The translations under genes were made by a program, and so were the position numbers. The notes below the pieces were generated by a model. The model worked only from the letters and a program-made list of their open reading frames with translations. It was not told where the DNA came from and did not search any database. A DNA stretch of 49,369 nt from a virus, in the IMG/VR virus record IMGVR_UViG_3300018063_000008, positions 1 to 49,369 of that record; one strand, 5' to 3'. Positions 1-49,369 of this stretch are shown here, piece after piece (positions within the stretch are counted from its first letter, which is position 1; each line of letters opens with the position of its first letter).

Positions 1-123
1 CATAAGCCCAATACGTATTATGTGCATGAGCGCCAACACCAGCACTGTGCTTGCCACTGGTATAATTCAAAAATACGCGATTCCCTAATGGAGAGCCAAA
101 CGCACCTGACGTTACCGCAGTTC
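1..123. repeat. Terminal direct repeat, left copy (circular assembly overlap)
   Basis: These 123 bases are identical to the last 123 bases of the window. They lie inside a coding frame that continues unbroken from the left end into the right end, which is what an overlap of a circular or circularly permuted genome looks like. The unique length is therefore 49,246 bp. A genuine short packaged terminal repeat inside a gene would be unusual but is not excluded. Confidence 0.93.
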
Positions 124-1525
124 TATAAATGTCTACGACTAATTTGTTTTTCCCTCGTGCTAGTGTTATGCCCGATCCTGCTATGCCGCCGCTATCAAAA
201 CGTTGTGCTAGAGCAAATCCGCCAGCATTAACTGAACCCGTAGCATGGGTATAGGCACGGTAAGTTTGACCGCCCACACGAACATTAAGTCCGGTAATTA
301 CCGCATGATCGACAAAATGAACCTGAACACCCGATTGCACAAGCGTTATAGTGGCTGGTTCTTCAACATAAAATGGCAATTCCCAACGCTGAGCATCGCC
401 TGCCGCCGTTCCGCCGAAAAACCCATCCGATTGTTTGGGCATGGTCAACTGAAGCGAATTGAGGATCGTGCTGCTATCGGCATGATTGTACAAATAGGTC
501 ACAAATAGAACTGCCGACAAACAGTTAAAACAAGCCGTCGCGCTGCCGCCGGCCTTGAAAGCGTGGACGGCGCTCGTCGTCATGTCATTTCTAACCCACA
601 AACGACGATACCAATGGGCGCTATTCAATCCGCTTTCATGATTACCGTCAGCATCCGCCGCTTCTGCATCTAAGCCTAATTCCAGGGTAAAGTCAGTTGC
701 ACTCGACCGAACTTCATTAACCGTAATTTCAAAAAACGTTTGGATAAATGTCTTATCCGCTTCGGGTAAGAAAGTGCCTAATAAAGGCACTTGATTAGTG
801 CCAATTTCCACTAATGCGTTCGATAAGTTATCAACATAGCCATCTAATGGAATGGCTACTGTTTTGACACGCCCTAAATTGACAACATAAGTGCTGTCGC
901 TGCTAGGATTAGTTGTCCAGTTCGGTGTAATGGTTAAAACAGTTCCCGTGTTAGAAGCAATTTTCCTTACTTGACCCGCCCCCGTTCCACCCGTAATCTT
1001 GACAAACCAGTGTTTGTAAGCATCGGTAGTCCAGGCTTTATCCGTATCAGTGAGGGTTGAAGCAGTACCTGATTCCGCCGTCCCGCTATCTTTTTGCTCA
1101 GTGTCATCATATTCGTAAGTAATCCGCAACCGAGCGGTGATATTATTGACCGGGACAGACGTTATTAAGGTCCCCACCTGACAGGTCTGTTCGTTGAGTG
1201 TTCCAAAATTGGTTACAAAATAAGAAGTGACATCTCTGGTAAATAATAACGTTTGTTGTTCGCCTGTGTTGGCAATCGTGGAAGTAATCGTAACATCATT
1301 GAAAGCCACCGCGCCTAATTTAATGCCCATCAACCAGGCAGTAACACTCGTAGCGACTGTCTCTGTACCTCGACAAGTCAATTCAATTTCTACAGATCGA
1401 AAGGTACGAGAAGGCGATTCAGGAATGATTAACGTGACAGCCGGAAAGTCATAACGAGTAGTAGCGGCAACCCCGGCCTCATTATGACCGATAGGTATGT
1501 CAATATAATTGGTTCGCAGTGTCAT
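1..1525 (-). CDS. Fibre-like virion structural protein, N-terminal two thirds (gene crosses the circle join)
   Basis: Starts at the ATG at 1525, which overlaps the upstream stop codon as ATGA, and reads leftward with no stop through base 1. It resumes at 49246 and ends at 48627, giving 714 residues in all. The N-terminal 150 residues are beta-rich and Ser/Thr-rich. At about residues 150-205 there is the motif KITGGTGAGQVRKI followed by a TP-W and TY stretch, a module seen in phage tail-fibre and tail-spike proteins. No enzymatic motif is visible. It lies between the portal-linked structural genes and the Mu F-like head gene, so a virion-surface or tail role is likely. Base composition is visibly more AT-rich than in neighbouring head genes, suggesting separate acquisition. 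Function is inferred from one motif and position. Confidence 0.85.
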   Translation of the reverse strand, partial: MTLRTNYIDIPIGHNEAGVAATTRYDFPAVTLIIPESPSRTFRSVEIELTCRGTETVATSVTAWLMGIKLGAVAFNDVTITSTIANTGEQQTLLFTRDVTSYFVTNFGTLNEQTCQVGTLITSVPVNNITARLRITYEYDDTEQKDSGTAESGTASTLTDTDKAWTTDAYKHWFVKITGGTGAGQVRKIASNTGTVLTITPNWTTNPSSDSTYVVNLGRVKTVAIPLDGYVDNLSNALVEIGTNQVPLLGTFLPEADKTFIQTFFEITVNEVRSSATDFTLELGLDAEAADADGNHESGLNSAHWYRRLWVRNDMTTSAVHAFKAGGSATACFNCLSAVLFVTYLYNHADSSTILNSLQLTMPKQSDGFFGGTAAGDAQRWELPFYVEEPATITLVQSGVQVHFVDHAVITGLNVRVGGQTYRAYTHATGSVNAGGFALAQRFDSGGIAGSGITLARGKNKLVVDIYRTAVTSGAFGSPLGNRVFLNYTSGKHSAGVGAHAHNTYWAY

Positions 1526-1722
1526 AGATCATTGCCATTTTTAATAAGAACGCTAACTACCCAGAAAATATTGCTAGTATTTTTTTGCTTAACAGCACGA
1601 ATGGTAATTTCGCGCCCGTCCAATGTGCCATGACGAGTGGCATTTTTATCCGCGTCAGCAATCGCATCACGGATGCACTCGATGACATTTTGTTCTAAAA
1701 CGCTGACGTTCATCTGCGGCAT
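1522..1722 (-). CDS. Small protein of unknown function (66 aa) upstream of the fibre-like gene
   Basis: ATG at 1722 follows a GGAG eight bases upstream, and the stop overlaps the next start as ATGA, which supports translational coupling. The protein begins MPQMNVSVLEQNVIECIRDA and looks like an alpha-helix followed by beta-strands. No family is recognised. Its place at the head of the fibre-like gene suggests a small virion or assembly factor. Base composition matches the AT-rich fibre gene, so the two may have moved together. Confidence 0.7.
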   Translation of the reverse strand: MPQMNVSVLEQNVIECIRDAIADADKNATRHGTLDGREITIRAVKQKNTSNIFWVVSVLIKNGNDL

Positions 1723-1803
1723 CGTTATGCTCCAAACCCTCCCGGTCGCTCCCCTTCAGATGTCATGCGCGCGCTTCTGCCCATACAGTCAGCGGCAGGA
1801 TCA

Positions 1804-2178
1804 CTATTCATCCTTTTGGTGCCGCACCGATGGTGCGTAAACCATTCCGTGATCGTGGATGCGCGATTTGCGGATATAGCGGCGCAGCTTTGTGTTCCAG
1901 GCGGCTTCGTTGGCGGCCAGCAACGCCATGTCTCTGCGGGTCACGAGACCAATCGGGAAACCTGAACGTTGCAAAATCGCCTGATCTATAATGATGGTTT
2001 CGGCGTTGGCTTCCTCTTCGGCCAGCTTCGCCACATGATGCAGTTCCTTCGCCAGCGCCAGGGCGCTTTCCCAGGAAAGCTGCATCAGCAGCCGACCCTC
2101 CAGGATGATTTGCACCTTTGCCCCTTCGCGGCGCACCTGACCTTCGCGCTGGCGCGGGACTAAAATAGTCGGCGTCAT
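1804..2178 (-). CDS. Small phage protein of unknown function (124 aa)
   Basis: Starts with ATG at 2178 overlapping the stop of the upstream gene by four bases. The first half reads like a short beta-hairpin (QVQIILEGRLLMQLSWESAL region) followed by a helix rich in Ala, Glu and Leu, and the C-terminus is basic (KLRRYIRKSR). No catalytic motif is visible. It lies in the structural string between the portal and the fibre-like protein. Between it and the next gene, 1723-1803 holds only leader sequence and a possible 19-codon frame that I do not call. Confidence 0.7.
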   Translation of the reverse strand: MTPTILVPRQREGQVRREGAKVQIILEGRLLMQLSWESALALAKELHHVAKLAEEEANAETIIIDQAILQRSGFPIGLVTRRDMALLAANEAAWNTKLRRYIRKSRIHDHGMVYAPSVRHQKDE

Positions 2179-2582
2179 AGTTTAAATAACCCGCTGGCAT
2201 TCGGGACGAAGTTAATGTTGCCACCGTTGGGTGTGACCGGCATCCCGCTGGAAAAGGTGTCCATATCGAAAATGAGCGGGTCAGTCGAATCCGCGCCGCC
2301 CGTATCGCTAAAACACACCACTTCTTCCGACACGTCGCCGGTCACGCTTGACCAGGTAACATCGTCAGCGTCGGCTGTGCCGCCCACTTTGGTTTTGCCG
2401 GTCAGCGCGCCCGAAACGGCCACCCGCGCCGCGCCGGGTACATCGTCCCAAAAGTTGTGCGTCGCCAGATTGCGAGTGTAATCGGCGGCGTCGATCAGGG
2501 CGACTTTAATCGTATTGGCATCCCAATCGATGTCGCCGCCTAAAAAGCCTTCCCTGCCTGCGTCGTACAAACCGTTAGCCAT
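2175..2582 (-). CDS. Phage virion structural protein (ANGLYDAGREGFL family)
   Basis: The N-terminus reads MANGLYDAGREGFLGGDI followed by a DANTIKVALID segment. This resembles a widespread family of small phage proteins, usually annotated as structural, that opens with an NGLYDKGREAFL-like segment. I place the start at ATG 2582, with GGAGG eight bases upstream, inside the end of the previous gene. The remainder is beta-rich with Thr/Ser/Gly runs ending in NFVPNASGLFKL. It overlaps both neighbours by a few bases, so it is translated in the portal-proximal operon. The exact virion location is not known from sequence. Confidence 0.82.
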   Translation of the reverse strand: MANGLYDAGREGFLGGDIDWDANTIKVALIDAADYTRNLATHNFWDDVPGAARVAVSGALTGKTKVGGTADADDVTWSSVTGDVSEEVVCFSDTGGADSTDPLIFDMDTFSSGMPVTPNGGNINFVPNASGLFKL

Positions 2583-2814
2583 TCTCCTGGCCTCCCTCTT
2601 CGTCATCAAAATACGCGGTCACGTCGCGTCCTATGCTTTGCGTCAGCCGGGGATCAGCCTTCGCCGCTTCTTCCGCGTTCCGTGTGACCCAAGCTGCATC
2701 CAAATAGGGTAACAGTTCGTCCTGTTCAGTCTTGATCTCCTGAATGGCTGCTAACAGGCGTTGGTTCTCCGCTTCCAGTTCTTCGAGTGTCCACATTTCA
2801 TATCCGGGGTTCAT
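2575..2814 (-). CDS. Small acidic coiled-coil protein (79 aa) next to the portal
   Basis: The start overlaps the portal stop by four bases. Residues 7-35 (EELEAENQRLLAAIQEIKTE) form a short leucine-containing coiled coil. The C-terminus is very acidic (FDDEEGGQENG). No family is recognised. Its position directly after the portal would suit a small head-assembly or portal-associated factor, but this is inference only. Confidence 0.7.
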   Translation of the reverse strand: MNPGYEMWTLEELEAENQRLLAAIQEIKTEQDELLPYLDAAWVTRNAEEAAKADPRLTQSIGRDVTAYFDDEEGGQENG

Positions 2815-4316
2815 GCAAATGCTCCTTCATTATCCGGTTTCGGCTCTAACCCTTCGGCCTTCATACGCTCAATTTCCGCGTCCAGCCGCGCATCTTCCTG
2901 CTCCTGTTCGGTTTCGGCTTCGGCCTGGGCCGCCTGCACCTCGGCTGCCGGGTCGTCCACCAAGTCGAGCAGTCGCAGTTCGGTCTCTTTGGTCAGCAAG
3001 CCGTCCAGGCTGGCCTGCTGGATTTTCTTGAGTTCCAGTTCGCCGTTCTGTTTCTCTAGTTCCGGCCACAGGATTTTGAAACGCTCGACGGCGGCCAGCG
3101 GCTCGATCAGGCGTTTGGTCGCCAGCCACACCTTCACCAGTTGCTTGACCGCTTTCTGGGTCTGCGTCCGCCGCCCCTTCAGGTAACGGATGAAAGCGGG
3201 CATCTGCGCCGTCACACTGTCGCCGCCAATGCCCCCGGCCACTTCCACGCCCCAGGCCCACACCGGAATGCCGGTATGTTCGCTCATCAGATAGAAGTAC
3301 ATCTTGAGGACGTTCAGGCTGTCTTCGCTGAAGGGGTTGGGTGAAGCAAACTTAAAGCTGCCGCCTTGCCCCAACCAGAGCATGGTCAAATCTTCAAAAT
3401 CGGTCACCGGCACTTCGTGGTCGATACCGGCCTTGTCGCGCACGGTCTCGGTGCGGGTGCTGTTGACGCGCTGGGCTTCTTCTGGGTCGTCCAGGCCCTC
3501 GGCCACCGGGATCGGCCTGCCCATGATCTCGACGCCGTCGGCGGTCTTCTGGATCACATCGTCATAGCGGCCAAACAGGGTCAGCAGCGCCTCGTACATC
3601 GGATGGCCGTAGAGTTCGTTGCTCTCTTTGTCGTTGGGCAGGTGAATCACCGGCAGCATACCGATCAGGTTGGCGAAGTGGAACGACTGCGAGGTGATGA
3701 CGGTATCGGTGCCAAACAGCTTGGTGCCGCTCGTCACCTGGAAGGTGATAGTGCGGCCATCCAGCCGGTATTCGTCGATGACCGTCGCCTTGTCCAGCAC
3801 GGTGGTGATGCGATAGCCCAGGATGTTGGTGTAATCCAGGTCGTCCTTCAGGATTTCAACCGTGTCCGGCGAGGCCATCGACAGCGAGCCGTCCGGGTTG
3901 ACGATGAGATACGAATCACCCAAGCGGCTCGAATCCTTGCGCCAGGTCATCAGGGTGTCGAGTTCGTCATCGACCAGCTCGCTCACCTGTTCATCCACGT
4001 CCATATTGTCGCTGTCGATGCCGAAGCCGTCGCCCAGCATCCACTCAGCGTCAATCTCGGCGATACGTTTGCAGAACAGGCCGCCGAGTTCATAGCCCAA
4101 CTCTTTACCGCGCGGCAACCGTGACCAGAAATCATATTCGGGGCGGGTTTCGTCGACGGTTTTACGCCAGGCGACGGCCCGGTTGTAGGGCGTGGTCGTG
4201 CGCCCGATGATCTCGCTCACCAGAGCATCCGGCGGGACGGCTTGCAGCGTGCCGCTGACCGTTTTGGCCGGGCTGCGTCGTCGCACCTGGAGACGCCGGT
4301 TTCGCTTGTGTACCAT
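2811..4316 (-). CDS. Portal protein
   Basis: About 501 residues, the usual size for a siphovirus portal (SPP1 gp6-like class). The start is the ATG at 4316, which shares bases with the large terminase stop as TAATG; an in-frame extension to 4427 would lie entirely inside the terminase and is unlikely. Portal-like features are the central segment with RLGDSYLIV and the YRLDGRT beta-structure, a long helix region with GIPVWAWGVEV and AFIRYLKGRR, and an acidic, helical C-terminal barrel-like tail rich in Glu and Ala. It forms the dodecameric DNA gate at one capsid vertex and contacts the terminase. It lies directly after terS-terL, as expected. Confidence 0.92.
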   Translation of the reverse strand: MVHKRNRRLQVRRRSPAKTVSGTLQAVPPDALVSEIIGRTTTPYNRAVAWRKTVDETRPEYDFWSRLPRGKELGYELGGLFCKRIAEIDAEWMLGDGFGIDSDNMDVDEQVSELVDDELDTLMTWRKDSSRLGDSYLIVNPDGSLSMASPDTVEILKDDLDYTNILGYRITTVLDKATVIDEYRLDGRTITFQVTSGTKLFGTDTVITSQSFHFANLIGMLPVIHLPNDKESNELYGHPMYEALLTLFGRYDDVIQKTADGVEIMGRPIPVAEGLDDPEEAQRVNSTRTETVRDKAGIDHEVPVTDFEDLTMLWLGQGGSFKFASPNPFSEDSLNVLKMYFYLMSEHTGIPVWAWGVEVAGGIGGDSVTAQMPAFIRYLKGRRTQTQKAVKQLVKVWLATKRLIEPLAAVERFKILWPELEKQNGELELKKIQQASLDGLLTKETELRLLDLVDDPAAEVQAAQAEAETEQEQEDARLDAEIERMKAEGLEPKPDNEGAFA

Positions 4317-5671
4317 TAACGTTTCCCTCTCGGCTTGCGTCCCTGCCGCTCTGGATACAATCCCTTTGCTTTGCTGCGCGCCAGGCTGGTTTTGCTGCCA
4401 TCGACCATGAGTTCGGTCAGCGCCCATACCAGCGCATCCATGCGATCCGGCGAGGTTTCACCCGGCAGCCAGGTACACATCTGGTCTTCTAGTTCGGCGA
4501 AGTTGCCGACATGATGCACCATACCCTGTTCATACAAAGCGCTCACCGGCTCGGCCCGCGTCAGCTTGCCCCGACTGGCATGAACTTTGTTGTAAGGCGG
4601 CATCCGCTCACCCTTCGCCAGCACACTTCGGAGTACCTGTTCGATCATGTCGCCGCCGTTATTCGCCTCGCCGATAATCCGGTCTGCCTCAAATTTATGG
4701 AAACCGGTAATCGCTTCCAATGCCCAGCGCGCTGGGGTGTCTCGCAGCGACAGATCATCCAGCACATAGCCGTGTCCATCCACACTCACTCCCGCTACCA
4801 CGATCCCGGCCTCTGCCGATTCTTCTTCGCTGGTCGTCGAGGGATCGATGGCGACGACGATGCGTTTCAAATCCGGGTGGCTCGTCACCCGCTTGTCGTC
4901 GATGATGGTATGTGTCCACAGCGCCCCCGGCACATCATCCAGCACCGCCCCGGCTAACTCTTGCCGCCCCAAGCGCGTCCCGGCGTATTTCTTCTCCAGT
5001 TGCACAATCGTTTGTGCGGCCAGGTTGGCGCGATTCTCCTGCATACTGCCGCGTGTGACCCGGACACTGCGATCCTTCAGCAGCTCCCGGATCAGCTTGG
5101 TTGGCCGGGGGGTGGTGGTTCCTACCCACTGCGGGTTATCGCCCAGCCGCAGACCGAACATCACCTGATCAAAGGACTCGGTGTAACGCCAAGCGGCCAG
5201 CTCATCCAACCAAGCGCCATCATGCTGCGGCCCACGCAGTTGATCCGGTTTATCGCCGCTGTAGGTCGTCGCCATCGCACCGTTGGGCCAGGTCAAACGG
5301 CGTTTCGACGGCTCGTACTTGGGCATAAACCTGGGCGGGCTGACCGCCAGGATGCCGCTCTCGCCTTCGACCATGACATCCCGGACATCGGCAGCCGTCC
5401 GCGCCACCAGCGCGATCCGCCGCCGTCCATGACACTTCACCTGGTCGATCACCCATTCCGCTCCGGTTCGGGTTTTGCCGAAGCCACGCCCGGCCAGGAT
5501 GAGCCAGCCGAACCAATCGCCTTCCGGCGGGAGCTGCTTATTGCGCGCCCAGAACGGCCAGTCATACAGCAGGGACTGCGCCTCATCTTCACTCAATTGC
5601 GCCAGGATCATCGCCCGGCGCTGCGCGTCCAGACTGACGAGCGAGGAGCTGTGCCAATCGCTCTTTTGCAT
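4316..5671 (-). CDS. terL: Terminase large subunit
   Basis: 451 residues with the two-domain layout of packaging motors. The ATPase domain has Walker A AGRGFGKT at residues 60-67 and a Walker B-like GAWLDE at 152-157, with D156 and E157. The RNase H-like nuclease domain has acidic residues at D276 (VAIDPS), D341 (NNGGD) and D412 (DRMDALVWAL). The first residues overlap the small terminase by 83 bases; a later ATG at 5611 would shorten the overlap but lose a conserved-looking N-terminus. It cuts and translocates concatemeric DNA through the portal encoded next. Family resemblance is to the T4 gp17-like and COG5323 group. Confidence 0.95.
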   Translation of the reverse strand: MQKSDWHSSSLVSLDAQRRAMILAQLSEDEAQSLLYDWPFWARNKQLPPEGDWFGWLILAGRGFGKTRTGAEWVIDQVKCHGRRRIALVARTAADVRDVMVEGESGILAVSPPRFMPKYEPSKRRLTWPNGAMATTYSGDKPDQLRGPQHDGAWLDELAAWRYTESFDQVMFGLRLGDNPQWVGTTTPRPTKLIRELLKDRSVRVTRGSMQENRANLAAQTIVQLEKKYAGTRLGRQELAGAVLDDVPGALWTHTIIDDKRVTSHPDLKRIVVAIDPSTTSEEESAEAGIVVAGVSVDGHGYVLDDLSLRDTPARWALEAITGFHKFEADRIIGEANNGGDMIEQVLRSVLAKGERMPPYNKVHASRGKLTRAEPVSALYEQGMVHHVGNFAELEDQMCTWLPGETSPDRMDALVWALTELMVDGSKTSLARSKAKGLYPERQGRKPRGKR

Positions 5672-6116
5672 CGACTACCTCCACACTTTCGGTTGTTTTG
5701 CCCTGGGCCAGTTGGTGATGTTTCCACAGCTGCAGCAGGGCCGCCTGGGCGCTGTAGAGCTTGAGTTTGATGCGTTCCTGCTTAACCCCACCCGCACTAA
5801 TGATCTCACGATCAAACTCCTGAATCAGCCGCGTCTCAGGGTGTGCGGCAATTTGCTCTGATGTCAACTCAATGAACTTGCCCAGGTCGCTGCGTCCGTG
5901 TTCGGTCAATCGGATCAGCACTTCGTCGGCACTCATCGTCAATTCGGCAAAACGTTCCTTGACTGCCGCCTGGATGTAATCCTTTGTCAGTAATTTATGG
6001 GCCGTCTGCCGTGCCGATTCCTCAGCGTAGCCCGCCAGGCGTGCCGCTTCAGCGCCATTGAACCGTGCTTCACCGGTGTAATAAAGGATAAACGCCAGTT
6101 CTCGCTTACTTGCCAT
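5589..6116 (-). CDS. terS: Terminase small subunit
   Basis: 175 residues from ATG 6116. The N-terminus reads as the Terminase_2-type helix-turn-helix: KRELAFILYY, then FNGAEAARLAGY and a further helix KLLTKDYIQAAVKERF. This is followed by a charged helical oligomerisation region. A possible TTG start at 6134 lies on the T-tract of the leader hairpin and is not credible. It recognises the packaging site and loads the large subunit. It is the first gene of the late block, downstream of a promoter plus hairpin leader (6133-6190), and overlaps terL, implying coupled synthesis. Confidence 0.9.
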   Translation of the reverse strand: MASKRELAFILYYTGEARFNGAEAARLAGYAEESARQTAHKLLTKDYIQAAVKERFAELTMSADEVLIRLTEHGRSDLGKFIELTSEQIAAHPETRLIQEFDREIISAGGVKQERIKLKLYSAQAALLQLWKHHQLAQGKTTESVEVVDAKERLAQLLARQSGRAAPGDDPGAIE

Positions 6117-6132
6117 ACCACCCGCCCAAAAC

Positions 6133-6163
6133 AAAAAAGCGCCGCCCCATCGGGAGCCGCGCT
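6133..6163 (-). terminator. Leader hairpin with T-tract between the late promoter and terS
   Basis: On the minus strand 6163-6138 folds as a GC-rich stem (AGCGCgGC...GCgGCGCT, one mismatch, four-base loop) followed at once by TTTTTTGTTTT. It starts only about 10 bases after the expected transcription start of the promoter at 6179-6190. It can end transcripts coming from upstream and also those starting at that promoter. The same layout recurs at 28.2, 34.9, 37.2 and 45.9 kb. Confidence 0.75.
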
Positions 6164-6178
6164 CACTTCATGTAACAA

Positions 6179-6190
6179 ATTATAGCACAA
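6179..6190 (-). promoter_or_regulatory. Late promoter A (extended -10) for terS
   Basis: The minus strand reads TTTGTGCTATAAT: a perfect TATAAT with the TGn extension. No clear -35 is present, as is usual for extended -10 promoters. It lies just after the stop codon of the preceding small gene and is one of six minus-strand copies of the TGTGCTAyAAT element. Confidence 0.75.
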
Positions 6191-6195
6191 ATGTC

Positions 6196-6378
6196 TCAGT
6201 TGGCGTGAACATGCGGCACGCCGTACTGCCGTTCATAATTCTGCTTATAGGCCGCCCACTTGGTCGCCTTCGTTTGTTCAGCCCGCTCCAGCGCCAGTTG
6301 GAAGCTGGTCTTGGTCTTCAGTTTCGTGAACTCGTCCCGGTAACTTTTATAATCGAACTTCTGCAAATCCCACGTCAT
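6196..6378 (-). CDS. Small lysine-rich protein of unknown function (60 aa)
   Basis: Starts at ATG 6378 with GGAGGAG nine bases upstream; the TTG at 6396 lies on the ribosome-binding site itself. The protein is mostly helical and charged (KSYRDEFTKLKTKTSFQLAL) and ends YGVPHVHAN. No family is recognised. It lies between a terminator and the terS promoter, so its expression route is unclear. It may belong to the transcript of the RHH gene at 6453 by readthrough. Confidence 0.6.
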   Translation of the reverse strand: MTWDLQKFDYKSYRDEFTKLKTKTSFQLALERAEQTKATKWAAYKQNYERQYGVPHVHAN

Positions 6379-6401
6379 CGGCTGCCGCTCCTCCAATTAA
6401 A

Positions 6402-6430
6402 AACACCCATACATTTAGTGTACAGGTGTT
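6402..6430 (-). terminator. Intrinsic terminator after the RHH gene
   Basis: The minus strand reads AACACC, an inner TACA/TGTA stem, then GGTGTT followed by TTTAATT. It ends the transcript of the gene at 6453-6896. The plus-strand complement lacks a good T-run. Confidence 0.6.
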
Positions 6431-6452
6431 CTAATCCAGGATGGGCATGGGG

Positions 6453-6896
6453 TTATGACAGCGGCAGCGCCTTCAACACTTTATCAATTTGCCCGTCATC
6501 CATCGTCGGCTTGATGTACCCCACTGTCCAGTCATTGGTGTCCGCCGGGCGTCGCCGCTGCGATACCTCGACGGCGACATATTGATCCGGCCAGGCCAGG
6601 TCGTAGGTTTTGTGGCGCAGTCGGTATTCTACCTGGGGTTCAGGCAGTCCTAACGCCTGGATGCGGCGGATAACTCGTTCAAAAGTTTGCTGCTCAGTCA
6701 TACGGGTTCGCTTGCCTCCTCGCATCGGCGAAAACTCGATTACCTGACCCCGATTCTTAAAATAGTCGCGCAGCGCCATCCGAATCACTTCATTCTTTTC
6801 CGTCTTTAAGCGCTCCGCCTCGCTGGCAATGGCCGCGTCGCCTTCTTTCGTCACGCGCAGCGGGATGTCGCGGCTGTTCTCACCAGGCACTGCCAT
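6453..6896 (-). CDS. Ribbon-helix-helix protein fused to a possible PD-(D/E)XK-like domain
   Basis: 147 residues from ATG 6896, preceded by AGAGGTGA. Residues 8-50 look like a CopG/Arc-type ribbon-helix-helix: strand RDIPLRVT, helix AAIASEAERLK, turn, helix NEVIRMALRDYF. Residues 85-115 read VEYRLRHKTYDLAWPDQYVAVEV. The D..(A)WPD..VAVEV pattern resembles the core of VRR-NUC/DUF559-like nucleases (E90, D99, E110), although the usual Lys after the second acid is not obvious. The gene has its own promoter overlapped by two identical 18-bp repeats, the usual arrangement for RHH autorepression. The nuclease reading is tentative. Confidence 0.72.
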   Translation of the reverse strand: MAVPGENSRDIPLRVTKEGDAAIASEAERLKTEKNEVIRMALRDYFKNRGQVIEFSPMRGGKRTRMTEQQTFERVIRRIQALGLPEPQVEYRLRHKTYDLAWPDQYVAVEVSQRRRPADTNDWTVGYIKPTMDDGQIDKVLKALPLS

Positions 6897-6911
6897 TGTT
6901 TCACCTCTATT

Positions 6912-6967
6912 CATGTCAACTGACTTGAATATATCATGAAACATAAATCCATGTCAACTGACTTGAA
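6912..6967 (-). promoter_or_regulatory. Promoter with two identical 18-bp operator repeats
   Basis: The minus strand has TTGACA (6957-6952), an 18-base spacer and TATATT (6933-6928). The 18-mer CATGTCAACTGACTTGAA occurs at 6912-6929 and again at 6950-6967, 38 bases apart. Each copy contains the inverted repeat GTCA-AC-TGAC. One copy covers the -35 and the other sits at the transcription start. The RHH protein at 6453-6896 is the likely ligand. Confidence 0.72.
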
Positions 6968-6983
6968 CCCCTAGTATTTAGGG

Positions 6984-7012
6984 TACACAGGTCATATGAC
7001 TTGCTTTATACT
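6984..7012 (+). promoter_or_regulatory. Possible rightward promoter of the isolated gene at 7150
   Basis: TACACA (6984-6989), 17-base spacer, TATACT (7007-7012). The -35 matches consensus at four of six positions. It is the best candidate upstream of a plus-strand gene that stands alone among minus-strand genes. Confidence 0.4.
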
Positions 7013-7149
7013 TATATTTGTAAGGTTGAAACGACAACTGAATAGATAGAGAACGACGGGGATCGCCACCCCGCTACCAACAAAGGGTGATGAAAGAAAA
7101 GAAACGAAGCCTTACATATCTAATCGAAAGCGTAGGAAAAGGAGCAAAC

Positions 7150-7641
7150 ATGTCTACGCGAGCAGTGATAGCGGCCTATACCAATCGGGAGTTAGGCCAG
7201 TGGCGCGGGACTTACCATCATTTTGATGGTTATCCCAGCGGTTTAGGAAAGGCACTGTGGCAACTTTATCACGAATTTTATGAAGGGTTGCTTCCCGCTA
7301 TGGTCGAAATGCTGATCGACGCCCATCCGCAGGGTTGGTCAAGCATTATCGATGCCGACTGGAATCTGCGGCCAACGTGGATTGACGATAGGAGTGCGTG
7401 GTATAAAGCGGATAAGAAATTGCCGCCGCTGTCCTACAAATATCGTCCCGGTGAAGAGCATAACGAGTCGTACATCGACCAAACAACCGATAGCTGGCAA
7501 GAATGGGCATATGTGTTTGACCTTGAGCGTCAAACCATGACCGTTTTTGAGCGGATCGGCAGTTGGGACACGGTGAATTACCGGCAAGTTGCAACACTCC
7601 CTTTGTCAGAGAGTGAGCCAACCTGGACAGCTTTTGAGTAA
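7150..7641 (+). CDS. Self-contained accessory gene (moron-like), function unknown
   Basis: 163 residues from ATG 7150 with AGGAGCAAAC just upstream; an in-frame ATG at 7087 lacks a ribosome-binding site. The N-terminus reads STRAVIAAYTN then WRGTYHHFDGYPSGLG, a motif I recall from uncharacterised proteins of phages and plasmids. It is rich in Trp, Tyr and acidic residues and has no signal peptide. It is the only plus-strand gene in its neighbourhood and has a candidate promoter before it and a strong terminator after it. That isolation is typical of cargo expressed from the prophage. Function is not assignable. Confidence 0.75.
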   Translation: MSTRAVIAAYTNRELGQWRGTYHHFDGYPSGLGKALWQLYHEFYEGLLPAMVEMLIDAHPQGWSSIIDADWNLRPTWIDDRSAWYKADKKLPPLSYKYRPGEEHNESYIDQTTDSWQEWAYVFDLERQTMTVFERIGSWDTVNYRQVATLPLSESEPTWTAFE

Positions 7642-7651
7642 GTGATCCGCC

Positions 7652-7704
7652 GTTCCCGCAGTGTGTCAGCATTGCGGGAACACTTTTGTCTGAGGGAGAC
7701 AAAA
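7652..7704 (+). terminator. Strong terminator with a second hairpin
   Basis: GTTCCCGCA pairs with TGCGGGAAC (7652-7681), followed by ACTTTTG. A second stem, TTTTGTC with GACAAAA (7684-7704), follows directly. It ends the plus-strand gene at 7150-7641. Confidence 0.8.
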
Positions 7705-7762
7705 TGTGGTTAACCGGAAGCATACCACACAAATTCCCACATCGTCAATAACTTTATTTGAA

Positions 7763-7792
7763 TAGACTGCCTCGGTTGCCCAGGGCAGTCTA
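7763..7792 (-). terminator. Terminator-like hairpin at the end of the left early operon
   Basis: TAGACTGCC pairs with GGCAGTCTA around a 12-base loop. On the minus strand it includes the stop codon of the gene at 7790-7981 and is followed by TTCAAAT. The T-run is weak, so termination may be partial. Confidence 0.5.
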
Positions 7793-7981
7793 GGCGACAC
7801 ACCAGCGCTTCGGCGACGCCTTTGCCACCAGGCCGCGCGCTTCCAATTCGATCAGGTATTTACAGACTGTCCGCCGGGCAATCCCCAGCAATTCGGCCAG
7901 CAGTCCGGCCCGCACCGGCTTCTCTGGTCGGGCCTGCAACTCGCGTAATTTTGTTAGCACCACCTCGGCATAGGGCGACAT
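7790..7981 (-). CDS. Small winged-helix DNA-binding protein
   Basis: 63 residues from ATG 7981, preceded by an excellent GGAGG; an alternative ATG at 8005 has no ribosome-binding site. The sequence SPYAEVVLTKLRELQ, then RAGLLAELLGIARRTVCKYLIELEARGLV, is a classic winged helix-turn-helix with recognition helix RRTVCKYLIEL. It ends with a short wing (KRWCVA). It is the last gene of the left early operon. The likely role is a transcriptional regulator; its target is unknown. Confidence 0.75.
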   Translation of the reverse strand: MSPYAEVVLTKLRELQARPEKPVRAGLLAELLGIARRTVCKYLIELEARGLVAKASPKRWCVA

Positions 7982-8001
7982 AAGCCCTCCGTAATAATAC
8001 T

Positions 8002-8094
8002 TCATTCGATTGTCGCCGGATTGCTAACCGGAAACAAGCCTTTGCTCACCTTTTTCACAAACTTTTTGACTCGCTCAAACCGGAAGTTAACCAT
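8002..8094 (-). CDS. Possible 30-residue basic peptide
   Basis: An ATG frame in the gap between 8101 and 7981 encodes a very basic peptide (MVNFRFERVKKFVKKV then SKGLFPVS). Its stop overlaps an upstream ATG of the next frame as ATGA. No ribosome-binding site is visible, so it may simply be spacer sequence. Confidence 0.25.
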   Translation of the reverse strand: MVNFRFERVKKFVKKVSKGLFPVSNPATIE

Positions 8095-8100
8095 ATTGGG

Positions 8101-8373
8101 TTAGGCTTCATATTTCGGCAAACAGAGTACATACTCCGGCCACGCGAAATCATCATCTGCGATACTCAGAAGATACAGCCCTAAGTCATAGTAGTAATCA
8201 CTAAACATCACCTGCGGGTCTACGTGTCCGCACAGGGGGCAGGCGCAATGTTCCGTCCACTGATCTACTGGCACGATGTCGTAATCATCGCTCCCGAATG
8301 ACTGATCGCAGTTTTCGCAATAGCTGCCCTCGTCGTAATTGGAATGGCCGTTCACATCTAATCCAAATGTCAT
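8101..8373 (-). CDS. Small zinc-ribbon-like acidic protein (90 aa)
   Basis: Contains paired cysteines CENC (about residues 19-22) and CACPLCGH (about 43-50), spaced like a zinc ribbon, in a Tyr/Asp-rich background ending FAWPEYVLCLPKYEA. The start overlaps the PolX gene stop by four bases. Function is unknown. The metal site is inferred from cysteine spacing. Confidence 0.7.
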   Translation of the reverse strand: MTFGLDVNGHSNYDEGSYCENCDQSFGSDDYDIVPVDQWTEHCACPLCGHVDPQVMFSDYYYDLGLYLLSIADDDFAWPEYVLCLPKYEA

Positions 8374-9296
8374 CCCGCCAACCCCCTAATCATCACCAGA
8401 TCGCGCTCCAATGCTTCGGCGCGGCGGGCATAACTCGGATACGTCCGGCTCATCAACTGCGCCTGTTGCAACTGGCTCTCGCTGCGCTTCAAGGCTTCGC
8501 GGTACACCTGCGCTGTCCAGGCGGCTGCCGTCGTCTCATTCACCGCCAGCGGACTCATCCGGCTCATTTCACCGGCCTTCAACTTGGCGCCGAACACGGG
8601 TGCTTTGCTCGGCGCATCCACCAGCGTCGCCATCTCCGGCGCTTTCAGCACGAACGGCGGGTAATCCGGCCATCTGTGAGCGCGGTTGTTGCCCATCAGG
8701 TTCTTGTATTTCTGCTCACTCCGTTCATTCGGCGGCAGATACGGCATTCCGAGTAAACTAAAAAAGGTGTCTTCGTCGGGGATGTGAAGCTGCACCTTGT
8801 CCTCGGCGATCCACTTGTCTTTCGGCTTGTGCCATAGGTTGCCCGGCGAATACCAGCCGTCGCCGTCCACGAAATGAATCGGCGCGCGTTTGTAGATCAG
8901 GTAGGCCATGATGTACTCATTGGCTTCTTTGGGGCCAGATCGCAGCCATTTGATATAGCCCCAACTGGTTTCGCTTGTCAGCCACAGTTCTATCTTAATT
9001 CCCTGAAACAGCATACTGCGGTACTTCGGCCCCCAGCGGGTGCTTTGGTTGCCTTCTTTTCCATATAAAGCCTTAATAACGGTACCGTTTTCGGCGAGGG
9101 AATCAAGAATCGTGTGCAAATTATGTTCAGCGATTGCCACCACGTCCGCGTCCTTGACAGTGGGTGTGCCGCGCCGAATGCTGCCACACACCTCCAGCCG
9201 GGCGCAGGCCGGGCGGATCAAATCGGCCAGTTCGCCGACAACGCGCCGGGCGTCCGCTAATTCAAACTTGCGCTCAAAGGTGGTCAGGTTATTCAT
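8370..9296 (-). CDS. Family X DNA polymerase-like nucleotidyltransferase
   Basis: 308 residues. The palm nucleotidyltransferase signature is present: CGSIRRGTPTVKDADVV at residues 37-53, with the GS motif at 38-39 and metal-binding Asp at 49 and 51. A third acidic residue may be E103 (KIELWL), where most family members have Asp. Further on, FFSLLGMPYLPPNER (178-192) matches the C-terminal segment of PolX enzymes (LGL-Y-P--R). The helix-hairpin-helix and 8-kDa lyase domains are missing, and the last 110 residues (to LVMIRGLAG) are not part of the known fold. Such enzymes fill short gaps or add nucleotides; here a repair or end-processing role is inferred. Confidence 0.8.
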   Translation of the reverse strand: MNNLTTFERKFELADARRVVGELADLIRPACARLEVCGSIRRGTPTVKDADVVAIAEHNLHTILDSLAENGTVIKALYGKEGNQSTRWGPKYRSMLFQGIKIELWLTSETSWGYIKWLRSGPKEANEYIMAYLIYKRAPIHFVDGDGWYSPGNLWHKPKDKWIAEDKVQLHIPDEDTFFSLLGMPYLPPNERSEQKYKNLMGNNRAHRWPDYPPFVLKAPEMATLVDAPSKAPVFGAKLKAGEMSRMSPLAVNETTAAAWTAQVYREALKRSESQLQQAQLMSRTYPSYARRAEALERDLVMIRGLAG

Positions 9297-9540
9297 GATT
9301 GACCTCTCTCTGCTGTTCGATCACATGCTGCGCCAGCGCCTGCAGCGTCGCCCACACGTTCAGGTAATACCGTCCGCGATAGGGCGGCATTGACTTATCT
9401 TTCACCACTTCCACGCCCCACAGCGCGCATAACTCGCGGATCGGCTCATCATTCCGCGATGTCGCCAGCACCTGCACCAGTGCGATATAACGCCGGTAAT
9501 CGTAGGCCGTCGCCGGTTCGATGTTCGGTTTGCGCCCCAT
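9289..9540 (-). CDS. Small protein of unknown function (83 aa)
   Basis: Begins MGRKPNIEPATAYDYRRYIA and is predicted helical, with a central strand EVVKDKSMP and a Tyr-rich YRGRYYLNVW segment. It overlaps the PolX start by eight bases and follows the HNH gene without a gap. No family is recognised. It is probably translated together with PolX. Confidence 0.65.
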   Translation of the reverse strand: MGRKPNIEPATAYDYRRYIALVQVLATSRNDEPIRELCALWGVEVVKDKSMPPYRGRYYLNVWATLQALAQHVIEQQREVNHE

Positions 9541-9861
9541 CTATCCCTCCCGAAAATCCATAATCTCAGCGTCCTTTTCCTTGTTGTGGCGTTCGCACAG
9601 CAGTTGCAGATTCGCCATCGTCGTGCGCCCGCCCCGGCTGATAGGCAAAATATGGTCAATCGTCAGGTTGTATTTGCAGCCGCAAACGGCGCACTGGCGG
9701 CCATGCAGCAGCACCAGCACTTCGTACAGCAAGGGTAGATCGCGCAGCGCCTTATGTCGTTCGCGCCGGATGTGTCGCCGCCGTTGCCGGTGCGGCAAGC
9801 GGATAAAGGTGTACGCCCGATGCTGCATATAACTCAAACTGCCCGCGTCGATTTTTGCCAT
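9541..9861 (-). CDS. HNH endonuclease (small, complete)
   Basis: 106 residues from ATG 9861, preceded by AGGAG and GGGGCAGG. The second half is a full HNH: CAVCGCKYNLTIDHILPISRG, then NLQLLCERHNKEK. The DH pair, the Asn and the final His, plus two Cys pairs, are in place. The N-terminal half is very basic (RQRRRHIRRERHKAL), as expected for DNA contact. It lies in the early operon, so it could be a homing nuclease or a host-DNA or recombination nuclease. Its size fits free-standing phage HNH proteins. Confidence 0.85.
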   Translation of the reverse strand: MAKIDAGSLSYMQHRAYTFIRLPHRQRRRHIRRERHKALRDLPLLYEVLVLLHGRQCAVCGCKYNLTIDHILPISRGGRTTMANLQLLCERHNKEKDAEIMDFREG

Positions 9862-9878
9862 CCTGCCCCTCTCCTGGC

Positions 9879-9898
9879 TTTGCAAACATCTGTGCAAT
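9879..9898. promoter_or_regulatory. Early palindromic element, copy 1
   Basis: TTTGCA-AACATCTG-TGCAAT, a near-perfect inverted repeat with an 8-base spacer, lying between a terminator and the HNH start. Its core GCAAACATCTGTGC is identical to the 14 bases before the TATAAT of the late promoter at 45.95 kb, in the opposite genome orientation. Probably a binding site for a phage regulator. Confidence 0.5.
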
Positions 9899-9904
9899 TA
9901 AATG

Positions 9905-9931
9905 AAAAGCCGGGCTATTCACCCGGCTTTT
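9905..9931 (-). terminator. Terminator overlapping the end of the acidic protein gene
   Basis: AAAAGCCGGG pairs with CCCGGCTTTT around a seven-base loop that contains the stop codon of the gene at 9915. On the minus strand it is followed by CATTTAATT. It may also work on the plus strand. Confidence 0.7.
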
Positions 9932-10415
9932 CTGGTTCGCTGACTACCTGCGTTTCTGGCTCGGCGGCCTTCCCTTCATCGGCCACCGCTTCATCGCTGA
10001 TGGGTTCAGGGTCATCCTTCACCCGGTCATATTCGTCTTCGGGATCAGGATCATATTGAGGATCATAATCATCATCCTCGTCGTCGTCATAATCCCCATA
10101 GCCGTCATCTTCTTCTTCGATCATGCGCCCAGTCACGACCTTCTCCGCCAGCGTCGGCAGCGCCAGCATGTAGGGCTTGATCGGCTCTGGCTCTTGCTTC
10201 TCGACGAAGGCCGCGCAAATTTCCTCGGTGGTCGGTGTGATCTTGTAGATGGCTCCGCCGCCGTAGTAGACCGTGAAGCTGTCGCGCTTGCTGGTCTTGG
10301 GGACATCGACGCGCATCAGCGGCGATCCGAAATGGGTTTCCTCGGATACTTTTCCGGCAATGACCTGATGCCCCATAATCTCAACAATACAATGTGCTTC
10401 AAATGCCATCATCAT
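9915..10415 (-). CDS. Early phage protein with a conserved N-terminal domain and an acidic tail
   Basis: 166 residues; three consecutive ATG codons follow AGAAGGAA, so the exact start is uncertain by two residues. Residues 4-75 read FEAHCIVEIMGHQVIAGKVSEE, a VDVP segment, then GGGAIYKITPTTEEI. This resembles a domain found in many uncharacterised phage and plasmid proteins (WVELMGHK-IAGKV type). From about residue 98 it becomes an Asp/Glu/Tyr-rich, probably unstructured tail. Such tails can mimic DNA or recruit partners. Function is unknown. Confidence 0.75.
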   Translation of the reverse strand: MMMAFEAHCIVEIMGHQVIAGKVSEETHFGSPLMRVDVPKTSKRDSFTVYYGGGAIYKITPTTEEICAAFVEKQEPEPIKPYMLALPTLAEKVVTGRMIEEEDDGYGDYDDDEDDDYDPQYDPDPEDEYDRVKDDPEPISDEAVADEGKAAEPETQVVSEPEKPGE

Positions 10416-10743
10416 TTCCTTCTGCCGAAAATTCGGCTTTTCTCGTCGCCTTCCGTTCGTATTGTTTGGGCCTGCTGCCCGCGTTGCCGAAATGACATGA
10501 TGGGCAAAAGTAGCCGCAGCTCTCGTTGTCTTTGTTGCGCGTTATGTCTTCCAGCATCGGCAGCCGGTAACTCATCAGGCATTGGCCTTTGCAGTGGCAG
10601 CGCCCTTCAAAGCGGATCGCCTCGGCTTCCGGTTGCCATTCCAGCAGCTTGATGACGGCCCGTTTCTTGGGGCTGGCCGTTTCCAGGTTGACGCGCCGGA
10701 TCAGGTTCAGCACCCGGTAGCGTTTGGTGTTATCGCCTCTCAT
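10399..10743 (-). CDS. Cysteine-rich putative metal-binding protein (114 aa)
   Basis: Has CHCKGQC (about residues 49-55) and CGYFCPSCHFG (about 76-86), spaced like a zinc site, inside a basic protein (RYRVLNLIRRVN near the start). The start overlaps the previous stop by four bases. Function is unknown. A nucleic-acid-binding role is plausible from charge and zinc-finger-like spacing. Confidence 0.68.
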   Translation of the reverse strand: MRGDNTKRYRVLNLIRRVNLETASPKKRAVIKLLEWQPEAEAIRFEGRCHCKGQCLMSYRLPMLEDITRNKDNESCGYFCPSCHFGNAGSRPKQYERKATRKAEFSAEGNDDGI

Positions 10744-11216
10744 GATCCACTTCCTAACATCGGCAATCGCCGTGTTTCGATCATCGCCTCAGTCACCGTT
10801 TTACCACCTTCACCAATAAGATAGGGCATCAGGGGCATTGTGCCGGGGCGGTAGATGGTACTAAAAACTTCACCTTGAAGCCAATCCCGCACCAAAAACA
10901 ACGCCTGTGCCTGCGCCGATTCCTTCTTGGTTGCGGTTTCCGTTCGCATCGGTAACGCCGCGATGTCAATCCGCCCTGGTATGCCTTGTAAATTAAATCG
11001 AAGCTGGTAGCCGTAACGAATCGGGACGCCGGGATATTGCCCCGGCACAAAGGTGATCGCCCCAGCGCCGAGTTTCATAAGCAAATTAGCGATCTCGTTT
11101 TGAAGCGCCTTTGGCTTCATGCGCGTGCGATAACCGGGCGCAACATCGGCCTTCACATCCTCAAAGAAAGGGATGGTCTGCGCTTCGATCTTTAGGTCAG
11201 GGATAAAGCTGGTCAT
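10740..11216 (-). CDS. Early protein of unknown function (158 aa)
   Basis: Mixed alpha/beta sequence beginning MTSFIPDLKIEAQTIPFFED, with a central RYGYQLRFNLQGIPGRIDIA segment and a helix KKESAQAQALFLVRDWL. No catalytic pattern is recognised and no signal peptide is present. It is in a tight string with the ParB-like gene upstream (no intergenic gap) and the cysteine-rich gene downstream. Confidence 0.65.
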   Translation of the reverse strand: MTSFIPDLKIEAQTIPFFEDVKADVAPGYRTRMKPKALQNEIANLLMKLGAGAITFVPGQYPGVPIRYGYQLRFNLQGIPGRIDIAALPMRTETATKKESAQAQALFLVRDWLQGEVFSTIYRPGTMPLMPYLIGEGGKTVTEAMIETRRLPMLGSGS

Positions 11217-11912
11217 CTAATCCTCCCATAACTTTCGCTCGACTTCATTCAACGCCTCTCGCACCCGGTCAATCTTGATCTGCGCCTGGTTGCGCTCGTC
11301 CGGGCTGCGCGGGCGGCTGTCCAGTGAGCGCAGATAACTCCAATCGCCTTTGATTTCCTCCGGCATCAGCCGTTCTGGAGGGTCAATACTGCCTTTCATC
11401 GCCTCGCGCATTTGCGCCAGCGTCCAGGGTGGCGTTGCCTGCGCCGCCCGCTCAATCCAATGCCGCTGCTGATCTTCCGGCAATCCCATCACCAGCCGGT
11501 GATGGCTGAAACTCACGGTATGATTCCGAATCATACCGTGAACATGATTCGCCACTGAGAGATAAGCCTCGATGGTCGCTGGCTCGTATTCAAAGATGGC
11601 GGCGATTTGTTTGGCCGTCGCCTTCCATGTCCGGTTGGCATAGACCGCCCAATCGCCCACCCACCAGGATACCGCCGACTCCATGCCACGCAGCACCCTG
11701 CCAACATCCTGCCATTCGGCTTCGTCCGTGCCGTCGGGGATCGCCAGTGCTGTTGCCGACAGCACGAACTGTTTGTACACCAGCGCCCCATCCTCGCGTT
11801 TGACCAGGGCGTTATCCGGCATCACAGTCTGCGGCGCATCGCCGATGGCCCGATCCATGATCGAAAACGGATTGAGCTGCTGCTCTAGTTCGTCGCGGTT
11901 GCGGTTGACCAT
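11217..11912 (-). CDS. ParB/KorB-like DNA-binding protein
   Basis: 231 residues, starting inside the last 28 bases of parA. The centre (about 95-150) is helical with KQIAAIFEYEPATIEAYLS, then FSHHRLVMGLPEDQQRHWIERA. Paired helices with SFSHHR-LP-EDQ-W-ERA are typical of DNA-binding regions I associate with ParB-like and related phage proteins. The N-terminal CTP/nuclease motif of true ParB (GxRR) is not seen, so it is a divergent or specialised partner. A 29-bp palindrome lies inside its own coding sequence. Together with ParA it would form a partition system. Confidence 0.6.
   Translation of the reverse strand: MVNRNRDELEQQLNPFSIMDRAIGDAPQTVMPDNALVKREDGALVYKQFVLSATALAIPDGTDEAEWQDVGRVLRGMESAVSWWVGDWAVYANRTWKATAKQIAAIFEYEPATIEAYLSVANHVHGMIRNHTVSFSHHRLVMGLPEDQQRHWIERAAQATPPWTLAQMREAMKGSIDPPERLMPEEIKGDWSYLRSLDSRPRSPDERNQAQIKIDRVREALNEVERKLWED
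11513..11541. repeat. 29-bp perfect palindrome, candidate centromere (parS)
   Basis: Fourteen-base arms (TCACGGTATGATTC and its complement) flank a single central C. The palindrome lies in the ParB-like coding region and encodes the VHGMIRNHTV segment. It has no T-tract, so it is not a terminator. Centromeres of many par systems are palindromes in or near the parB gene. Confidence 0.5.
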
Positions 11913-12814
11913 CCCAATGCCTCCTGTACTTTCCCCACAATGTAGTGGATGTCGCGCGCCGCCTGTTTGTTAGGCGCGCTCTGGTAGACTGGGCGGTGCA
12001 GCTCTGTCGCCTCGACCCAATCCGTCCGCAACGTCACCGGATGCCACACCTTCCCTGGAAACGCTTCGCCCAGGTGTTTAATGTTGCGCTTGTGGATGTA
12101 GGTGTTGGCGCGGAACTTGTTCGGGATAATCCCCAGTAGTTCGGCATCGCGCTTAAGATACTCGCGCCGGTCTTGCTGCACATTGGCGATCTGCTGCGTG
12201 GCCGCTTTGATGCCATCAAAAGCCATCTGTTCGCACTCCGTCACGTAGAGGTAGGCATCAGCGGCCATGAACACCCAGGCGTCGAACAGGTTGAGCGTCG
12301 GGTTGGTGTCGATGAACACGGCATCCAATCGATACTGCGCGATCATGGTCTCGATCAAGCGCAGCAGCGCGAAGATTTTGCCGGGGCTGATCTCGCTTGG
12401 AATTTTGTAGGTACGATCCGACGACGGCAGCAGGAACAGCGCGCCCGTCGCTGGCGCGTAAGGCAGCGCATAGTTTGCCCCTGGCACTTCCAGCACCACC
12501 GACGCCAGCGCCGCGTTTTCGATCAGCGCCCGGAATAGTCCATTGTTCACCTCGCGGTCTTCGTCAATCCAGCAGCCCGCCGGAAAGCCTTCCAGATCGG
12601 GGATTTCCGTTCCGACAGGGATACGACGGCCATCTGGGCGCACCACCACATAATGGGTCATCCCCGTTATCAGCGCCGCGTGTCCCTGGCTGTCGGTGTC
12701 CACAATCCCGATGCGGTTGCCCAGCGCCGCCAGCAGCATGGCGATATGCTGGTTGATGGTCGATTTGCCGACGCCGCCTTTGCGGTTCATGGTTGCAATT
12801 ATCTTTGCACGCAT
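11885..12814 (-). CDS. parA: ParA-type ATPase
   Basis: 309 residues from ATG 12814; the longer frame to 13030 overlaps another gene antiparallel in phase and lacks homology. The deviant Walker box RKGGVGKST (residues 11-19) with two lysines is diagnostic of ParA/MinD ATPases, followed by IVDTDSQGHAAL (Walker A') and AVFIDTNPTLN (Walker B). A ParA in an integrase-bearing phage can partition an extrachromosomal prophage, or act in another positioning role. It pairs with the downstream ParB-like gene by overlap. A palindromic element (12792-12811) covers its first codons. Confidence 0.9.
   Translation of the reverse strand: MRAKIIATMNRKGGVGKSTINQHIAMLLAALGNRIGIVDTDSQGHAALITGMTHYVVVRPDGRRIPVGTEIPDLEGFPAGCWIDEDREVNNGLFRALIENAALASVVLEVPGANYALPYAPATGALFLLPSSDRTYKIPSEISPGKIFALLRLIETMIAQYRLDAVFIDTNPTLNLFDAWVFMAADAYLYVTECEQMAFDGIKAATQQIANVQQDRREYLKRDAELLGIIPNKFRANTYIHKRNIKHLGEAFPGKVWHPVTLRTDWVEATELHRPVYQSAPNKQAARDIHYIVGKVQEALGWSTATATN
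12792..12811. promoter_or_regulatory. Early palindromic element, weak copy at the parA start
   Basis: GTTGCA-ATTATCTT-TGCACG, with the same arm length and 8-base spacer as the other copies but weaker arms. It lies at codons 2-8 of parA, where the protein sequence is itself conserved, so this copy may be coincidence. Confidence 0.3.
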
Positions 12815-12861
12815 GTTACACTCTTTCTTGTCCTCTAGGACAATAAAAATAACGGTGAACG

Positions 12862-12880
12862 CCCCAGGTCTATTCTGGGG
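12862..12880 (-). terminator. Hairpin after the gene at 12870-13307
   Basis: The minus strand reads CCCCAG-AATAGAC-CTGGGG, with the stop codon in the loop, then CGTTCACCGTTATTTTTATTG. The T-run comes 10 bases late, so this is a weak or partial terminator in front of parA. Confidence 0.4.
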
Positions 12881-13307
12881 TGTTTGCTTTATCGGTATTA
12901 TTCCGATTGAGATACCACTCGTATGTTTCGGGCTGCTCACCGCATTTCGCGCAGGAATACAGGAACGCTGCATATCCGGCCTTTCTCTCGACTTCCTGCT
13001 CCAACTCCCCGATCCGCGCCGTCTGTTCATTCATGAACGCACTCGTCGCCTCGGCCTGCCGGAAAGCGTCATCGATGGCGCGCTGCATCCCGGCCCTGTA
13101 CTCGGCCTCCATCGCGTCGATGTGATCCAGCAGCGCGCTGACATCATGTAGGCTATTGGATATAACGACATCGCTGTCGGTTTCACGAGCAGGAATAGTG
13201 GTACGGAATCGCTCACCAGCAGTCAATGAGTTCACATGGTTGATCGCCTGAGCCTTGCGGTCTCGAATTTCCGCAAAATTCTGCTCACTCAATTTCTTCG
13301 TGTCCAC
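12870..13307 (-). CDS. Coiled-coil protein with a C-terminal Cys pair (145 aa)
   Basis: Starts at GTG 13307 behind AAGGAG. Residues 55-110 are a charged heptad-like helix (HIDAMEAEYRAGMQRAIDDA), followed by CAKCGEQP (about 119-126). It overlaps the upstream gene by 23 bases. Family unknown. The layout suggests a self-associating accessory protein. Confidence 0.68.
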   Translation of the reverse strand: MDTKKLSEQNFAEIRDRKAQAINHVNSLTAGERFRTTIPARETDSDVVISNSLHDVSALLDHIDAMEAEYRAGMQRAIDDAFRQAEATSAFMNEQTARIGELEQEVERKAGYAAFLYSCAKCGEQPETYEWYLNRNNTDKANTPE

Positions 13308-13620
13308 CGGCTGCTCCTTTCGCTGCCATACCTTGCACCTGCGCCACCAGCCTCTCGTGGCCTAAAACGGCTTCTTCCAAAGTGGTGTACCGATCCATTT
13401 CCTGATCGAGCGCCCCCCCGAAAACCATTGTCTCGAACCATAGCGGACGGCCACTTCCAAAATTGTGATTAATGCCCAGGAAAACGGTGCTGATTTCGAT
13501 CCCACCAACTTCTGTCTTGGCAACGCGGCGGTTTTCAAAGTCCTCAAACCATCGACCCCATTCCAAGACATCGGCCACTGGCACCACTTTTCCGTCTTTC
13601 AAGATGGTGTATTCGCTCAC
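13285..13620 (-). CDS. Conserved phage protein (RRVAKTEVGGIEISTVFLG type), function unknown
   Basis: 111 residues from GTG 13620, preceded by GGAGGGAGC and overlapping the previous stop as GTGA. The sequence EWGRWFEDFENRRVAKTEVG, then STVFLGINHNFGSGRPLWFETMVFGG, matches a small family common in phages of many hosts. The usual order is R-VA-T-----STVFLG-DH-FG-GPP-LFETM. The function of that family is not known to me. It sits between the pilin-like gene and the coiled-coil gene. Confidence 0.8.
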   Translation of the reverse strand: MSEYTILKDGKVVPVADVLEWGRWFEDFENRRVAKTEVGGIEISTVFLGINHNFGSGRPLWFETMVFGGALDQEMDRYTTLEEAVLGHERLVAQVQGMAAKGAAGGHEEIE

Positions 13621-13859
13621 TTGCTCCCTCCGCCGACCAGGATCACACATTGATCTTTTGTGTAGCGTTCGGTTTCCAGGCACAGCCGGACGCGCTCATC
13701 TTTGCAGGCGAATGACGACTCCTGCCGGCACGGGTTATTTCCGCGCACGTTTTCAAGGCCAGGAAAGAATACCGCCGCTATAACAATCAGGATAACCACG
13801 ACCAACACCAGTATCAACACCAGTATCAACGCCCATTCAACAAGTCCTTGACCTTTCAT
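13617..13859 (-). CDS. Small membrane protein with a Flp/type IVb prepilin-like N-terminus
   Basis: 80 residues from ATG 13859, fixed by an ATGA overlap with the upstream gene. The N-terminus reads MKGQGLVEWALILVLILVLV: a Gly, then QGLVEW with Glu at +5, then a long hydrophobic helix. This matches the Flp-family prepilin peptidase site (G-XXXXE-[YF]). The soluble part has four cysteines (CRQESSFACKDERVRLCLET, then DQC). The hydrophobic stretch is encoded by a short tandem repeat around 13801-13830. Small host proteins of this type are frequent in Chloroflexota. The function in a phage early operon is unknown. Confidence 0.75.
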   Translation of the reverse strand: MKGQGLVEWALILVLILVLVVVILIVIAAVFFPGLENVRGNNPCRQESSFACKDERVRLCLETERYTKDQCVILVGGGSK

Positions 13860-14152
13860 AGTTCCAACCCCAACCGGCTCAACGCTTCTTCCCGGCTCAT
13901 GCGCACGTATTTGTCCAGGTCTTTCTTCGGCGTCTTTTTGGCAGGCAACCAGGCCGCGATCAAGCGCAGGCTCATCTCCGCCGCCAATGCCCGTTCCCGC
14001 CATACTCGTTCGGCCTCGCGCGCCTGCAGCATCTCGAACGACTCCGACGCGATCTCGAAGTCACCCAGGCCACTGAATGGATCGGCGGGCTGCGACCTCT
14101 CAACCCATTCTTCTCGAACCTTGCCTTGATCTAAAACAAACGCGAATCCCAT
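13856..14152 (-). CDS. Small helical protein of unknown function (98 aa)
   Basis: ATG 14152 follows GGGGAAAGG. Mostly alpha-helical and charged (SFEMLQAREAERVWRERALA) with a lysine-rich turn AKKTPKKD and a final REEALSRLGLEL. Its stop overlaps the start of the pilin-like gene by four bases. No family is recognised. Confidence 0.65.
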   Translation of the reverse strand: MGFAFVLDQGKVREEWVERSQPADPFSGLGDFEIASESFEMLQAREAERVWRERALAAEMSLRLIAAWLPAKKTPKKDLDKYVRMSREEALSRLGLEL

Positions 14153-14179
14153 CGCAAACCTTTCCCCGGCAGCGCCGGT

Positions 14180-15262
14180 CTAATGCTCGATAAAATCGGC
14201 GAACGCGCCCGTGATGTATGACATGCTGTCCGTGTTATCAAACCGTATCTTTTCAGGCGGTGGCCGCCAACCTTTCGCCAACTGCACCCGCACGAATCCC
14301 GGTGGGTTTTTGACATGATTATCGCTATTTAGGGCGTAATCGCGCGCCACCAGCAGTACCGGCTCGGTGAACCTGTGCAAAATATGCGCTAGTTCGCTGT
14401 CGGAAGAGCCGTCAAAAAATTTTGGCATCCACTCCGGCACATCCACCGGCTTCGTGTCCCCACTCGATGCCGTCTCGGTTTCGGTTGCACTGTCGGCGTC
14501 CGTCGGCACATCCTGCGGCGGAAGGGGGGCGCGCGGCACTGGGGGGATGGTCTTGCTGTCTGCCGTCGCGGACGTTCCCTGGATGGTGGTTACTGGCTCG
14601 TGTTCGTCGGCTTCAGGTCGCCCTTCCGGGATGTCGATCTTTTTCTCAGGCATCTCTGATCCTGGAATGTGACCTTTGAAAACACCAACACCACCTTTGG
14701 TCGCGCCCGCGCGGGTGTTGGTGTTTTGGTTTTTGGTTCTTGAAGATTGATTATTGGGTTTTGTTATTGAAGAATCATGCGGTGCTTTTCTCTCCCTCAT
14801 GCGGATGTTTTCTCCGGGCCATAATGACAATTGCTGCGCGTCGGAATCGGGTATGATGCCCGCTGTGGTGGAGTAGTATTTGGTCTGATCCGATGGCCTG
14901 GCCGCAAATTTGGCACTCAGTAGTCGGCCATCCTTTTCCAATTTGCGAATGAGCTTGCCTACATAATCGGCATTCAGCCAGCAAAAAACCTTGCCCCAGT
15001 TCGGGATCGTGTTGTACGACCAGGCGCGCCCTTCCTTTATATTCTTACCCCGTAACCGGTTATGCTGTACCCAGCCGTCAATACCCTGAAAAATGATCGC
15101 CTCGTTGACGCCGATCTCCTTTGCCAGTGCCGGATCAAACATCATCCAGCCCACTGGCAGCACCGGCGCGCCCGCTGGAATCAGACGCAGCCCGAAAAAT
15201 CCTGCTATCCAGGACAAAAGTCTTATGAAAACTTTGCACAGATCGTTGCAAATTACCTGCAT
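14180..15262 (-). CDS. Replication initiation / replisome organiser protein
   Basis: About 360 residues from ATG 15262 (AAGGA eight bases upstream); a start nearer MMFDPALA, about 40 residues later, is possible. MFDPALAKEIGVNEAIIFQG, then RAWSYNTIPNW and LIRKLEKDGRLLS, is the winged-helix N-domain of phage replisome organisers. A long Thr/Pro/Asp-rich linker follows. The C-terminus, YALNSDNHVKNPPGFVRVQL then AKGWRPPP, resembles the helicase-contacting region of DnaD/O-like proteins. The first 30 residues are oddly hydrophobic and overlap the palindromic element at 15233-15252. It is the first gene of the left operon. Confidence 0.82.
   Translation of the reverse strand: MQVICNDLCKVFIRLLSWIAGFFGLRLIPAGAPVLPVGWMMFDPALAKEIGVNEAIIFQGIDGWVQHNRLRGKNIKEGRAWSYNTIPNWGKVFCWLNADYVGKLIRKLEKDGRLLSAKFAARPSDQTKYYSTTAGIIPDSDAQQLSLWPGENIRMRERKAPHDSSITKPNNQSSRTKNQNTNTRAGATKGGVGVFKGHIPGSEMPEKKIDIPEGRPEADEHEPVTTIQGTSATADSKTIPPVPRAPLPPQDVPTDADSATETETASSGDTKPVDVPEWMPKFFDGSSDSELAHILHRFTEPVLLVARDYALNSDNHVKNPPGFVRVQLAKGWRPPPEKIRFDNTDSMSYITGAFADFIEH
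15233..15252. promoter_or_regulatory. Early palindromic element, copy 2
   Basis: TTTGCA-CAGATCGT-TGCAAA, with perfect six-base arms. It overlaps codons 4-10 of the replication gene on one strand and the -35 of a plus-strand promoter on the other. It matches the element at 24578-24597 at 18 of 20 positions. Confidence 0.55.
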
Positions 15263-15274
15263 TTCCTGTATCCT
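15246..15274 (+). promoter_or_regulatory. Candidate promoter of the antisense small RNA
   Basis: TTGCAA (15246-15251), 17-base spacer, TATCCT (15269-15274, 4 of 6 to consensus), with TG before the -10. The -35 lies inside the palindromic element, so a protein bound there would block it. Confidence 0.45.
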
Positions 15275-15281
15275 TAGCATG

Positions 15282-15392
15282 TTAGGGGCAGTCTGGTGCG
15301 TCGTTGAAAATCACGCCAGGCCGCCAGTTTTACGGTAGATGTACATTTACTTCTGGCCCCGCCACCTTGCCCGATCAGCAGGGTGGTTTTAT
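15282..15392 (+). ncRNA. Candidate structured small RNA antisense to the replication-gene leader
   Basis: The stretch has no gene. A plus-strand transcript from the promoter at 15246-15274 would start just before GGGGCAGT (15285). It would fold into several hairpins, including CTGG-cGT/ACG-CCAG and GTA-ATGTACAT-TAC types, and end at a proper terminator: CCACCTTG with CAGGGTGG (15362-15386), then TTTTATTT. GGGGCAGT (15285-15292) can also pair with ACTGCCCC (15397-15404), closing the whole element. It covers the untranslated leader of the minus-strand replication gene, so antisense control of initiation is possible. It is not a tRNA: there is no T-loop. Confidence 0.45.
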
Positions 15393-15518
15393 TTCCCACT
15401 GCCCCGTTGTGTGTCGCTCCAGGCTCATGAACGGGCGGTTAAGATTTCACGAATTCCCCGTTTGATCGATTAGAAGTTCCAAATTCTGTAACAAAATGTT
15501 ATTTCCTGGCTGCACAGC

Positions 15519-15547
15519 TTGCGTATATTTGTACTAAATACTAAATT
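15519..15547 (+). promoter_or_regulatory. Promoter of the integrase gene
   Basis: TTGCGT (15519-15524), 17-base spacer, TAAATT (15542-15547), about 30 bases before the integrase start. Two overlapping copies of TACTAAA lie in the spacer and -10 region and may be a protein site. The region from 15393 to 15518 shows nothing else that I can identify. Confidence 0.5.
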
Positions 15548-15577
15548 CTTCCTGCGCAGCTTCGGAAAGGAACTGTT

Positions 15578-16483
15578 ATGCCCTCACTACAAGAAGCCCT
15601 CGAAACCTTCCTTAAAGTAGATCGTGCGCCCAATACGGTGCAGCACTATCGCCGCACCCTGACCCGCATGACCGCCGCCATCGGCTCGGATACCGATATT
15701 CGACAGGTCACACTGGCCCGACTCCTGCTTTACACCGATGACCTGGTCGGGGCCGTTCAACCGGCCAGCTTTTTCCAGTACGTCCTGGTCATAAAAGCCT
15801 TCTTCTCCTGGTGCCACCGGGCTGAATACATCGATGCCTCCCCGGCGCGCAACCTGGTCGCCCGCAAACCGCCGGTTGATCTGAACCTGGATCGCGCCAT
15901 TCCGACTGCGGTTGTCGAGCAGATGGTGCGGGTGGCCTATGCCAACCCGCGCGATTACGCCCTGATCCTGTTCCTGGCCGATACCGGCGCCCGTATCGGT
16001 GGCATTGCCACGCTCCAGCTCAAACGGCTCAACCTGGCCGAGGGTCATGCCGTACTGCTGGAGAAGGGTCGTAAGTTTGTCGATGTTTTCTTTTGGGGTG
16101 CGACGATTGCTGGGATGGAGCGCTGGTTAGCGCAGCGCCCGCAAGTCGATCACGATTATGTGTTCACCCGCAACGGGCGTCATAATCCGCTCTCGGTGGA
16201 TGGTCTGTCGCAAATCGTGCGCCGGGTGGCGCAGCGGGCTTGTGGTACGGAATACGGCCCGCACAGCTTTCGCCATCGGTTGGCGCATGATTGGGAAGAA
16301 GCCGGGGAATCGCCTTACAACATCCAGCACAAGTTGAATCATACTTCGCTCAGGACGACGATGGACAACTACCTGCGCAAGCGTAATCAGCATGTCCAGG
16401 AAGCGTCGCGGCGGTTGTCATTGGCCTCAATCCACCCTCAACCCAAACCGGCCAACCTGCTCTATCTGGACGATGTCGGATAA
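15578..16483 (+). CDS. int: Tyrosine recombinase (integrase)
   Basis: 301 residues with AAAGGA before the ATG. The N-terminal SAM-like core-binding domain is at residues 1-95 (TVQHYRRTLTRM). The catalytic domain carries R139 (TGARIGG), a Lys near 165, H229-x-x-R232 (HSFRHRLAH), H255 (LNHTS) and the nucleophile Y265 (DNYLRK). All catalytic positions are intact. There is no extra N-terminal arm-binding domain, as in short XerC/D-like integrases. It sits beside the lysogeny genes and a tRNA-like segment that may be attP. Confidence 0.93.
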   Translation: MPSLQEALETFLKVDRAPNTVQHYRRTLTRMTAAIGSDTDIRQVTLARLLLYTDDLVGAVQPASFFQYVLVIKAFFSWCHRAEYIDASPARNLVARKPPVDLNLDRAIPTAVVEQMVRVAYANPRDYALILFLADTGARIGGIATLQLKRLNLAEGHAVLLEKGRKFVDVFFWGATIAGMERWLAQRPQVDHDYVFTRNGRHNPLSVDGLSQIVRRVAQRACGTEYGPHSFRHRLAHDWEEAGESPYNIQHKLNHTSLRTTMDNYLRKRNQHVQEASRRLSLASIHPQPKPANLLYLDDVG

Positions 16484-16585
16484 TCGAACCTTTTTGATCC
16501 GATTATCGGTTATAAAGCCGTCAAACCTGCTTTATACCATTCCCCTACAACCCTTATACCTGCCTATTCAATTGTGAAGTTGCGC

Positions 16586-16607
16586 CCCTGGCCCTCAAAA
16601 GCCAGGG
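16586..16607. other. Hairpin downstream of integrase
   Basis: CCCTGGC pairs with GCCAGGG around eight bases. There is no T-run on the plus strand; on the minus strand the loop reads TTTTGAGG. It may slow integrase transcription or be part of the attachment region. Confidence 0.35.
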
Positions 16608-16610
16608 AAT

Positions 16611-16635
16611 TCGCGTCTGTCCGATTTGAACGGAC
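16611..16635 (-). other. tRNA 3'-end-like segment, candidate attP core
   Basis: On the minus strand GTCCG-TTCAAAT-CGGAC (16635-16619) is a textbook T-arm with the TTCRA loop, followed by AGACGCGA, which could be the 3' acceptor strand. The upstream half does not fold as a tRNA, as expected when a phage carries only the piece of tRNA that overlaps its attachment site. It is 130 bp downstream of the integrase. The identity of the tRNA cannot be set. Confidence 0.4.
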
Positions 16636-16697
16636 ACTTTAGGGACAACCTACGCCCTGTCCCTATCAGCAACCTTGCACGCGCTTTAGAACCTCTG

Positions 16698-16719
16698 CGT
16701 GATAAACCCCCTTATCACG
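16698..16719. other. Perfect 8-bp hairpin near attP
   Basis: CGTGATAA pairs with TTATCACG around AACCCCC-type spacer bases. It lies just after the stop of the surface protein gene on the minus strand and lacks a T-run. It could be a weak transcription stop or an integrase/excisionase-region element. Confidence 0.3.
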
Positions 16720-16736
16720 AGTAGTGCCGATTCTGT

Positions 16737-17525
16737 CTAATTGGTACAATACTCTCCGTCTTCATTTCCATCCAGGTCGGACGGATCACCGGGGCAGGCC
16801 AACCAATAGGCGTCCATCTCCGCTCTCGATCCAAAACTGCCGCAGTTGTAAATATCACCATTGCAATTCCAGTTCTGTGCCGGTACAACCGGTTGACTGA
16901 CCGGCGGTTGCTGCACCTGGCTCTGTACCTGCTGCGGTTGGGCAACCAGCTCGGCATTAATCACCAGTGAGCTGTGGACATAAGCAATCTCCCTGTCCAG
17001 GCCAACCTTCGTTTGATACCACTGCGTGCTGCCACTCACTTCATCGCCAAACGCCAGGCCGTGCGCGCCAAAATATTCTCCGGCCTGCATAATGACGATG
17101 ACCTCGCAGTCCGTTTCCGGGCATCGCCTCGCGTTCGCGTCTCTCATCACATAATACAGCGGCACATTCGGCATCGACGTTACTGCAATTTCCCGCCTGA
17201 TCTCAACACTGGTTGTCGGCGCTGCTGTCTGTGTCACGGTAGGCGACGGCGTATCGGTAATGGTTGCGCTCGGTGTCACTGTGCCCTTAAATGCTGTGGC
17301 TTCGGCAACCACCTGGGTTGCCCCGTCGGCTTGTGACCGGATGGCTTCCCCGGCCAGTGCGTCATTGGTTGCCCCGTTGGACGAATTATCATTTTCGCTT
17401 ACACGTCGCGGGCCACTCAGACTCACTGCCCATGTCAGGCCACAGACACCGACCAATACCAGGAGTGCGTTGCGGCAACCGCGCCGACTGAGCTTTGTCT
17501 GAGGCTGTGCCTTCCGCTTCGCCAT
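16737..17525 (-). CDS. Membrane-anchored surface protein with SH3-like and Excalibur-like domains
   Basis: 262 residues from ATG 17525 (or GTG 17528), with GGGGGGAGAG upstream. A basic N-terminus is followed by one membrane segment (ALLVLVGVCGLTWAVSL) and a long Thr/Ser/Pro linker. A bacterial SH3-type domain follows (VMRDANARRCPETDCEVIV to WYQTKVG). A Gln/Pro linker leads to a C-terminal NCGSFGSRAEMDAYW, then DPSDLDGNEDGEYC, the calcium-binding Excalibur pattern. It lies between integrase and repressor on the prophage-expressed side, so it is probably a lysogenic conversion gene acting at the cell surface, possibly in exclusion or adhesion. Confidence 0.8.
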   Translation of the reverse strand: MAKRKAQPQTKLSRRGCRNALLVLVGVCGLTWAVSLSGPRRVSENDNSSNGATNDALAGEAIRSQADGATQVVAEATAFKGTVTPSATITDTPSPTVTQTAAPTTSVEIRREIAVTSMPNVPLYYVMRDANARRCPETDCEVIVIMQAGEYFGAHGLAFGDEVSGSTQWYQTKVGLDREIAYVHSSLVINAELVAQPQQVQSQVQQPPVSQPVVPAQNWNCNGDIYNCGSFGSRAEMDAYWLACPGDPSDLDGNEDGEYCTN

Positions 17526-17538
17526 CACTCTCCCCCCG

Positions 17539-17554
17539 GTTAACTTTTTGTGAA
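17539..17554. promoter_or_regulatory. Possible operator in the leader of the surface-protein gene
   Basis: GTTAACTTTTTGTGAA lies just before the ribosome-binding site of the gene at 16737-17525. A near copy, GTTAACTTTGTGAA, occurs at 18067-18080 in the repressor control region. Two copies only, so weak evidence for repressor binding. The stretch 17555-17752 holds leader sequence and no gene that I can support. Confidence 0.3.
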
Positions 17555-17752
17555 ACTGGTTAGAGTCCCTTAACCTACACCGTTTAAAGGCATCTCCATG
17601 CCTATATCCGCTTTCGACCCTCGTACACTTAAACCAAAGTTAATGTAAGAGCAGGTCGTTATGGAAGTTAAGGGTACACCCATTATAGGGGTTTTGGCGA
17701 GTCGATTAAGCGCCTTTCTGCACAAAATTCATGAAAATTTGATAGCCGGGCG

Positions 17753-18001
17753 TCAATTACTTGTCGGCTCCGGCGATTCCTTTGGTTCATATATCAACAG
17801 GTCGCCGACATTGCAGCCAAAATATGCACAGAAAGCCTCGATAGTATCAGCGTCAAATCGCCGCATCTTGCCTTCAAGCCAGTTGTATATCGTAGTGCGT
17901 GACACACCCGTAGCCTCTGACAGCGCCGATACATCGATGACGGCGTTGGTTTCGTTTTGCTTTTTGCCAATCAGTGCGGGTAAGCGATTCAGCACTGGCA
18001 T
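17753..18001 (-). CDS. Small Cro/CI-type repressor
   Basis: 82 residues from ATG 18001, preceded by AGGAGA. Residues 24-66 form the XRE helix-turn-helix: VSALSEATGVSRTTIYNWLE, then ADTIEAFCAYFGCNVGDLL. The size equals the DNA-binding domain alone; there is no peptidase or dimerisation domain, so it resembles Cro or short plasmid-type repressors. It is divergent from the right early operon and has its own good promoter. It is probably the lysogeny regulator, but induction would not be by LexA-like self-cleavage. Confidence 0.85.
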   Translation of the reverse strand: MPVLNRLPALIGKKQNETNAVIDVSALSEATGVSRTTIYNWLEGKMRRFDADTIEAFCAYFGCNVGDLLIYEPKESPEPTSN

Positions 18002-18023
18002 TTCTCCTGTCTCTCTTTCTATC

Positions 18024-18051
18024 AGATTAGCACAAAATTTCGTTGTGTCAA
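18024..18051 (-). promoter_or_regulatory. Repressor promoter with an overlapping operator
   Basis: The minus strand reads TTGACA (18051-18046), 16-base spacer, TAATCT (18029-18024), with the TGTGC extension. The spacer holds the inverted repeat CACAA-AATTTCG-TTGTG (18031-18047), a likely autoregulatory operator. The segment CGAAATTTTGTGCTA is shared with the late promoter at 28256. Confidence 0.7.
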
Positions 18052-18097
18052 GTTAGGTTTGAATATGTTAACTTTGTGAATTTTCTGTTCAGCTACC

Positions 18098-18126
18098 TTG
18101 ACAATAGTCCCGCTTCCTGCTATGAT
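18098..18126 (+). promoter_or_regulatory. Right early promoter (PR)
   Basis: TTGACA (18098-18103), 17-base spacer, TATGAT (18121-18126): the best consensus promoter in the window. It drives the plus-strand early operon from 18201 and lies 50 bases from the divergent repressor promoter. Confidence 0.85.
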
Positions 18127-18154
18127 TAATTCATCTCAATGAAAGAGTAACGCA

Positions 18155-18174
18155 CATGCACACATCTGTGCAAA
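18155..18174. promoter_or_regulatory. Early palindromic element, copy 3, in the PR leader
   Basis: CATGCA-CACATCTG-TGCAAA, with the inner repeat TGCACA-CATC-TGTGCA perfect. It lies 29 bases after the PR -10 and shares ACATCTGTGCAA with the copy at 9879. This position suits a transcription block for the right operon. Confidence 0.5.
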
Positions 18175-18200
18175 CGGACACAAGTTCTAAGGAGAACGCC

Positions 18201-18425
18201 ATGCACCCATCATCCACCGCCGCCGTTCCAGAAGCCCCGTGCTGCCCTTGCCGCGCTTGTGGTCAGGTCATGGAAGCAAAATACCAGCCGGGTTTACTCC
18301 CGGATCGCCCCGGCCACTTCCATGTCACCTGCTGGAACGCGGCCTGTTGGATGAACGGCTACACATTAGCCGATGTGAATTACCCAACCGTTGATCTGGC
18401 GCAATATGTACCCGTCACCTCATAA
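18201..18425 (+). CDS. First gene of the right early operon; Cys-rich small protein
   Basis: 74 residues from ATG 18201 with AAGGAG upstream; an ATG at 18156 lies in the palindromic element and lacks a ribosome-binding site. It contains CCPCRACGQ and CWNAACW, spaced like a zinc site. No family is recognised. First-position genes under PR are often Cro-like or anti-host proteins, but no helix-turn-helix is visible here. Confidence 0.7.
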   Translation: MHPSSTAAVPEAPCCPCRACGQVMEAKYQPGLLPDRPGHFHVTCWNAACWMNGYTLADVNYPTVDLAQYVPVTS

Positions 18426-18474
18426 GGTCGCAATCGGGCAATATCGCCCGTGACGAGCGTCGAAAGGATTTGAA

Positions 18475-18696
18475 ATGAAGACGCTGATAGAACTGTATCG
18501 TTGGCAACTATTTGTTTTGGGACTGTGTTTATATCTGGTCTGGGAAAAAGCCGGTTGGGTCAAAGCGGTCTATGACGCGCAAATCAATGCCCGTCCGCTC
18601 ATCGAAAGCACCACCGTCGCCGTACTCGCCCTGTCCGCCGTTGTCGTCATCGCGTTCACACTGTGGAGCGAGACCCAGGGCAAGCCCCGCAAGTAG
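18475..18696 (+). CDS. Small two-helix membrane protein (73 aa)
   Basis: AAAGGATTTGAA precedes the ATG. Two membrane segments are clear: WQLFVLGLCLYLVWEKAG near the start and TVAVLALSAVVVIAFTLW in the second half, with a short basic tail (GKPRK). Early-expressed small membrane proteins in temperate phages often modify the host envelope or exclude other phages; that is only a possibility here. Confidence 0.75.
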   Translation: MKTLIELYRWQLFVLGLCLYLVWEKAGWVKAVYDAQINARPLIESTTVAVLALSAVVVIAFTLWSETQGKPRK

Positions 18697-18783
18697 TCGC
18701 CGAAGCCAAGTGCCGGACTCGTTTCCGGCGCTTGGTTTTGAAGATCACTGATCGTTTAAATAAGTTAGAAAGGATTGAACCTT

Positions 18784-19167
18784 ATGGCCCCTGACGGCCT
18801 CCCCCCCTTTGTTTACCCGGACGCCGACGACTTTGACAGCGAAGCCGGCTTAGACCGGTTGGCCCGGCTCATCTATTCCCGGCGCTCCGGCATCGCCCCC
18901 GCCGACCTGAACAACTGGTTCGATGTCAACCCGTCCGAACTGGATGAACTGGAAAGCATCAAGGCGACGTTCACCCGTCCGCCGGTTCGCCCGCCGACCT
19001 GGCTGGGTGGCGGTATCCGCGTCTTTGAAGTCACCGAATCACCTGAAGGCGAGTTTGTGGATCGTCACGGCAATCATTTCGCTGTCCTCCGCAGCTATTC
19101 CTTTAATTATGTCCCCAATCAGAAGCGCCGCCCGATTGCCCCCTGGGCAGCCTTCGGCCAGCGTTAA
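18784..19167 (+). CDS. Early protein of unknown function (127 aa)
   Basis: ATG 18784 lies nine bases after GAAAGGA; a TTG at 18775 is also possible. The acidic N-terminus (PDADDFDSEAGLDRLARLIY) leads into a Pro-rich middle (RPPVRPPTWLGGG) and a C-terminal beta segment. No motif is recognised. It is co-oriented with its neighbours, with an 11-base gap to the next gene. Confidence 0.65.
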   Translation: MAPDGLPPFVYPDADDFDSEAGLDRLARLIYSRRSGIAPADLNNWFDVNPSELDELESIKATFTRPPVRPPTWLGGGIRVFEVTESPEGEFVDRHGNHFAVLRSYSFNYVPNQKRRPIAPWAAFGQR

Positions 19168-19178
19168 GGAGTCTGACT

Positions 19179-20879
19179 ATGACCGATACCTCGATCCCCG
19201 CCTGGCTGGTCGTCGGCGCGATTGTGCGCTGCGTCCAGATCAAACAATTCAGTCCGGCTATCGTCAAGGTGATGCATGTCAGCGACGATGGCCTGATAGA
19301 CGCCCGCAAAGCTCGCTCGAATAAGTTGGATTTGTTTCACCTGCCCATTTCGGACTTCGCCCCAGCCACGATTGAGGAACATATTCTCTTCGTCATGGAC
19401 GCGAATCAAATTGATGAAATTCGCAAGGTCATTCCCGACGGTAAAGATGAGCGCCAGTTCCGTATTATCTTCCCGGATCGTATAGCGACCCAAATCATTG
19501 AGAAGATGAAGCTGGTATTTGAAAAGGTGGTCTCCTCAGAAAACCCGGCCATCGTCGTCACGGTACCGCCATCCTGGATTGCCGAAGCACCGGCTGCCGA
19601 TCCCGTCACCCCGGCGCTACTGGCAATGGCGCAGGCTGAAGCCGATGCGGTGCTGGGGCAGGCGACGACTGACATCAATCCAGCCATCGCCGATAAGATC
19701 AGCGCCGAACTGGTCGGCGGAACAGTGACCCTCTGCGATATGACCGACGCAGTTATCAGCAAAGGCGTCACCCACAGCGAGTACATCGTCACCTTCCCGA
19801 CGGTCAACCAGATCAAGCTGCCCGCCGCCCAGATCAAGAAGCGCTGCCAGTTCATCCGCGTCGAGCAGATCAACCATATCCTGGTCGTCACCGTGCCATC
19901 GTTCTGGGAAGTCAAAGAAGCGTTTGCCCAGCAGGATGCCGCAACGGTCAACGAATCCTTGACAGTTGAAGCCGATCCGATTGAAGCTGCCCTTGTCGAG
20001 AACGATGCGACCACTGCCGAAGGCTTTATGCGACCTTGCGAAACGTGCAACGGTGCTGGTCACAGCGTAAATGGTTGGGGGCAATCGGTGATTTGCCCTG
20101 AATGTGACGGAACAGGCATTTATGATATTGACCAACAGGCGGCTATCAAAGATGAAGACCTGACTGAGTCCGCGCGGCTCATCAAAGAACTGAAGGATCG
20201 TAACCGCGAATTAGTGAGGCGCAACGATGCCCTGCGCGACCAGGTAGACAGCCTCATCGGCCACATCGACGGCGCAGCCCAGCAGGCCGAGGCCGTCGCC
20301 GAACGGGATGAGATGTTAATTTCAAATCAACCTCTGATCGTTTGCAAACAGGTTGAATCCATCCGCCATATCAGCGACGCCGATTTCCAGAAACATCTGA
20401 ATGAAGGTTGGGACGCCCTGCATATTCAATTCGGCGAGAACAATATACTCAACGTCGTCTTCGTCCGCGAACAGCCCGCCCCGGCCCCTTCCAACGGCAA
20501 CCGCACCGCTGCCCGGCTCGTGACCCCAGTTGGCCCCACCGTCATCATCGGCGCGCCCCAACCGGATACACACGGCGCATTGCACCGCAAACCGGTACCC
20601 ACCGTCACCCTCAATCGGCAGGGGACAGAGCCGATCCGCTGTGAACAAATCGCCGCTGATCGTATCCGGCTGCAAGCCCTGGTCAGTGATCCCGACGTGA
20701 CCGACTTTGATTTCTCGCTGGCAGTGGAACAGAGTCGCCTGCAGCGCGAGGAGCGCAATGCCCTCATCAGCCAATATCGCACCCTGCGCACCGGCCAACG
20801 CCTGGCCGCTCAGTTGGATCAGATGCCGCGCCCGTCCGCCCAGCGTCCGTTCGTATCACTCGGCGAGGCGCAGCGATGA
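19179..20879 (+). CDS. Large early protein with a DnaJ-type zinc finger
   Basis: 566 residues. The N-terminal 270 residues are alpha/beta, with two similar PSWI/PSFW-type strand segments. At about residues 285-315 CETCNGAGH to CPECDGTG forms a DnaJ-like zinc centre (CxxCxGxG twice). This is followed by a coiled coil (ARLIKELKDRNRELVRRNDA) and a domain around NQPLIVCKQVESIRHISDAD. The C-terminus is helical and basic. No enzyme signature is visible. It may be a scaffold or chaperone-like early factor. The stop overlaps the next start by four bases. Confidence 0.7.
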   Translation: MTDTSIPAWLVVGAIVRCVQIKQFSPAIVKVMHVSDDGLIDARKARSNKLDLFHLPISDFAPATIEEHILFVMDANQIDEIRKVIPDGKDERQFRIIFPDRIATQIIEKMKLVFEKVVSSENPAIVVTVPPSWIAEAPAADPVTPALLAMAQAEADAVLGQATTDINPAIADKISAELVGGTVTLCDMTDAVISKGVTHSEYIVTFPTVNQIKLPAAQIKKRCQFIRVEQINHILVVTVPSFWEVKEAFAQQDAATVNESLTVEADPIEAALVENDATTAEGFMRPCETCNGAGHSVNGWGQSVICPECDGTGIYDIDQQAAIKDEDLTESARLIKELKDRNRELVRRNDALRDQVDSLIGHIDGAAQQAEAVAERDEMLISNQPLIVCKQVESIRHISDADFQKHLNEGWDALHIQFGENNILNVVFVREQPAPAPSNGNRTAARLVTPVGPTVIIGAPQPDTHGALHRKPVPTVTLNRQGTEPIRCEQIAADRIRLQALVSDPDVTDFDFSLAVEQSRLQREERNALISQYRTLRTGQRLAAQLDQMPRPSAQRPFVSLGEAQR

Positions 20880-21517
20880 GCGCCCAACCGGTAGAAAACA
20901 ATGAACGCCCGATTGACCTGCGCGCCGAACTGACCAACATGCTCTCAGTGGTGGATGGCAATGTCACCATCACCCGCGAACAGATGGAAGCCATCGGCGA
21001 CCACCTGCAAACCCTGTGGGGCAAGGCTCACGACGCACACGATGAGGCGGCGCTGGTCGTCATTACTGACCTGTGGGATCGCGCCCAGTTACTCGTCGAG
21101 CAGAATGCCAGCCTGGCCTTTCAAGTCACCGGCATGGGCAGCATTGCCGTATCGGCGCTGGAAGGCGAACGCGCCACCCGTAAAGCCCTGGACAATATTG
21201 AGGATGCCATTGACTCGGTGGACGAGGAGCATCCTCGCTTATACGATTTTTCGCAAACCATCCGCGCCGACGCCGAAGAAGAATATCAGGAAGGTTTGGA
21301 GGAGTGGGTGCTGCCCGAAGTGCGCCAGCAGAAAGCAGAAGAACTGAACCACCTGCTCTTTAACACCGTCGCCTATCTGACCGGCTGCCCGGATTTTGCC
21401 ATTGCCGGATTTATCCGCTTGCTGAAAGGGCGGCGGCACCCAACCGCGCAGCAAATCGACATGCTCAGGGAATTGGTAGCCTCCTTCGCTAACCAGGAGG
21501 CCGCCAGTGGTCATTAA
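20876..21517 (+). CDS. Acidic helical early protein (213 aa), function unknown
   Basis: Starts ATG 20876 within the end of the previous gene (ATGA). Mostly alpha-helical and acidic, with a run EEEYQEGLEEWVLPEVRQQK and a C-terminal IAGFIRLLKGRRHPTAQQID. No motif is recognised. It overlaps the HTH gene at 21507 by 11 bases. Confidence 0.65.
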   Translation: MSAQPVENNERPIDLRAELTNMLSVVDGNVTITREQMEAIGDHLQTLWGKAHDAHDEAALVVITDLWDRAQLLVEQNASLAFQVTGMGSIAVSALEGERATRKALDNIEDAIDSVDEEHPRLYDFSQTIRADAEEEYQEGLEEWVLPEVRQQKAEELNHLLFNTVAYLTGCPDFAIAGFIRLLKGRRHPTAQQIDMLRELVASFANQEAASGH

Positions 21518-21854
21518 CCGCGCCATTGGTCTGGCGATGGCCGCCCAGGTGGATCGCGTCAATGAACCTGCCGATGTCTTCACCCAACTGGAGCGGGCGC
21601 GGGATGAGATTCGCAGCCTGCAACGCCTGGTTAAAGAGCTACGGCAGCGTGTCGCCGCTCCGATCACCGGCCAGCACGGCGCGCTCACCACACCCGCCGT
21701 CTTTGCCACTGCCCACCGTGTTTCGGTTAGCACCGTCAACCGCGCCCTGAATGCTGGTGAAGTCACCGGTATTCGTCAACCCAATGATCGCTGGTTGGTC
21801 TATCAAGACCAGGTCTGGACACCCAAACGGAAGCGAGGTATTGAAAATGCTTAA
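21507..21854 (+). CDS. HTH protein, copy 1 of a paralogous pair
   Basis: 115 residues from GTG 21507. The C-terminal half has TTPAVFATAHRVSVSTVNRA, a helix-turn-helix, followed by a wing ending DRWLVYQDQVW. It is preceded by a coiled region RDEIRSLQRLVKELRQRVAA. The same layout, with ITAQEFARAHGVSVSTINRA, recurs at 22103-22507. Its last codons overlap the next start as ATGCTTAA, and the second copy ends in an equivalent overlap. Probably a regulator or excisionase-like DNA-binding protein. Confidence 0.7.
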   Translation: MVINRAIGLAMAAQVDRVNEPADVFTQLERARDEIRSLQRLVKELRQRVAAPITGQHGALTTPAVFATAHRVSVSTVNRALNAGEVTGIRQPNDRWLVYQDQVWTPKRKRGIENA

Positions 21855-22100
21855 TCCATTCCAACTCGCGACACCCGTCGCCAAAAAACTCAAGATTTTA
21901 TTCTACGGCTCATCCGGCTCCGGCAAAACCATTGCCGCGCTGACCTTCCCACGCGCCGCTTCTGGACGCGGTTGCATATCCTGGCGCTGCGCCTGCCCAA
22001 TTACACTCGCGCCGTCGCCATGCTTTCCCATCATTCAGCCGCCATCGCCGACCTTCAGAATGCTATCGCCCGTTATGTGGCGCGAAATGAGGAGGCGTGA
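21847..22100 (+). pseudogene. Fusion remnant: N-terminus of an AAA annealing/recombination ATPase joined to the C-terminus of a paralogue of 23341-23658
   Basis: The ATG frame encodes a start typical of Sak4-like phage ATPases: MLNPFQLATPVAKK, then KILFYGSSGSGKTIAALTFP with an intact Walker A. After TFP the sequence loses sense. In the next frame, from about 21955, it reads PTRRFWTRLHILALRLPNY to ARYVARNEEA and stops at 22098. That matches PTRTTVQMFAALHALASRLPGY to LYVARHEAVR of the gene at 23341. The junction falls on TTCCCAC/TTCCCACC-like bases in both parents. A deletion therefore removed the rest of the ATPase. Any product of the ATG frame would be a 90-residue stub. Confidence 0.75.
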
Positions 22101-22102
22101 AA

Positions 22103-22507
22103 ATGTCCTTACCCCCTACTAATTACAAATCTTTTGAAGAGTTGGCCGAATACGCTCGTCAACGCGCCAAGATCAGCGCAGTCAGGAATGGTCATCAAGA
22201 ATTTGCCTACTGGTTAACCATTCACAATTGGGCAAATGATTGTGCCGATGAAGCTCTTGATCCGGGCGACGAACTGGTTAAAGAACTGCGCCAGCTCGCC
22301 GCCACCCGCCGCGACACCATCACCGCCCAGGAATTTGCCAGGGCGCACGGCGTCAGCGTTTCCACCATTAACCGCGCTTGCAACGGCGAAAATGGCCGGA
22401 AGATTAAGGGCCATCACCGCCAGGAATCGAATGGCCGCTGGCGCATCGACCCGGCGGCTCATCTCGTCACGTCAGGCAAACATGGACGGAGGTCGAAAAA
22501 TGCTTAG
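22103..22507 (+). CDS. HTH protein, copy 2 of a paralogous pair
   Basis: 134 residues from ATG 22103, eight bases after GGAGG. Residues 1-70 are helical, followed by DELVKELRQLAATRRDTITA, the helix-turn-helix EFARAHGVSVSTINRACNGE, and a wing ending ESNGRWRIDPA. It resembles the gene at 21507 in the last 70 residues. It overlaps the annealing protein start by eight bases (ATGCTTAG). The N-terminal part is different from copy 1. Confidence 0.72.
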   Translation: MSLPPTNYKSFEELAEYARQRAKISAVRNGHQEFAYWLTIHNWANDCADEALDPGDELVKELRQLAATRRDTITAQEFARAHGVSVSTINRACNGENGRKIKGHHRQESNGRWRIDPAAHLVTSGKHGRRSKNA

Positions 22508-23258
22508 TCCTGAACAAATCGCCCTGCTCGAAAAGCCTTTCCGCAAGGATGAGCATGGCGAAGTATCGAAAAATCCCTACATTCTCAAGTCGGCCATCCG
22601 CCGCCGTCTGTACCAGGTCGATCCCAATTATGAGTTGGGCGCGCCGGAAGTCATGATCCACGATCAGGATGTCATCGTGCTGCGCGGCCCGCTGACCATC
22701 GGCGATGTCACCCATTACGGTGTTGGCACCGGCCTGATTATCCGCACCCGCAAAGACGACAAGACCGGCGAGGTGTTTGATCTGCCGCTGTACGACATCG
22801 CCCGCAATATGGCGAAGGCTTACAAACAGGCCGCCAGCGACATCCTGCCCCGTGCGGCCATCCAGTTCAATTGTGGCGTCTATCTGGCCGAAAAGCCGAA
22901 GGGTATGACTCTGGATGATCTGCTCAAAAAGCTGGGCGCGCCGACTCCACCGGCTGGAAAACCATCAACCACGCCGCCGCCACAGCCAACTCCGCTTGAG
23001 CCGCCCGCGCGCAAGCCCTGGGCGGATAAAGCCGAGATCGACGACATGCTGGCGAAGGCCAACGCCGCGCTCGGTCTGACCTGGTTGGATGTTAGTTTGT
23101 TCACTGGTATCGGCGCACCGGATGATTACGACGCCTGGAATACGGAATATGTGGATCGGGCTGCCGCGCGCGATGCCATCAAAGCAGGGCAGGCCGAGGC
23201 ACTGGCAAAGATGGGGCCAGCCAAACCCAAAGCGGAGACCGCCGCATCTAGCACATAA
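22500..23258 (+). CDS. Rad52-like single-strand annealing protein
   Basis: 252 residues from ATG 22500 (the frame is open further upstream inside the HTH gene). Residues 5-130 fit the Rad52/Sak-type core: IALLEKPF, then YILKSAIRRRLYQVDPNYEL, a beta-sheet DVIVLRGPLTIGDVTHYGVG, and helix NMAKAYKQAASDILPRAAIQ with FNCGVYLAEKP. A Pro/Thr linker and a C-terminal helical tail (AEIDDMLAKANAALGLTW) follow, which could bind a single-strand-binding protein. It promotes strand annealing in phage recombination. It lies beside the remnant of a Sak4-like ATPase, so one annealing route may have replaced or lost the other. Confidence 0.75.
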   Translation: MLSPEQIALLEKPFRKDEHGEVSKNPYILKSAIRRRLYQVDPNYELGAPEVMIHDQDVIVLRGPLTIGDVTHYGVGTGLIIRTRKDDKTGEVFDLPLYDIARNMAKAYKQAASDILPRAAIQFNCGVYLAEKPKGMTLDDLLKKLGAPTPPAGKPSTTPPPQPTPLEPPARKPWADKAEIDDMLAKANAALGLTWLDVSLFTGIGAPDDYDAWNTEYVDRAAARDAIKAGQAEALAKMGPAKPKAETAASST

Positions 23259-23340
23259 TCGTACACGCGAGAGGGCAGGGAAGTGCCACAAACACTCCCC
23301 GCCCGGCCATTCGCATATCTAATTTTCGGAGCGACACACG

Positions 23341-23658
23341 ATGGTTCTCAATAGCATACCCCAGATTCCGACTCCTGATCCAATCCAAACCGAGGGTGAC
23401 GCCTTCGGCCAGATGATCCTCAAGATCGCCACACCCGCCGAGCGTCAACCCATCCGCGAGTATGGCCGCTGCCTGCTGGCCGGGTTCCCACCGCCGACCC
23501 GCACCACCGTGCAGATGTTCGCCGCCCTGCACGCCCTGGCGTCGCGGCTGCCGGGCTACCTGCGTTTCATCAGCACCATCAGCCGGGACAGCGCCGCCCT
23601 CTCCCGTTTCGAGGATCGCATCGCCCTGTACGTGGCGCGGCATGAGGCGGTGCGCTGA
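23341..23658 (+). CDS. Early protein of unknown function (105 aa)
   Basis: A helical protein with FGQMILKIATPAERQPIREY and a C-terminal ALHALASRLPGYLRFISTIS region. A diverged copy of that C-terminus survives in the fusion remnant at 21955-22100, so this family was once duplicated here. It overlaps the methyltransferase start by one base. The gap 23259-23340 is leader sequence with no gene. Confidence 0.68.
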   Translation: MVLNSIPQIPTPDPIQTEGDAFGQMILKIATPAERQPIREYGRCLLAGFPPPTRTTVQMFAALHALASRLPGYLRFISTISRDSAALSRFEDRIALYVARHEAVR

Positions 23659-24452
23659 TGCTCATTCTATCCCTGTTCCCCGGTCTTGGATTATTAGACC
23701 ATGCTTTTGAAGAAGTATGGACGGAAGCCTGCGTTGTCCGAGCGCCTGATAAGCTATGGGGAGGAGACATTAAATCGTTTCATGTGCCTGCGGGCAAGTT
23801 TGATGGCATCATCGGCGGGCCGCCCTGTAAAGCATTTTCGCGCTTAAAACACATCGTCAAATTGAACCGTGACCGCGAGCTAGCTGCCGATCCAGACAGT
23901 ACGAAATATGCAGAAGCCGAAAACCTGATACCAGAATTTGTGCGCGTCGTGAATGAGGCCCAGCCAGCGTGGTTTCTCATGGAAAACGTTGTTGATGTGC
24001 CTCCAGACTGCTGGCCTGTTGTTACAGGGTATCAGCACAGCAGCCTGGTTCTGAATAACCGCTGGTTGCCTGGTGCTTCACCACAAAACCGCCAACGCCG
24101 TTTCTGGTTTGGGTGTCGAGAGAAGTATATCGATCTCATGAAATATATCGACTTTGCGGTTTTTGAACCACTTGAATGGGAATACGCAGTCACGGCTGCT
24201 GGCAGCGGAGGAGGCGCACCTGTACCCGTGCGCCAATTAGCAGGCGGTGAATTGAAGGCGGCTCTTCGGCAGCCGAAGAGCCGCCCTAATACGCGAACAG
24301 TTCAGGAATATTTGACACTTCAAGGGTTGCCCGCCGATTTATTTGACAAAAATACACCGTTTACGGTTGCTGGTCAGCGTATGATGATCGGTAACGGTGT
24401 TCCACTGCCGATGGGCAGGGCAATCGCAAAGGCGATTAAGGAGGCACTCTAA
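23658..24452 (+). CDS. DNA (cytosine-5) methyltransferase
   Basis: 264 residues, the size of compact phage enzymes. Motif I is LFPGLGLLDHAF (6-17). Motif IV is GGPPCKAFS with catalytic C57. Motif VI is ENV (109-111). Motif VIII is QNRQRRFWFG (143-152). Motif X is GNGVPLPMG (245-253). The target-recognition region between VIII and X is short. No cognate endonuclease is nearby, so it probably protects phage DNA from host restriction. Codon use is more AT-rich than adjacent genes, hinting at transfer. Confidence 0.92.
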   Translation: MLILSLFPGLGLLDHAFEEVWTEACVVRAPDKLWGGDIKSFHVPAGKFDGIIGGPPCKAFSRLKHIVKLNRDRELAADPDSTKYAEAENLIPEFVRVVNEAQPAWFLMENVVDVPPDCWPVVTGYQHSSLVLNNRWLPGASPQNRQRRFWFGCREKYIDLMKYIDFAVFEPLEWEYAVTAAGSGGGAPVPVRQLAGGELKAALRQPKSRPNTRTVQEYLTLQGLPADLFDKNTPFTVAGQRMMIGNGVPLPMGRAIAKAIKEAL

Positions 24453-24619
24453 TGCTCCCCTCTGTCGTCTACACACCCGATCCTCATCTGATCCCTGGTC
24501 GCTTCTGTCCGGCCACTCCCAACCCGCGTAATGCCCAGACCATCAACCAGTTGCAACGCGCCTGGGGCTGCGCCGAATTTGCGAAGATCGTTGCAAAGAA
24601 TAGGAAGGGTTCCCAATGA
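24452..24619 (+). CDS. Small coupled protein (55 aa)
   Basis: The start shares bases with the methyltransferase stop (TAATG) and the stop shares bases with the next start (ATGA), a double coupling that supports it as a real gene. The peptide begins MLPSVVYTPDPHLIPGRF and ends IVAKNRKGSQ. No family is recognised. Its last third contains a palindromic element (24578-24597). Confidence 0.68.
   Translation: MLPSVVYTPDPHLIPGRFCPATPNPRNAQTINQLQRAWGCAEFAKIVAKNRKGSQ
24578..24597. promoter_or_regulatory. Early palindromic element, copy 4
   Basis: TTTGCG-AAGATCGT-TGCAAA, identical at 18 of 20 positions to the copy in the replication-gene start (15233-15252). It lies in coding sequence, so it may act as a roadblock site rather than a promoter operator. 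Confidence 0.45.
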
Positions 24620-24867
24620 AGACTTACTGGCTACCGATTCCGTTGCGTAATTTCATCCTGAGCTACGAGCCGCTTGACCGCGCCACCTTCGAGCGTACCT
24701 GCCAGCTCATCGGCGAACGGCGTTGGGGTATTTGGTATCTGGAGGACGATTGGATGCTCATTGCCGCCGAGGTTTGTTTCAGCGCGTCCCAGATTGGTGT
24801 CTCGTTTCAATGGCTGGCGCAGCAGTGGGCTGTCTGCGATCCAGAGGCCGAGGAGTCTACGTCATGA
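24616..24867 (+). CDS. Small protein of unknown function (83 aa)
   Basis: Begins MKTYWLPIPLRNFILSYEPL and is rich in Trp and acidic residues (WGIWYLEDDWML). It is coupled to both neighbours by ATGA overlaps. No family is recognised. Confidence 0.65.
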   Translation: MKTYWLPIPLRNFILSYEPLDRATFERTCQLIGERRWGIWYLEDDWMLIAAEVCFSASQIGVSFQWLAQQWAVCDPEAEESTS

Positions 24868-25190
24868 GCCACCGCACGCCCACTCGCCTCAATGAGGACG
24901 GCGACCTGGAGAAACAGTGCGGCATCTGCGGCGACTGGTGGTACTTTGATGACGAATTTTTCAACCGGAATGTGTCCGGCAATCTGGCATCCCCCTGTAA
25001 AGCCTGCTGCATCGAGATTCGCCGCCGTATTGCCGAAAAACCCTGCTCAGTCGCCGGTTGCCCGCTGCCGCGTTATGGCCGGGTATCGTCTTACTGCCGC
25101 GAGCATCATTACCAAATTCATCTGGGCAGGACTGCGCCAGCGCGTAAGGCGCAGAAGCCGCGTAAACTGCGGAACCAGAATTATTACTGA
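24864..25190 (+). CDS. Zinc-binding phage protein (108 aa)
   Basis: Start ATG 24864 overlaps the previous stop. Cysteine pairs CGICGDWWYFDDEFFNRN and CKACCIEIRRR form a zinc-ribbon-like unit known from many small phage proteins and from the N-termini of HNH proteins (C--C---------F--------C--C--R). A second Cys/His set (CSVAGCPLP, then YCREHHYQIH) follows. The tail is basic. It is the last gene of the right early operon, just before a strong terminator. It could bind nucleic acid; no nuclease motif is seen. Confidence 0.72.
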   Translation: MSHRTPTRLNEDGDLEKQCGICGDWWYFDDEFFNRNVSGNLASPCKACCIEIRRRIAEKPCSVAGCPLPRYGRVSSYCREHHYQIHLGRTAPARKAQKPRKLRNQNYY

Positions 25191-25195
25191 ACGCG

Positions 25196-25226
25196 AAAAG
25201 GGACGAGATATATCTCGTCCCTTTTT
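25196..25226. terminator. Bidirectional terminator between early and late blocks
   Basis: AAAAGGGACGAGATA pairs perfectly with its complement, giving T-runs on both strands. It ends the right early operon on the plus strand and the late operon on the minus strand. Confidence 0.9.
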
Positions 25227-25264
25227 GTTATCACCTTTAGGACTTGTGCGCCGGTTAGAATACC

Positions 25265-25696
25265 TTAACTTCCAGCGCCGTCCGGCAGGTTGGGCAGTCC
25301 ATCCGTCACCCGGTCAATCACCTCACCGGCATCACGCGCGTTATGGCCCAGTCGGTTTAGTTCTCGTAGTGCTTCAATTGGGATCGACTTACCCAGCCAT
25401 TCTATCGCATCCAGCGCCGCTTTGTCGTTCTTTAATCGGCCAATGATGCCAAAGATAGCCGCCAGCGTGGTCGCGCCGCCGGTCAGTACACCCAGCAGGA
25501 AATCGCGCAGGTTGAAGCCCGGTTCGGGTGCAGGCGTCGGCGCAGGTGGCTCGACCACTGGCGCCGGTTCAACGTTCGGCGCAGCAGTCTCGGTCACTTC
25601 CGGCGTCGCTTCGTCCTGGGCAATCGCCGGAACAGCAATCAGCAGGACGGTCAGCAGCAGGACGGTCAGCAGTAGTAAAACGATACGGTGTTTCAT
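25265..25696 (-). CDS. Secreted or membrane protein with Pro-rich linker; last gene of the late operon
   Basis: 143 residues. A long signal peptide (HRIVLLLLTVLLLTVLLIAV then PAIAQ) is encoded by short tandem repeats near 25640-25675. A Pro/Glu/Ala-rich stretch follows, then a hydrophobic segment (LLGVLTGGATTLAAIFGIIG) and a helical C-terminus. The layout is that of an envelope protein near the lysis genes. A role in lysis (spanin-like or holin accessory) is possible, but no lipobox is visible. Confidence 0.68.
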   Translation of the reverse strand: MKHRIVLLLLTVLLLTVLLIAVPAIAQDEATPEVTETAAPNVEPAPVVEPPAPTPAPEPGFNLRDFLLGVLTGGATTLAAIFGIIGRLKNDKAALDAIEWLGKSIPIEALRELNRLGHNARDAGEVIDRVTDGLPNLPDGAGS

Positions 25697-26910
25697 ACGG
25701 TTACTCCTTGTTTGGATAGACTCAAATCGTCGATCTTAATGCGGGGTATCAGCGCCTTGATCGGGTCGGATAAGCCCGCGAGTTTACTTAAGGCGTCCAG
25801 CACGCCCAACCCGACGACGGACATCTGCGCCCATTCTTCGTCAGTGGCCGCGACGGTGATTTGCAGCGTGCGAATCTTGCGCTCCGGTTCGGTAGCAGTG
25901 GGTGGCTCAGGAAAGGTTTCCGGCGCTGGTGGCGGCAGCGTTGGAATTTCCTGGGAGGGCTTGTCTGCGGGCGGTCTAATCACCGGAATGGGCTTGGTGA
26001 CATTCATACTGCCCGCTGCAATGGCGTAGGTCAGCGTGTCAAAAAAGGGTTCGTCGTTCTCCACATCGAACGGATCCCACTCCGGCGATGGCGCTCCATA
26101 AATAAAGAAACAGATGCCCTTCAGGATGCCGCGCGCGATCAACGGGGAGTAAATACGTTTGATAACACTGGCGCACTGGCGCATGTAGTGATCGCCGCTC
26201 CAGCCGCGTGCCTTATAGCCGTTGCGTGGGCCGTGTGTCGCATCGACGCCGAACTCAGTCAGCACGACACTGGGTGATGGAATCCCCAGCGTGAGGCAGC
26301 GTTGCAGCATGTACATAATGCGGCCCCAATGGTGCGGTTCTTCCGGCCCGTATTCGTGCAATCCGAGCGTGAGCTGGTCACGGTATTTGCTCACCAGTCG
26401 CAGCAAAGGATCAAAACGGCTTTCCCATTCAACGGGCACGGTTGTCGTAATGCCCGGCTGTCCCATGCCAATATTCGGCAGGGTGAGGGCGATGTTACGG
26501 CGCACGGCCAATTCGCCCGTCAGGCAAACCCATTCATTGAACCGATTTACCACCCAATCGGGTGTATTCTCACTCAACTTCGGTTCGTTTAACGCATACA
26601 GCGATAAGTTGTTACCCTGGCCGAGGATACCCCAGCGGTTTAAGAAATCTTCCGGCGCAGCGATCCAGCGGCGTTTTTCCGGGTCGTTGACCGGCTCCGT
26701 GTGAAAGCCGCCATCATTGCCATCGCGCACCCGCGCCACGATCAGGGTTTGCGGAAAACGCGCGGCGAAGTCCAGAACATAGGGGATGTGCTCGTCCTTG
26801 TCGATCATCACGGTCTGGACGGCGGGCTGAAGCGTGTCCATACGGCGGTACAGCTTGCCGATGTCCTTCACGTAACGCAGGGCGATATTAAAACCGACTG
26901 GTTGGGTCAT
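25693..26910 (-). CDS. Clan GH-A-like glycoside hydrolase, probable endolysin or wall-active enzyme
   Basis: 405 residues. The first 300 look like a TIM barrel with the two clan GH-A catalytic positions: ALNEP with Asn108-Glu109 (acid/base) and VLTEFG with Glu219 (nucleophile). HEYGPEEPHHWG lies between them. The C-terminal 90 residues have a Pro-rich linker and a small domain ending DLSLSKQGVTV. There is no signal peptide. It sits amid membrane-protein genes at the end of the late operon, the usual place for an endolysin. This fold is not a classic muramidase or amidase, so the substrate is open. Confidence 0.75.
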   Translation of the reverse strand: MTQPVGFNIALRYVKDIGKLYRRMDTLQPAVQTVMIDKDEHIPYVLDFAARFPQTLIVARVRDGNDGGFHTEPVNDPEKRRWIAAPEDFLNRWGILGQGNNLSLYALNEPKLSENTPDWVVNRFNEWVCLTGELAVRRNIALTLPNIGMGQPGITTTVPVEWESRFDPLLRLVSKYRDQLTLGLHEYGPEEPHHWGRIMYMLQRCLTLGIPSPSVVLTEFGVDATHGPRNGYKARGWSGDHYMRQCASVIKRIYSPLIARGILKGICFFIYGAPSPEWDPFDVENDEPFFDTLTYAIAAGSMNVTKPIPVIRPPADKPSQEIPTLPPPAPETFPEPPTATEPERKIRTLQITVAATDEEWAQMSVVGLGVLDALSKLAGLSDPIKALIPRIKIDDLSLSKQGVTV

Positions 26911-27656
26911 GGCGCTGTGACCTCCGGCGGCGCGGGCATCAAACGCCCAATCACCTGGAGAAACGAATCGGTCATCGATTTAATCGCGTCCACCAGTTGC
27001 GCCTGTTTCTCGCGCTCATCTAAACGCCCTTCCAGCCGCGCCAGATTCAGATCGTAGCGCTGAAAACGTTGCTCGTAATCACTGATCGTCGCCTCCTGGC
27101 TGGCGATGAGCGCGTTCTGTTCCTCGCCTTGCTTTTGCAACTGGTCGATGGTGTTTTGGGCATTCAGGTTATCCTGTGCTTTCAGTTCAACCTGGGTGCG
27201 CACCTGCTCGTAGGCTTCATCGCGTTTAAGATTGGCCTCATCCCGTTCCTTGAGGGTGGTTGTGAGTTCGTTCTGAACCGTCGTCAATTTGGTTTGCAGT
27301 TCGGCAATTTCCGTGTGCATCTTGGTGATGTCCGGTGCGGGCGCTGGTGCTTCGCCGGGAATGGACTTCTGATCGACGCCCAGATCGCGTTTGAGTGTGT
27401 TCAGTTCGGCTTTAGTTGTTTTGGCTTCTTCGCGTGCGCGTGCGGCACGGATTTGCGTAAATACCTGTGTCCCCAGGTTGATGACCGTAAGGGTGACAAT
27501 CCCAGCAATCCAATTCTGTACTTGGTCGCCAAACGTGGGAGATGTCGCATCCGCCGCCAGCACACTCCGCGCCGACAGCAAAGCCAGGGTCAACACCGTC
27601 AGGGTGATCCAGGATTGCCTTGTCCAGATGGAAACCGCGCGTAGCGTAACCTTCAT
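26907..27656 (-). CDS. Membrane-anchored coiled-coil protein of the lysis region
   Basis: 249 residues with an N-terminal signal-like segment (SWITLTVLTLALLSARSVLA), a second hydrophobic segment (WIAGIVTLTVINLGTQVF) and a long coiled coil from about residue 70 to 225 (AELQTKLTTVQNELTTTLKE). The shape suits an envelope-spanning protein. It overlaps the hydrolase start by four bases. A spanin-like or holin-associated role is suggested by position only. Confidence 0.68.
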   Translation of the reverse strand: MKVTLRAVSIWTRQSWITLTVLTLALLSARSVLAADATSPTFGDQVQNWIAGIVTLTVINLGTQVFTQIRAARAREEAKTTKAELNTLKRDLGVDQKSIPGEAPAPAPDITKMHTEIAELQTKLTTVQNELTTTLKERDEANLKRDEAYEQVRTQVELKAQDNLNAQNTIDQLQKQGEEQNALIASQEATISDYEQRFQRYDLNLARLEGRLDEREKQAQLVDAIKSMTDSFLQVIGRLMPAPPEVTAP

Positions 27657-27683
27657 CGATACCCCTTTAATAACACGCCGTCG

Positions 27684-27831
27684 TTAGCGCCCAAACAATA
27701 TCAACACGCCCGCCACCACCGCCAGTACGGCCAGGACAAGCGGCGCGACGGCGATGCTGGTGAAGGTCGAGATGCCGTAGCCGATCAGGAACAGGGCTAA
27801 ACAGATTTGAACTGATACTTCTTCCGCTCAT
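27684..27831 (-). pseudogene. Small two-helix membrane protein (holin-like) with an out-of-frame start
   Basis: From 27827 to 27684 the frame encodes EEVSVQICLALFLIGYGIST then SIAVAPLVLAVLAVVAGVLI, a hydrophobic two-helix protein ending LFGR. It resembles small membrane proteins beside phage lysins. The only ATG (27831), behind a perfect AAGGAG, is in another frame by one base: ATG-A-GCG. Removing one A would give a complete 48-residue gene. Either a frameshift mutation, a sequencing error, or a non-standard start. The ATG frame itself gives an implausible peptide. Confidence 0.5.
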
Positions 27832-27875
27832 GATTTCCGCTCCTTGTAGGTAGTTGTTTGATAACAGGTCAAAAA

Positions 27876-28187
27876 TCAAGACGAAGGCGGCGGAATAGGC
27901 ACAAGGAATATCCCATTTGCCCGTCCGAACAACTCATAGAAATAATTGGTCGCATCCAATGGGCTGCCGAAGGTGCGGCTGCAATCGCCCTGAGCGCAGA
28001 TGCGATTCACTTGATCCGTTGGCCCGCTGATGACCATCCGATATTGCCCGTTCACCGCTTCACTGGTCATACTGACACCGGGTTGTCCCGAAGTTTGCGC
28101 CAGGGTTACGCCGACCTGGAAACCGACAAAAAATCCGATCAGTAGTGCGCACACCACTGCTGCAATCATCAGCCGTTTGATGCCCAA
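27876..28187 (-). CDS. Membrane-anchored small protein, first of the lysis cassette
   Basis: About 103 residues from TTG 28187, five bases after AGGAGG; the frame can be extended to 28208 but that overlaps the leader T-tract. Residues 6-30 are a membrane segment (MIAAVVCALLIGFFVGFQVG). The rest is soluble and beta-rich, with CAQGDCSRTFG. It follows late promoter B and its hairpin, so expression should be separately controlled. Function is unknown. Confidence 0.68.
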   Translation of the reverse strand: MGIKRLMIAAVVCALLIGFFVGFQVGVTLAQTSGQPGVSMTSEAVNGQYRMVISGPTDQVNRICAQGDCSRTFGSPLDATNYFYELFGRANGIFLVPIPPPSS

Positions 28188-28210
28188 AATGCCCTCCTCC
28201 TGCTCCAAAT

Positions 28211-28243
28211 AAAAACGCGGTCTGTCCCCTTCGACAGGCCGCG
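28211..28243 (-). terminator. Leader hairpin with T-tract between late promoter B and the lysis cassette
   Basis: CGCGG-C-CTGTC pairs with GACAG-A-CCGCG around GAAGGG (28243-28216), then TTTTTATTTGG. It follows the promoter by about 12 bases. Same layout as at 6.1, 34.9, 37.2 and 45.9 kb. Confidence 0.75.
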
Positions 28244-28255
28244 CCTATGCCTCTT

Positions 28256-28267
28256 ATTGTAGCACAA
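28256..28267 (-). promoter_or_regulatory. Late promoter B
   Basis: The minus strand reads TTTTGTGCTACAAT. It shares CGAAATTTTGTGCTA with the repressor promoter. It lies just after the stop of the tail gene at 28284. Confidence 0.7.
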
Positions 28268-28283
28268 AATTTCGTATCTTCGC

Positions 28284-30125
28284 TTAATCAAATACGGCAA
28301 TATCCTGCACAATTTCCCATAATTCGCAGTGGATTTTGACCAGGCCCTGCCCACTGGCGCAGCGGATTTCGATCCCGTGCGACTGTTGCAGGTTGGCCGC
28401 CAGGTTGATGTATTCCGTAATATGCAGTTCAATGTTGATGGCACTGCCGCTGGCTGCCCAGGGGCCACCCAATGCGCTGGTGCGATCCACGCCATTAATG
28501 TAAATGCTGATATTCACCGGATGGGCGCTGTCGTCATAGATGCCATACACCATTGGATGGGTATGGTCGCCTGACGCGCCAAACGTGTAAATCGGTGAGT
28601 CCGTATTAATCATCTGGAGTGCAATGGACGTTAACCCCGAAGGCGGCGGCCCATCGGCAGCCGTCACTGCCTGGAGCGTTGATCCGCCGCCATACACGCC
28701 CGAAGGCGTTGAAAATACCTGATGCACATGGTCGCCACCGGCTTCAGCCGCCTGGATGTGCGTTCGGAAAGGCATAGTGCGAATACGAACAATGGCCCGG
28801 TTGAGCGCCTGGGTGGTATTGGTAATGTCCATCGTGAACGTAACCGGATGCGTGTTGTCGATTGCGAAACTGTCCTTCCAGCTATCCTTGCTGAAATACG
28901 GCTGGATATGGACATTGTTGACCCGCAACTCCTCTAAAGCCCCCAGGATGACATAGGCTTCTTCTTCTTCGTGCCGATCTACGGTGGCAATTTTCATGCT
29001 GACACTGGCGCCACTCGCGCCAAAGGTTTCCGACACCGATAAAATCCAGAAATCGGCATTGATGTCACGGAAAGTCTGGTTTTCGTTGTTTTCATCCGTG
29101 ACTACGCCCAGGTAGCGGACATGGATTTTATCGCCCGGCAACAGGTTCTGGTGCAACTTGCGGCAGGTCACGTTATACACTTCCTGCAATTGTGAATAAC
29201 GTTGTAACCAGGCCGCCGCCGCATCGTACAAAGCATTGGCCGCCCGGATCACATCGGTTTTGCCGGTGCTGATCGGCGCAATATCCTTAAACGTCCCAAT
29301 CTTCTCGATCTGTCCGTAGGCGCTGATACTGGCTGTATCCTTGATGTAATACAGCGTCCTGCCGTCTGGCCCGGTGATGGTTTGGATGGGGTAAGGCGAG
29401 GTGCGCGTTGAAAATTCCAGGCTCAATGCGGCGTCGCCCTGGCCTGCGCCCAATGGGATCAGCCAGTTCACCACATCCTCGCTGTTTTTAGCCAGGGTAA
29501 TTTTATCAATCAGCGCAATCGAAGTTTCACCATCCATCTCGATGGGGATCGATGTAGGCGCAATCAGGCGTAAGCCATTGGTCGTGCCGAACGCGCCAAT
29601 TTCCAGCGTATTGGAGGACGGCATACGGAAGTGGATACCCTGCTGCGATACCAGATTTTGCAGCGCCCGCAGCACCGTCGCGCCATCGTAGCGCGCATTA
29701 ATAGTGTTGGATGAACTGCCAGAACGTGTCCAACCACCGGCTAACCCAAGTAAGCTGTCCACCACCGATTGCACCGTCTGATTATCATATTTGCGTCCCA
29801 GCAGCACATTTTTAAATTTCAATTCTTCCAGGATGTCCGGCCCGTCGGCGGTCAGGTTGTAACCGCCGGAACTATCTTGCAGCCCAATGTTCTCAATGAT
29901 GCCGCGTGTGAGTTCGCGCACGGTTCCCAACTGCTCGGCAAAGATGCGTACCCGGCGTTTGTTCGTCAGCAAAGTCAAAGCGCGGGTATCGGTTTCCGGC
30001 ACGGTTAATTTAAAGCTGCCTGCCCGATCCAATGCCCGCGTGACGGTGATATTCTTTAAGGTCGTGACCGGGCCATCGCCCAGGCGGTCACCGGCTGCAT
30101 TGTGAACATCAGCCCAGATGCGCAT
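28284..30125 (-). CDS. Tail-associated structural protein (baseplate hub / tip type)
   Basis: 613 residues. The first 370 residues fit the siphovirus tail-associated fold: an N-terminal beta-domain (NITVTRALDRAGSFKLTVPE), a LTADGPDILEELKFK segment, and a middle with QEVYNVTCRKLHQNLLPGDK. The last 200 residues are a fibre-like module with GGDHVHQVF and GDHTHPMVYGIYDD, HxH pairs typical of metal-binding phage fibres. It directly follows the fibre and distal-tail genes. A baseplate hub with an attached receptor-contact module is likely. Confidence 0.78.
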   Translation of the reverse strand: MRIWADVHNAAGDRLGDGPVTTLKNITVTRALDRAGSFKLTVPETDTRALTLLTNKRRVRIFAEQLGTVRELTRGIIENIGLQDSSGGYNLTADGPDILEELKFKNVLLGRKYDNQTVQSVVDSLLGLAGGWTRSGSSSNTINARYDGATVLRALQNLVSQQGIHFRMPSSNTLEIGAFGTTNGLRLIAPTSIPIEMDGETSIALIDKITLAKNSEDVVNWLIPLGAGQGDAALSLEFSTRTSPYPIQTITGPDGRTLYYIKDTASISAYGQIEKIGTFKDIAPISTGKTDVIRAANALYDAAAAWLQRYSQLQEVYNVTCRKLHQNLLPGDKIHVRYLGVVTDENNENQTFRDINADFWILSVSETFGASGASVSMKIATVDRHEEEEAYVILGALEELRVNNVHIQPYFSKDSWKDSFAIDNTHPVTFTMDITNTTQALNRAIVRIRTMPFRTHIQAAEAGGDHVHQVFSTPSGVYGGGSTLQAVTAADGPPPSGLTSIALQMINTDSPIYTFGASGDHTHPMVYGIYDDSAHPVNISIYINGVDRTSALGGPWAASGSAINIELHITEYINLAANLQQSHGIEIRCASGQGLVKIHCELWEIVQDIAVFD

Positions 30126-31364
30126 TTAACCCCACACCTTGCCCCGGATGCCGGATTGCATTTGAGTTGGTGTGGCATTGTCACCGCGCATGGTGACGCC
30201 CGTCGCACCAAACTCCAGCGCCGTGTATTTATGGTAGCCAACCGTCGGGTAGTCCTCGTAGACGGCGGAGTTGTAAGCACCCGCCGTTGAAGCCCCGTTG
30301 CCATTCAGGGTGGCGCTGTTGGTGGTTGTGCTATCGACACCGATACCATGTGCGCCAACGCCTGACGAGGTGACATAGTTGCCTGTGACGGCACATTCAA
30401 ACATGTCCTCAGATAACCCGTAGCAGATTTCAATGGCGTTGGCGGCGCTGTTATTCATGGCACGGAAGGATGCCGTTGTGTAAGACCAGGAGTTTGTGGT
30501 TTCGATGTGCAGCAGTTTGCGCAAGACACGGTTGTAATTATTCCATACCAGGCGGCGGTCTACGCTGTCTTCGCACTGGCCGCTGACCCCGGTGGTACGG
30601 ATCGTCCCCAGGTAAAGGCGGGCCGTCGCGCCTGTCTTCACCCAGACGCCGTGTTGCTTAACCAGCGCCGTCGCTCGTGTGGTGGCATCCGTCCAGGCCG
30701 TCAGATCAAGCGTGAGTGTGCCGGCATTGTCATACAAATACACGTCATAGTTGGTGTCAGTGGTCGCTGGAATCGCAATACTCACCCCGGCATCGGGGAT
30801 CGTCTTTTGTACCCAGACCGAACTCTCGTACAGCGAGGCCCGATTCCCTTTATAGGGCAGGAAATAAAGCGTTGTTTTTGCGAGTTGGTCCGCACTGGGT
30901 GCCGGGTCAGTCGTGGATAATGTCAAACGGCCCTGGCATTGACCAGGGGTACCGGCTCCCGCTTCCAGATCAGTGGTTCGTTCGGCCAATTGGTCGAGTG
31001 CCTGTTCAACATCACCAGGGTCAGCCGCGCTATCCCAATCGGCCAACGTAGTCGGCGTATAAGTCACATCATCGGCATCGGCGCTGCCGGTGACGCCCAA
31101 CGGGCCAACGACTGCGCCACCTACGGCTGTCGATTGGCGCAGGAACAGACCGGTGCTTTTAAAATACATTTTCCAGTGGGTGGCGTGCGCCGTCGGATCG
31201 GCAATCTGGACGCCGCGCAGCGCCTCAAATTCCTGGGCGGCGTTGAGTACGTTGTTGGTGACCGTGACCAGGTTATCCAGCGGCGTTTTCACGTCACCGG
31301 CGTCCGCGCCCTGGGTATCAACCAACGCCGAACGATCCACTTGCGAACCAATATCAATTGCCAT
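30126..31364 (-). CDS. Tail fibre protein
   Basis: 412 residues. N-terminal helices, a coiled segment with ADPGDVEQALDQLAERTTDL, then QGRLTLSTTDPAPSADQLAK with TTLYFLPYKGNRASLYE. The last part matches a module shared by many phage fibres (GRLTL---P------TLYY-PY-GN---LY----W). The C-terminal third (VGAHGIGVDSTTTNSATLNG) is a variable-looking beta-rich tip. Start and stop abut both neighbours. It probably contacts the host receptor. Confidence 0.82.
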   Translation of the reverse strand: MAIDIGSQVDRSALVDTQGADAGDVKTPLDNLVTVTNNVLNAAQEFEALRGVQIADPTAHATHWKMYFKSTGLFLRQSTAVGGAVVGPLGVTGSADADDVTYTPTTLADWDSAADPGDVEQALDQLAERTTDLEAGAGTPGQCQGRLTLSTTDPAPSADQLAKTTLYFLPYKGNRASLYESSVWVQKTIPDAGVSIAIPATTDTNYDVYLYDNAGTLTLDLTAWTDATTRATALVKQHGVWVKTGATARLYLGTIRTTGVSGQCEDSVDRRLVWNNYNRVLRKLLHIETTNSWSYTTASFRAMNNSAANAIEICYGLSEDMFECAVTGNYVTSSGVGAHGIGVDSTTTNSATLNGNGASTAGAYNSAVYEDYPTVGYHKYTALEFGATGVTMRGDNATPTQMQSGIRGKVWG

Positions 31365-32242
31365 TAGTAATACCCCTCAAAATACAACATGCGGATGGTG
31401 GCCGCGTCGGTTGAATTGGCGAAGCGAATGCGAACTGTATTGGCGCCCGGATACAGTCGGAACCAGGATGGGTGCAGAAAGCTGAAGGCGCTGGTATACG
31501 CATCAACACTGTTCTTCTTGACCAACCAGGCGCGGCAGTTTATTTCCAATACGTCGCTGGCAACCAGTGTGCCGGTGTAGCTCACCTGATCCACTACCTC
31601 GCCGTTCACCACCCGCTGAATGGTCGGATTCGTGACGGTCTGCCCAGCGCCGCAGGAAATCTTGATACGCGGCTGGATGATGGCCGAACCAACCGGCGTC
31701 ACCGTTTGATCGGTCAGCTCGCCGGAGATCGCCCAGGCCGGTGCCGTGCCACCCCACACCGAACCATCACCCCAATTAAAAGCGCCCCACAAAACCGCTT
31801 CTGTCCCTTGCGCGTACCACATCGGGTCAGGAACGTGAAAGTTAACCGTCACCGGCTGCCACAAATCGGTATGTTTCGCCACTTTTTCGTTGATCGGGAT
31901 CGAAGCGACGCGCCCCCAGCACCAGCGCGGCGGCAGGGCATTGTCCGACGGCTGCATAAAGAGTTGTTTGCGCCCAAAACCACGCATCTTATAAACCGCA
32001 TCGCGCAGCGCTGTCATACCTTCGCGCGTGTCGCTGATCAGTGTGAACTCCACCGACACCTTGCCAATCTCCGCCGGTGAAACCCCCAGGCCGAATTCAT
32101 CAAAGCCGCCGTCCGCCCCCGGCAGTTTGCTGGTGAGCGTAATCAGGGAGCCAAAATTACCATTCAGGGTTTGGATCGTATCTGGGAAGGTATACACCTG
32201 CGATCCCGACCCAAACCGGGTGACACGCTGTAAGATGGTCAT
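31364..32242 (-). CDS. Distal tail protein (Dit-like)
   Basis: 292 residues. LPGADGGFDEFG and VSVEFTLISD near the start, DPMWYAQGTEAVLWG in the middle, and LEINCRAWLVKKNSVDAYTS with FRLYPGANTVRIRF at the end. This is the Sipho_tail/Dit pattern. It is between the tape measure and the fibre and would form the ring at the tail tip. The stop overlaps the fibre start as TAATG. Confidence 0.85.
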   Translation of the reverse strand: MTILQRVTRFGSGSQVYTFPDTIQTLNGNFGSLITLTSKLPGADGGFDEFGLGVSPAEIGKVSVEFTLISDTREGMTALRDAVYKMRGFGRKQLFMQPSDNALPPRWCWGRVASIPINEKVAKHTDLWQPVTVNFHVPDPMWYAQGTEAVLWGAFNWGDGSVWGGTAPAWAISGELTDQTVTPVGSAIIQPRIKISCGAGQTVTNPTIQRVVNGEVVDQVSYTGTLVASDVLEINCRAWLVKKNSVDAYTSAFSFLHPSWFRLYPGANTVRIRFANSTDAATIRMLYFEGYY

Positions 32243-34914
32243 CCCATACTCCTTTTCGCGTCGGCAAATTTCTCGGCGAAGGTTCTGGCGTTGCGTTCTA
32301 AGTTCGGCTCATCCCGCAGCATTTCAATCGGCACTTGCAGGATGATGGTGTCGCCGCCACCGCCACCCGCGCCCAGCAGCTTGTCGGCATTCGGGATAAA
32401 AGTGCCGTTGCTGTTGGGGATAAAGAGTTCCGGCTGCGCGCCACGCCCAATCAGATAGGGCACATCGGCCATGCCCGCCCCGCCAGAGTCGCGAAACTGG
32501 ATACCGAGACTGGCCGCCGTTGGCGTGCCACCCGACCCCTCGACCGATACACCGCCGCCGCCGCCGAGTTTCTCCAATTCCCGCAGGGCATTGCCTACGC
32601 CGTCAATAATTTTTTGAATGAAATCGACCACTGGTTTGATAAAGGTGTCGCCAATCCATTGGAAGCTGTCACGGAACCAGTTATAGACCTTTTCCAGCGA
32701 TGGCCGGATAGCTTCCCATAAGCCGCTGATGAGCGTGACAAGTGGGGTGATGATATTGTCTTTGAACCAGACCACCGCCTCGTTAATTTTGGGCAGCGCC
32801 GTCGTCACAAACCAGTCGTAGACTTTGGCTAACACCGGCTCGATAACGATCCATAAGCCTTCCAGAATATCGACGGCGGGCTGTAATACATTGTCTTTGA
32901 ACCAGACCACCGCCTCGTTAATTTTGGGCAGCGCCGTCGTCACGAACCAGTCAAACACATCTTGCAGCACCGGCCCCACCGCTTCCCATATTCCCTGAAG
33001 CAGAGTGATGGCAGGCTGTAATACATTCTCCATGAACCAGCGCAGCGCATCGGTAATCCAGGGCAGTCCCTCGGCCATGAACCAGTTGAATAAGGCCGAC
33101 AGCGCCGGGCTGACGACTTCCCAGATGTCCATCAGCATATTGACAATGCCTTCAACCGCCGGGCGCAAGATGGTATTGAAGAAGTCCACCACCAGCGGCA
33201 GCACGTCCGCGATCACCCAGTTGGCGAACGCCTGTAACCCCGGCTGGATCGCTGTCCAGAAGTCAACCAGCAGGCCGACGAAGCGCTCGACAATGGGGAT
33301 GACTACTTCTTGAATGAAACTGACTACACCTCCCAGTGCATCTTCAATTGCTTGACGGAAGGCTAAAAACTGTTCGGGATTTTGAATCACGCCCAACCCG
33401 ACCAGGAAGTTAGCAATTCCGCTGGAAAGTGATCCAACAATGGCATCTACCACGCTGCCGGTATCATTCAAAATGTCGGTAAAACTACTAAAGCCCATTA
33501 CCGCCAATTGCACGGCGTTTACAATCGTTTCAATCACCGGTTGCAGGATGTCACGGATACCCAGGAAATTTGTTTGGAAGGCCAGAAACAACAGCGCCGC
33601 CGCGCCGATAATCAGGCCGATGGGCGACAGCACCAGCCCCAGGATCGTCCCCAGGCCGCTGAACAGGCCGCCCACTGCCGAAACTGCTTTGCCAATAATC
33701 AGGAGTGTTGGCCCGACCACCACCAGCACGGCCAGGATTTGCGTAATTTGCCCTGCCAGTTCCGGGTTGGCTTGTATCCAGGCTGTCAGGCTGTTGACCA
33801 CGCCGATGAGCTTGTCCACCATCGGCGCCAGGACATCATTCATCAGCGGCGTCAGGGCTTCGATCTGTAAAGTCTGGATCGATCCCGTCAGCGACTCGAC
33901 CTTACCGGCGAAGGTGTTCATGAACTCAGCGGCAATCGTCGCGGCATCCGGCGCGGCTGCCATTTGGTCGCGCATCGCGCCGATACCACCGGCTGCCCGT
34001 AAAGCATTCAGCCCGGTGATGCCGAAGCTGCCTGCCAATTGGTACATGATTTCATTTTGTTCTTCGACGGGCAGCTTATCGAGGGCAGTATCGAGTTCGC
34101 CTAGAACCGTGTTGAAATCGCGGGTATTGCCATTGGCATCGTACAGACTAAGACCAAGTTTTTTCCATGCGCCAGCCGCTTCTTCAGTGGGACGGGTCAT
34201 TTGGGTCAGGACAGTTTTAAGGAGTGTTCCGCCTTCTGCGCCCATAATGCCGTTCTGAGCAAAGACGGCTAATGTCGCGCTGGCATCCTCGATACTGAGT
34301 CCGTACTGTGCGGCAACTGGCCCCACATTACCCATCGCTAGTCCGAGATCGCCAACCTCGGCGCGGCTGGCATTGGCTGCCCGTGACAGCGCGTCGGCTA
34401 CCCGTCCAGCATCCTCAGCCTTCAACCTGAACTGTGCCAAAGCCGAACTGGTGATTCCTGCCGCTTGTGCCAAATTCAGGTTGCCCGCGCCCGCCAAATT
34501 GAGGACGGCTGGCATGGTCGCCATCGCCTGCTCAACCGATTGACCACTCTTGAGCAGGTCGAGCATCCCGGCGCTGGCATCCAACGCACTAAACTTGGTA
34601 TCCGCGCCCCACTTGAGTGCCGCCTGCCGCACCCGTTCCAGGTCTTGCGGGCCGAGTTCGCCAAAGACTCGTATCTGGTTGATGACGGTATCGAAATCAC
34701 TGGCAGCTTTCAGCCCGGTCAGGCCGAAGGCCAGCACCGGCGCGGTTAACTGCGTCAGGCTGGAGCCGATGCTGGAGATTGCGCCGCCCAGGTCTTGCAA
34801 GCCGCCGCCGATGGATTGGCGCGCGTTCTGAACCGCCGAGTCATCAAGGCTTAAGACTATTCGGCCATAAGCCGTACCTAACGAATAGCCCTCACTGCCA
34901 AAATCCATACGCAC
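32239..34914 (-). CDS. Tail tape measure protein
   Basis: 891 residues, starting at GTG 34914 or ATG 34908. Residues 30-330 match the TP901-1 tape-measure core (SDFDTVINQIRVFGELGPQD, ADALSRAANASRAEVGDLGL). Several hydrophobic helical segments follow at about 380-450. Then come tandem repeats of about 45 residues (PKINEAVVWFKDN, TALPKINEAV twice nearly identical in DNA) with conserved W/F positions, and a Gly-rich end. Length of this protein sets tail length, implying a tail near 130 nm by the usual rule. Preceded by late promoter C and its hairpin. Confidence 0.95.
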   Translation of the reverse strand: MRMDFGSEGYSLGTAYGRIVLSLDDSAVQNARQSIGGGLQDLGGAISSIGSSLTQLTAPVLAFGLTGLKAASDFDTVINQIRVFGELGPQDLERVRQAALKWGADTKFSALDASAGMLDLLKSGQSVEQAMATMPAVLNLAGAGNLNLAQAAGITSSALAQFRLKAEDAGRVADALSRAANASRAEVGDLGLAMGNVGPVAAQYGLSIEDASATLAVFAQNGIMGAEGGTLLKTVLTQMTRPTEEAAGAWKKLGLSLYDANGNTRDFNTVLGELDTALDKLPVEEQNEIMYQLAGSFGITGLNALRAAGGIGAMRDQMAAAPDAATIAAEFMNTFAGKVESLTGSIQTLQIEALTPLMNDVLAPMVDKLIGVVNSLTAWIQANPELAGQITQILAVLVVVGPTLLIIGKAVSAVGGLFSGLGTILGLVLSPIGLIIGAAALLFLAFQTNFLGIRDILQPVIETIVNAVQLAVMGFSSFTDILNDTGSVVDAIVGSLSSGIANFLVGLGVIQNPEQFLAFRQAIEDALGGVVSFIQEVVIPIVERFVGLLVDFWTAIQPGLQAFANWVIADVLPLVVDFFNTILRPAVEGIVNMLMDIWEVVSPALSALFNWFMAEGLPWITDALRWFMENVLQPAITLLQGIWEAVGPVLQDVFDWFVTTALPKINEAVVWFKDNVLQPAVDILEGLWIVIEPVLAKVYDWFVTTALPKINEAVVWFKDNIITPLVTLISGLWEAIRPSLEKVYNWFRDSFQWIGDTFIKPVVDFIQKIIDGVGNALRELEKLGGGGGVSVEGSGGTPTAASLGIQFRDSGGAGMADVPYLIGRGAQPELFIPNSNGTFIPNADKLLGAGGGGGDTIILQVPIEMLRDEPNLERNARTFAEKFADAKRSMG
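32758..33060 (-). repeat. Internal tandem repeats in the tape measure gene
   Basis: A segment beginning TTTGAACCAGACCACCGCCT is repeated at 32761 and 32896, 135 bases (45 codons) apart, with about 60 bases nearly identical. Related, more diverged units follow to about 33060. Recent duplication changes tape length by a fixed step. Confidence 0.8.
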
Positions 34915-34921
34915 CCCAAAT

Positions 34922-34953
34922 AAAAACGCGGCCTCGTCTTTCGACGGGCCGCG
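34922..34953 (-). terminator. Leader hairpin with T-tract between late promoter C and the tape measure gene
   Basis: CGCGGCC-CGTC-GAAA-GACG-A-GGCCGCG (34953-34927) with a GAAA loop, then TTTTTATTTGG. The stem is nearly the same sequence as that at 37.2 kb. Confidence 0.8.
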
Positions 34954-34969
34954 CCCTGTGGATGCTTTA

Positions 34970-34981
34970 ATTGTAGCACAG
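34970..34981 (-). promoter_or_regulatory. Late promoter C
   Basis: The minus strand reads AAACATCTGTGCTACAAT. It lies 10 bases after the stop of the HNH gene and shares ACATCTGTGC with the early palindromic elements. Confidence 0.72.
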
Positions 34982-34990
34982 ATGTTTGGG

Positions 34991-35818
34991 TTACGGTTGA
35001 CTTTTCACCCACTCAAAATAGGCTTCGATCTCGGCTAATTTCCGCTTTGCTTTCCGTTTGCCGAGGCGCTCGATTAGCCACGCAGCCGGGTCTTTATTGC
35101 TTTTGGATTGGTTGCAACAGGATTTGCCCGCTGGAATCCCTCTCTTCCCGTGACATAAGGGAACTATGTTCCCAACTGTTGTGCCGGGGTTATCGGGTCG
35201 CGGGTCTTTGATAGCGATCCAATGATCCATTGCTATTGTTGTCCAGAGTCCGGTTGCAATCTGCCCGCATACTGCACAGCATCCGCCCCAATAATCCAAG
35301 CAGCGTTTCCATTGATCTTCCGTGAGATCGCTGCCTAAATTTCGTTCAATTGCCCGCCGTTCATGTTTGGCCTTTTGCGCCTGATATTTATAGGCTTCGG
35401 GGTGAAGTAAATAGTGACGCCGCCGAATCACCTGCCCCTTTTCGGGGTTAGCTTCCTGATATTTTTTCTGCGCCGCAAGCACCTTATTTCGGTTCGCATA
35501 ATACCAATCACGCTTAATTTTGCGAACCCTTTCCCGATTCGCTGCACGCCACAATCTGCTTTGTTCTCGATGCTTTTCGGGATGAGCGCGCCTCTCGGCA
35601 TTCACTCTATCTTTATGCTTCTCCCAGGATATACGGGCGCGCTCATTCGCAGCTTCGCCATCTTCAAGGCTTTGAATATGGCGGCACTCAATACACGGTT
35701 GGCGGCAGCCATCTTTTGTTTGGCTATGTTTGTGAAAATATTTCCGTGTTGCGGGTTTCCACTGTTGGCATCCCGTGCAGCGCTTGAGGGGTGTGGTATC
35801 ATTATTCACAGTAGCCAT
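34991..35818 (-). CDS. HNH homing-type endonuclease
   Basis: 275 residues. An N-terminal zinc-ribbon-like part (LKRCTGCQQWKPATRKYFHK, CIECR) is followed by a long very basic helical region. A C-terminal HNH follows: CAVCGQIATGLWTTIAMDHW, NIVPLCHG and CCNQSKSNKD. The DH, the Asn/His and cysteine pairs are present. It is a free-standing invader between tail genes, with AT-richer codons. Its leader and first codons are shared with the GIY-YIG gene at 37282. Confidence 0.87.
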   Translation of the reverse strand: MATVNNDTTPLKRCTGCQQWKPATRKYFHKHSQTKDGCRQPCIECRHIQSLEDGEAANERARISWEKHKDRVNAERRAHPEKHREQSRLWRAANRERVRKIKRDWYYANRNKVLAAQKKYQEANPEKGQVIRRRHYLLHPEAYKYQAQKAKHERRAIERNLGSDLTEDQWKRCLDYWGGCCAVCGQIATGLWTTIAMDHWIAIKDPRPDNPGTTVGNIVPLCHGKRGIPAGKSCCNQSKSNKDPAAWLIERLGKRKAKRKLAEIEAYFEWVKSQP

Positions 35819-35838
35819 CCTTGTAATGGATACTCAAG

Positions 35839-35863
35839 CCCCTGGTGTTGTCGCACGCAGGGG
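35839..35863 (-). other. Leader hairpin of the HNH gene
   Basis: CCCCTG pairs with CAGGGG around CGTGCGACAACAC. The equivalent hairpin before the GIY-YIG gene has CTCCGA with TCGGAG around a similar loop, so the stem is kept by paired changes. A further CCAT-N7-ATGG pairing could mask the start codon in both. Confidence 0.6.
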
Positions 35864-35878
35864 TAACTTATTTGTTCT

Positions 35879-35884
35879 ATTATA
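35879..35884 (-). promoter_or_regulatory. Possible promoter of the HNH gene
   Basis: The minus strand reads GCGGTATAATAG: a perfect TATAAT but without the TGTGC extension of the late set, and with no convincing -35. It lies immediately after the tail chaperone extension. Confidence 0.45.
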
Positions 35885-35889
35885 CCGCG

Positions 35890-36118
35890 TTAGTCGCGAA
35901 AATTCACGCCGGGCATCATGCCCAACTGCCCCGCATTGATCGGTTTCCGCTTCGCCGGTTCACCCAGCGCCGCCGCAAAACTTCTATACTTCGGCTTACC
36001 ATCATCGTTCCGCGCATCCAGCCGGTTCTGTACCCAGGTGCCAAAAAGCAAAACTGCGTTATCAAATTGATAACTTAACCAATGATTGTCGCGGATGCCG
36101 AAGATCGCGCTAGGTTTT
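35890..36118 (-). CDS. Tail assembly chaperone frameshift extension (T-like)
   Basis: This frame has no start of its own. It overlaps the end of the chaperone gene and reads PSAIFGIRDNHWLSYQFDNA, then LFGTWVQNRL, the typical C-terminal half of chaperone fusions (D--V--FG-WVENRL). The overlap has GGGAAAAACC, with GGGAAAAAC just before the TAG stop. Moving from the first frame to this one needs +1 (or -2) slippage, on AAAA, giving a 222-residue product. The lambda case is -1; Mu uses -2 and some Listeria phages use +1. Confidence 0.7.
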
Positions 36119-36559
36119 TCCCGAAACTGGCTCGATTGGCGGTACAGTTGCCAGGTGGCCGTTCGGTTCTGGAGGAAACGTTTTGGCAGGTTGGTACTGC
36201 CCCCCTAACGCCCAGGCCATCACCGTCGCCTTGTCGTTGAACGGCACCCAGGCCACCGGGATGTACTCGCCCTCGGCTGCATCCTTAGTCCACAATTTCG
36301 GCGTAACAAAACAGGCGATGGCAATCACGTCCATCGACTTCATGATCTGGGGCAGGGTTTCTTTGTCGATGGTCAGTTCCTGGCGCTGGCCCATGTTGTT
36401 CTGGGTCATATCCAGGATCAGGTTCGACAGCAAATCCGGCACTTCGCCATCACCGGAGATCATCGCCACCAGGTCAGGCCGTTTCAGCAGCGCCACCTTG
36501 CCACTGGGCAGCGTGATTTCTTCGGCCTGCGGCATCCATTCGTTGATCGGTGTAACCAT
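36110..36559 (-). CDS. Tail assembly chaperone, short form (G-like)
   Basis: 149 residues from ATG 36559, preceded by GGAG; the frame open to 36604 overlaps the major tail protein. The N-terminus (EWMPQAEEITLPSGKVALLK then RPDLVAMI) and a helix SMDVIAIACFVTPKLW are typical of siphovirus tail assembly chaperones, which bind the tape measure. The stop is followed in another frame by a matching extension (35890-36114). It lies in the conserved slot between major tail protein and tape measure, though separated from the latter by the HNH gene. Confidence 0.82.
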   Translation of the reverse strand: MVTPINEWMPQAEEITLPSGKVALLKRPDLVAMISGDGEVPDLLSNLILDMTQNNMGQRQELTIDKETLPQIMKSMDVIAIACFVTPKLWTKDAAEGEYIPVAWVPFNDKATVMAWALGGQYQPAKTFPPEPNGHLATVPPIEPVSGKT

Positions 36560-36569
36560 GTATCGCTCC

Positions 36570-37172
36570 TTATGCCGCGAAGAAAGCCAGGAAGTCGGCG
36601 CCACTGGCCGGGGCTGTCCACAGCGCCGCCGTTTCGTAGGTGCGCACGGTCATCAGGTACAACACACTGCTGATGGCAACCGGGATGGCATAACCCTCGA
36701 TCTCGGACATATTGAATTTGTTGGTTTTGCCGTCGGCGGTGTATTTGGGATACTTATCCAACTTACACCCCTGCAAGCCGATGGCCGCCACGCCGCCGTC
36801 GTCGGTAGGCGTCAAGCCAATCGCGCCGAAGTAGGGCAAACCTGCGCCACCCGCCGGGAAACGGGTACGCCGCCGCTGGTTGGGCGTCAGGTTGCTGGTG
36901 TAATTCGACACCCCGGCGGTGACGGCCAGGAAATCGACATCGACACCGCCCATACCGATTTTGATTTTGGCCCCGCGCGCCACCGACAGCAGGCGCATGG
37001 TTACGCCGTAACCCGGCAGCTTATCCGTGTCGTGTTCCGGGTCAACTTCCAACGTCTGCCCGATGGCCGCCGAGATAGGGGTTCCATAAGTATTGGCAGT
37101 AATATTGTAAGCTGCCACCAGTAAATCGGTTAAAGTGTAGGATACTTCGCCGAATTCGCTGCTCCCAGGAAT
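36570..37172 (-). CDS. Major tail protein
   Basis: About 183-201 residues. From GTG 37118 the sequence begins AAYNITANTYGTPISAAIG. The frame is open to 37172 and adds IPGSSEFGEVSYTLTDLL, which looks like real protein. No ATG/GTG/TTG exists there, only an ATT/ATC run behind AAAGG. Features typical of tail-tube proteins are the beta-rich GAKIKIGMGGVDVDFLAV region and the C-terminal YAIPVAISSVLYLMTV. It follows late promoter D. I cannot decide between the short GTG start and a rare ATT/ATC start. Confidence 0.82.
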   Translation of the reverse strand: MPGSSEFGEVSYTLTDLLVAAYNITANTYGTPISAAIGQTLEVDPEHDTDKLPGYGVTMRLLSVARGAKIKIGMGGVDVDFLAVTAGVSNYTSNLTPNQRRRTRFPAGGAGLPYFGAIGLTPTDDGGVAAIGLQGCKLDKYPKYTADGKTNKFNMSEIEGYAIPVAISSVLYLMTVRTYETAALWTAPASGADFLAFFAA

Positions 37173-37192
37173 GATGATTTGCCTTTCACTCT

Positions 37193-37231
37193 AAAAACGA
37201 AAAGCGCGGCTCGTCTCTCGACGGGCCGCGC
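37193..37231 (-). terminator. Leader hairpin with T-tract between late promoter D and the major tail gene
   Basis: GCGCGGC-CCGTC-GAGA-GACGA-GCCGCGC (37231-37204), then TTTTCGTTTTTAG. Stem very like that at 34.9 kb. Confidence 0.78.
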
Positions 37232-37246
37232 CCTGTTATTGATAAT

Positions 37247-37258
37247 ATTATAGCACAA
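37247..37258 (-). promoter_or_regulatory. Late promoter D
   Basis: The minus strand reads TACTTGTGCTATAATATT. It lies 24 bases after the stop of the GIY-YIG gene and just upstream of the hairpin at 37204-37231. Confidence 0.72.
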
Positions 37259-37281
37259 GTATTCGGTTCTAAAGAAACACT

Positions 37282-37974
37282 TTATTCATCCTCAGACAGC
37301 TTTCGCGCCTTTGCGTAACGCCGTTTTGCACCTTCGCTCAATTTCCGTTTATGTTCTTCACTAAATATCACGCCTTTTCGCTGTTCACTTTTCTTCCGGC
37401 ATGTTTCTTCGCTTTGAATTTTACCTTTGCCAGCCTCGCTCAATTTGCGGCGCGTTTCTTCGCTTGCAGGAGGACGTTTTCTAGCGGCTTCACTCAGCTT
37501 GCGCACATGGTCATCACTCAGGATTCGTCCCTTTTGCGCATCACTCATTTTACGCCGTGTCTCTTCGCTTTTGGGTTTCCCAAAGTTGGGGTTATTTTTA
37601 CCCATGACGGCTTCGCTAAGTTTTCGCCGTGTCTCCTCGCTGCGAATTAGTCCGCGCCCTGATGCCTGTACATCTTTGGCGATGTTGTAACACATTCCTT
37701 TCGCCATGTAGATGTCAAGGAAGTGTTGTTCTCGTTCGTCTAATTGTTCAATAGCGCAATATTCTAGTTTTTGAAAACGGAACGCATCCGCACCATATCT
37801 ATTCCAAGCATGTTGCAGGTGTCGATTTTCGTGATAACCGCCCTTTAAATAGGTCTTATGTTTGTGCCACCGCCTGCGAAAATCCTGCGTTTGCCCAATG
37901 TAGACTTTGCCGGTTTTTACGTTGAGGATAACATATATGCCTGAAATTGGAGTATCATTACTCACAGTAGCCAT
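37282..37974 (-). CDS. GIY-YIG homing endonuclease with NUMOD3 repeats
   Basis: 230 residues. GIYVILNVKTGKVYIGQTQD with R34/R35, HLQHAW and E residues form the GIY-YIG nuclease (1-95). This is followed by five or more NUMOD3-type DNA-binding repeats (SEETRRKLSEA, FSEEHKRKLSEG). It is a mobile gene inserted between tail and head-tail genes, with AT-richer codons. First codons (MATVSNDT) match those of the HNH gene at 34991 (MATVNNDT) though the proteins are otherwise unrelated. Confidence 0.92.
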   Translation of the reverse strand: MATVSNDTPISGIYVILNVKTGKVYIGQTQDFRRRWHKHKTYLKGGYHENRHLQHAWNRYGADAFRFQKLEYCAIEQLDEREQHFLDIYMAKGMCYNIAKDVQASGRGLIRSEETRRKLSEAVMGKNNPNFGKPKSEETRRKMSDAQKGRILSDDHVRKLSEAARKRPPASEETRRKLSEAGKGKIQSEETCRKKSEQRKGVIFSEEHKRKLSEGAKRRYAKARKLSEDE

Positions 37975-37994
37975 CCTTCTTATGGTTGCTCATG

Positions 37995-38021
37995 CTCCGA
38001 GGTGTTTGCGCACCGTCGGAG
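37995..38021 (-). other. Leader hairpin of the GIY-YIG gene
   Basis: CTCCGA pairs with TCGGAG, with an inner GGTG/CACC around CGCAAA. It lies between promoter F and the gene, with no T-run. It corresponds in position and loop sequence to the hairpin at 35839-35863. Confidence 0.6.
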
Positions 38022-38038
38022 TTTCCTTTTCTCCCTCA

Positions 38039-38050
38039 ATTATAGCACAG
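38039..38050 (-). promoter_or_regulatory. Late promoter F, before the GIY-YIG gene
   Basis: The minus strand reads AAAATCTGTGCTATAAT, the same element as promoters A-E, but followed by the endonuclease hairpin rather than by a T-tract hairpin. It suggests the mobile gene took over an existing late promoter. Confidence 0.7.
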
Positions 38051-38059
38051 ATTTTCGCT

Positions 38060-38506
38060 TTACCGCCGCCGCAACTGCACAAAATAGCGGCTTGCCGCAG
38101 CCAGTGCGCCGCCCAGGTCGTCCTCGGTGAACTCGCGGATGTCATCGACCCAGCGCATGAGGGGTCGCCCTTCATTGTCCGCCGTCACCTGCTGCCGATC
38201 CAGCAGGTCTTTGGCTTTCCGGCGCGCCTGCCGGATCAGACTGTAACTGTCATGATGAAAATACCAGATGCGGAAAAATTGCCTTTCACTGGTCAGGATC
38301 TCGGCTTCGGTATTGGTGTCAAAGGTCAGCACCGCCGTCAGTTCCAGCTTGCCGTCGGCATCGTAACAACCCGCTGCTTCAGCGCTCTCCGGCGTCAATC
38401 CCAATGTCCCCAACTCGTCAAACAGGAAGGTACCACCCGTCACCAGCGCCACCCAGGGCGCGTTGCCGGTCAGCGCAGCTTTGATCGCAGCTTCCTTGCT
38501 TGCCAT
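38060..38506 (-). CDS. Tail terminator or tail completion protein
   Basis: 148 residues; the start shares a base with the previous stop. APWVALVTGGTFLFDELG, TAVLTFDTNTEAE and FHHDSYSLIRQARRKA fit the small alpha/beta proteins encoded between the HK97 gp10-like protein and the major tail protein. Assignment relies mostly on position. Confidence 0.62.
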   Translation of the reverse strand: MASKEAAIKAALTGNAPWVALVTGGTFLFDELGTLGLTPESAEAAGCYDADGKLELTAVLTFDTNTEAEILTSERQFFRIWYFHHDSYSLIRQARRKAKDLLDRQQVTADNEGRPLMRWVDDIREFTEDDLGGALAAASRYFVQLRRR

Positions 38507-38859
38507 TAACTGAACACCTTCCGCACCATATCCATCACGGGTTGGTAGTGCTGCTCCAGCGTCGGCAGGATGATGGCATAGCGCGCCTGATGCGCCAGTT
38601 CTAAATACAGGCCGTAATCCATCCGGTGCGCCAGATAAATCGCCACCGACGTTTCGCTCAAGTCTTTGACGAAACCGGTCAGCCCCTGCCGAGCGTTGCC
38701 GGTGCGATCCGTCCAGGTGGCATCGGCTTTGGCTGCCGCCTCAACAACCGGCGCGTAGTATTCAGCGATCAGATGCAGCGCCAGACGGCAGCGGCGGCGA
38801 TAGTCTTCCAGCCGCGCTTGCATCTCACTAATACCCGTCCATTGCATCTCGGCGCTCAT
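38506..38859 (-). CDS. HK97 gp10-like tail/neck protein
   Basis: 117 residues. The layout of a helix with LALHLIAEYYAPVVEAAAKA, then ATWTDRTGNARQGLTG, SVAIYLAHRMDYGLYLELAH and a final helix is typical of the gp10 family, where DRTGNAR and Y--YLE are common. It joins the neck to the tail tube. It overlaps both neighbours by one to four bases. Confidence 0.8.
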   Translation of the reverse strand: MSAEMQWTGISEMQARLEDYRRRCRLALHLIAEYYAPVVEAAAKADATWTDRTGNARQGLTGFVKDLSETSVAIYLAHRMDYGLYLELAHQARYAIILPTLEQHYQPVMDMVRKVFS

Positions 38860-39242
38860 TGTGTCTCCTCGGCATACGCCTGCACCATACCGTGTAACGT
38901 TCGCTCCACCCGCACCACCTTATAATTCAGCCGCGCCACTGTGGATGGATACTTGAACAGGTCGCCGCGTTTAATATCCAAATCCGGCTGGCCGACGATC
39001 AAGAGCTGCTCATAAGCGCCGCTGCCTGATTCGCTCTTGCGTTCGCTGGCGGTGGTGTCCCGTCCGGCGGGGGCCAGGATCACCGACTGGGCATCCAGCG
39101 TCTCATCGCCGCGCACAATTGCGAGGCTCACCCCCCGGTGGCCGATCATAAAGGCCACCGAGTCGGCGCGTTCCGACTGGCGGTACCATTCTTCCAGGTC
39201 GCCGCTGGGGTTCCAGCCCAGGTAGGTGCCGAAATCAGGCAT
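38856..39242 (-). CDS. Head-closure-like protein
   Basis: 128 residues, predicted mostly beta with short helices. Contains SVILAPAGRDTTASERKS, and LLIVGQPDLDIKRGDLFKYP followed by YKVVRVERT. The DIKRGDLF strand pattern resembles neck proteins that close the head after packaging. Position between connector and gp10-like gene supports this; homology is not certain. Confidence 0.6.
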   Translation of the reverse strand: MPDFGTYLGWNPSGDLEEWYRQSERADSVAFMIGHRGVSLAIVRGDETLDAQSVILAPAGRDTTASERKSESGSGAYEQLLIVGQPDLDIKRGDLFKYPSTVARLNYKVVRVERTLHGMVQAYAEETQ

Positions 39243-39531
39243 TCGGGTCGTACTCCCGCGCCAGGTCGATCAGTTTATCCCGCGACACTTTCAGTACCGC
39301 GCCTACGGCTTCATGGCCGCCGCCGAAGGCCACCAGTAGCCCGGTGGTGATCGCCAGCGCGTTCAGGCTGACCGGTGTTTTAGTGCGCCGTTTGGCGAAG
39401 GGTTTGGGCTGGCCGCGATACACCTTTTCCACCTTCTGCCGCAGCGCGATCATCTGCTTATGCGACAGTTCAAAGGTGTCGCAGATGTGGATCATAATCA
39501 GCACAAAGTTGTTGGCGTCATAGCGCATCAT
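39235..39531 (-). CDS. Small protein of unknown function in the connector region (98 aa)
   Basis: Helical protein beginning MMRYDANNFVLIMIHICDTF, with a basic centre (KPFAKRRTKTP) and a helix NALAITTGLLVAFGGG. No family is recognised. It overlaps both neighbours by a few bases. Confidence 0.62.
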   Translation of the reverse strand: MMRYDANNFVLIMIHICDTFELSHKQMIALRQKVEKVYRGQPKPFAKRRTKTPVSLNALAITTGLLVAFGGGHEAVGAVLKVSRDKLIDLAREYDPNA

Positions 39532-39953
39532 GGCAGTTTATTCAGCAGCGCGCCCAGCTTCGACGTGCGCAGCGCTTCATCGCTTGCCATGCGCGGCTTG
39601 AGCGCCTTAATCATGAAGAAGACCTTGTTCCAGTCCTGGCGCGCGGCTTCGATCAGCGCCGCCGCTTCCTGGCTGGCATGGTCGGCCAGGGCAGCCGCTT
39701 CCATAATAATTGGCGGCAAATCCTGTTGCATCGTCTGCGCCACAAACCTGGCAGCATTTTCAACTACGTCCTGGGGAATGTTCAACACATTGATTGCGCC
39801 GTGCGCTTCGCCCATTATCTCTGGGGGCGGCGTGTCATCCGCATCCGCTACGGCTTCGCCCTCATACTCCTCAAGAATCTCAGCAGCCGCGCCCTCGACA
39901 TACTCGGCAGCCTCCTGCACTTTTTCGGCCTGCGTTTTCTTAACCATTACCAT
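39528..39953 (-). CDS. Acidic helical protein of unknown function (141 aa)
   Basis: Begins VKKTQAEKVQEAAEYVEGAA and is strongly acidic (EILEEYEGEAVADADD), then helical. Low-complexity Ala/Glu content suggests an extended assembly factor. It overlaps the connector gene by seven bases. Confidence 0.62.
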   Translation of the reverse strand: MVMVKKTQAEKVQEAAEYVEGAAAEILEEYEGEAVADADDTPPPEIMGEAHGAINVLNIPQDVVENAARFVAQTMQQDLPPIIMEAAALADHASQEAAALIEAARQDWNKVFFMIKALKPRMASDEALRTSKLGALLNKLP

Positions 39954-40336
39954 CGCCTCCTGCTTGTCAATTGATTTTCACTGGGCGTGTAGCGATCCGG
40001 GTTGACCCGTTTGCCCAGCTTGCCGATGACTACCTGCCGCCGTTCGCCCTGCGCCGCATCCAGTGCCCATTGGTAATCGGCCTTACGTTCCTTCAAGTGC
40101 CGATACACCTGATCGAGCTTCTCATCCACTGCCCCGGCGCTGTAATCATGCAGCTTGCTGGCGCTGTTGAGGAGCTGCTCAAAACACAGGCCCTTAACCG
40201 CTTCAAAACGGGTATTGTCATTGGGCGCGCTGGTCAGTCGATCCCAATTGTCATCCAGTTCCGGGTCGGTGAAAGCAGTGGCGACATCGCCCAAATCGCG
40301 CCGCACCCGCTGTAACTGCTGCGTCGTCATCGGCAT
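39947..40336 (-). CDS. Head-tail connector protein
   Basis: 129 residues. VRRDLGDVATAFTDPELDDN, then FEAVKGLCFEQLLNSASKLHDYSAGAV, and a helical end. The F-D-EL-D-W start and the N-A-K--DYSAG region are typical of phage adaptor proteins that bind the portal. It follows the sugar cassette, which separates it from the capsid genes. Confidence 0.72.
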   Translation of the reverse strand: MPMTTQQLQRVRRDLGDVATAFTDPELDDNWDRLTSAPNDNTRFEAVKGLCFEQLLNSASKLHDYSAGAVDEKLDQVYRHLKERKADYQWALDAAQGERRQVVIGKLGKRVNPDRYTPSENQLTSRRRW

Positions 40337-41316
40337 AATTCGGCCTCTTTCGCCTGCTCATACTCGTACACATCCCGGATCGTCGCCCGGATACCGATAC
40401 TCGGCTGCCAACCCAGTTCGGTTTCGGCTTTCCTCGAATCGGGATATTTATCATCGGCTTCGGCATATTGCGGCCCATAAATCGCCTTGCCATTCGTGAA
40501 CACGACCTCACCCTGGCCGATGACCGCCATCACCTGCTGCGCCAGATCAAGGATGGTGGTGGTATTCGCCGGGTTGCCCAGGTTGTAAACCGCGCCCGTC
40601 CGGCCTCTTTCCCAGGCCCGCACCATCCCATCGACGATGTCGCGCACATGGGTGAAGGCCCGTATTTGCATCCCGCTGCCGAACACCGTCAGCGCCTCGC
40701 CCCGCATGGCCTGCCCGACAAATCGCGGCAGTACAAATCCGCCTTTGGCACTCTGGCGCGGCCCAGCGACATTAAACGGGCGCACAATCAGCGCATCCAG
40801 GTCGGCGCTGTTCAGAATGGCGGCCTCTGCCGCCAGCTTCGCTACGGCATACTCGACTCGCGCCGTCATCTGCGCCGGGATGTGTTTGCGCATGTCCTCG
40901 CTGCATAGCCCATCCTGGCCGCCGCCGTACACCTCGCTGGTCGATACGTCAATCAGTCGCGCGCCGTTGTGTTTCGCCAGGTCGATCACCCGATAGGCGT
41001 CGCTCACCACCTGCTGTATAATCTTACCCGCGTGCGGCAGGATACCGGCTGGCCCCACCGGCGAGGCCAGATGGAAAATCGCGTCGTAGCGTGCGCGTCG
41101 ATACAGCGGTTGTTGATACAAACTGAACACTTCAATGCTTTCTTGAAAGACGGTAGCTGAAATGGCCGCGTTCCCTATCTCATTCAGTAGCCGTGCCATT
41201 GGTATCGGGTTGCTCGACAGATTATCGACAATATGCACCGTATGCCCATCGTCCAGCAGCCTGCCGACCAAATGCCCGCCAATGAAACCTGCGCCGCCTG
41301 TGACCAGAATTCGCAT
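40327..41316 (-). CDS. NAD-dependent sugar-nucleotide epimerase/dehydratase
   Basis: 329 residues, extended SDR fold. GGAGFIGGH (7-15) is the Rossmann Gly motif, HLASPVGP binds NAD, STSEVYGGG provides the catalytic Thr/Ser region, and YAVAKLAAE holds the Tyr-xxx-Lys pair. RPFNVAGPRQ and the C-terminal LGWQPSIG are typical. Relatives make UDP-xylose or other modified sugars. It overlaps the glycosyltransferase genes by one base, so the three act together. Confidence 0.88.
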   Translation of the reverse strand: MRILVTGGAGFIGGHLVGRLLDDGHTVHIVDNLSSNPIPMARLLNEIGNAAISATVFQESIEVFSLYQQPLYRRARYDAIFHLASPVGPAGILPHAGKIIQQVVSDAYRVIDLAKHNGARLIDVSTSEVYGGGQDGLCSEDMRKHIPAQMTARVEYAVAKLAAEAAILNSADLDALIVRPFNVAGPRQSAKGGFVLPRFVGQAMRGEALTVFGSGMQIRAFTHVRDIVDGMVRAWERGRTGAVYNLGNPANTTTILDLAQQVMAVIGQGEVVFTNGKAIYGPQYAEADDKYPDSRKAETELGWQPSIGIRATIRDVYEYEQAKEAELCR

Positions 41317-42080
41317 CAGCCCGCCGCCTCCCGATCCATCCGATTATACCCTGGATAGGGCGCGTTTCGCTCATTCGTTCGGATTTTCCAACCGAGTGCC
41401 GGATCATTAAACGGTGTCTCAAACAGTTCGTATTCCTTCTCGCCACCCCATTTTCGCAGATAATAGGCTTTGTTCCGCTCAAACTGTTCTTCGTGCTGTT
41501 GGATGGGCACTATGCTCCGGCTCTTGCTGCCAGCGTGCAGGATGTGGGTTGATGGAATACACATGTGTCCCAGTCCGGCCAACTGCGCCCGCCGATAATA
41601 ATCCCTATCTTCGTAATAAATCGGATAGAAATTTTCGTCGAAATACCCAATCTTTTCGAGTGCAACGGGGTTGATCGCCGCCAGCGAAAACAGCATGTCA
41701 CCGGATTGCAGCGCGCGTGCATCGAAGCCCCACCCACTGACCATGTAATAATCCCGATTGCGGGCTGCCGCCCGCGCGATCCGGGTGGCGTCGCCATACT
41801 GTGGCGCAGCATCGTCGTTGGCAATCAACATCACATCCATGCCGTCATGGTAGCCGTCGATCAAGCCCTCGTTCCAGGATTTTGCCAATCCCCGGTTCTC
41901 GCCATAGGGGTAGTAGCGGACATTGGGGCGGGCTGCCAGGCGCTCACATACCGCTACCACTTCCTCTACCTGGCTGTGGAGGAAAAGATACCAGTGGACT
42001 TTGGATGAATCGGAGCGCGAAAACAGCAGTACTAAATCTTCCGCCAATCCATAAGCCACCACGATTAGGCCGATTCGCAT
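41316..42080 (-). CDS. Glycosyltransferase family 2-like
   Basis: 254 residues, GT-A fold. MRIGLIVVAYG is the first strand, ENRGLAKSWNEGL the sugar-nucleotide loop, ANDDAAP the metal-binding acidic motif, and YFDENFYPIYYEDRDYYRRA the catalytic acidic region typical of GT2 rhamnosyl- and glucosyl-type enzymes. There are no membrane segments. It is encoded inside the capsid operon between a family 4-like transferase and the epimerase. Confidence 0.88.
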   Translation of the reverse strand: MRIGLIVVAYGLAEDLVLLFSRSDSSKVHWYLFLHSQVEEVVAVCERLAARPNVRYYPYGENRGLAKSWNEGLIDGYHDGMDVMLIANDDAAPQYGDATRIARAAARNRDYYMVSGWGFDARALQSGDMLFSLAAINPVALEKIGYFDENFYPIYYEDRDYYRRAQLAGLGHMCIPSTHILHAGSKSRSIVPIQQHEEQFERNKAYYLRKWGGEKEYELFETPFNDPALGWKIRTNERNAPYPGYNRMDREAAG

Positions 42081-43069
42081 AGCAGCTCCTCAATCCGCCG
42101 CGCCGCCTGTTCCCAGGTGAAATACTCCAGCAGGTATTTGCGCCCCGCTGCTGCTTTTGCCAGCGCCGCCCGATAGTCGGCCATCACCGCCTTCATCTGC
42201 GCGTCGATTGACTCCCGATCCGGCTCCCACCACTGCCCGGCCTCGTCGTTGGCTTCATAATAATCAAACTGACAGGGACGCATGTCTTTCACAGCGATGG
42301 GATAACCCCACTTTTCCACATCCCACATACCCAGCGCCTGCGTCGCGGCCACCGGCAGTCCGCTCAATACCGCTTCTCTGGGCGGATAGCCGAAGCCTTC
42401 GCCCCGGCTGGGGAAAATCATCGCCTGGCAGCGCGCCAGCAAGTCATGCCACTCCGGCTCACTCATTTGTCCCTGTTCCAGGCTGATTTGTGGATCGTCC
42501 AGGCCGGTCAGCCACTGTGCCGCATCCCGGCATTTGATGATGAGCCGGTAGCGGGGATCGTCGCCGCACAGCCGCTTGAAGGCCATGATCGCCAGGTCGG
42601 CGCCCTTACGCATGTCGCCCAGGCTGTAGGTCAACCAGGTGAACTGCGGCGGATGAGGATCGCGTGGCACAAAATACGGTGGCCGGTAATCCACACCCAA
42701 CGGCACATAATCCACCGGAATGGTTAGTCCCGATTCGCGGTAGATGTCCACCAGCGGCGGACAAGCCACCAGCACCCGCTCAAAATCGGCGTTCAGGATG
42801 TCCACCCACAAGCGGGAGACGCGGTTGCTCTCGCTCATGGTGAAGGCCCACTTGCGCCCCGGCACATCCTCGCCCCATTCCGGCGATCCGCTGATGATGG
42901 TGACGGCGTGTTTGGGTGGCGTCCATCTATCCACCATCCACACCTGCACACCGAAGCCGGTCAGTCCTTTGACCAGGCCGAGTTCCATACGGCCATAGCC
43001 GGTGGCCGGGTTCATGCGATTAGAGGGAAAGAAGTTGAGTTGGGCGGCTGCCAGTTGAGTAACCATCAT
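42065..43069 (-). CDS. Glycosyltransferase family 4-like (GT-B)
   Basis: 334 residues. NPATGYGRMELGLVKGL near the start and FPSRGEGFGYPPREAVLSGL with E-x7-E at the end of the C-terminal domain are the GT4 signatures. YVPLGVDYRPP links the two Rossmann domains. It is the first gene after the major capsid terminator. It probably acts on a phage protein or on host surface sugars. Confidence 0.87.
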   Translation of the reverse strand: MMVTQLAAAQLNFFPSNRMNPATGYGRMELGLVKGLTGFGVQVWMVDRWTPPKHAVTIISGSPEWGEDVPGRKWAFTMSESNRVSRLWVDILNADFERVLVACPPLVDIYRESGLTIPVDYVPLGVDYRPPYFVPRDPHPPQFTWLTYSLGDMRKGADLAIMAFKRLCGDDPRYRLIIKCRDAAQWLTGLDDPQISLEQGQMSEPEWHDLLARCQAMIFPSRGEGFGYPPREAVLSGLPVAATQALGMWDVEKWGYPIAVKDMRPCQFDYYEANDEAGQWWEPDRESIDAQMKAVMADYRAALAKAAAGRKYLLEYFTWEQAARRIEELLCESA

Positions 43070-43082
43070 ACTCCGTGAGGTT

Positions 43083-43109
43083 AAAAGGGGAGGGTTTCAA
43101 ACCCTCCCC
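43083..43109 (-). terminator. Terminator after the major capsid gene
   Basis: GGGGAGGGTTT pairs with AAACCCTCCCC (43109-43087), then TTTTAACC. It lies after the capsid gene and before the sugar cassette, so it can hold the cassette at a lower level than the capsid protein. Confidence 0.85.
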
Positions 43110-43135
43110 TAGAACGTCAAACGAGGATTGTCCGG

Positions 43136-44266
43136 CTACCCAATGGAGGGATTCGTCCAGTTGCCAGTGGCATCCAGGAAGGCTGCCGCGCCATTGGTAC
43201 GGTCTTCGCCCACGCTCACGCCGAACTCGAATTCGATGTTCAGCTTCTTCAGCGGGTATTTGTCATCACCGGTCTTCTCGGCCATAATCGCCAGCCCGAA
43301 GCCTTCGTCGGGATGGACGCGCACTGCAATCGAGTTGCGCTGGTCGAGTTGGCCGTAGCTCTTGACCATCGCGCCGTAGTTGGCCGGAACCCGGTTGTAA
43401 GCCCGCAGTTCGATCAGCCCATAATCGCTCTGGAAGTAGCCGAATGCGCCATCCGTCACCATCGGCGTGCCGCGCGCGAACAGTTGGTTGCCGCTCGACT
43501 CCGCGCCCCGATCGATCACCGTCACCACATCCGCCGTGAACTTAACAAAACCCGTCAGTACTGCGTAGGCTGCCACGTCAGCGCGGCTCACCAGTGCGGT
43601 GAATGGCGCGGTGTGCCCATGTTCTTCCAGCGTTTCCGCCATCTCGTTCAGGAGTTCGTCGCGCTGTTTGGTGTCGCTGTCGATGCCCAGGAAGTGATCA
43701 TGGCTTGTGTCGAAGGCTTGTCCACCATAAGCCGCTGGCACAAAATCGACATTGCCGCCGCTGCCACGCACAAACGGCACATCATAGCCGCTGGCACCAA
43801 TCGCGTTTTCGGTGTTGGTGAATAGGCGGGTGAACAGCTTGCGTTCAAAGCGCCACTTCGCCCGGTTGACGATGACGCGCAGTGTACTCTCGATTTGCGG
43901 CTGCCGGGCATCCCGGAAATAGCGCCGCGAGCCGCCAATCGCCCCGCCGTATGGCCGCAGGTCGATCTGATGGCCGATGGTCGTCCCGTGCATCATGTCC
44001 GGGTCGTCCATGTCGGTGATTTCCGGCAGTTCTGTCACTGTCCCGCCGTCGGGGTACTCGAAATGATCCATCTCGGTGATCGAGAACAACCAGCCCCACT
44101 TTTGCACAAATTCCTGATTAATGCCGCCCAATGCCGCCGCTGTGCGCGCGATGAACTGCTGCACCGTCACGCCTTCACGCAGTCGCCATTGCGCCAGCTT
44201 AACCCCATCCACGCCAGTGGGGAGTGCCCGTAGGGCGATACTCATTGGCCCCAAAACTTCTGCCAT
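43136..44266 (-). CDS. Major capsid protein (HK97 fold)
   Basis: 376 residues. The N-terminal arm and E-loop region (WRLREGVTVQQFIARTAAAL, YPDGGTVTELPEITD) lead to the P-domain with long helix RAKWRFERKLFTRLFTNTEN and the A-domain strands GNQLFARGTPMVTDG and YGLIELRAYNRVP. The end reads KKLNIEFEFGVSVGE. It follows the decoration protein and is followed by a terminator, as for a highly expressed gene. The size is typical. No N-terminal scaffold domain is present, because a separate protease/scaffold gene precedes it. Confidence 0.86.
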   Translation of the reverse strand: MAEVLGPMSIALRALPTGVDGVKLAQWRLREGVTVQQFIARTAAALGGINQEFVQKWGWLFSITEMDHFEYPDGGTVTELPEITDMDDPDMMHGTTIGHQIDLRPYGGAIGGSRRYFRDARQPQIESTLRVIVNRAKWRFERKLFTRLFTNTENAIGASGYDVPFVRGSGGNVDFVPAAYGGQAFDTSHDHFLGIDSDTKQRDELLNEMAETLEEHGHTAPFTALVSRADVAAYAVLTGFVKFTADVVTVIDRGAESSGNQLFARGTPMVTDGAFGYFQSDYGLIELRAYNRVPANYGAMVKSYGQLDQRNSIAVRVHPDEGFGLAIMAEKTGDDKYPLKKLNIEFEFGVSVGEDRTNGAAAFLDATGNWTNPSIG

Positions 44267-44281
44267 GTCTTATTCCTCCCC

Positions 44282-44719
44282 TTAACTATTGCTGGCTGGC
44301 GCTTGCAGGCCAGGCAGAACGAACAGGACGCCATCGCTTTCGGCGTAACCGACTGGCGCTGTCCACGTACCCGCGCCCGTTGGGGCGGTTTCGGTGATCG
44401 CGCCCGCCGTACTGCTTTGAAACTGACGCACTCCGGGCGTCAGACCGCTGAATCCGGCCACCGGCCCGAAAACACAAACCGTGATCCCGTCACCGGCCAA
44501 CGCCTGGGTTTCACCTTCGCGCGAGACCGCCGTGACCACGCCGCGAACATTGGCGATCAGCGCGCTCACGTTAGCATCCCCCTGCGCCACTTTGGGCAGG
44601 ATGTTGTCCTGGTCGTCGGCGATGTAGAACGTGTCGCCCATGTTAATGGTCGCATTGGCGACGGCTTGCCGTAGAGTCGCGCCTTCCAGGGCGCGGACTT
44701 TCGCTGCTGTAACAGCCAT
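44282..44719 (-). CDS. Capsid decoration (cement) protein-like
   Basis: 145 residues, small beta-rich protein with an N-terminal AKVRALEGATLRQAVANATI, a central VRGVVTAVSREGETQALAGD and a Gly/Thr/Ala-rich end. This fits small head-decoration proteins encoded between protease and capsid. The 14- and 15-base gaps to its neighbours hold only ribosome-binding sites. Confidence 0.72.
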   Translation of the reverse strand: MAVTAAKVRALEGATLRQAVANATINMGDTFYIADDQDNILPKVAQGDANVSALIANVRGVVTAVSREGETQALAGDGITVCVFGPVAGFSGLTPGVRQFQSSTAGAITETAPTGAGTWTAPVGYAESDGVLFVLPGLQAPASNS

Positions 44720-44733
44720 TGTCTAAACCCTCC

Positions 44734-45867
44734 CTATATACCCAGCGATGCGCGCGCTTCGGCGATGGTTTCCGGTTTGTTCAGGTCTTTGAATGGGTTA
44801 TTTCCGTCCCGGTCTTTGCCGCCGGTGAAAGCGTTCGGCCCGGCCTGATTAGCCACCAGCGCTTCGGCGATGAGTTTGATGTCCTCGCGCGCCTGCAATT
44901 CAGCCACACGCGACTTGGCCTTGTCGGCGCTGTCCACCGTCCCCATCTGGGCGATGATGGTCGGGCGCAGGGCTTCCAGTTCAACTGCTTTGACCGCATC
45001 CGCGATCCAGCCGTCAATCTGAGCCTGCTGATTCTTCTGGCGCAGGTCACGCAACTCTGCGATCAGCTTATTCAGCTTCTCAACCGGGGTCGCGCCCTGG
45101 AATTCGGCCACCAACTGTTCGATGCTGGACAGGGTTTCAACCTTGCCCTTCATCTCGGCGATCAGGCTGTCCTTCTCGCCGACTTTGGTCGTTAAGGCGC
45201 TCACCTGCGACAAGGCATCCACCTTACCCTGGATGAGTTCGCTGACCAGTTTCGAGTCCACTTGCTCGGTCATCGGGTTATCCTCCCCGTTCTTATGGTC
45301 GTTGGAATCGTCTTTCATCTCGGCGGTGAGATGCGGCACTGCTGCCGCATCCGGGTGCGACACCCGATCAGGATGGCCCAGGTCTACGCTCTCCAAATTC
45401 ATGTCGGAGAGACCCTTGTTACCCTTCACGCCGTAGACACTCGTCCCCACCCGCGCGCGGGCGCGTTTGGCGTCGGCCAAAAATTCGCGCACGTCCTGCG
45501 CGTATTTCGGCACATACGCCTTGCCCCACACCAGCCCGGTTTTCTCGTCCAGCATCGCGCCGAGCCAGCGCAGGACAGGTAGACTGTAATCAGTGGAGCG
45601 TTTTTCGGCGGGGAGGTGGCCGAGATTGCCATCGGGTCGTTTGGTGTTGATCTCCTGCACCACGCGCAGGGCGCTGGGTTTATCCCAGGGCAGGCCGTTC
45701 TGCGAACGAACGCCCACTTTCAACAAGGGCAGCGTGACGAACATCGGTTTGTTCGCCGGATCATCGCTGCCAGAGCGCCACTCCTCGACCTCGATCTCCG
45801 ATGAGAGCGGTACGTCGGGCGGCTTACCCGCAAAAGACCAGGACATCTCGGCTAAAACTTCAGGCAT
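44734..45867 (-). CDS. Capsid maturation protease fused to scaffold
   Basis: 377 residues from ATG 45867 (AAGGGG upstream). The N-terminal 185 residues have the prohead protease layout: DGNLGHLPAEKR with a possible catalytic His, ARVGTSVYGVKG with a possible catalytic Ser, and DLGHPDRVSHPDAA. The C-terminal 190 residues are a charged coiled coil (KVETLSSIEQLVAEF, KLIAELRDLRQKNQ) as in scaffolds. It is cleaved away during head expansion. The catalytic assignment is by motif and is tentative. It follows late promoter E. Confidence 0.78.
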   Translation of the reverse strand: MPEVLAEMSWSFAGKPPDVPLSSEIEVEEWRSGSDDPANKPMFVTLPLLKVGVRSQNGLPWDKPSALRVVQEINTKRPDGNLGHLPAEKRSTDYSLPVLRWLGAMLDEKTGLVWGKAYVPKYAQDVREFLADAKRARARVGTSVYGVKGNKGLSDMNLESVDLGHPDRVSHPDAAAVPHLTAEMKDDSNDHKNGEDNPMTEQVDSKLVSELIQGKVDALSQVSALTTKVGEKDSLIAEMKGKVETLSSIEQLVAEFQGATPVEKLNKLIAELRDLRQKNQQAQIDGWIADAVKAVELEALRPTIIAQMGTVDSADKAKSRVAELQAREDIKLIAEALVANQAGPNAFTGGKDRDGNNPFKDLNKPETIAEARASLGI

Positions 45868-45883
45868 CCTAACCCCTTAAACG

Positions 45884-45926
45884 AAAACGCGACCTGCACA
45901 CCCCAAGAGAGGGTATACAGGCCGCG
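45884..45926 (-). terminator. Leader hairpin between late promoter E and the protease gene
   Basis: A long stem, CGCGG-CCTGTATACCC with GGGTGTGCAGG-TCGCG (including G-T pairs), then TTTTCGTTTAAG. It is longer than the other leader hairpins but in the same position. Confidence 0.72.
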
Positions 45927-45949
45927 CCTGTTTATTTCATATATTTTGT

Positions 45950-45961
45950 ATTATAGCACAG
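45950..45961 (-). promoter_or_regulatory. Late promoter E, before the head operon
   Basis: The minus strand reads TTTGCAAACATCTGTGCTATAAT, combining the left half of the early palindromic element with a perfect -10. An additional TTGACA lies 20 bases upstream of the -10, too far for a standard -35. Confidence 0.75.
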
Positions 45962-45993
45962 ATGTTTGCAAATCGTGTCAATCACGCCGCGAG

Positions 45994-46440
45994 CTAAAAT
46001 GGATTATCTTGCTCGCCTGTAATGGAACGCCAGCGTTCGATAGCTTGTAAGCCCAATTCGCAATCCCACATTGGCGGAATGCTGCTATGAAGCATCTGCT
46101 GATGTTCATAGCTTTGCGCGTGGTGAGCGACTCGACCTTCTAATGGTTTCAGTCCTGGCTGATGCAACTGGCATCGGCCATTCACGTAGAAGGTGCAGCC
46201 TTCATCGGACTTCGGCCAGTAGGGGGTTATCTTACCCTCATGGCCCTTCAACGCGCCGCACAGAATGGCAATCGACTTGTCGCCCTTATTCCCTTGCCAC
46301 CAATCCAGCATCAGGCGGCTGCCGTAGCCTGCGTCCATTAACTGCATGGCTTCTTCCGGCGTCGGCCAGCACGGGCGTAAACAGTATGATTGGCACTCGG
46401 CGCAATCGCAAGCGCCAAACACGTAAGTAATTTCTGTCAT
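45994..46440 (-). CDS. YkgJ-like cysteine-cluster protein
   Basis: 148 residues. CDCAECQSYCLRPCWPTPEE at the start and GCTFYVNGRCQLHQ with RVAHH in the middle fit the YkgJ zinc/iron-cluster pattern (C---C--CC----P---E ... C-FL--G-C-IH--RP). Between Mu F-like and protease genes, such a protein is unexpected in a capsid operon. Its role is unknown. Confidence 0.75.
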   Translation of the reverse strand: MTEITYVFGACDCAECQSYCLRPCWPTPEEAMQLMDAGYGSRLMLDWWQGNKGDKSIAILCGALKGHEGKITPYWPKSDEGCTFYVNGRCQLHQPGLKPLEGRVAHHAQSYEHQQMLHSSIPPMWDCELGLQAIERWRSITGEQDNPF

Positions 46441-46484
46441 GTATCTATTTTAATCGTCGATGACCGCTTTGTGTAGCCATTTCC

Positions 46485-47576
46485 TCACGCCGCCATCAAT
46501 TCCCGCAGTAACTCGGCCAGGGCAGGCCCGATGAGCCAGATCAGGAAATCCCAGTCATCCGCCGGGTTCAAATAGATGTCTTCGCCGCTTTCGATCAGCG
46601 CCCGTAACTCGGCGATCACACCCGCTGTGTCCTCGACCACGACAGGCCGGACATGGCACCGACAATGCGGATGAAACGGTCCGATTCGGGCGCTGTAAAC
46701 CGAATAGGGTGGCCGGATCCGTTCGCCGCTGATGCCGATGGTGGCGTGCTGCGGGCAAATGGCGCAGGTCGGGTCGCCATTAGCCGAGCGCGCCACGTCG
46801 ATGCGATCCACAAACGGATTCATCTGAGCGCTGATGAGCGCGGCTTCATTAAAGGTGTGGCTGATCTCCGTCCGGCTCAGGCGCATGGCATCAAAGGATG
46901 CGCCGCCCGGCTGGTAACGTGATCCATACGGCTTCAGGGTACGGATGCCGCTACGCCCCGGCAGTAAATAGGCTTCCAGCGCTGCCGAGAGGTTCAACGA
47001 CGATTGGCCGACACGGACGCCGCGCGCCAGCAACTCGTCGATCTTACGCCGCGTCTCCGTGTCCGTCCGCCAGATGCGATCCGACAGCCGGTAGCCGCGC
47101 TCATCCGTCCAGCGGTGCGGCGGCACCCACTGCCGCAGCGGGTCAATCTGCGCCGGGATCATGCCGGTCAAACCCTCGGCGCTGATCTCGCTCACCGTCC
47201 GCCGTCCCCGGCGCAGGAAGTGATACACATCCTCCGGCAGATGCCGCCGCAGCCAATTTTCCTGCTGCTTCACAGCCTGATAGGTGGCAAAGGCGATCCA
47301 GTAGTTGAGCGCGCGCGGGTAGGGTGCCAACGCCGTCACACCGTCCTCGGCGAAGGCGGAGCGGTTATCGCCTCCGGTAAACAGGTCGCTGATCGTTTGG
47401 CCGACACTGGTCTGTACCCGGCGCTCAAAGCGCTCCTGAATCCGGCCATCCGCGCCAGTATAAGCCAGCAGCGTGCCGAGCGCCTTTAGGGTTGCCGTGC
47501 GCAGCAGGCGGGTGCTATCACGGCGCATCCCCGCCTGGGCGATTACCAGGGGCCGGTTGCTGCCAATAACCTGCAT
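46485..47576 (-). CDS. Mu F-like head morphogenesis protein
   Basis: 363 residues from ATG 47576, sharing bases with the previous stop (TAATG). The C-terminal signature is clear: RLSRTEISHTFNEAALISAQ, then DPTCAICPQHATIG and GPFHPHCRCHVRPVV. The N-terminal 200 residues are helical and carry the portal-contacting part. It is one of the minor capsid proteins (SPP1 gp7-like) made early in prohead assembly and ejected or bound near the portal. Confidence 0.9.
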   Translation of the reverse strand: MQVIGSNRPLVIAQAGMRRDSTRLLRTATLKALGTLLAYTGADGRIQERFERRVQTSVGQTISDLFTGGDNRSAFAEDGVTALAPYPRALNYWIAFATYQAVKQQENWLRRHLPEDVYHFLRRGRRTVSEISAEGLTGMIPAQIDPLRQWVPPHRWTDERGYRLSDRIWRTDTETRRKIDELLARGVRVGQSSLNLSAALEAYLLPGRSGIRTLKPYGSRYQPGGASFDAMRLSRTEISHTFNEAALISAQMNPFVDRIDVARSANGDPTCAICPQHATIGISGERIRPPYSVYSARIGPFHPHCRCHVRPVVVEDTAGVIAELRALIESGEDIYLNPADDWDFLIWLIGPALAELLRELMAA

Positions 47577-47887
47577 TACGCCACCCACGTCAAGGGCGTC
47601 GCCACATCAATTTCCAGGATGTCCACCGTCGTCGGCGTGCCGCTGGTGGTGAATTCCAACACATGCCGCCCGGCCTGGACAAAGGTGTAATCCTTGTAAT
47701 AGACGCCGGTGCTGGCTTTGATGAGCTGCGCGGCGGCATAAGTGTAGGTTTGCAGCGTGTCCACCGAGCCATCTGCCAGGTATACGCCGATGCGAAGCTG
47801 GATCGTCGTCGGATCGGCCACCACCCCAGCGGCATTGGTGAACGTATCCTGAATGCGTTTCGTTTGCCCCACCAGATATTGAGTCAT
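47576..47887 (-). CDS. Small beta-rich structural protein (103 aa)
   Basis: Begins MTQYLVGQTKRIQDTFTNAA, then TTIQLRIGVYLADGSVDTLQ, VYYKDYTFVQAGRHVLEF and a final strand. The repeated beta-strand pattern with G--LEF fits a small immunoglobulin-like phage domain. It is encoded next to the repeat protein and may bind it. Confidence 0.7.
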   Translation of the reverse strand: MTQYLVGQTKRIQDTFTNAAGVVADPTTIQLRIGVYLADGSVDTLQTYTYAAAQLIKASTGVYYKDYTFVQAGRHVLEFTTSGTPTTVDILEIDVATPLTWVA

Positions 47888-48624
47888 GGAATCACCTCCA
47901 ACTCGCCCTCACCGATGGAGAGCAGCACGATACCGCCACCGCCCGCCGATAAAATATCGATATTGCCACCACCTGCCGACAGGATCGTAACCGCACCGCT
48001 GCCCGCCAGCTCGACTACGGCTCCACCGGCAATCGCCGCCAGATAAAAGGTCTCTTCGGAAGCGATGAAGTTGGCGTTGATTGACACCGCGCCGACGACT
48101 ACTGCTGCCGTGTAAAATTGTTCCCCGGAGGGGATGAAGTGGGTCGCGACATTGACTGCGCCGGGCTGCACCGCCGCCAGATAAAAGGTCTCTTCGGAAG
48201 CGATGAAGTTGGCGTTGATTGCTGTGCCGGTCTGGATAGCGGCCTCGTAAAAGATTTCGACGGCGGCGATAAAATTCGCCTGGATCGACACCGCGCCGGG
48301 TGTAACTGTCGCATTATAAAAGGTCTCAGCGGAAGCGATAAAATCAGCCGCAATCGACACTGCCCCCGGCGTGACACTGGCGTTGTAAAAAGTTTCTTCG
48401 GCGGCGATAAAATTCGCGCTGACGGTATCGCCGCCGCCCGTTTGGGTGACGCCGGCATTGAAGAATGTCTCTGAGGAAGCGATGAAGTTGGCGGATACGA
48501 TATAGATTACGGTGGCGCTATAAAACGTTTCTTGAGTGGCGATCAGGTTGGCGAAGACGACATCATCAAAAACAATGCTCGCTCCGCTCAGGCTGGGATC
48601 GCGTAAGGCAATATCGTAAGGCAT
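47884..48624 (-). CDS. Repeat-rich virion protein (ANFIAS-E-FY units)
   Basis: 246 residues, built almost wholly from about nine tandem units of 22-24 residues with consensus ANFIASEETFYNAxVTPGAV, followed by a Gly-rich end with three ILSAGGGxI units. Similar FI-SAE--Y-PTV--GAV repeats occur in other phage structural proteins. Each unit is probably two beta-strands of a rod or fibre. The number of units can change by recombination. Confidence 0.82.
   Translation of the reverse strand: MPYDIALRDPSLSGASIVFDDVVFANLIATQETFYSATVIYIVSANFIASSETFFNAGVTQTGGGDTVSANFIAAEETFYNASVTPGAVSIAADFIASAETFYNATVTPGAVSIQANFIAAVEIFYEAAIQTGTAINANFIASEETFYLAAVQPGAVNVATHFIPSGEQFYTAAVVVGAVSINANFIASEETFYLAAIAGGAVVELAGSGAVTILSAGGGNIDILSAGGGGIVLLSIGEGELEVIP
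48030..48585 (-). repeat. DNA tandem repeats in the ANFIAS protein gene
   Basis: Units of 66-75 bases; for example AAAGGTCTCTTCGGAAGCGA followed by the same downstream bases occurs at 48047 and again at 48186. Units are coding and imperfect, so this is a repeat protein, not a CRISPR array. Confidence 0.78.
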
Positions 48625-48626
48625 GA

Positions 48627-49369
48627 TTAACTACCCGCGATGAAGTTGGCGCTGCGCCCAACCTTGGTATCGCTTTGACGGGCAACGGCGTACAAAGCAA
48701 CTGTATCGTCGTACCAGACGCCGCTAAATGTACCGCCCGCTACGGTGGTGAGTTCCAGCACCTTTTCCTCGGTATCGGCGCGATGAATATCAACCGTAAT
48801 GCCTGACCCGTCGCCAGTGTAATACGCGATAGTCTTTGAAAAGCTGAATGTAATGGTGTGGTAGTTCAGATACACGCCCCAACCAATACGACCAATATTA
48901 CTAAAATTAGCACGCATAATTCGTGCCGTTTCAATAACCATTCGAGTAACATCTGGATCGCCAGTCCAACGCTGCCACGAAGACAAATAAGTGTCATAAA
49001 TTACATAACAAGCTAGTTCGGTATCACTCACCTGCGTTGCTGATGCTATTCGCAGCCACCCTTCCTCAGCGCCCTCGCCAGATTTTAGTTCTCCGTCAAC
49101 AATCATTGAAAAAGCATTAAATGCGTGAACCAAATTAGCATAAACCGCTATATTAACAACGGAAAAATTGGTTTCTGGGATAATCGGCGCTTTAGAAGCA
49201 CTTAGGGCTTCAAAAACAGCATTGCCTGTTTGACTGCCGTGATCTGCATAAGCCCAATACGTATTATGTGCATGAGCGCCAACACCAGCACTGTGCTTGC
49301 CACTGGTATAATTCAAAAATACGCGATTCCCTAATGGAGAGCCAAACGCACCTGACGTTACCGCAGTTC
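48627..49369 (-). CDS. Fibre-like virion structural protein, C-terminal part (continues from 1..1525)
   Basis: C-terminal third of the join-spanning gene; 49247-49369 duplicates 1-123. An apparent internal start at 49316 is not needed, because the frame is open to 1525 on the other side of the join. The segment has an AHAHNTYWAYADHG stretch with HxH spacing, of a kind that binds metal in some trimeric phage fibres, and ends in predicted beta-structure with the closing residues RSANFIAGS. That ending echoes the ANFIAS repeat of the next gene (48624), with which it is separated by two bases. A receptor-binding role is possible but unproven. Confidence 0.85.
   Translation of the reverse strand, partial: TAVTSGAFGSPLGNRVFLNYTSGKHSAGVGAHAHNTYWAYADHGSQTGNAVFEALSASKAPIIPETNFSVVNIAVYANLVHAFNAFSMIVDGELKSGEGAEEGWLRIASATQVSDTELACYVIYDTYLSSWQRWTGDPDVTRMVIETARIMRANFSNIGRIGWGVYLNYHTITFSFSKTIAYYTGDGSGITVDIHRADTEEKVLELTTVAGGTFSGVWYDDTVALYAVARQSDTKVGRSANFIAGS
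49247..49369. repeat. Terminal direct repeat, right copy
   Basis: Exact copy of the first 123 bases, lying inside the same fibre-like gene. Removing one copy closes the circle and keeps the reading frame. Confidence 0.93.

Follow-up and report, generated by a model that had tools for sequence, protein, structure and literature searches.

Extended -10 promoters followed by terminator-form hairpins precede five late genes of a probably temperate phage and suggest late antitermination

Results

Five late genes of the phage were each preceded by an extended -10 promoter with a GC-rich hairpin and a T-tract immediately downstream, so that a terminator lies in the leader of each of five late units. 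Because host-type promoters and good predicted terminators stand ahead of late genes essential to a temperate phage, late antitermination in trans is the simplest explanation; a trans-acting control similar to that of lambda Q or AlpA, exerted at the five promoters by a putative antiterminator, is given about an even chance of being correct. The window (the whole stretch of DNA analysed, a virus record of 49,369 bp) is a complete circular phage record with a 123-bp terminal repeat, and its minus strand carries all the late genes. Genes for an integrase and for a Cro/CI-type repressor (17753-18001) make it probable that the phage is temperate, and with both present host-type late promoters would need silencing. 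Judging from capsid homologues, its hosts are probably Anaerolineae (Chloroflexota) bacteria.

Promoters and leader hairpins

The exact motif TGTGCTAYAAT occurred six times in the window, always on the minus strand; simulated sequences (first-order Markov, dinucleotide make-up of the window; n = 200) averaged 0.04 copies each and had one copy at most. Five copies belonged to sites A (TGTGCTATAAT, 6179-6189), B (TGTGCTACAAT, 28256-28266), C (TGTGCTACAAT, 34970-34980), D (TGTGCTATAAT, 37247-37257) and E (TGTGCTATAAT, 45950-45960). At each of these sites the minus strand read, in order, a stop codon, the motif, 12 to 23 nt, a GC-rich hairpin, a T-tract and a start codon, which agrees in position and in order of elements with the initial annotation. 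The five sites counted there were all present, but a sixth exact copy (site F, 38039-38049, minus strand), which has no terminator and sits before the leader of a GIY-YIG homing endonuclease with a different hairpin, had been missed. As to a possible loading element within the promoter besides -10 and -35, the only feature that the sites appeared by inspection to share beyond the extended -10 was an A-rich stretch before TGTGC.

Hairpins counted as terminators when their d'Aubenton-Carafa-type score (d) was positive and their dG no higher than -10 kcal/mol. The only minus-strand terminators passing both thresholds in the whole window were the leader hairpins of sites A to E, and all five had the GC-rich stem directly abutting a T-run that defines an intrinsic terminator (dG -16.8 to -30.8 kcal/mol; d 24 to 43). 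The terminator of site A (6128-6163) was formed by the hairpin AGCGCGGCTCC-CGAT-GGGGCGGCGCT (6163-6138) and the T-tract TTTTTGTTTT (dG -17.7, d = 36), and that of site C (34918-34953) by CGCGGCCCGTC-GAAA-GACGAGGCCGCG (34953-34927) and TTTTTATTT (dG -21.4, d = 43). Site B (28207-28243) had its hairpin at 28243-28216 and the same T-tract as site C, TTTTTATTT (dG -16.8, d = 24), site D (37193-37231) had its hairpin at 37231-37204 with TTTTCGTTTTT (dG -21.7, d = 30), and site E (45879-45926) had a 17-bp stem (45926-45888) with TTTTCGTTT (dG -30.8, d = 26). A CGCGGC hexamer was identical in the 5' arms of all five hairpins, and the 3' arms varied. An Rfam scan of the window returned nothing at the gathering threshold; a weak match of site D to the L20 leader was rejected, as it reflects merely a hairpin with a T-run.

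The gap between the -10 and the hairpin was 15, 12, 16, 15 and 23 nt at sites A, B, C, D and E, respectively. With transcription predicted to start about 7 nt downstream of the -10, some 6 to 17 nt of RNA would lie ahead of the hairpin in the window (4 to 17 nt across ten sites of the phage family), and termination would yield an RNA of about 42 to 64 nt. The stem was 18 to 31 nt away from the start codon, which leaves no room for another promoter; with no promoter between hairpin and start codon, every mRNA of the five genes contains the terminator and needs readthrough. Of the direct arguments for readthrough in some form, this spacing is the strongest.

The initial annotation had proposed antitermination or attenuation at each late gene. 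The terminator in the leaders and the need for readthrough held, and attenuation in the classical cis sense (leader peptide, riboswitch or T-box) is unlikely: the 4 to 17 nt before the hairpin leave no room for a leader peptide or a cis-acting antiterminator, no leader ORF is possible, pairing of the pre-hairpin RNA with the 5' arm was short and weak (-6.3 kcal/mol at best), and the Rfam scan gave no match at the gathering threshold. This leaves either an antiterminator acting in trans or termination that is incomplete.

Incomplete termination would need no dedicated regulator, in that leaky terminators would give a fixed damping of late transcription and less readthrough from the upstream gene. 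It is consistent with some T-tracts being interrupted (TTTTCGTTT), with no antiterminator gene being found among the genes scanned, and with plain hairpins and T-runs lying directly ahead of late genes in the related phage G008, in the distant prophage L293 and, after the capsid gene, in the relative L262. The d scores of 24 to 43 predict good terminators instead, the perfect 17-bp stem at site E exceeds what damping needs, and damping does not require the upstream promoter found at all five sites; this explanation is considered somewhat unlikely.

Genes behind the leaders

The identities given by the initial annotation to the genes after sites A, C and D, all on the minus strand, were backed by PHROG profiles. 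The first gene after site A was terS (small terminase; 5589-6116, ATG at 6116; phrog_51, E 1e-21), the gene after site C encoded the tape measure (32239-34908, ATG at 34908; phrog_1533, E 2e-91), and the gene after site D was the major tail gene (36570-37172; phrog_4971, E 4e-07), with a likely ATT or ATC start according to its translation and to the alignment of its N-terminus with the homologue in the relative L094. The gene after site E (44734-45867, minus strand) had been called a protease; its position before the capsid gene, a phrog_3219 match and a sub-threshold match to Mu-like_Pro make it protease-like. It was followed in gene order by one further gene (44282-44719, minus strand) and by the major capsid gene (43136-44266, minus strand; phrog_3990). 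The designation of the first gene after site B as the first lysis gene was left unconfirmed: this gene (27876-28187, minus strand, TTG start) encodes a product of about 100 aa with a hydrophobic N-terminal stretch and had no family match in profile searches.

Several of these genes encode structural proteins, and a 5'-terminal hairpin before highly made structural proteins might stabilize the mRNA or aid its translation, as in the leader of T7 gene 10. The architecture in the window appears compatible with such a leader, as the hairpin would begin about 4 to 10 nt from the predicted start in nine of the ten family sites (17 nt at site E) and the U-rich stretch continues into the ribosome-binding site. 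At least four T directly abutted the stem at every site, however, and a stabilizer has no need of a T-run; moreover, relatives keep the hairpin and T-run without an adjoining promoter. A stabilizing or translational role in place of termination is deemed improbable.

Conservation in related phages

Relatives were gathered by pattern and homology searches. The related records were L262 (the same as G003; terL 71% and capsid 57% identical), L094/L264 (capsid 61%), L088/L266 (portal 57%), G008 (capsid 59%) and L087, a close relative of L262 in the protease region. Several of them were retrieved with a pattern containing GCGCGGC, so that the constancy of the hexamer in these relatives is partly built in. 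A single capsid protein as query gave no match in viral contigs or in GenBank phages, and a two-sequence capsid profile recovered G008 and Anaerolineae prophages. Matches from genome pattern scans were mostly unrelated or due to chance.

The initial annotation had proposed looking in relatives for the combined pattern and for covariation of the stems. The leader of terS had promoter, hairpin and T-tract together in the window, in L262 and in L266/L088. The same three elements preceded the protease-like gene, at the start of the capsid operon, in the window, L264/L094 and L087, and the major tail gene in two phages, that of the window and L264. The terS site of L262, where the promoter is GTGATATAAT, fell outside the search pattern. 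Phages keeping the arrangement have diverged, with proteins 45 to 71% identical, and judging from their sequences the changes in the stems are compensatory: pairing of each stem with its own arm averaged -21.7 kcal/mol, against -13.9 kcal/mol with swapped arms, and only 5 of 90 swaps were equally good.

An extended -10 was located 10 to 19 nt upstream of 9 of 50 hairpins at family loci (0.08 expected) and within 30 nt downstream of none. Such positions bear on the possibility that the hairpins are plain terminators at the end of the upstream unit, with a promoter in the same gap by chance or compaction and no joint function. The promoters do lie just past the stop codon of the previous gene, and G008 has terminators without promoters. 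In opposition to this, the promoter preceded the hairpin at all ten family sites and never in reverse order within 30 nt, and the spacing from -10 to hairpin was narrow (10 to 16 nt in nine of the ten); such a layout would also silence essential genes.

Hairpins kept as plain terminators in relatives lacking the promoter had been named beforehand as a finding that would speak against the composite. This was the case in one relative, G008, at two positions, the protease-like and tape-measure genes, where the hairpin and T-run occur without a -10. Neither hairpin nor -10 was present in front of the tail gene of G008 or of the tape measure gene of L094. The protease site of L262 lacks the 3' arm and T-tract present in the nearly identical L087; this difference of 19 nt may be genuine or may stem from misassembly at the hairpin. 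Distant Anaerolineae prophages (L288-L293; capsid 28 to 36% identical) had plain terminators only at the sites scored and no complete arrangement. The exceptions in G008, L094, L262 and the distant prophages thus indicate that promoter and terminator are separable in evolution, and as judged from these comparisons the full cassette belongs to a subgroup. Among 80 loci with terminase homologues in IMG/VR, which were mostly unrelated elsewhere, none had the promoter motif; in otherwise unrelated phages with a related terminase, a promoter followed by a terminator was rare.

Promoter type and host genomes

Of 396 genomes belonging to the same class as an Anaerolineales genome, 6 had a match to the capsid profile, with proteins 28 to 36% identical to that of the window; none of 400 genomes sampled evenly from the phylum had one. 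In the six Anaerolineae genomes with capsid relatives TGTGCTAYAAT occurred 94 times and the reversed pattern 11 times, an enrichment of about ninefold. Copies were read individually in five genomes, four of those six and the Anaerolineales genome G007 (51 copies). A good -35 accompanied 5 of the 51; the lack of a clear -35 at the phage sites, as the initial annotation had it, is thus normal for an extended -10 of the TRTGn type. A hairpin with a T-run followed 2 of the 51 host copies, one of them known beforehand from the pattern search, as compared with 5 of 6 copies in the phage (Fisher p = 3e-5). Given the enrichment in host genomes and the rarity of host hairpins, the promoters are host-type extended -10 promoters, for the host assigned through the capsid homologues, and what is peculiar to the phage is the terminator added to them. 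The rarity of hairpins behind the promoter in host genomes also counts against plain end-of-gene terminators beside promoters by coincidence, an explanation regarded as very improbable.

Discussion

Comparison with known systems

SAS/ESAS elements and put sites, suggested by the initial annotation as the nearest comparisons, were no close match when the leaders were compared with published elements. The put RNAs of phage HK022 form a structure near the transcript start and act in cis to suppress downstream terminators. The window leaders are similar in having RNA structure near a phage transcript start that would affect termination, but put RNAs are paired stem-loops without terminator form, and at each of the five sites there was instead a single hairpin of terminator form.

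In lambda, the host-type promoter pR' is active without an activator, its leader contains the terminator tR', and the late genes need readthrough by Q; Q proteins also occur in phages 21 and 82. The window shares with lambda the host-type promoter, the leader terminator and the need of late genes for readthrough. It differs in that lambda has one late promoter with a leader of about 194 nt, in contrast with five promoters and predicted RNAs of about 42 to 64 nt, and in that the window yielded neither a recognisable member of the Q family nor a pause-inducing element.

For both AlpA and lambda Q, bypass of leader terminators has been described (PMC7969949). AlpA of Pseudomonas aeruginosa serves two promoters as a single DNA-binding antiterminator, and at each of them intrinsic terminators lie immediately before the first gene (PMC7969949). 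As with AlpA, more than one promoter in the window has a terminator just before the first gene, and at sites A to E the terminator lies inside the late-gene leader after the promoter, as in Q- and AlpA-type control. However, the AlpA element lies between -35 and -10, whereas inspection of the window sites gave no conserved element other than the A-rich stretch and the extended -10, and no protein like AlpA was recognised in the window. Protein P7 of phage Xp10 acts on the host polymerase and lets it bypass intrinsic terminators before late genes (PMC6624301). The terminators ahead of late genes are a likeness to Xp10; no P7-like gene was recognised in the window, and multiple promoter-terminator cassettes are not known to be described for Xp10.

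The ESAS of cluster K mycobacteriophages is likewise a repeated promoter-containing element with an inverted repeat, found upstream of a subset of genes (PMC3203893, PMC11373665). In ESAS the inverted repeat is part of the promoter motif and is located upstream of the conserved 13-bp start-associated sequence; the published description includes no terminator T-run, and the element accompanies non-structural genes (PMC3203893, PMC11373665). The SAS/ESAS signature (the 13-bp GGGATAGGAGCCC at the start and 17-bp inverted repeats in the promoter region) was absent from the five window leaders.

Putative late antitermination in trans

Under late antitermination in trans, each site would be a promoter-attenuator cassette. 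The host vegetative RNA polymerase would start at the extended -10 and, unaided, would stop in the T-tract after about 42 to 64 nt, which would keep terS, the capsid/protease genes, the tail tube, the tape measure and the unit after site B off in the prophage and in early infection. Late in infection, a trans-acting antiterminator would let the polymerase through all five leaders. Most likely it would be a phage protein that loads at the promoter or close to it, and with its help long transcripts from upstream starts would likewise pass the internal terminators.

A more specific version, in which a Chloroflexota phage lineage has at least five reiterated cassettes opened jointly by a new promoter-loaded antiterminator, with stops about 45 nt from the start, is put forward tentatively and as rather doubtful. 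That stop distance would be shorter than in known Q-dependent leaders. No description of the arrangement as a repeated late-gene feature was found in the open-licence literature. If true, late antitermination control would extend to a phylum with very little phage genetics, and would do so in a distributed form, with one switch acting at five promoters as opposed to one long operon. The composite motif offers a handle for finding new antiterminators and makes the question testable.

Profile searches for Q, AlpA, NusG-like proteins, P7 and gp39 recognised none of them in the genes scanned; divergent or novel proteins are possible. In the vicinity of terS, an RHH-like gene (6453-6896) had no phage homologue in the searches. 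A small winged-helix protein encoded in the block before terS (7790-7981, minus strand) is a hypothetical candidate for the trans-acting factor and could be the antiterminator of the lineage-specific version. This gene had a positional counterpart in L262 (15334-15567), with 42% identity over 33 residues.

Leaders of homing endonuclease genes

A hairpin with the loop GGTGCGCNAACACC lay 5' of free-standing homing endonuclease genes in the window and in loci L268 and L271. It was located at 37995-38021 (-) and, with the loop variant GTGCGACAACACC, at 35856 (-) in the window, at about 9250 (-) in L268, and at 700-760 in L271. Its outer stems varied with compensation (CTCCGA/TCGGAG, CCCCTG/CAGGGG and GGGTAG/CTACCC), and the endonucleases encoded 3' of it in the window were of the GIY-YIG and HNH/endonuclease VII types. 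The hairpin had no match in Rfam, and is possibly an undescribed RNA motif of such genes. A putative TGTGCTATAAT promoter headed homing endonuclease leaders in two phages (window 38039-38049; L268, about 9277), with no terminator after it in either.

Similar leaders in bacterial genomes

The order TGTGCTATAAT, GGCGGCAGGATGCGGTGCGTCTTGCCGCT, T-run and start codon preceded a gene with a radical-SAM-like N-terminus, and this leader was conserved across three Oscillospiraceae/Clostridia genomes (L146, L185 and L195); it is a host gene's leader resembling those of the phages. In Roseiflexus and Chloroflexota genomes (L124, L144, L167 and L200), the leader of an apparent elongation factor P gene contained TGTGCTATAAT followed by a GC-rich hairpin.

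Other features of the phage loci

Between L262 (about 4490-4620) and L087 (7960-8080), nearly identical contigs from the same metagenome, a 19-nt deletion removed the terminator 3' arm and T-tract. The major tail gene seemingly started at ATT or ATC (window 37170-37175, -), because ATG, GTG and TTG were all absent in frame from the upstream stop to the conserved N-terminus (MPGTNSF.. in related locus L094).

In the window, the RHH-like gene at 6453-6896 had a consensus promoter, located at 6912-6980 (-). This promoter contained TTCAAGTCAGTTGACATG twice, at the -35 and past the -10, and the two copies likely constitute an autoregulatory operator.

ParA-like and ParB-like genes were found at 11885-13030 (-) and 11217-11912 (-) in the window, and likewise in L262; an integrase adjoined them. 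These are partition genes of plasmid type in a phage that apparently integrates.
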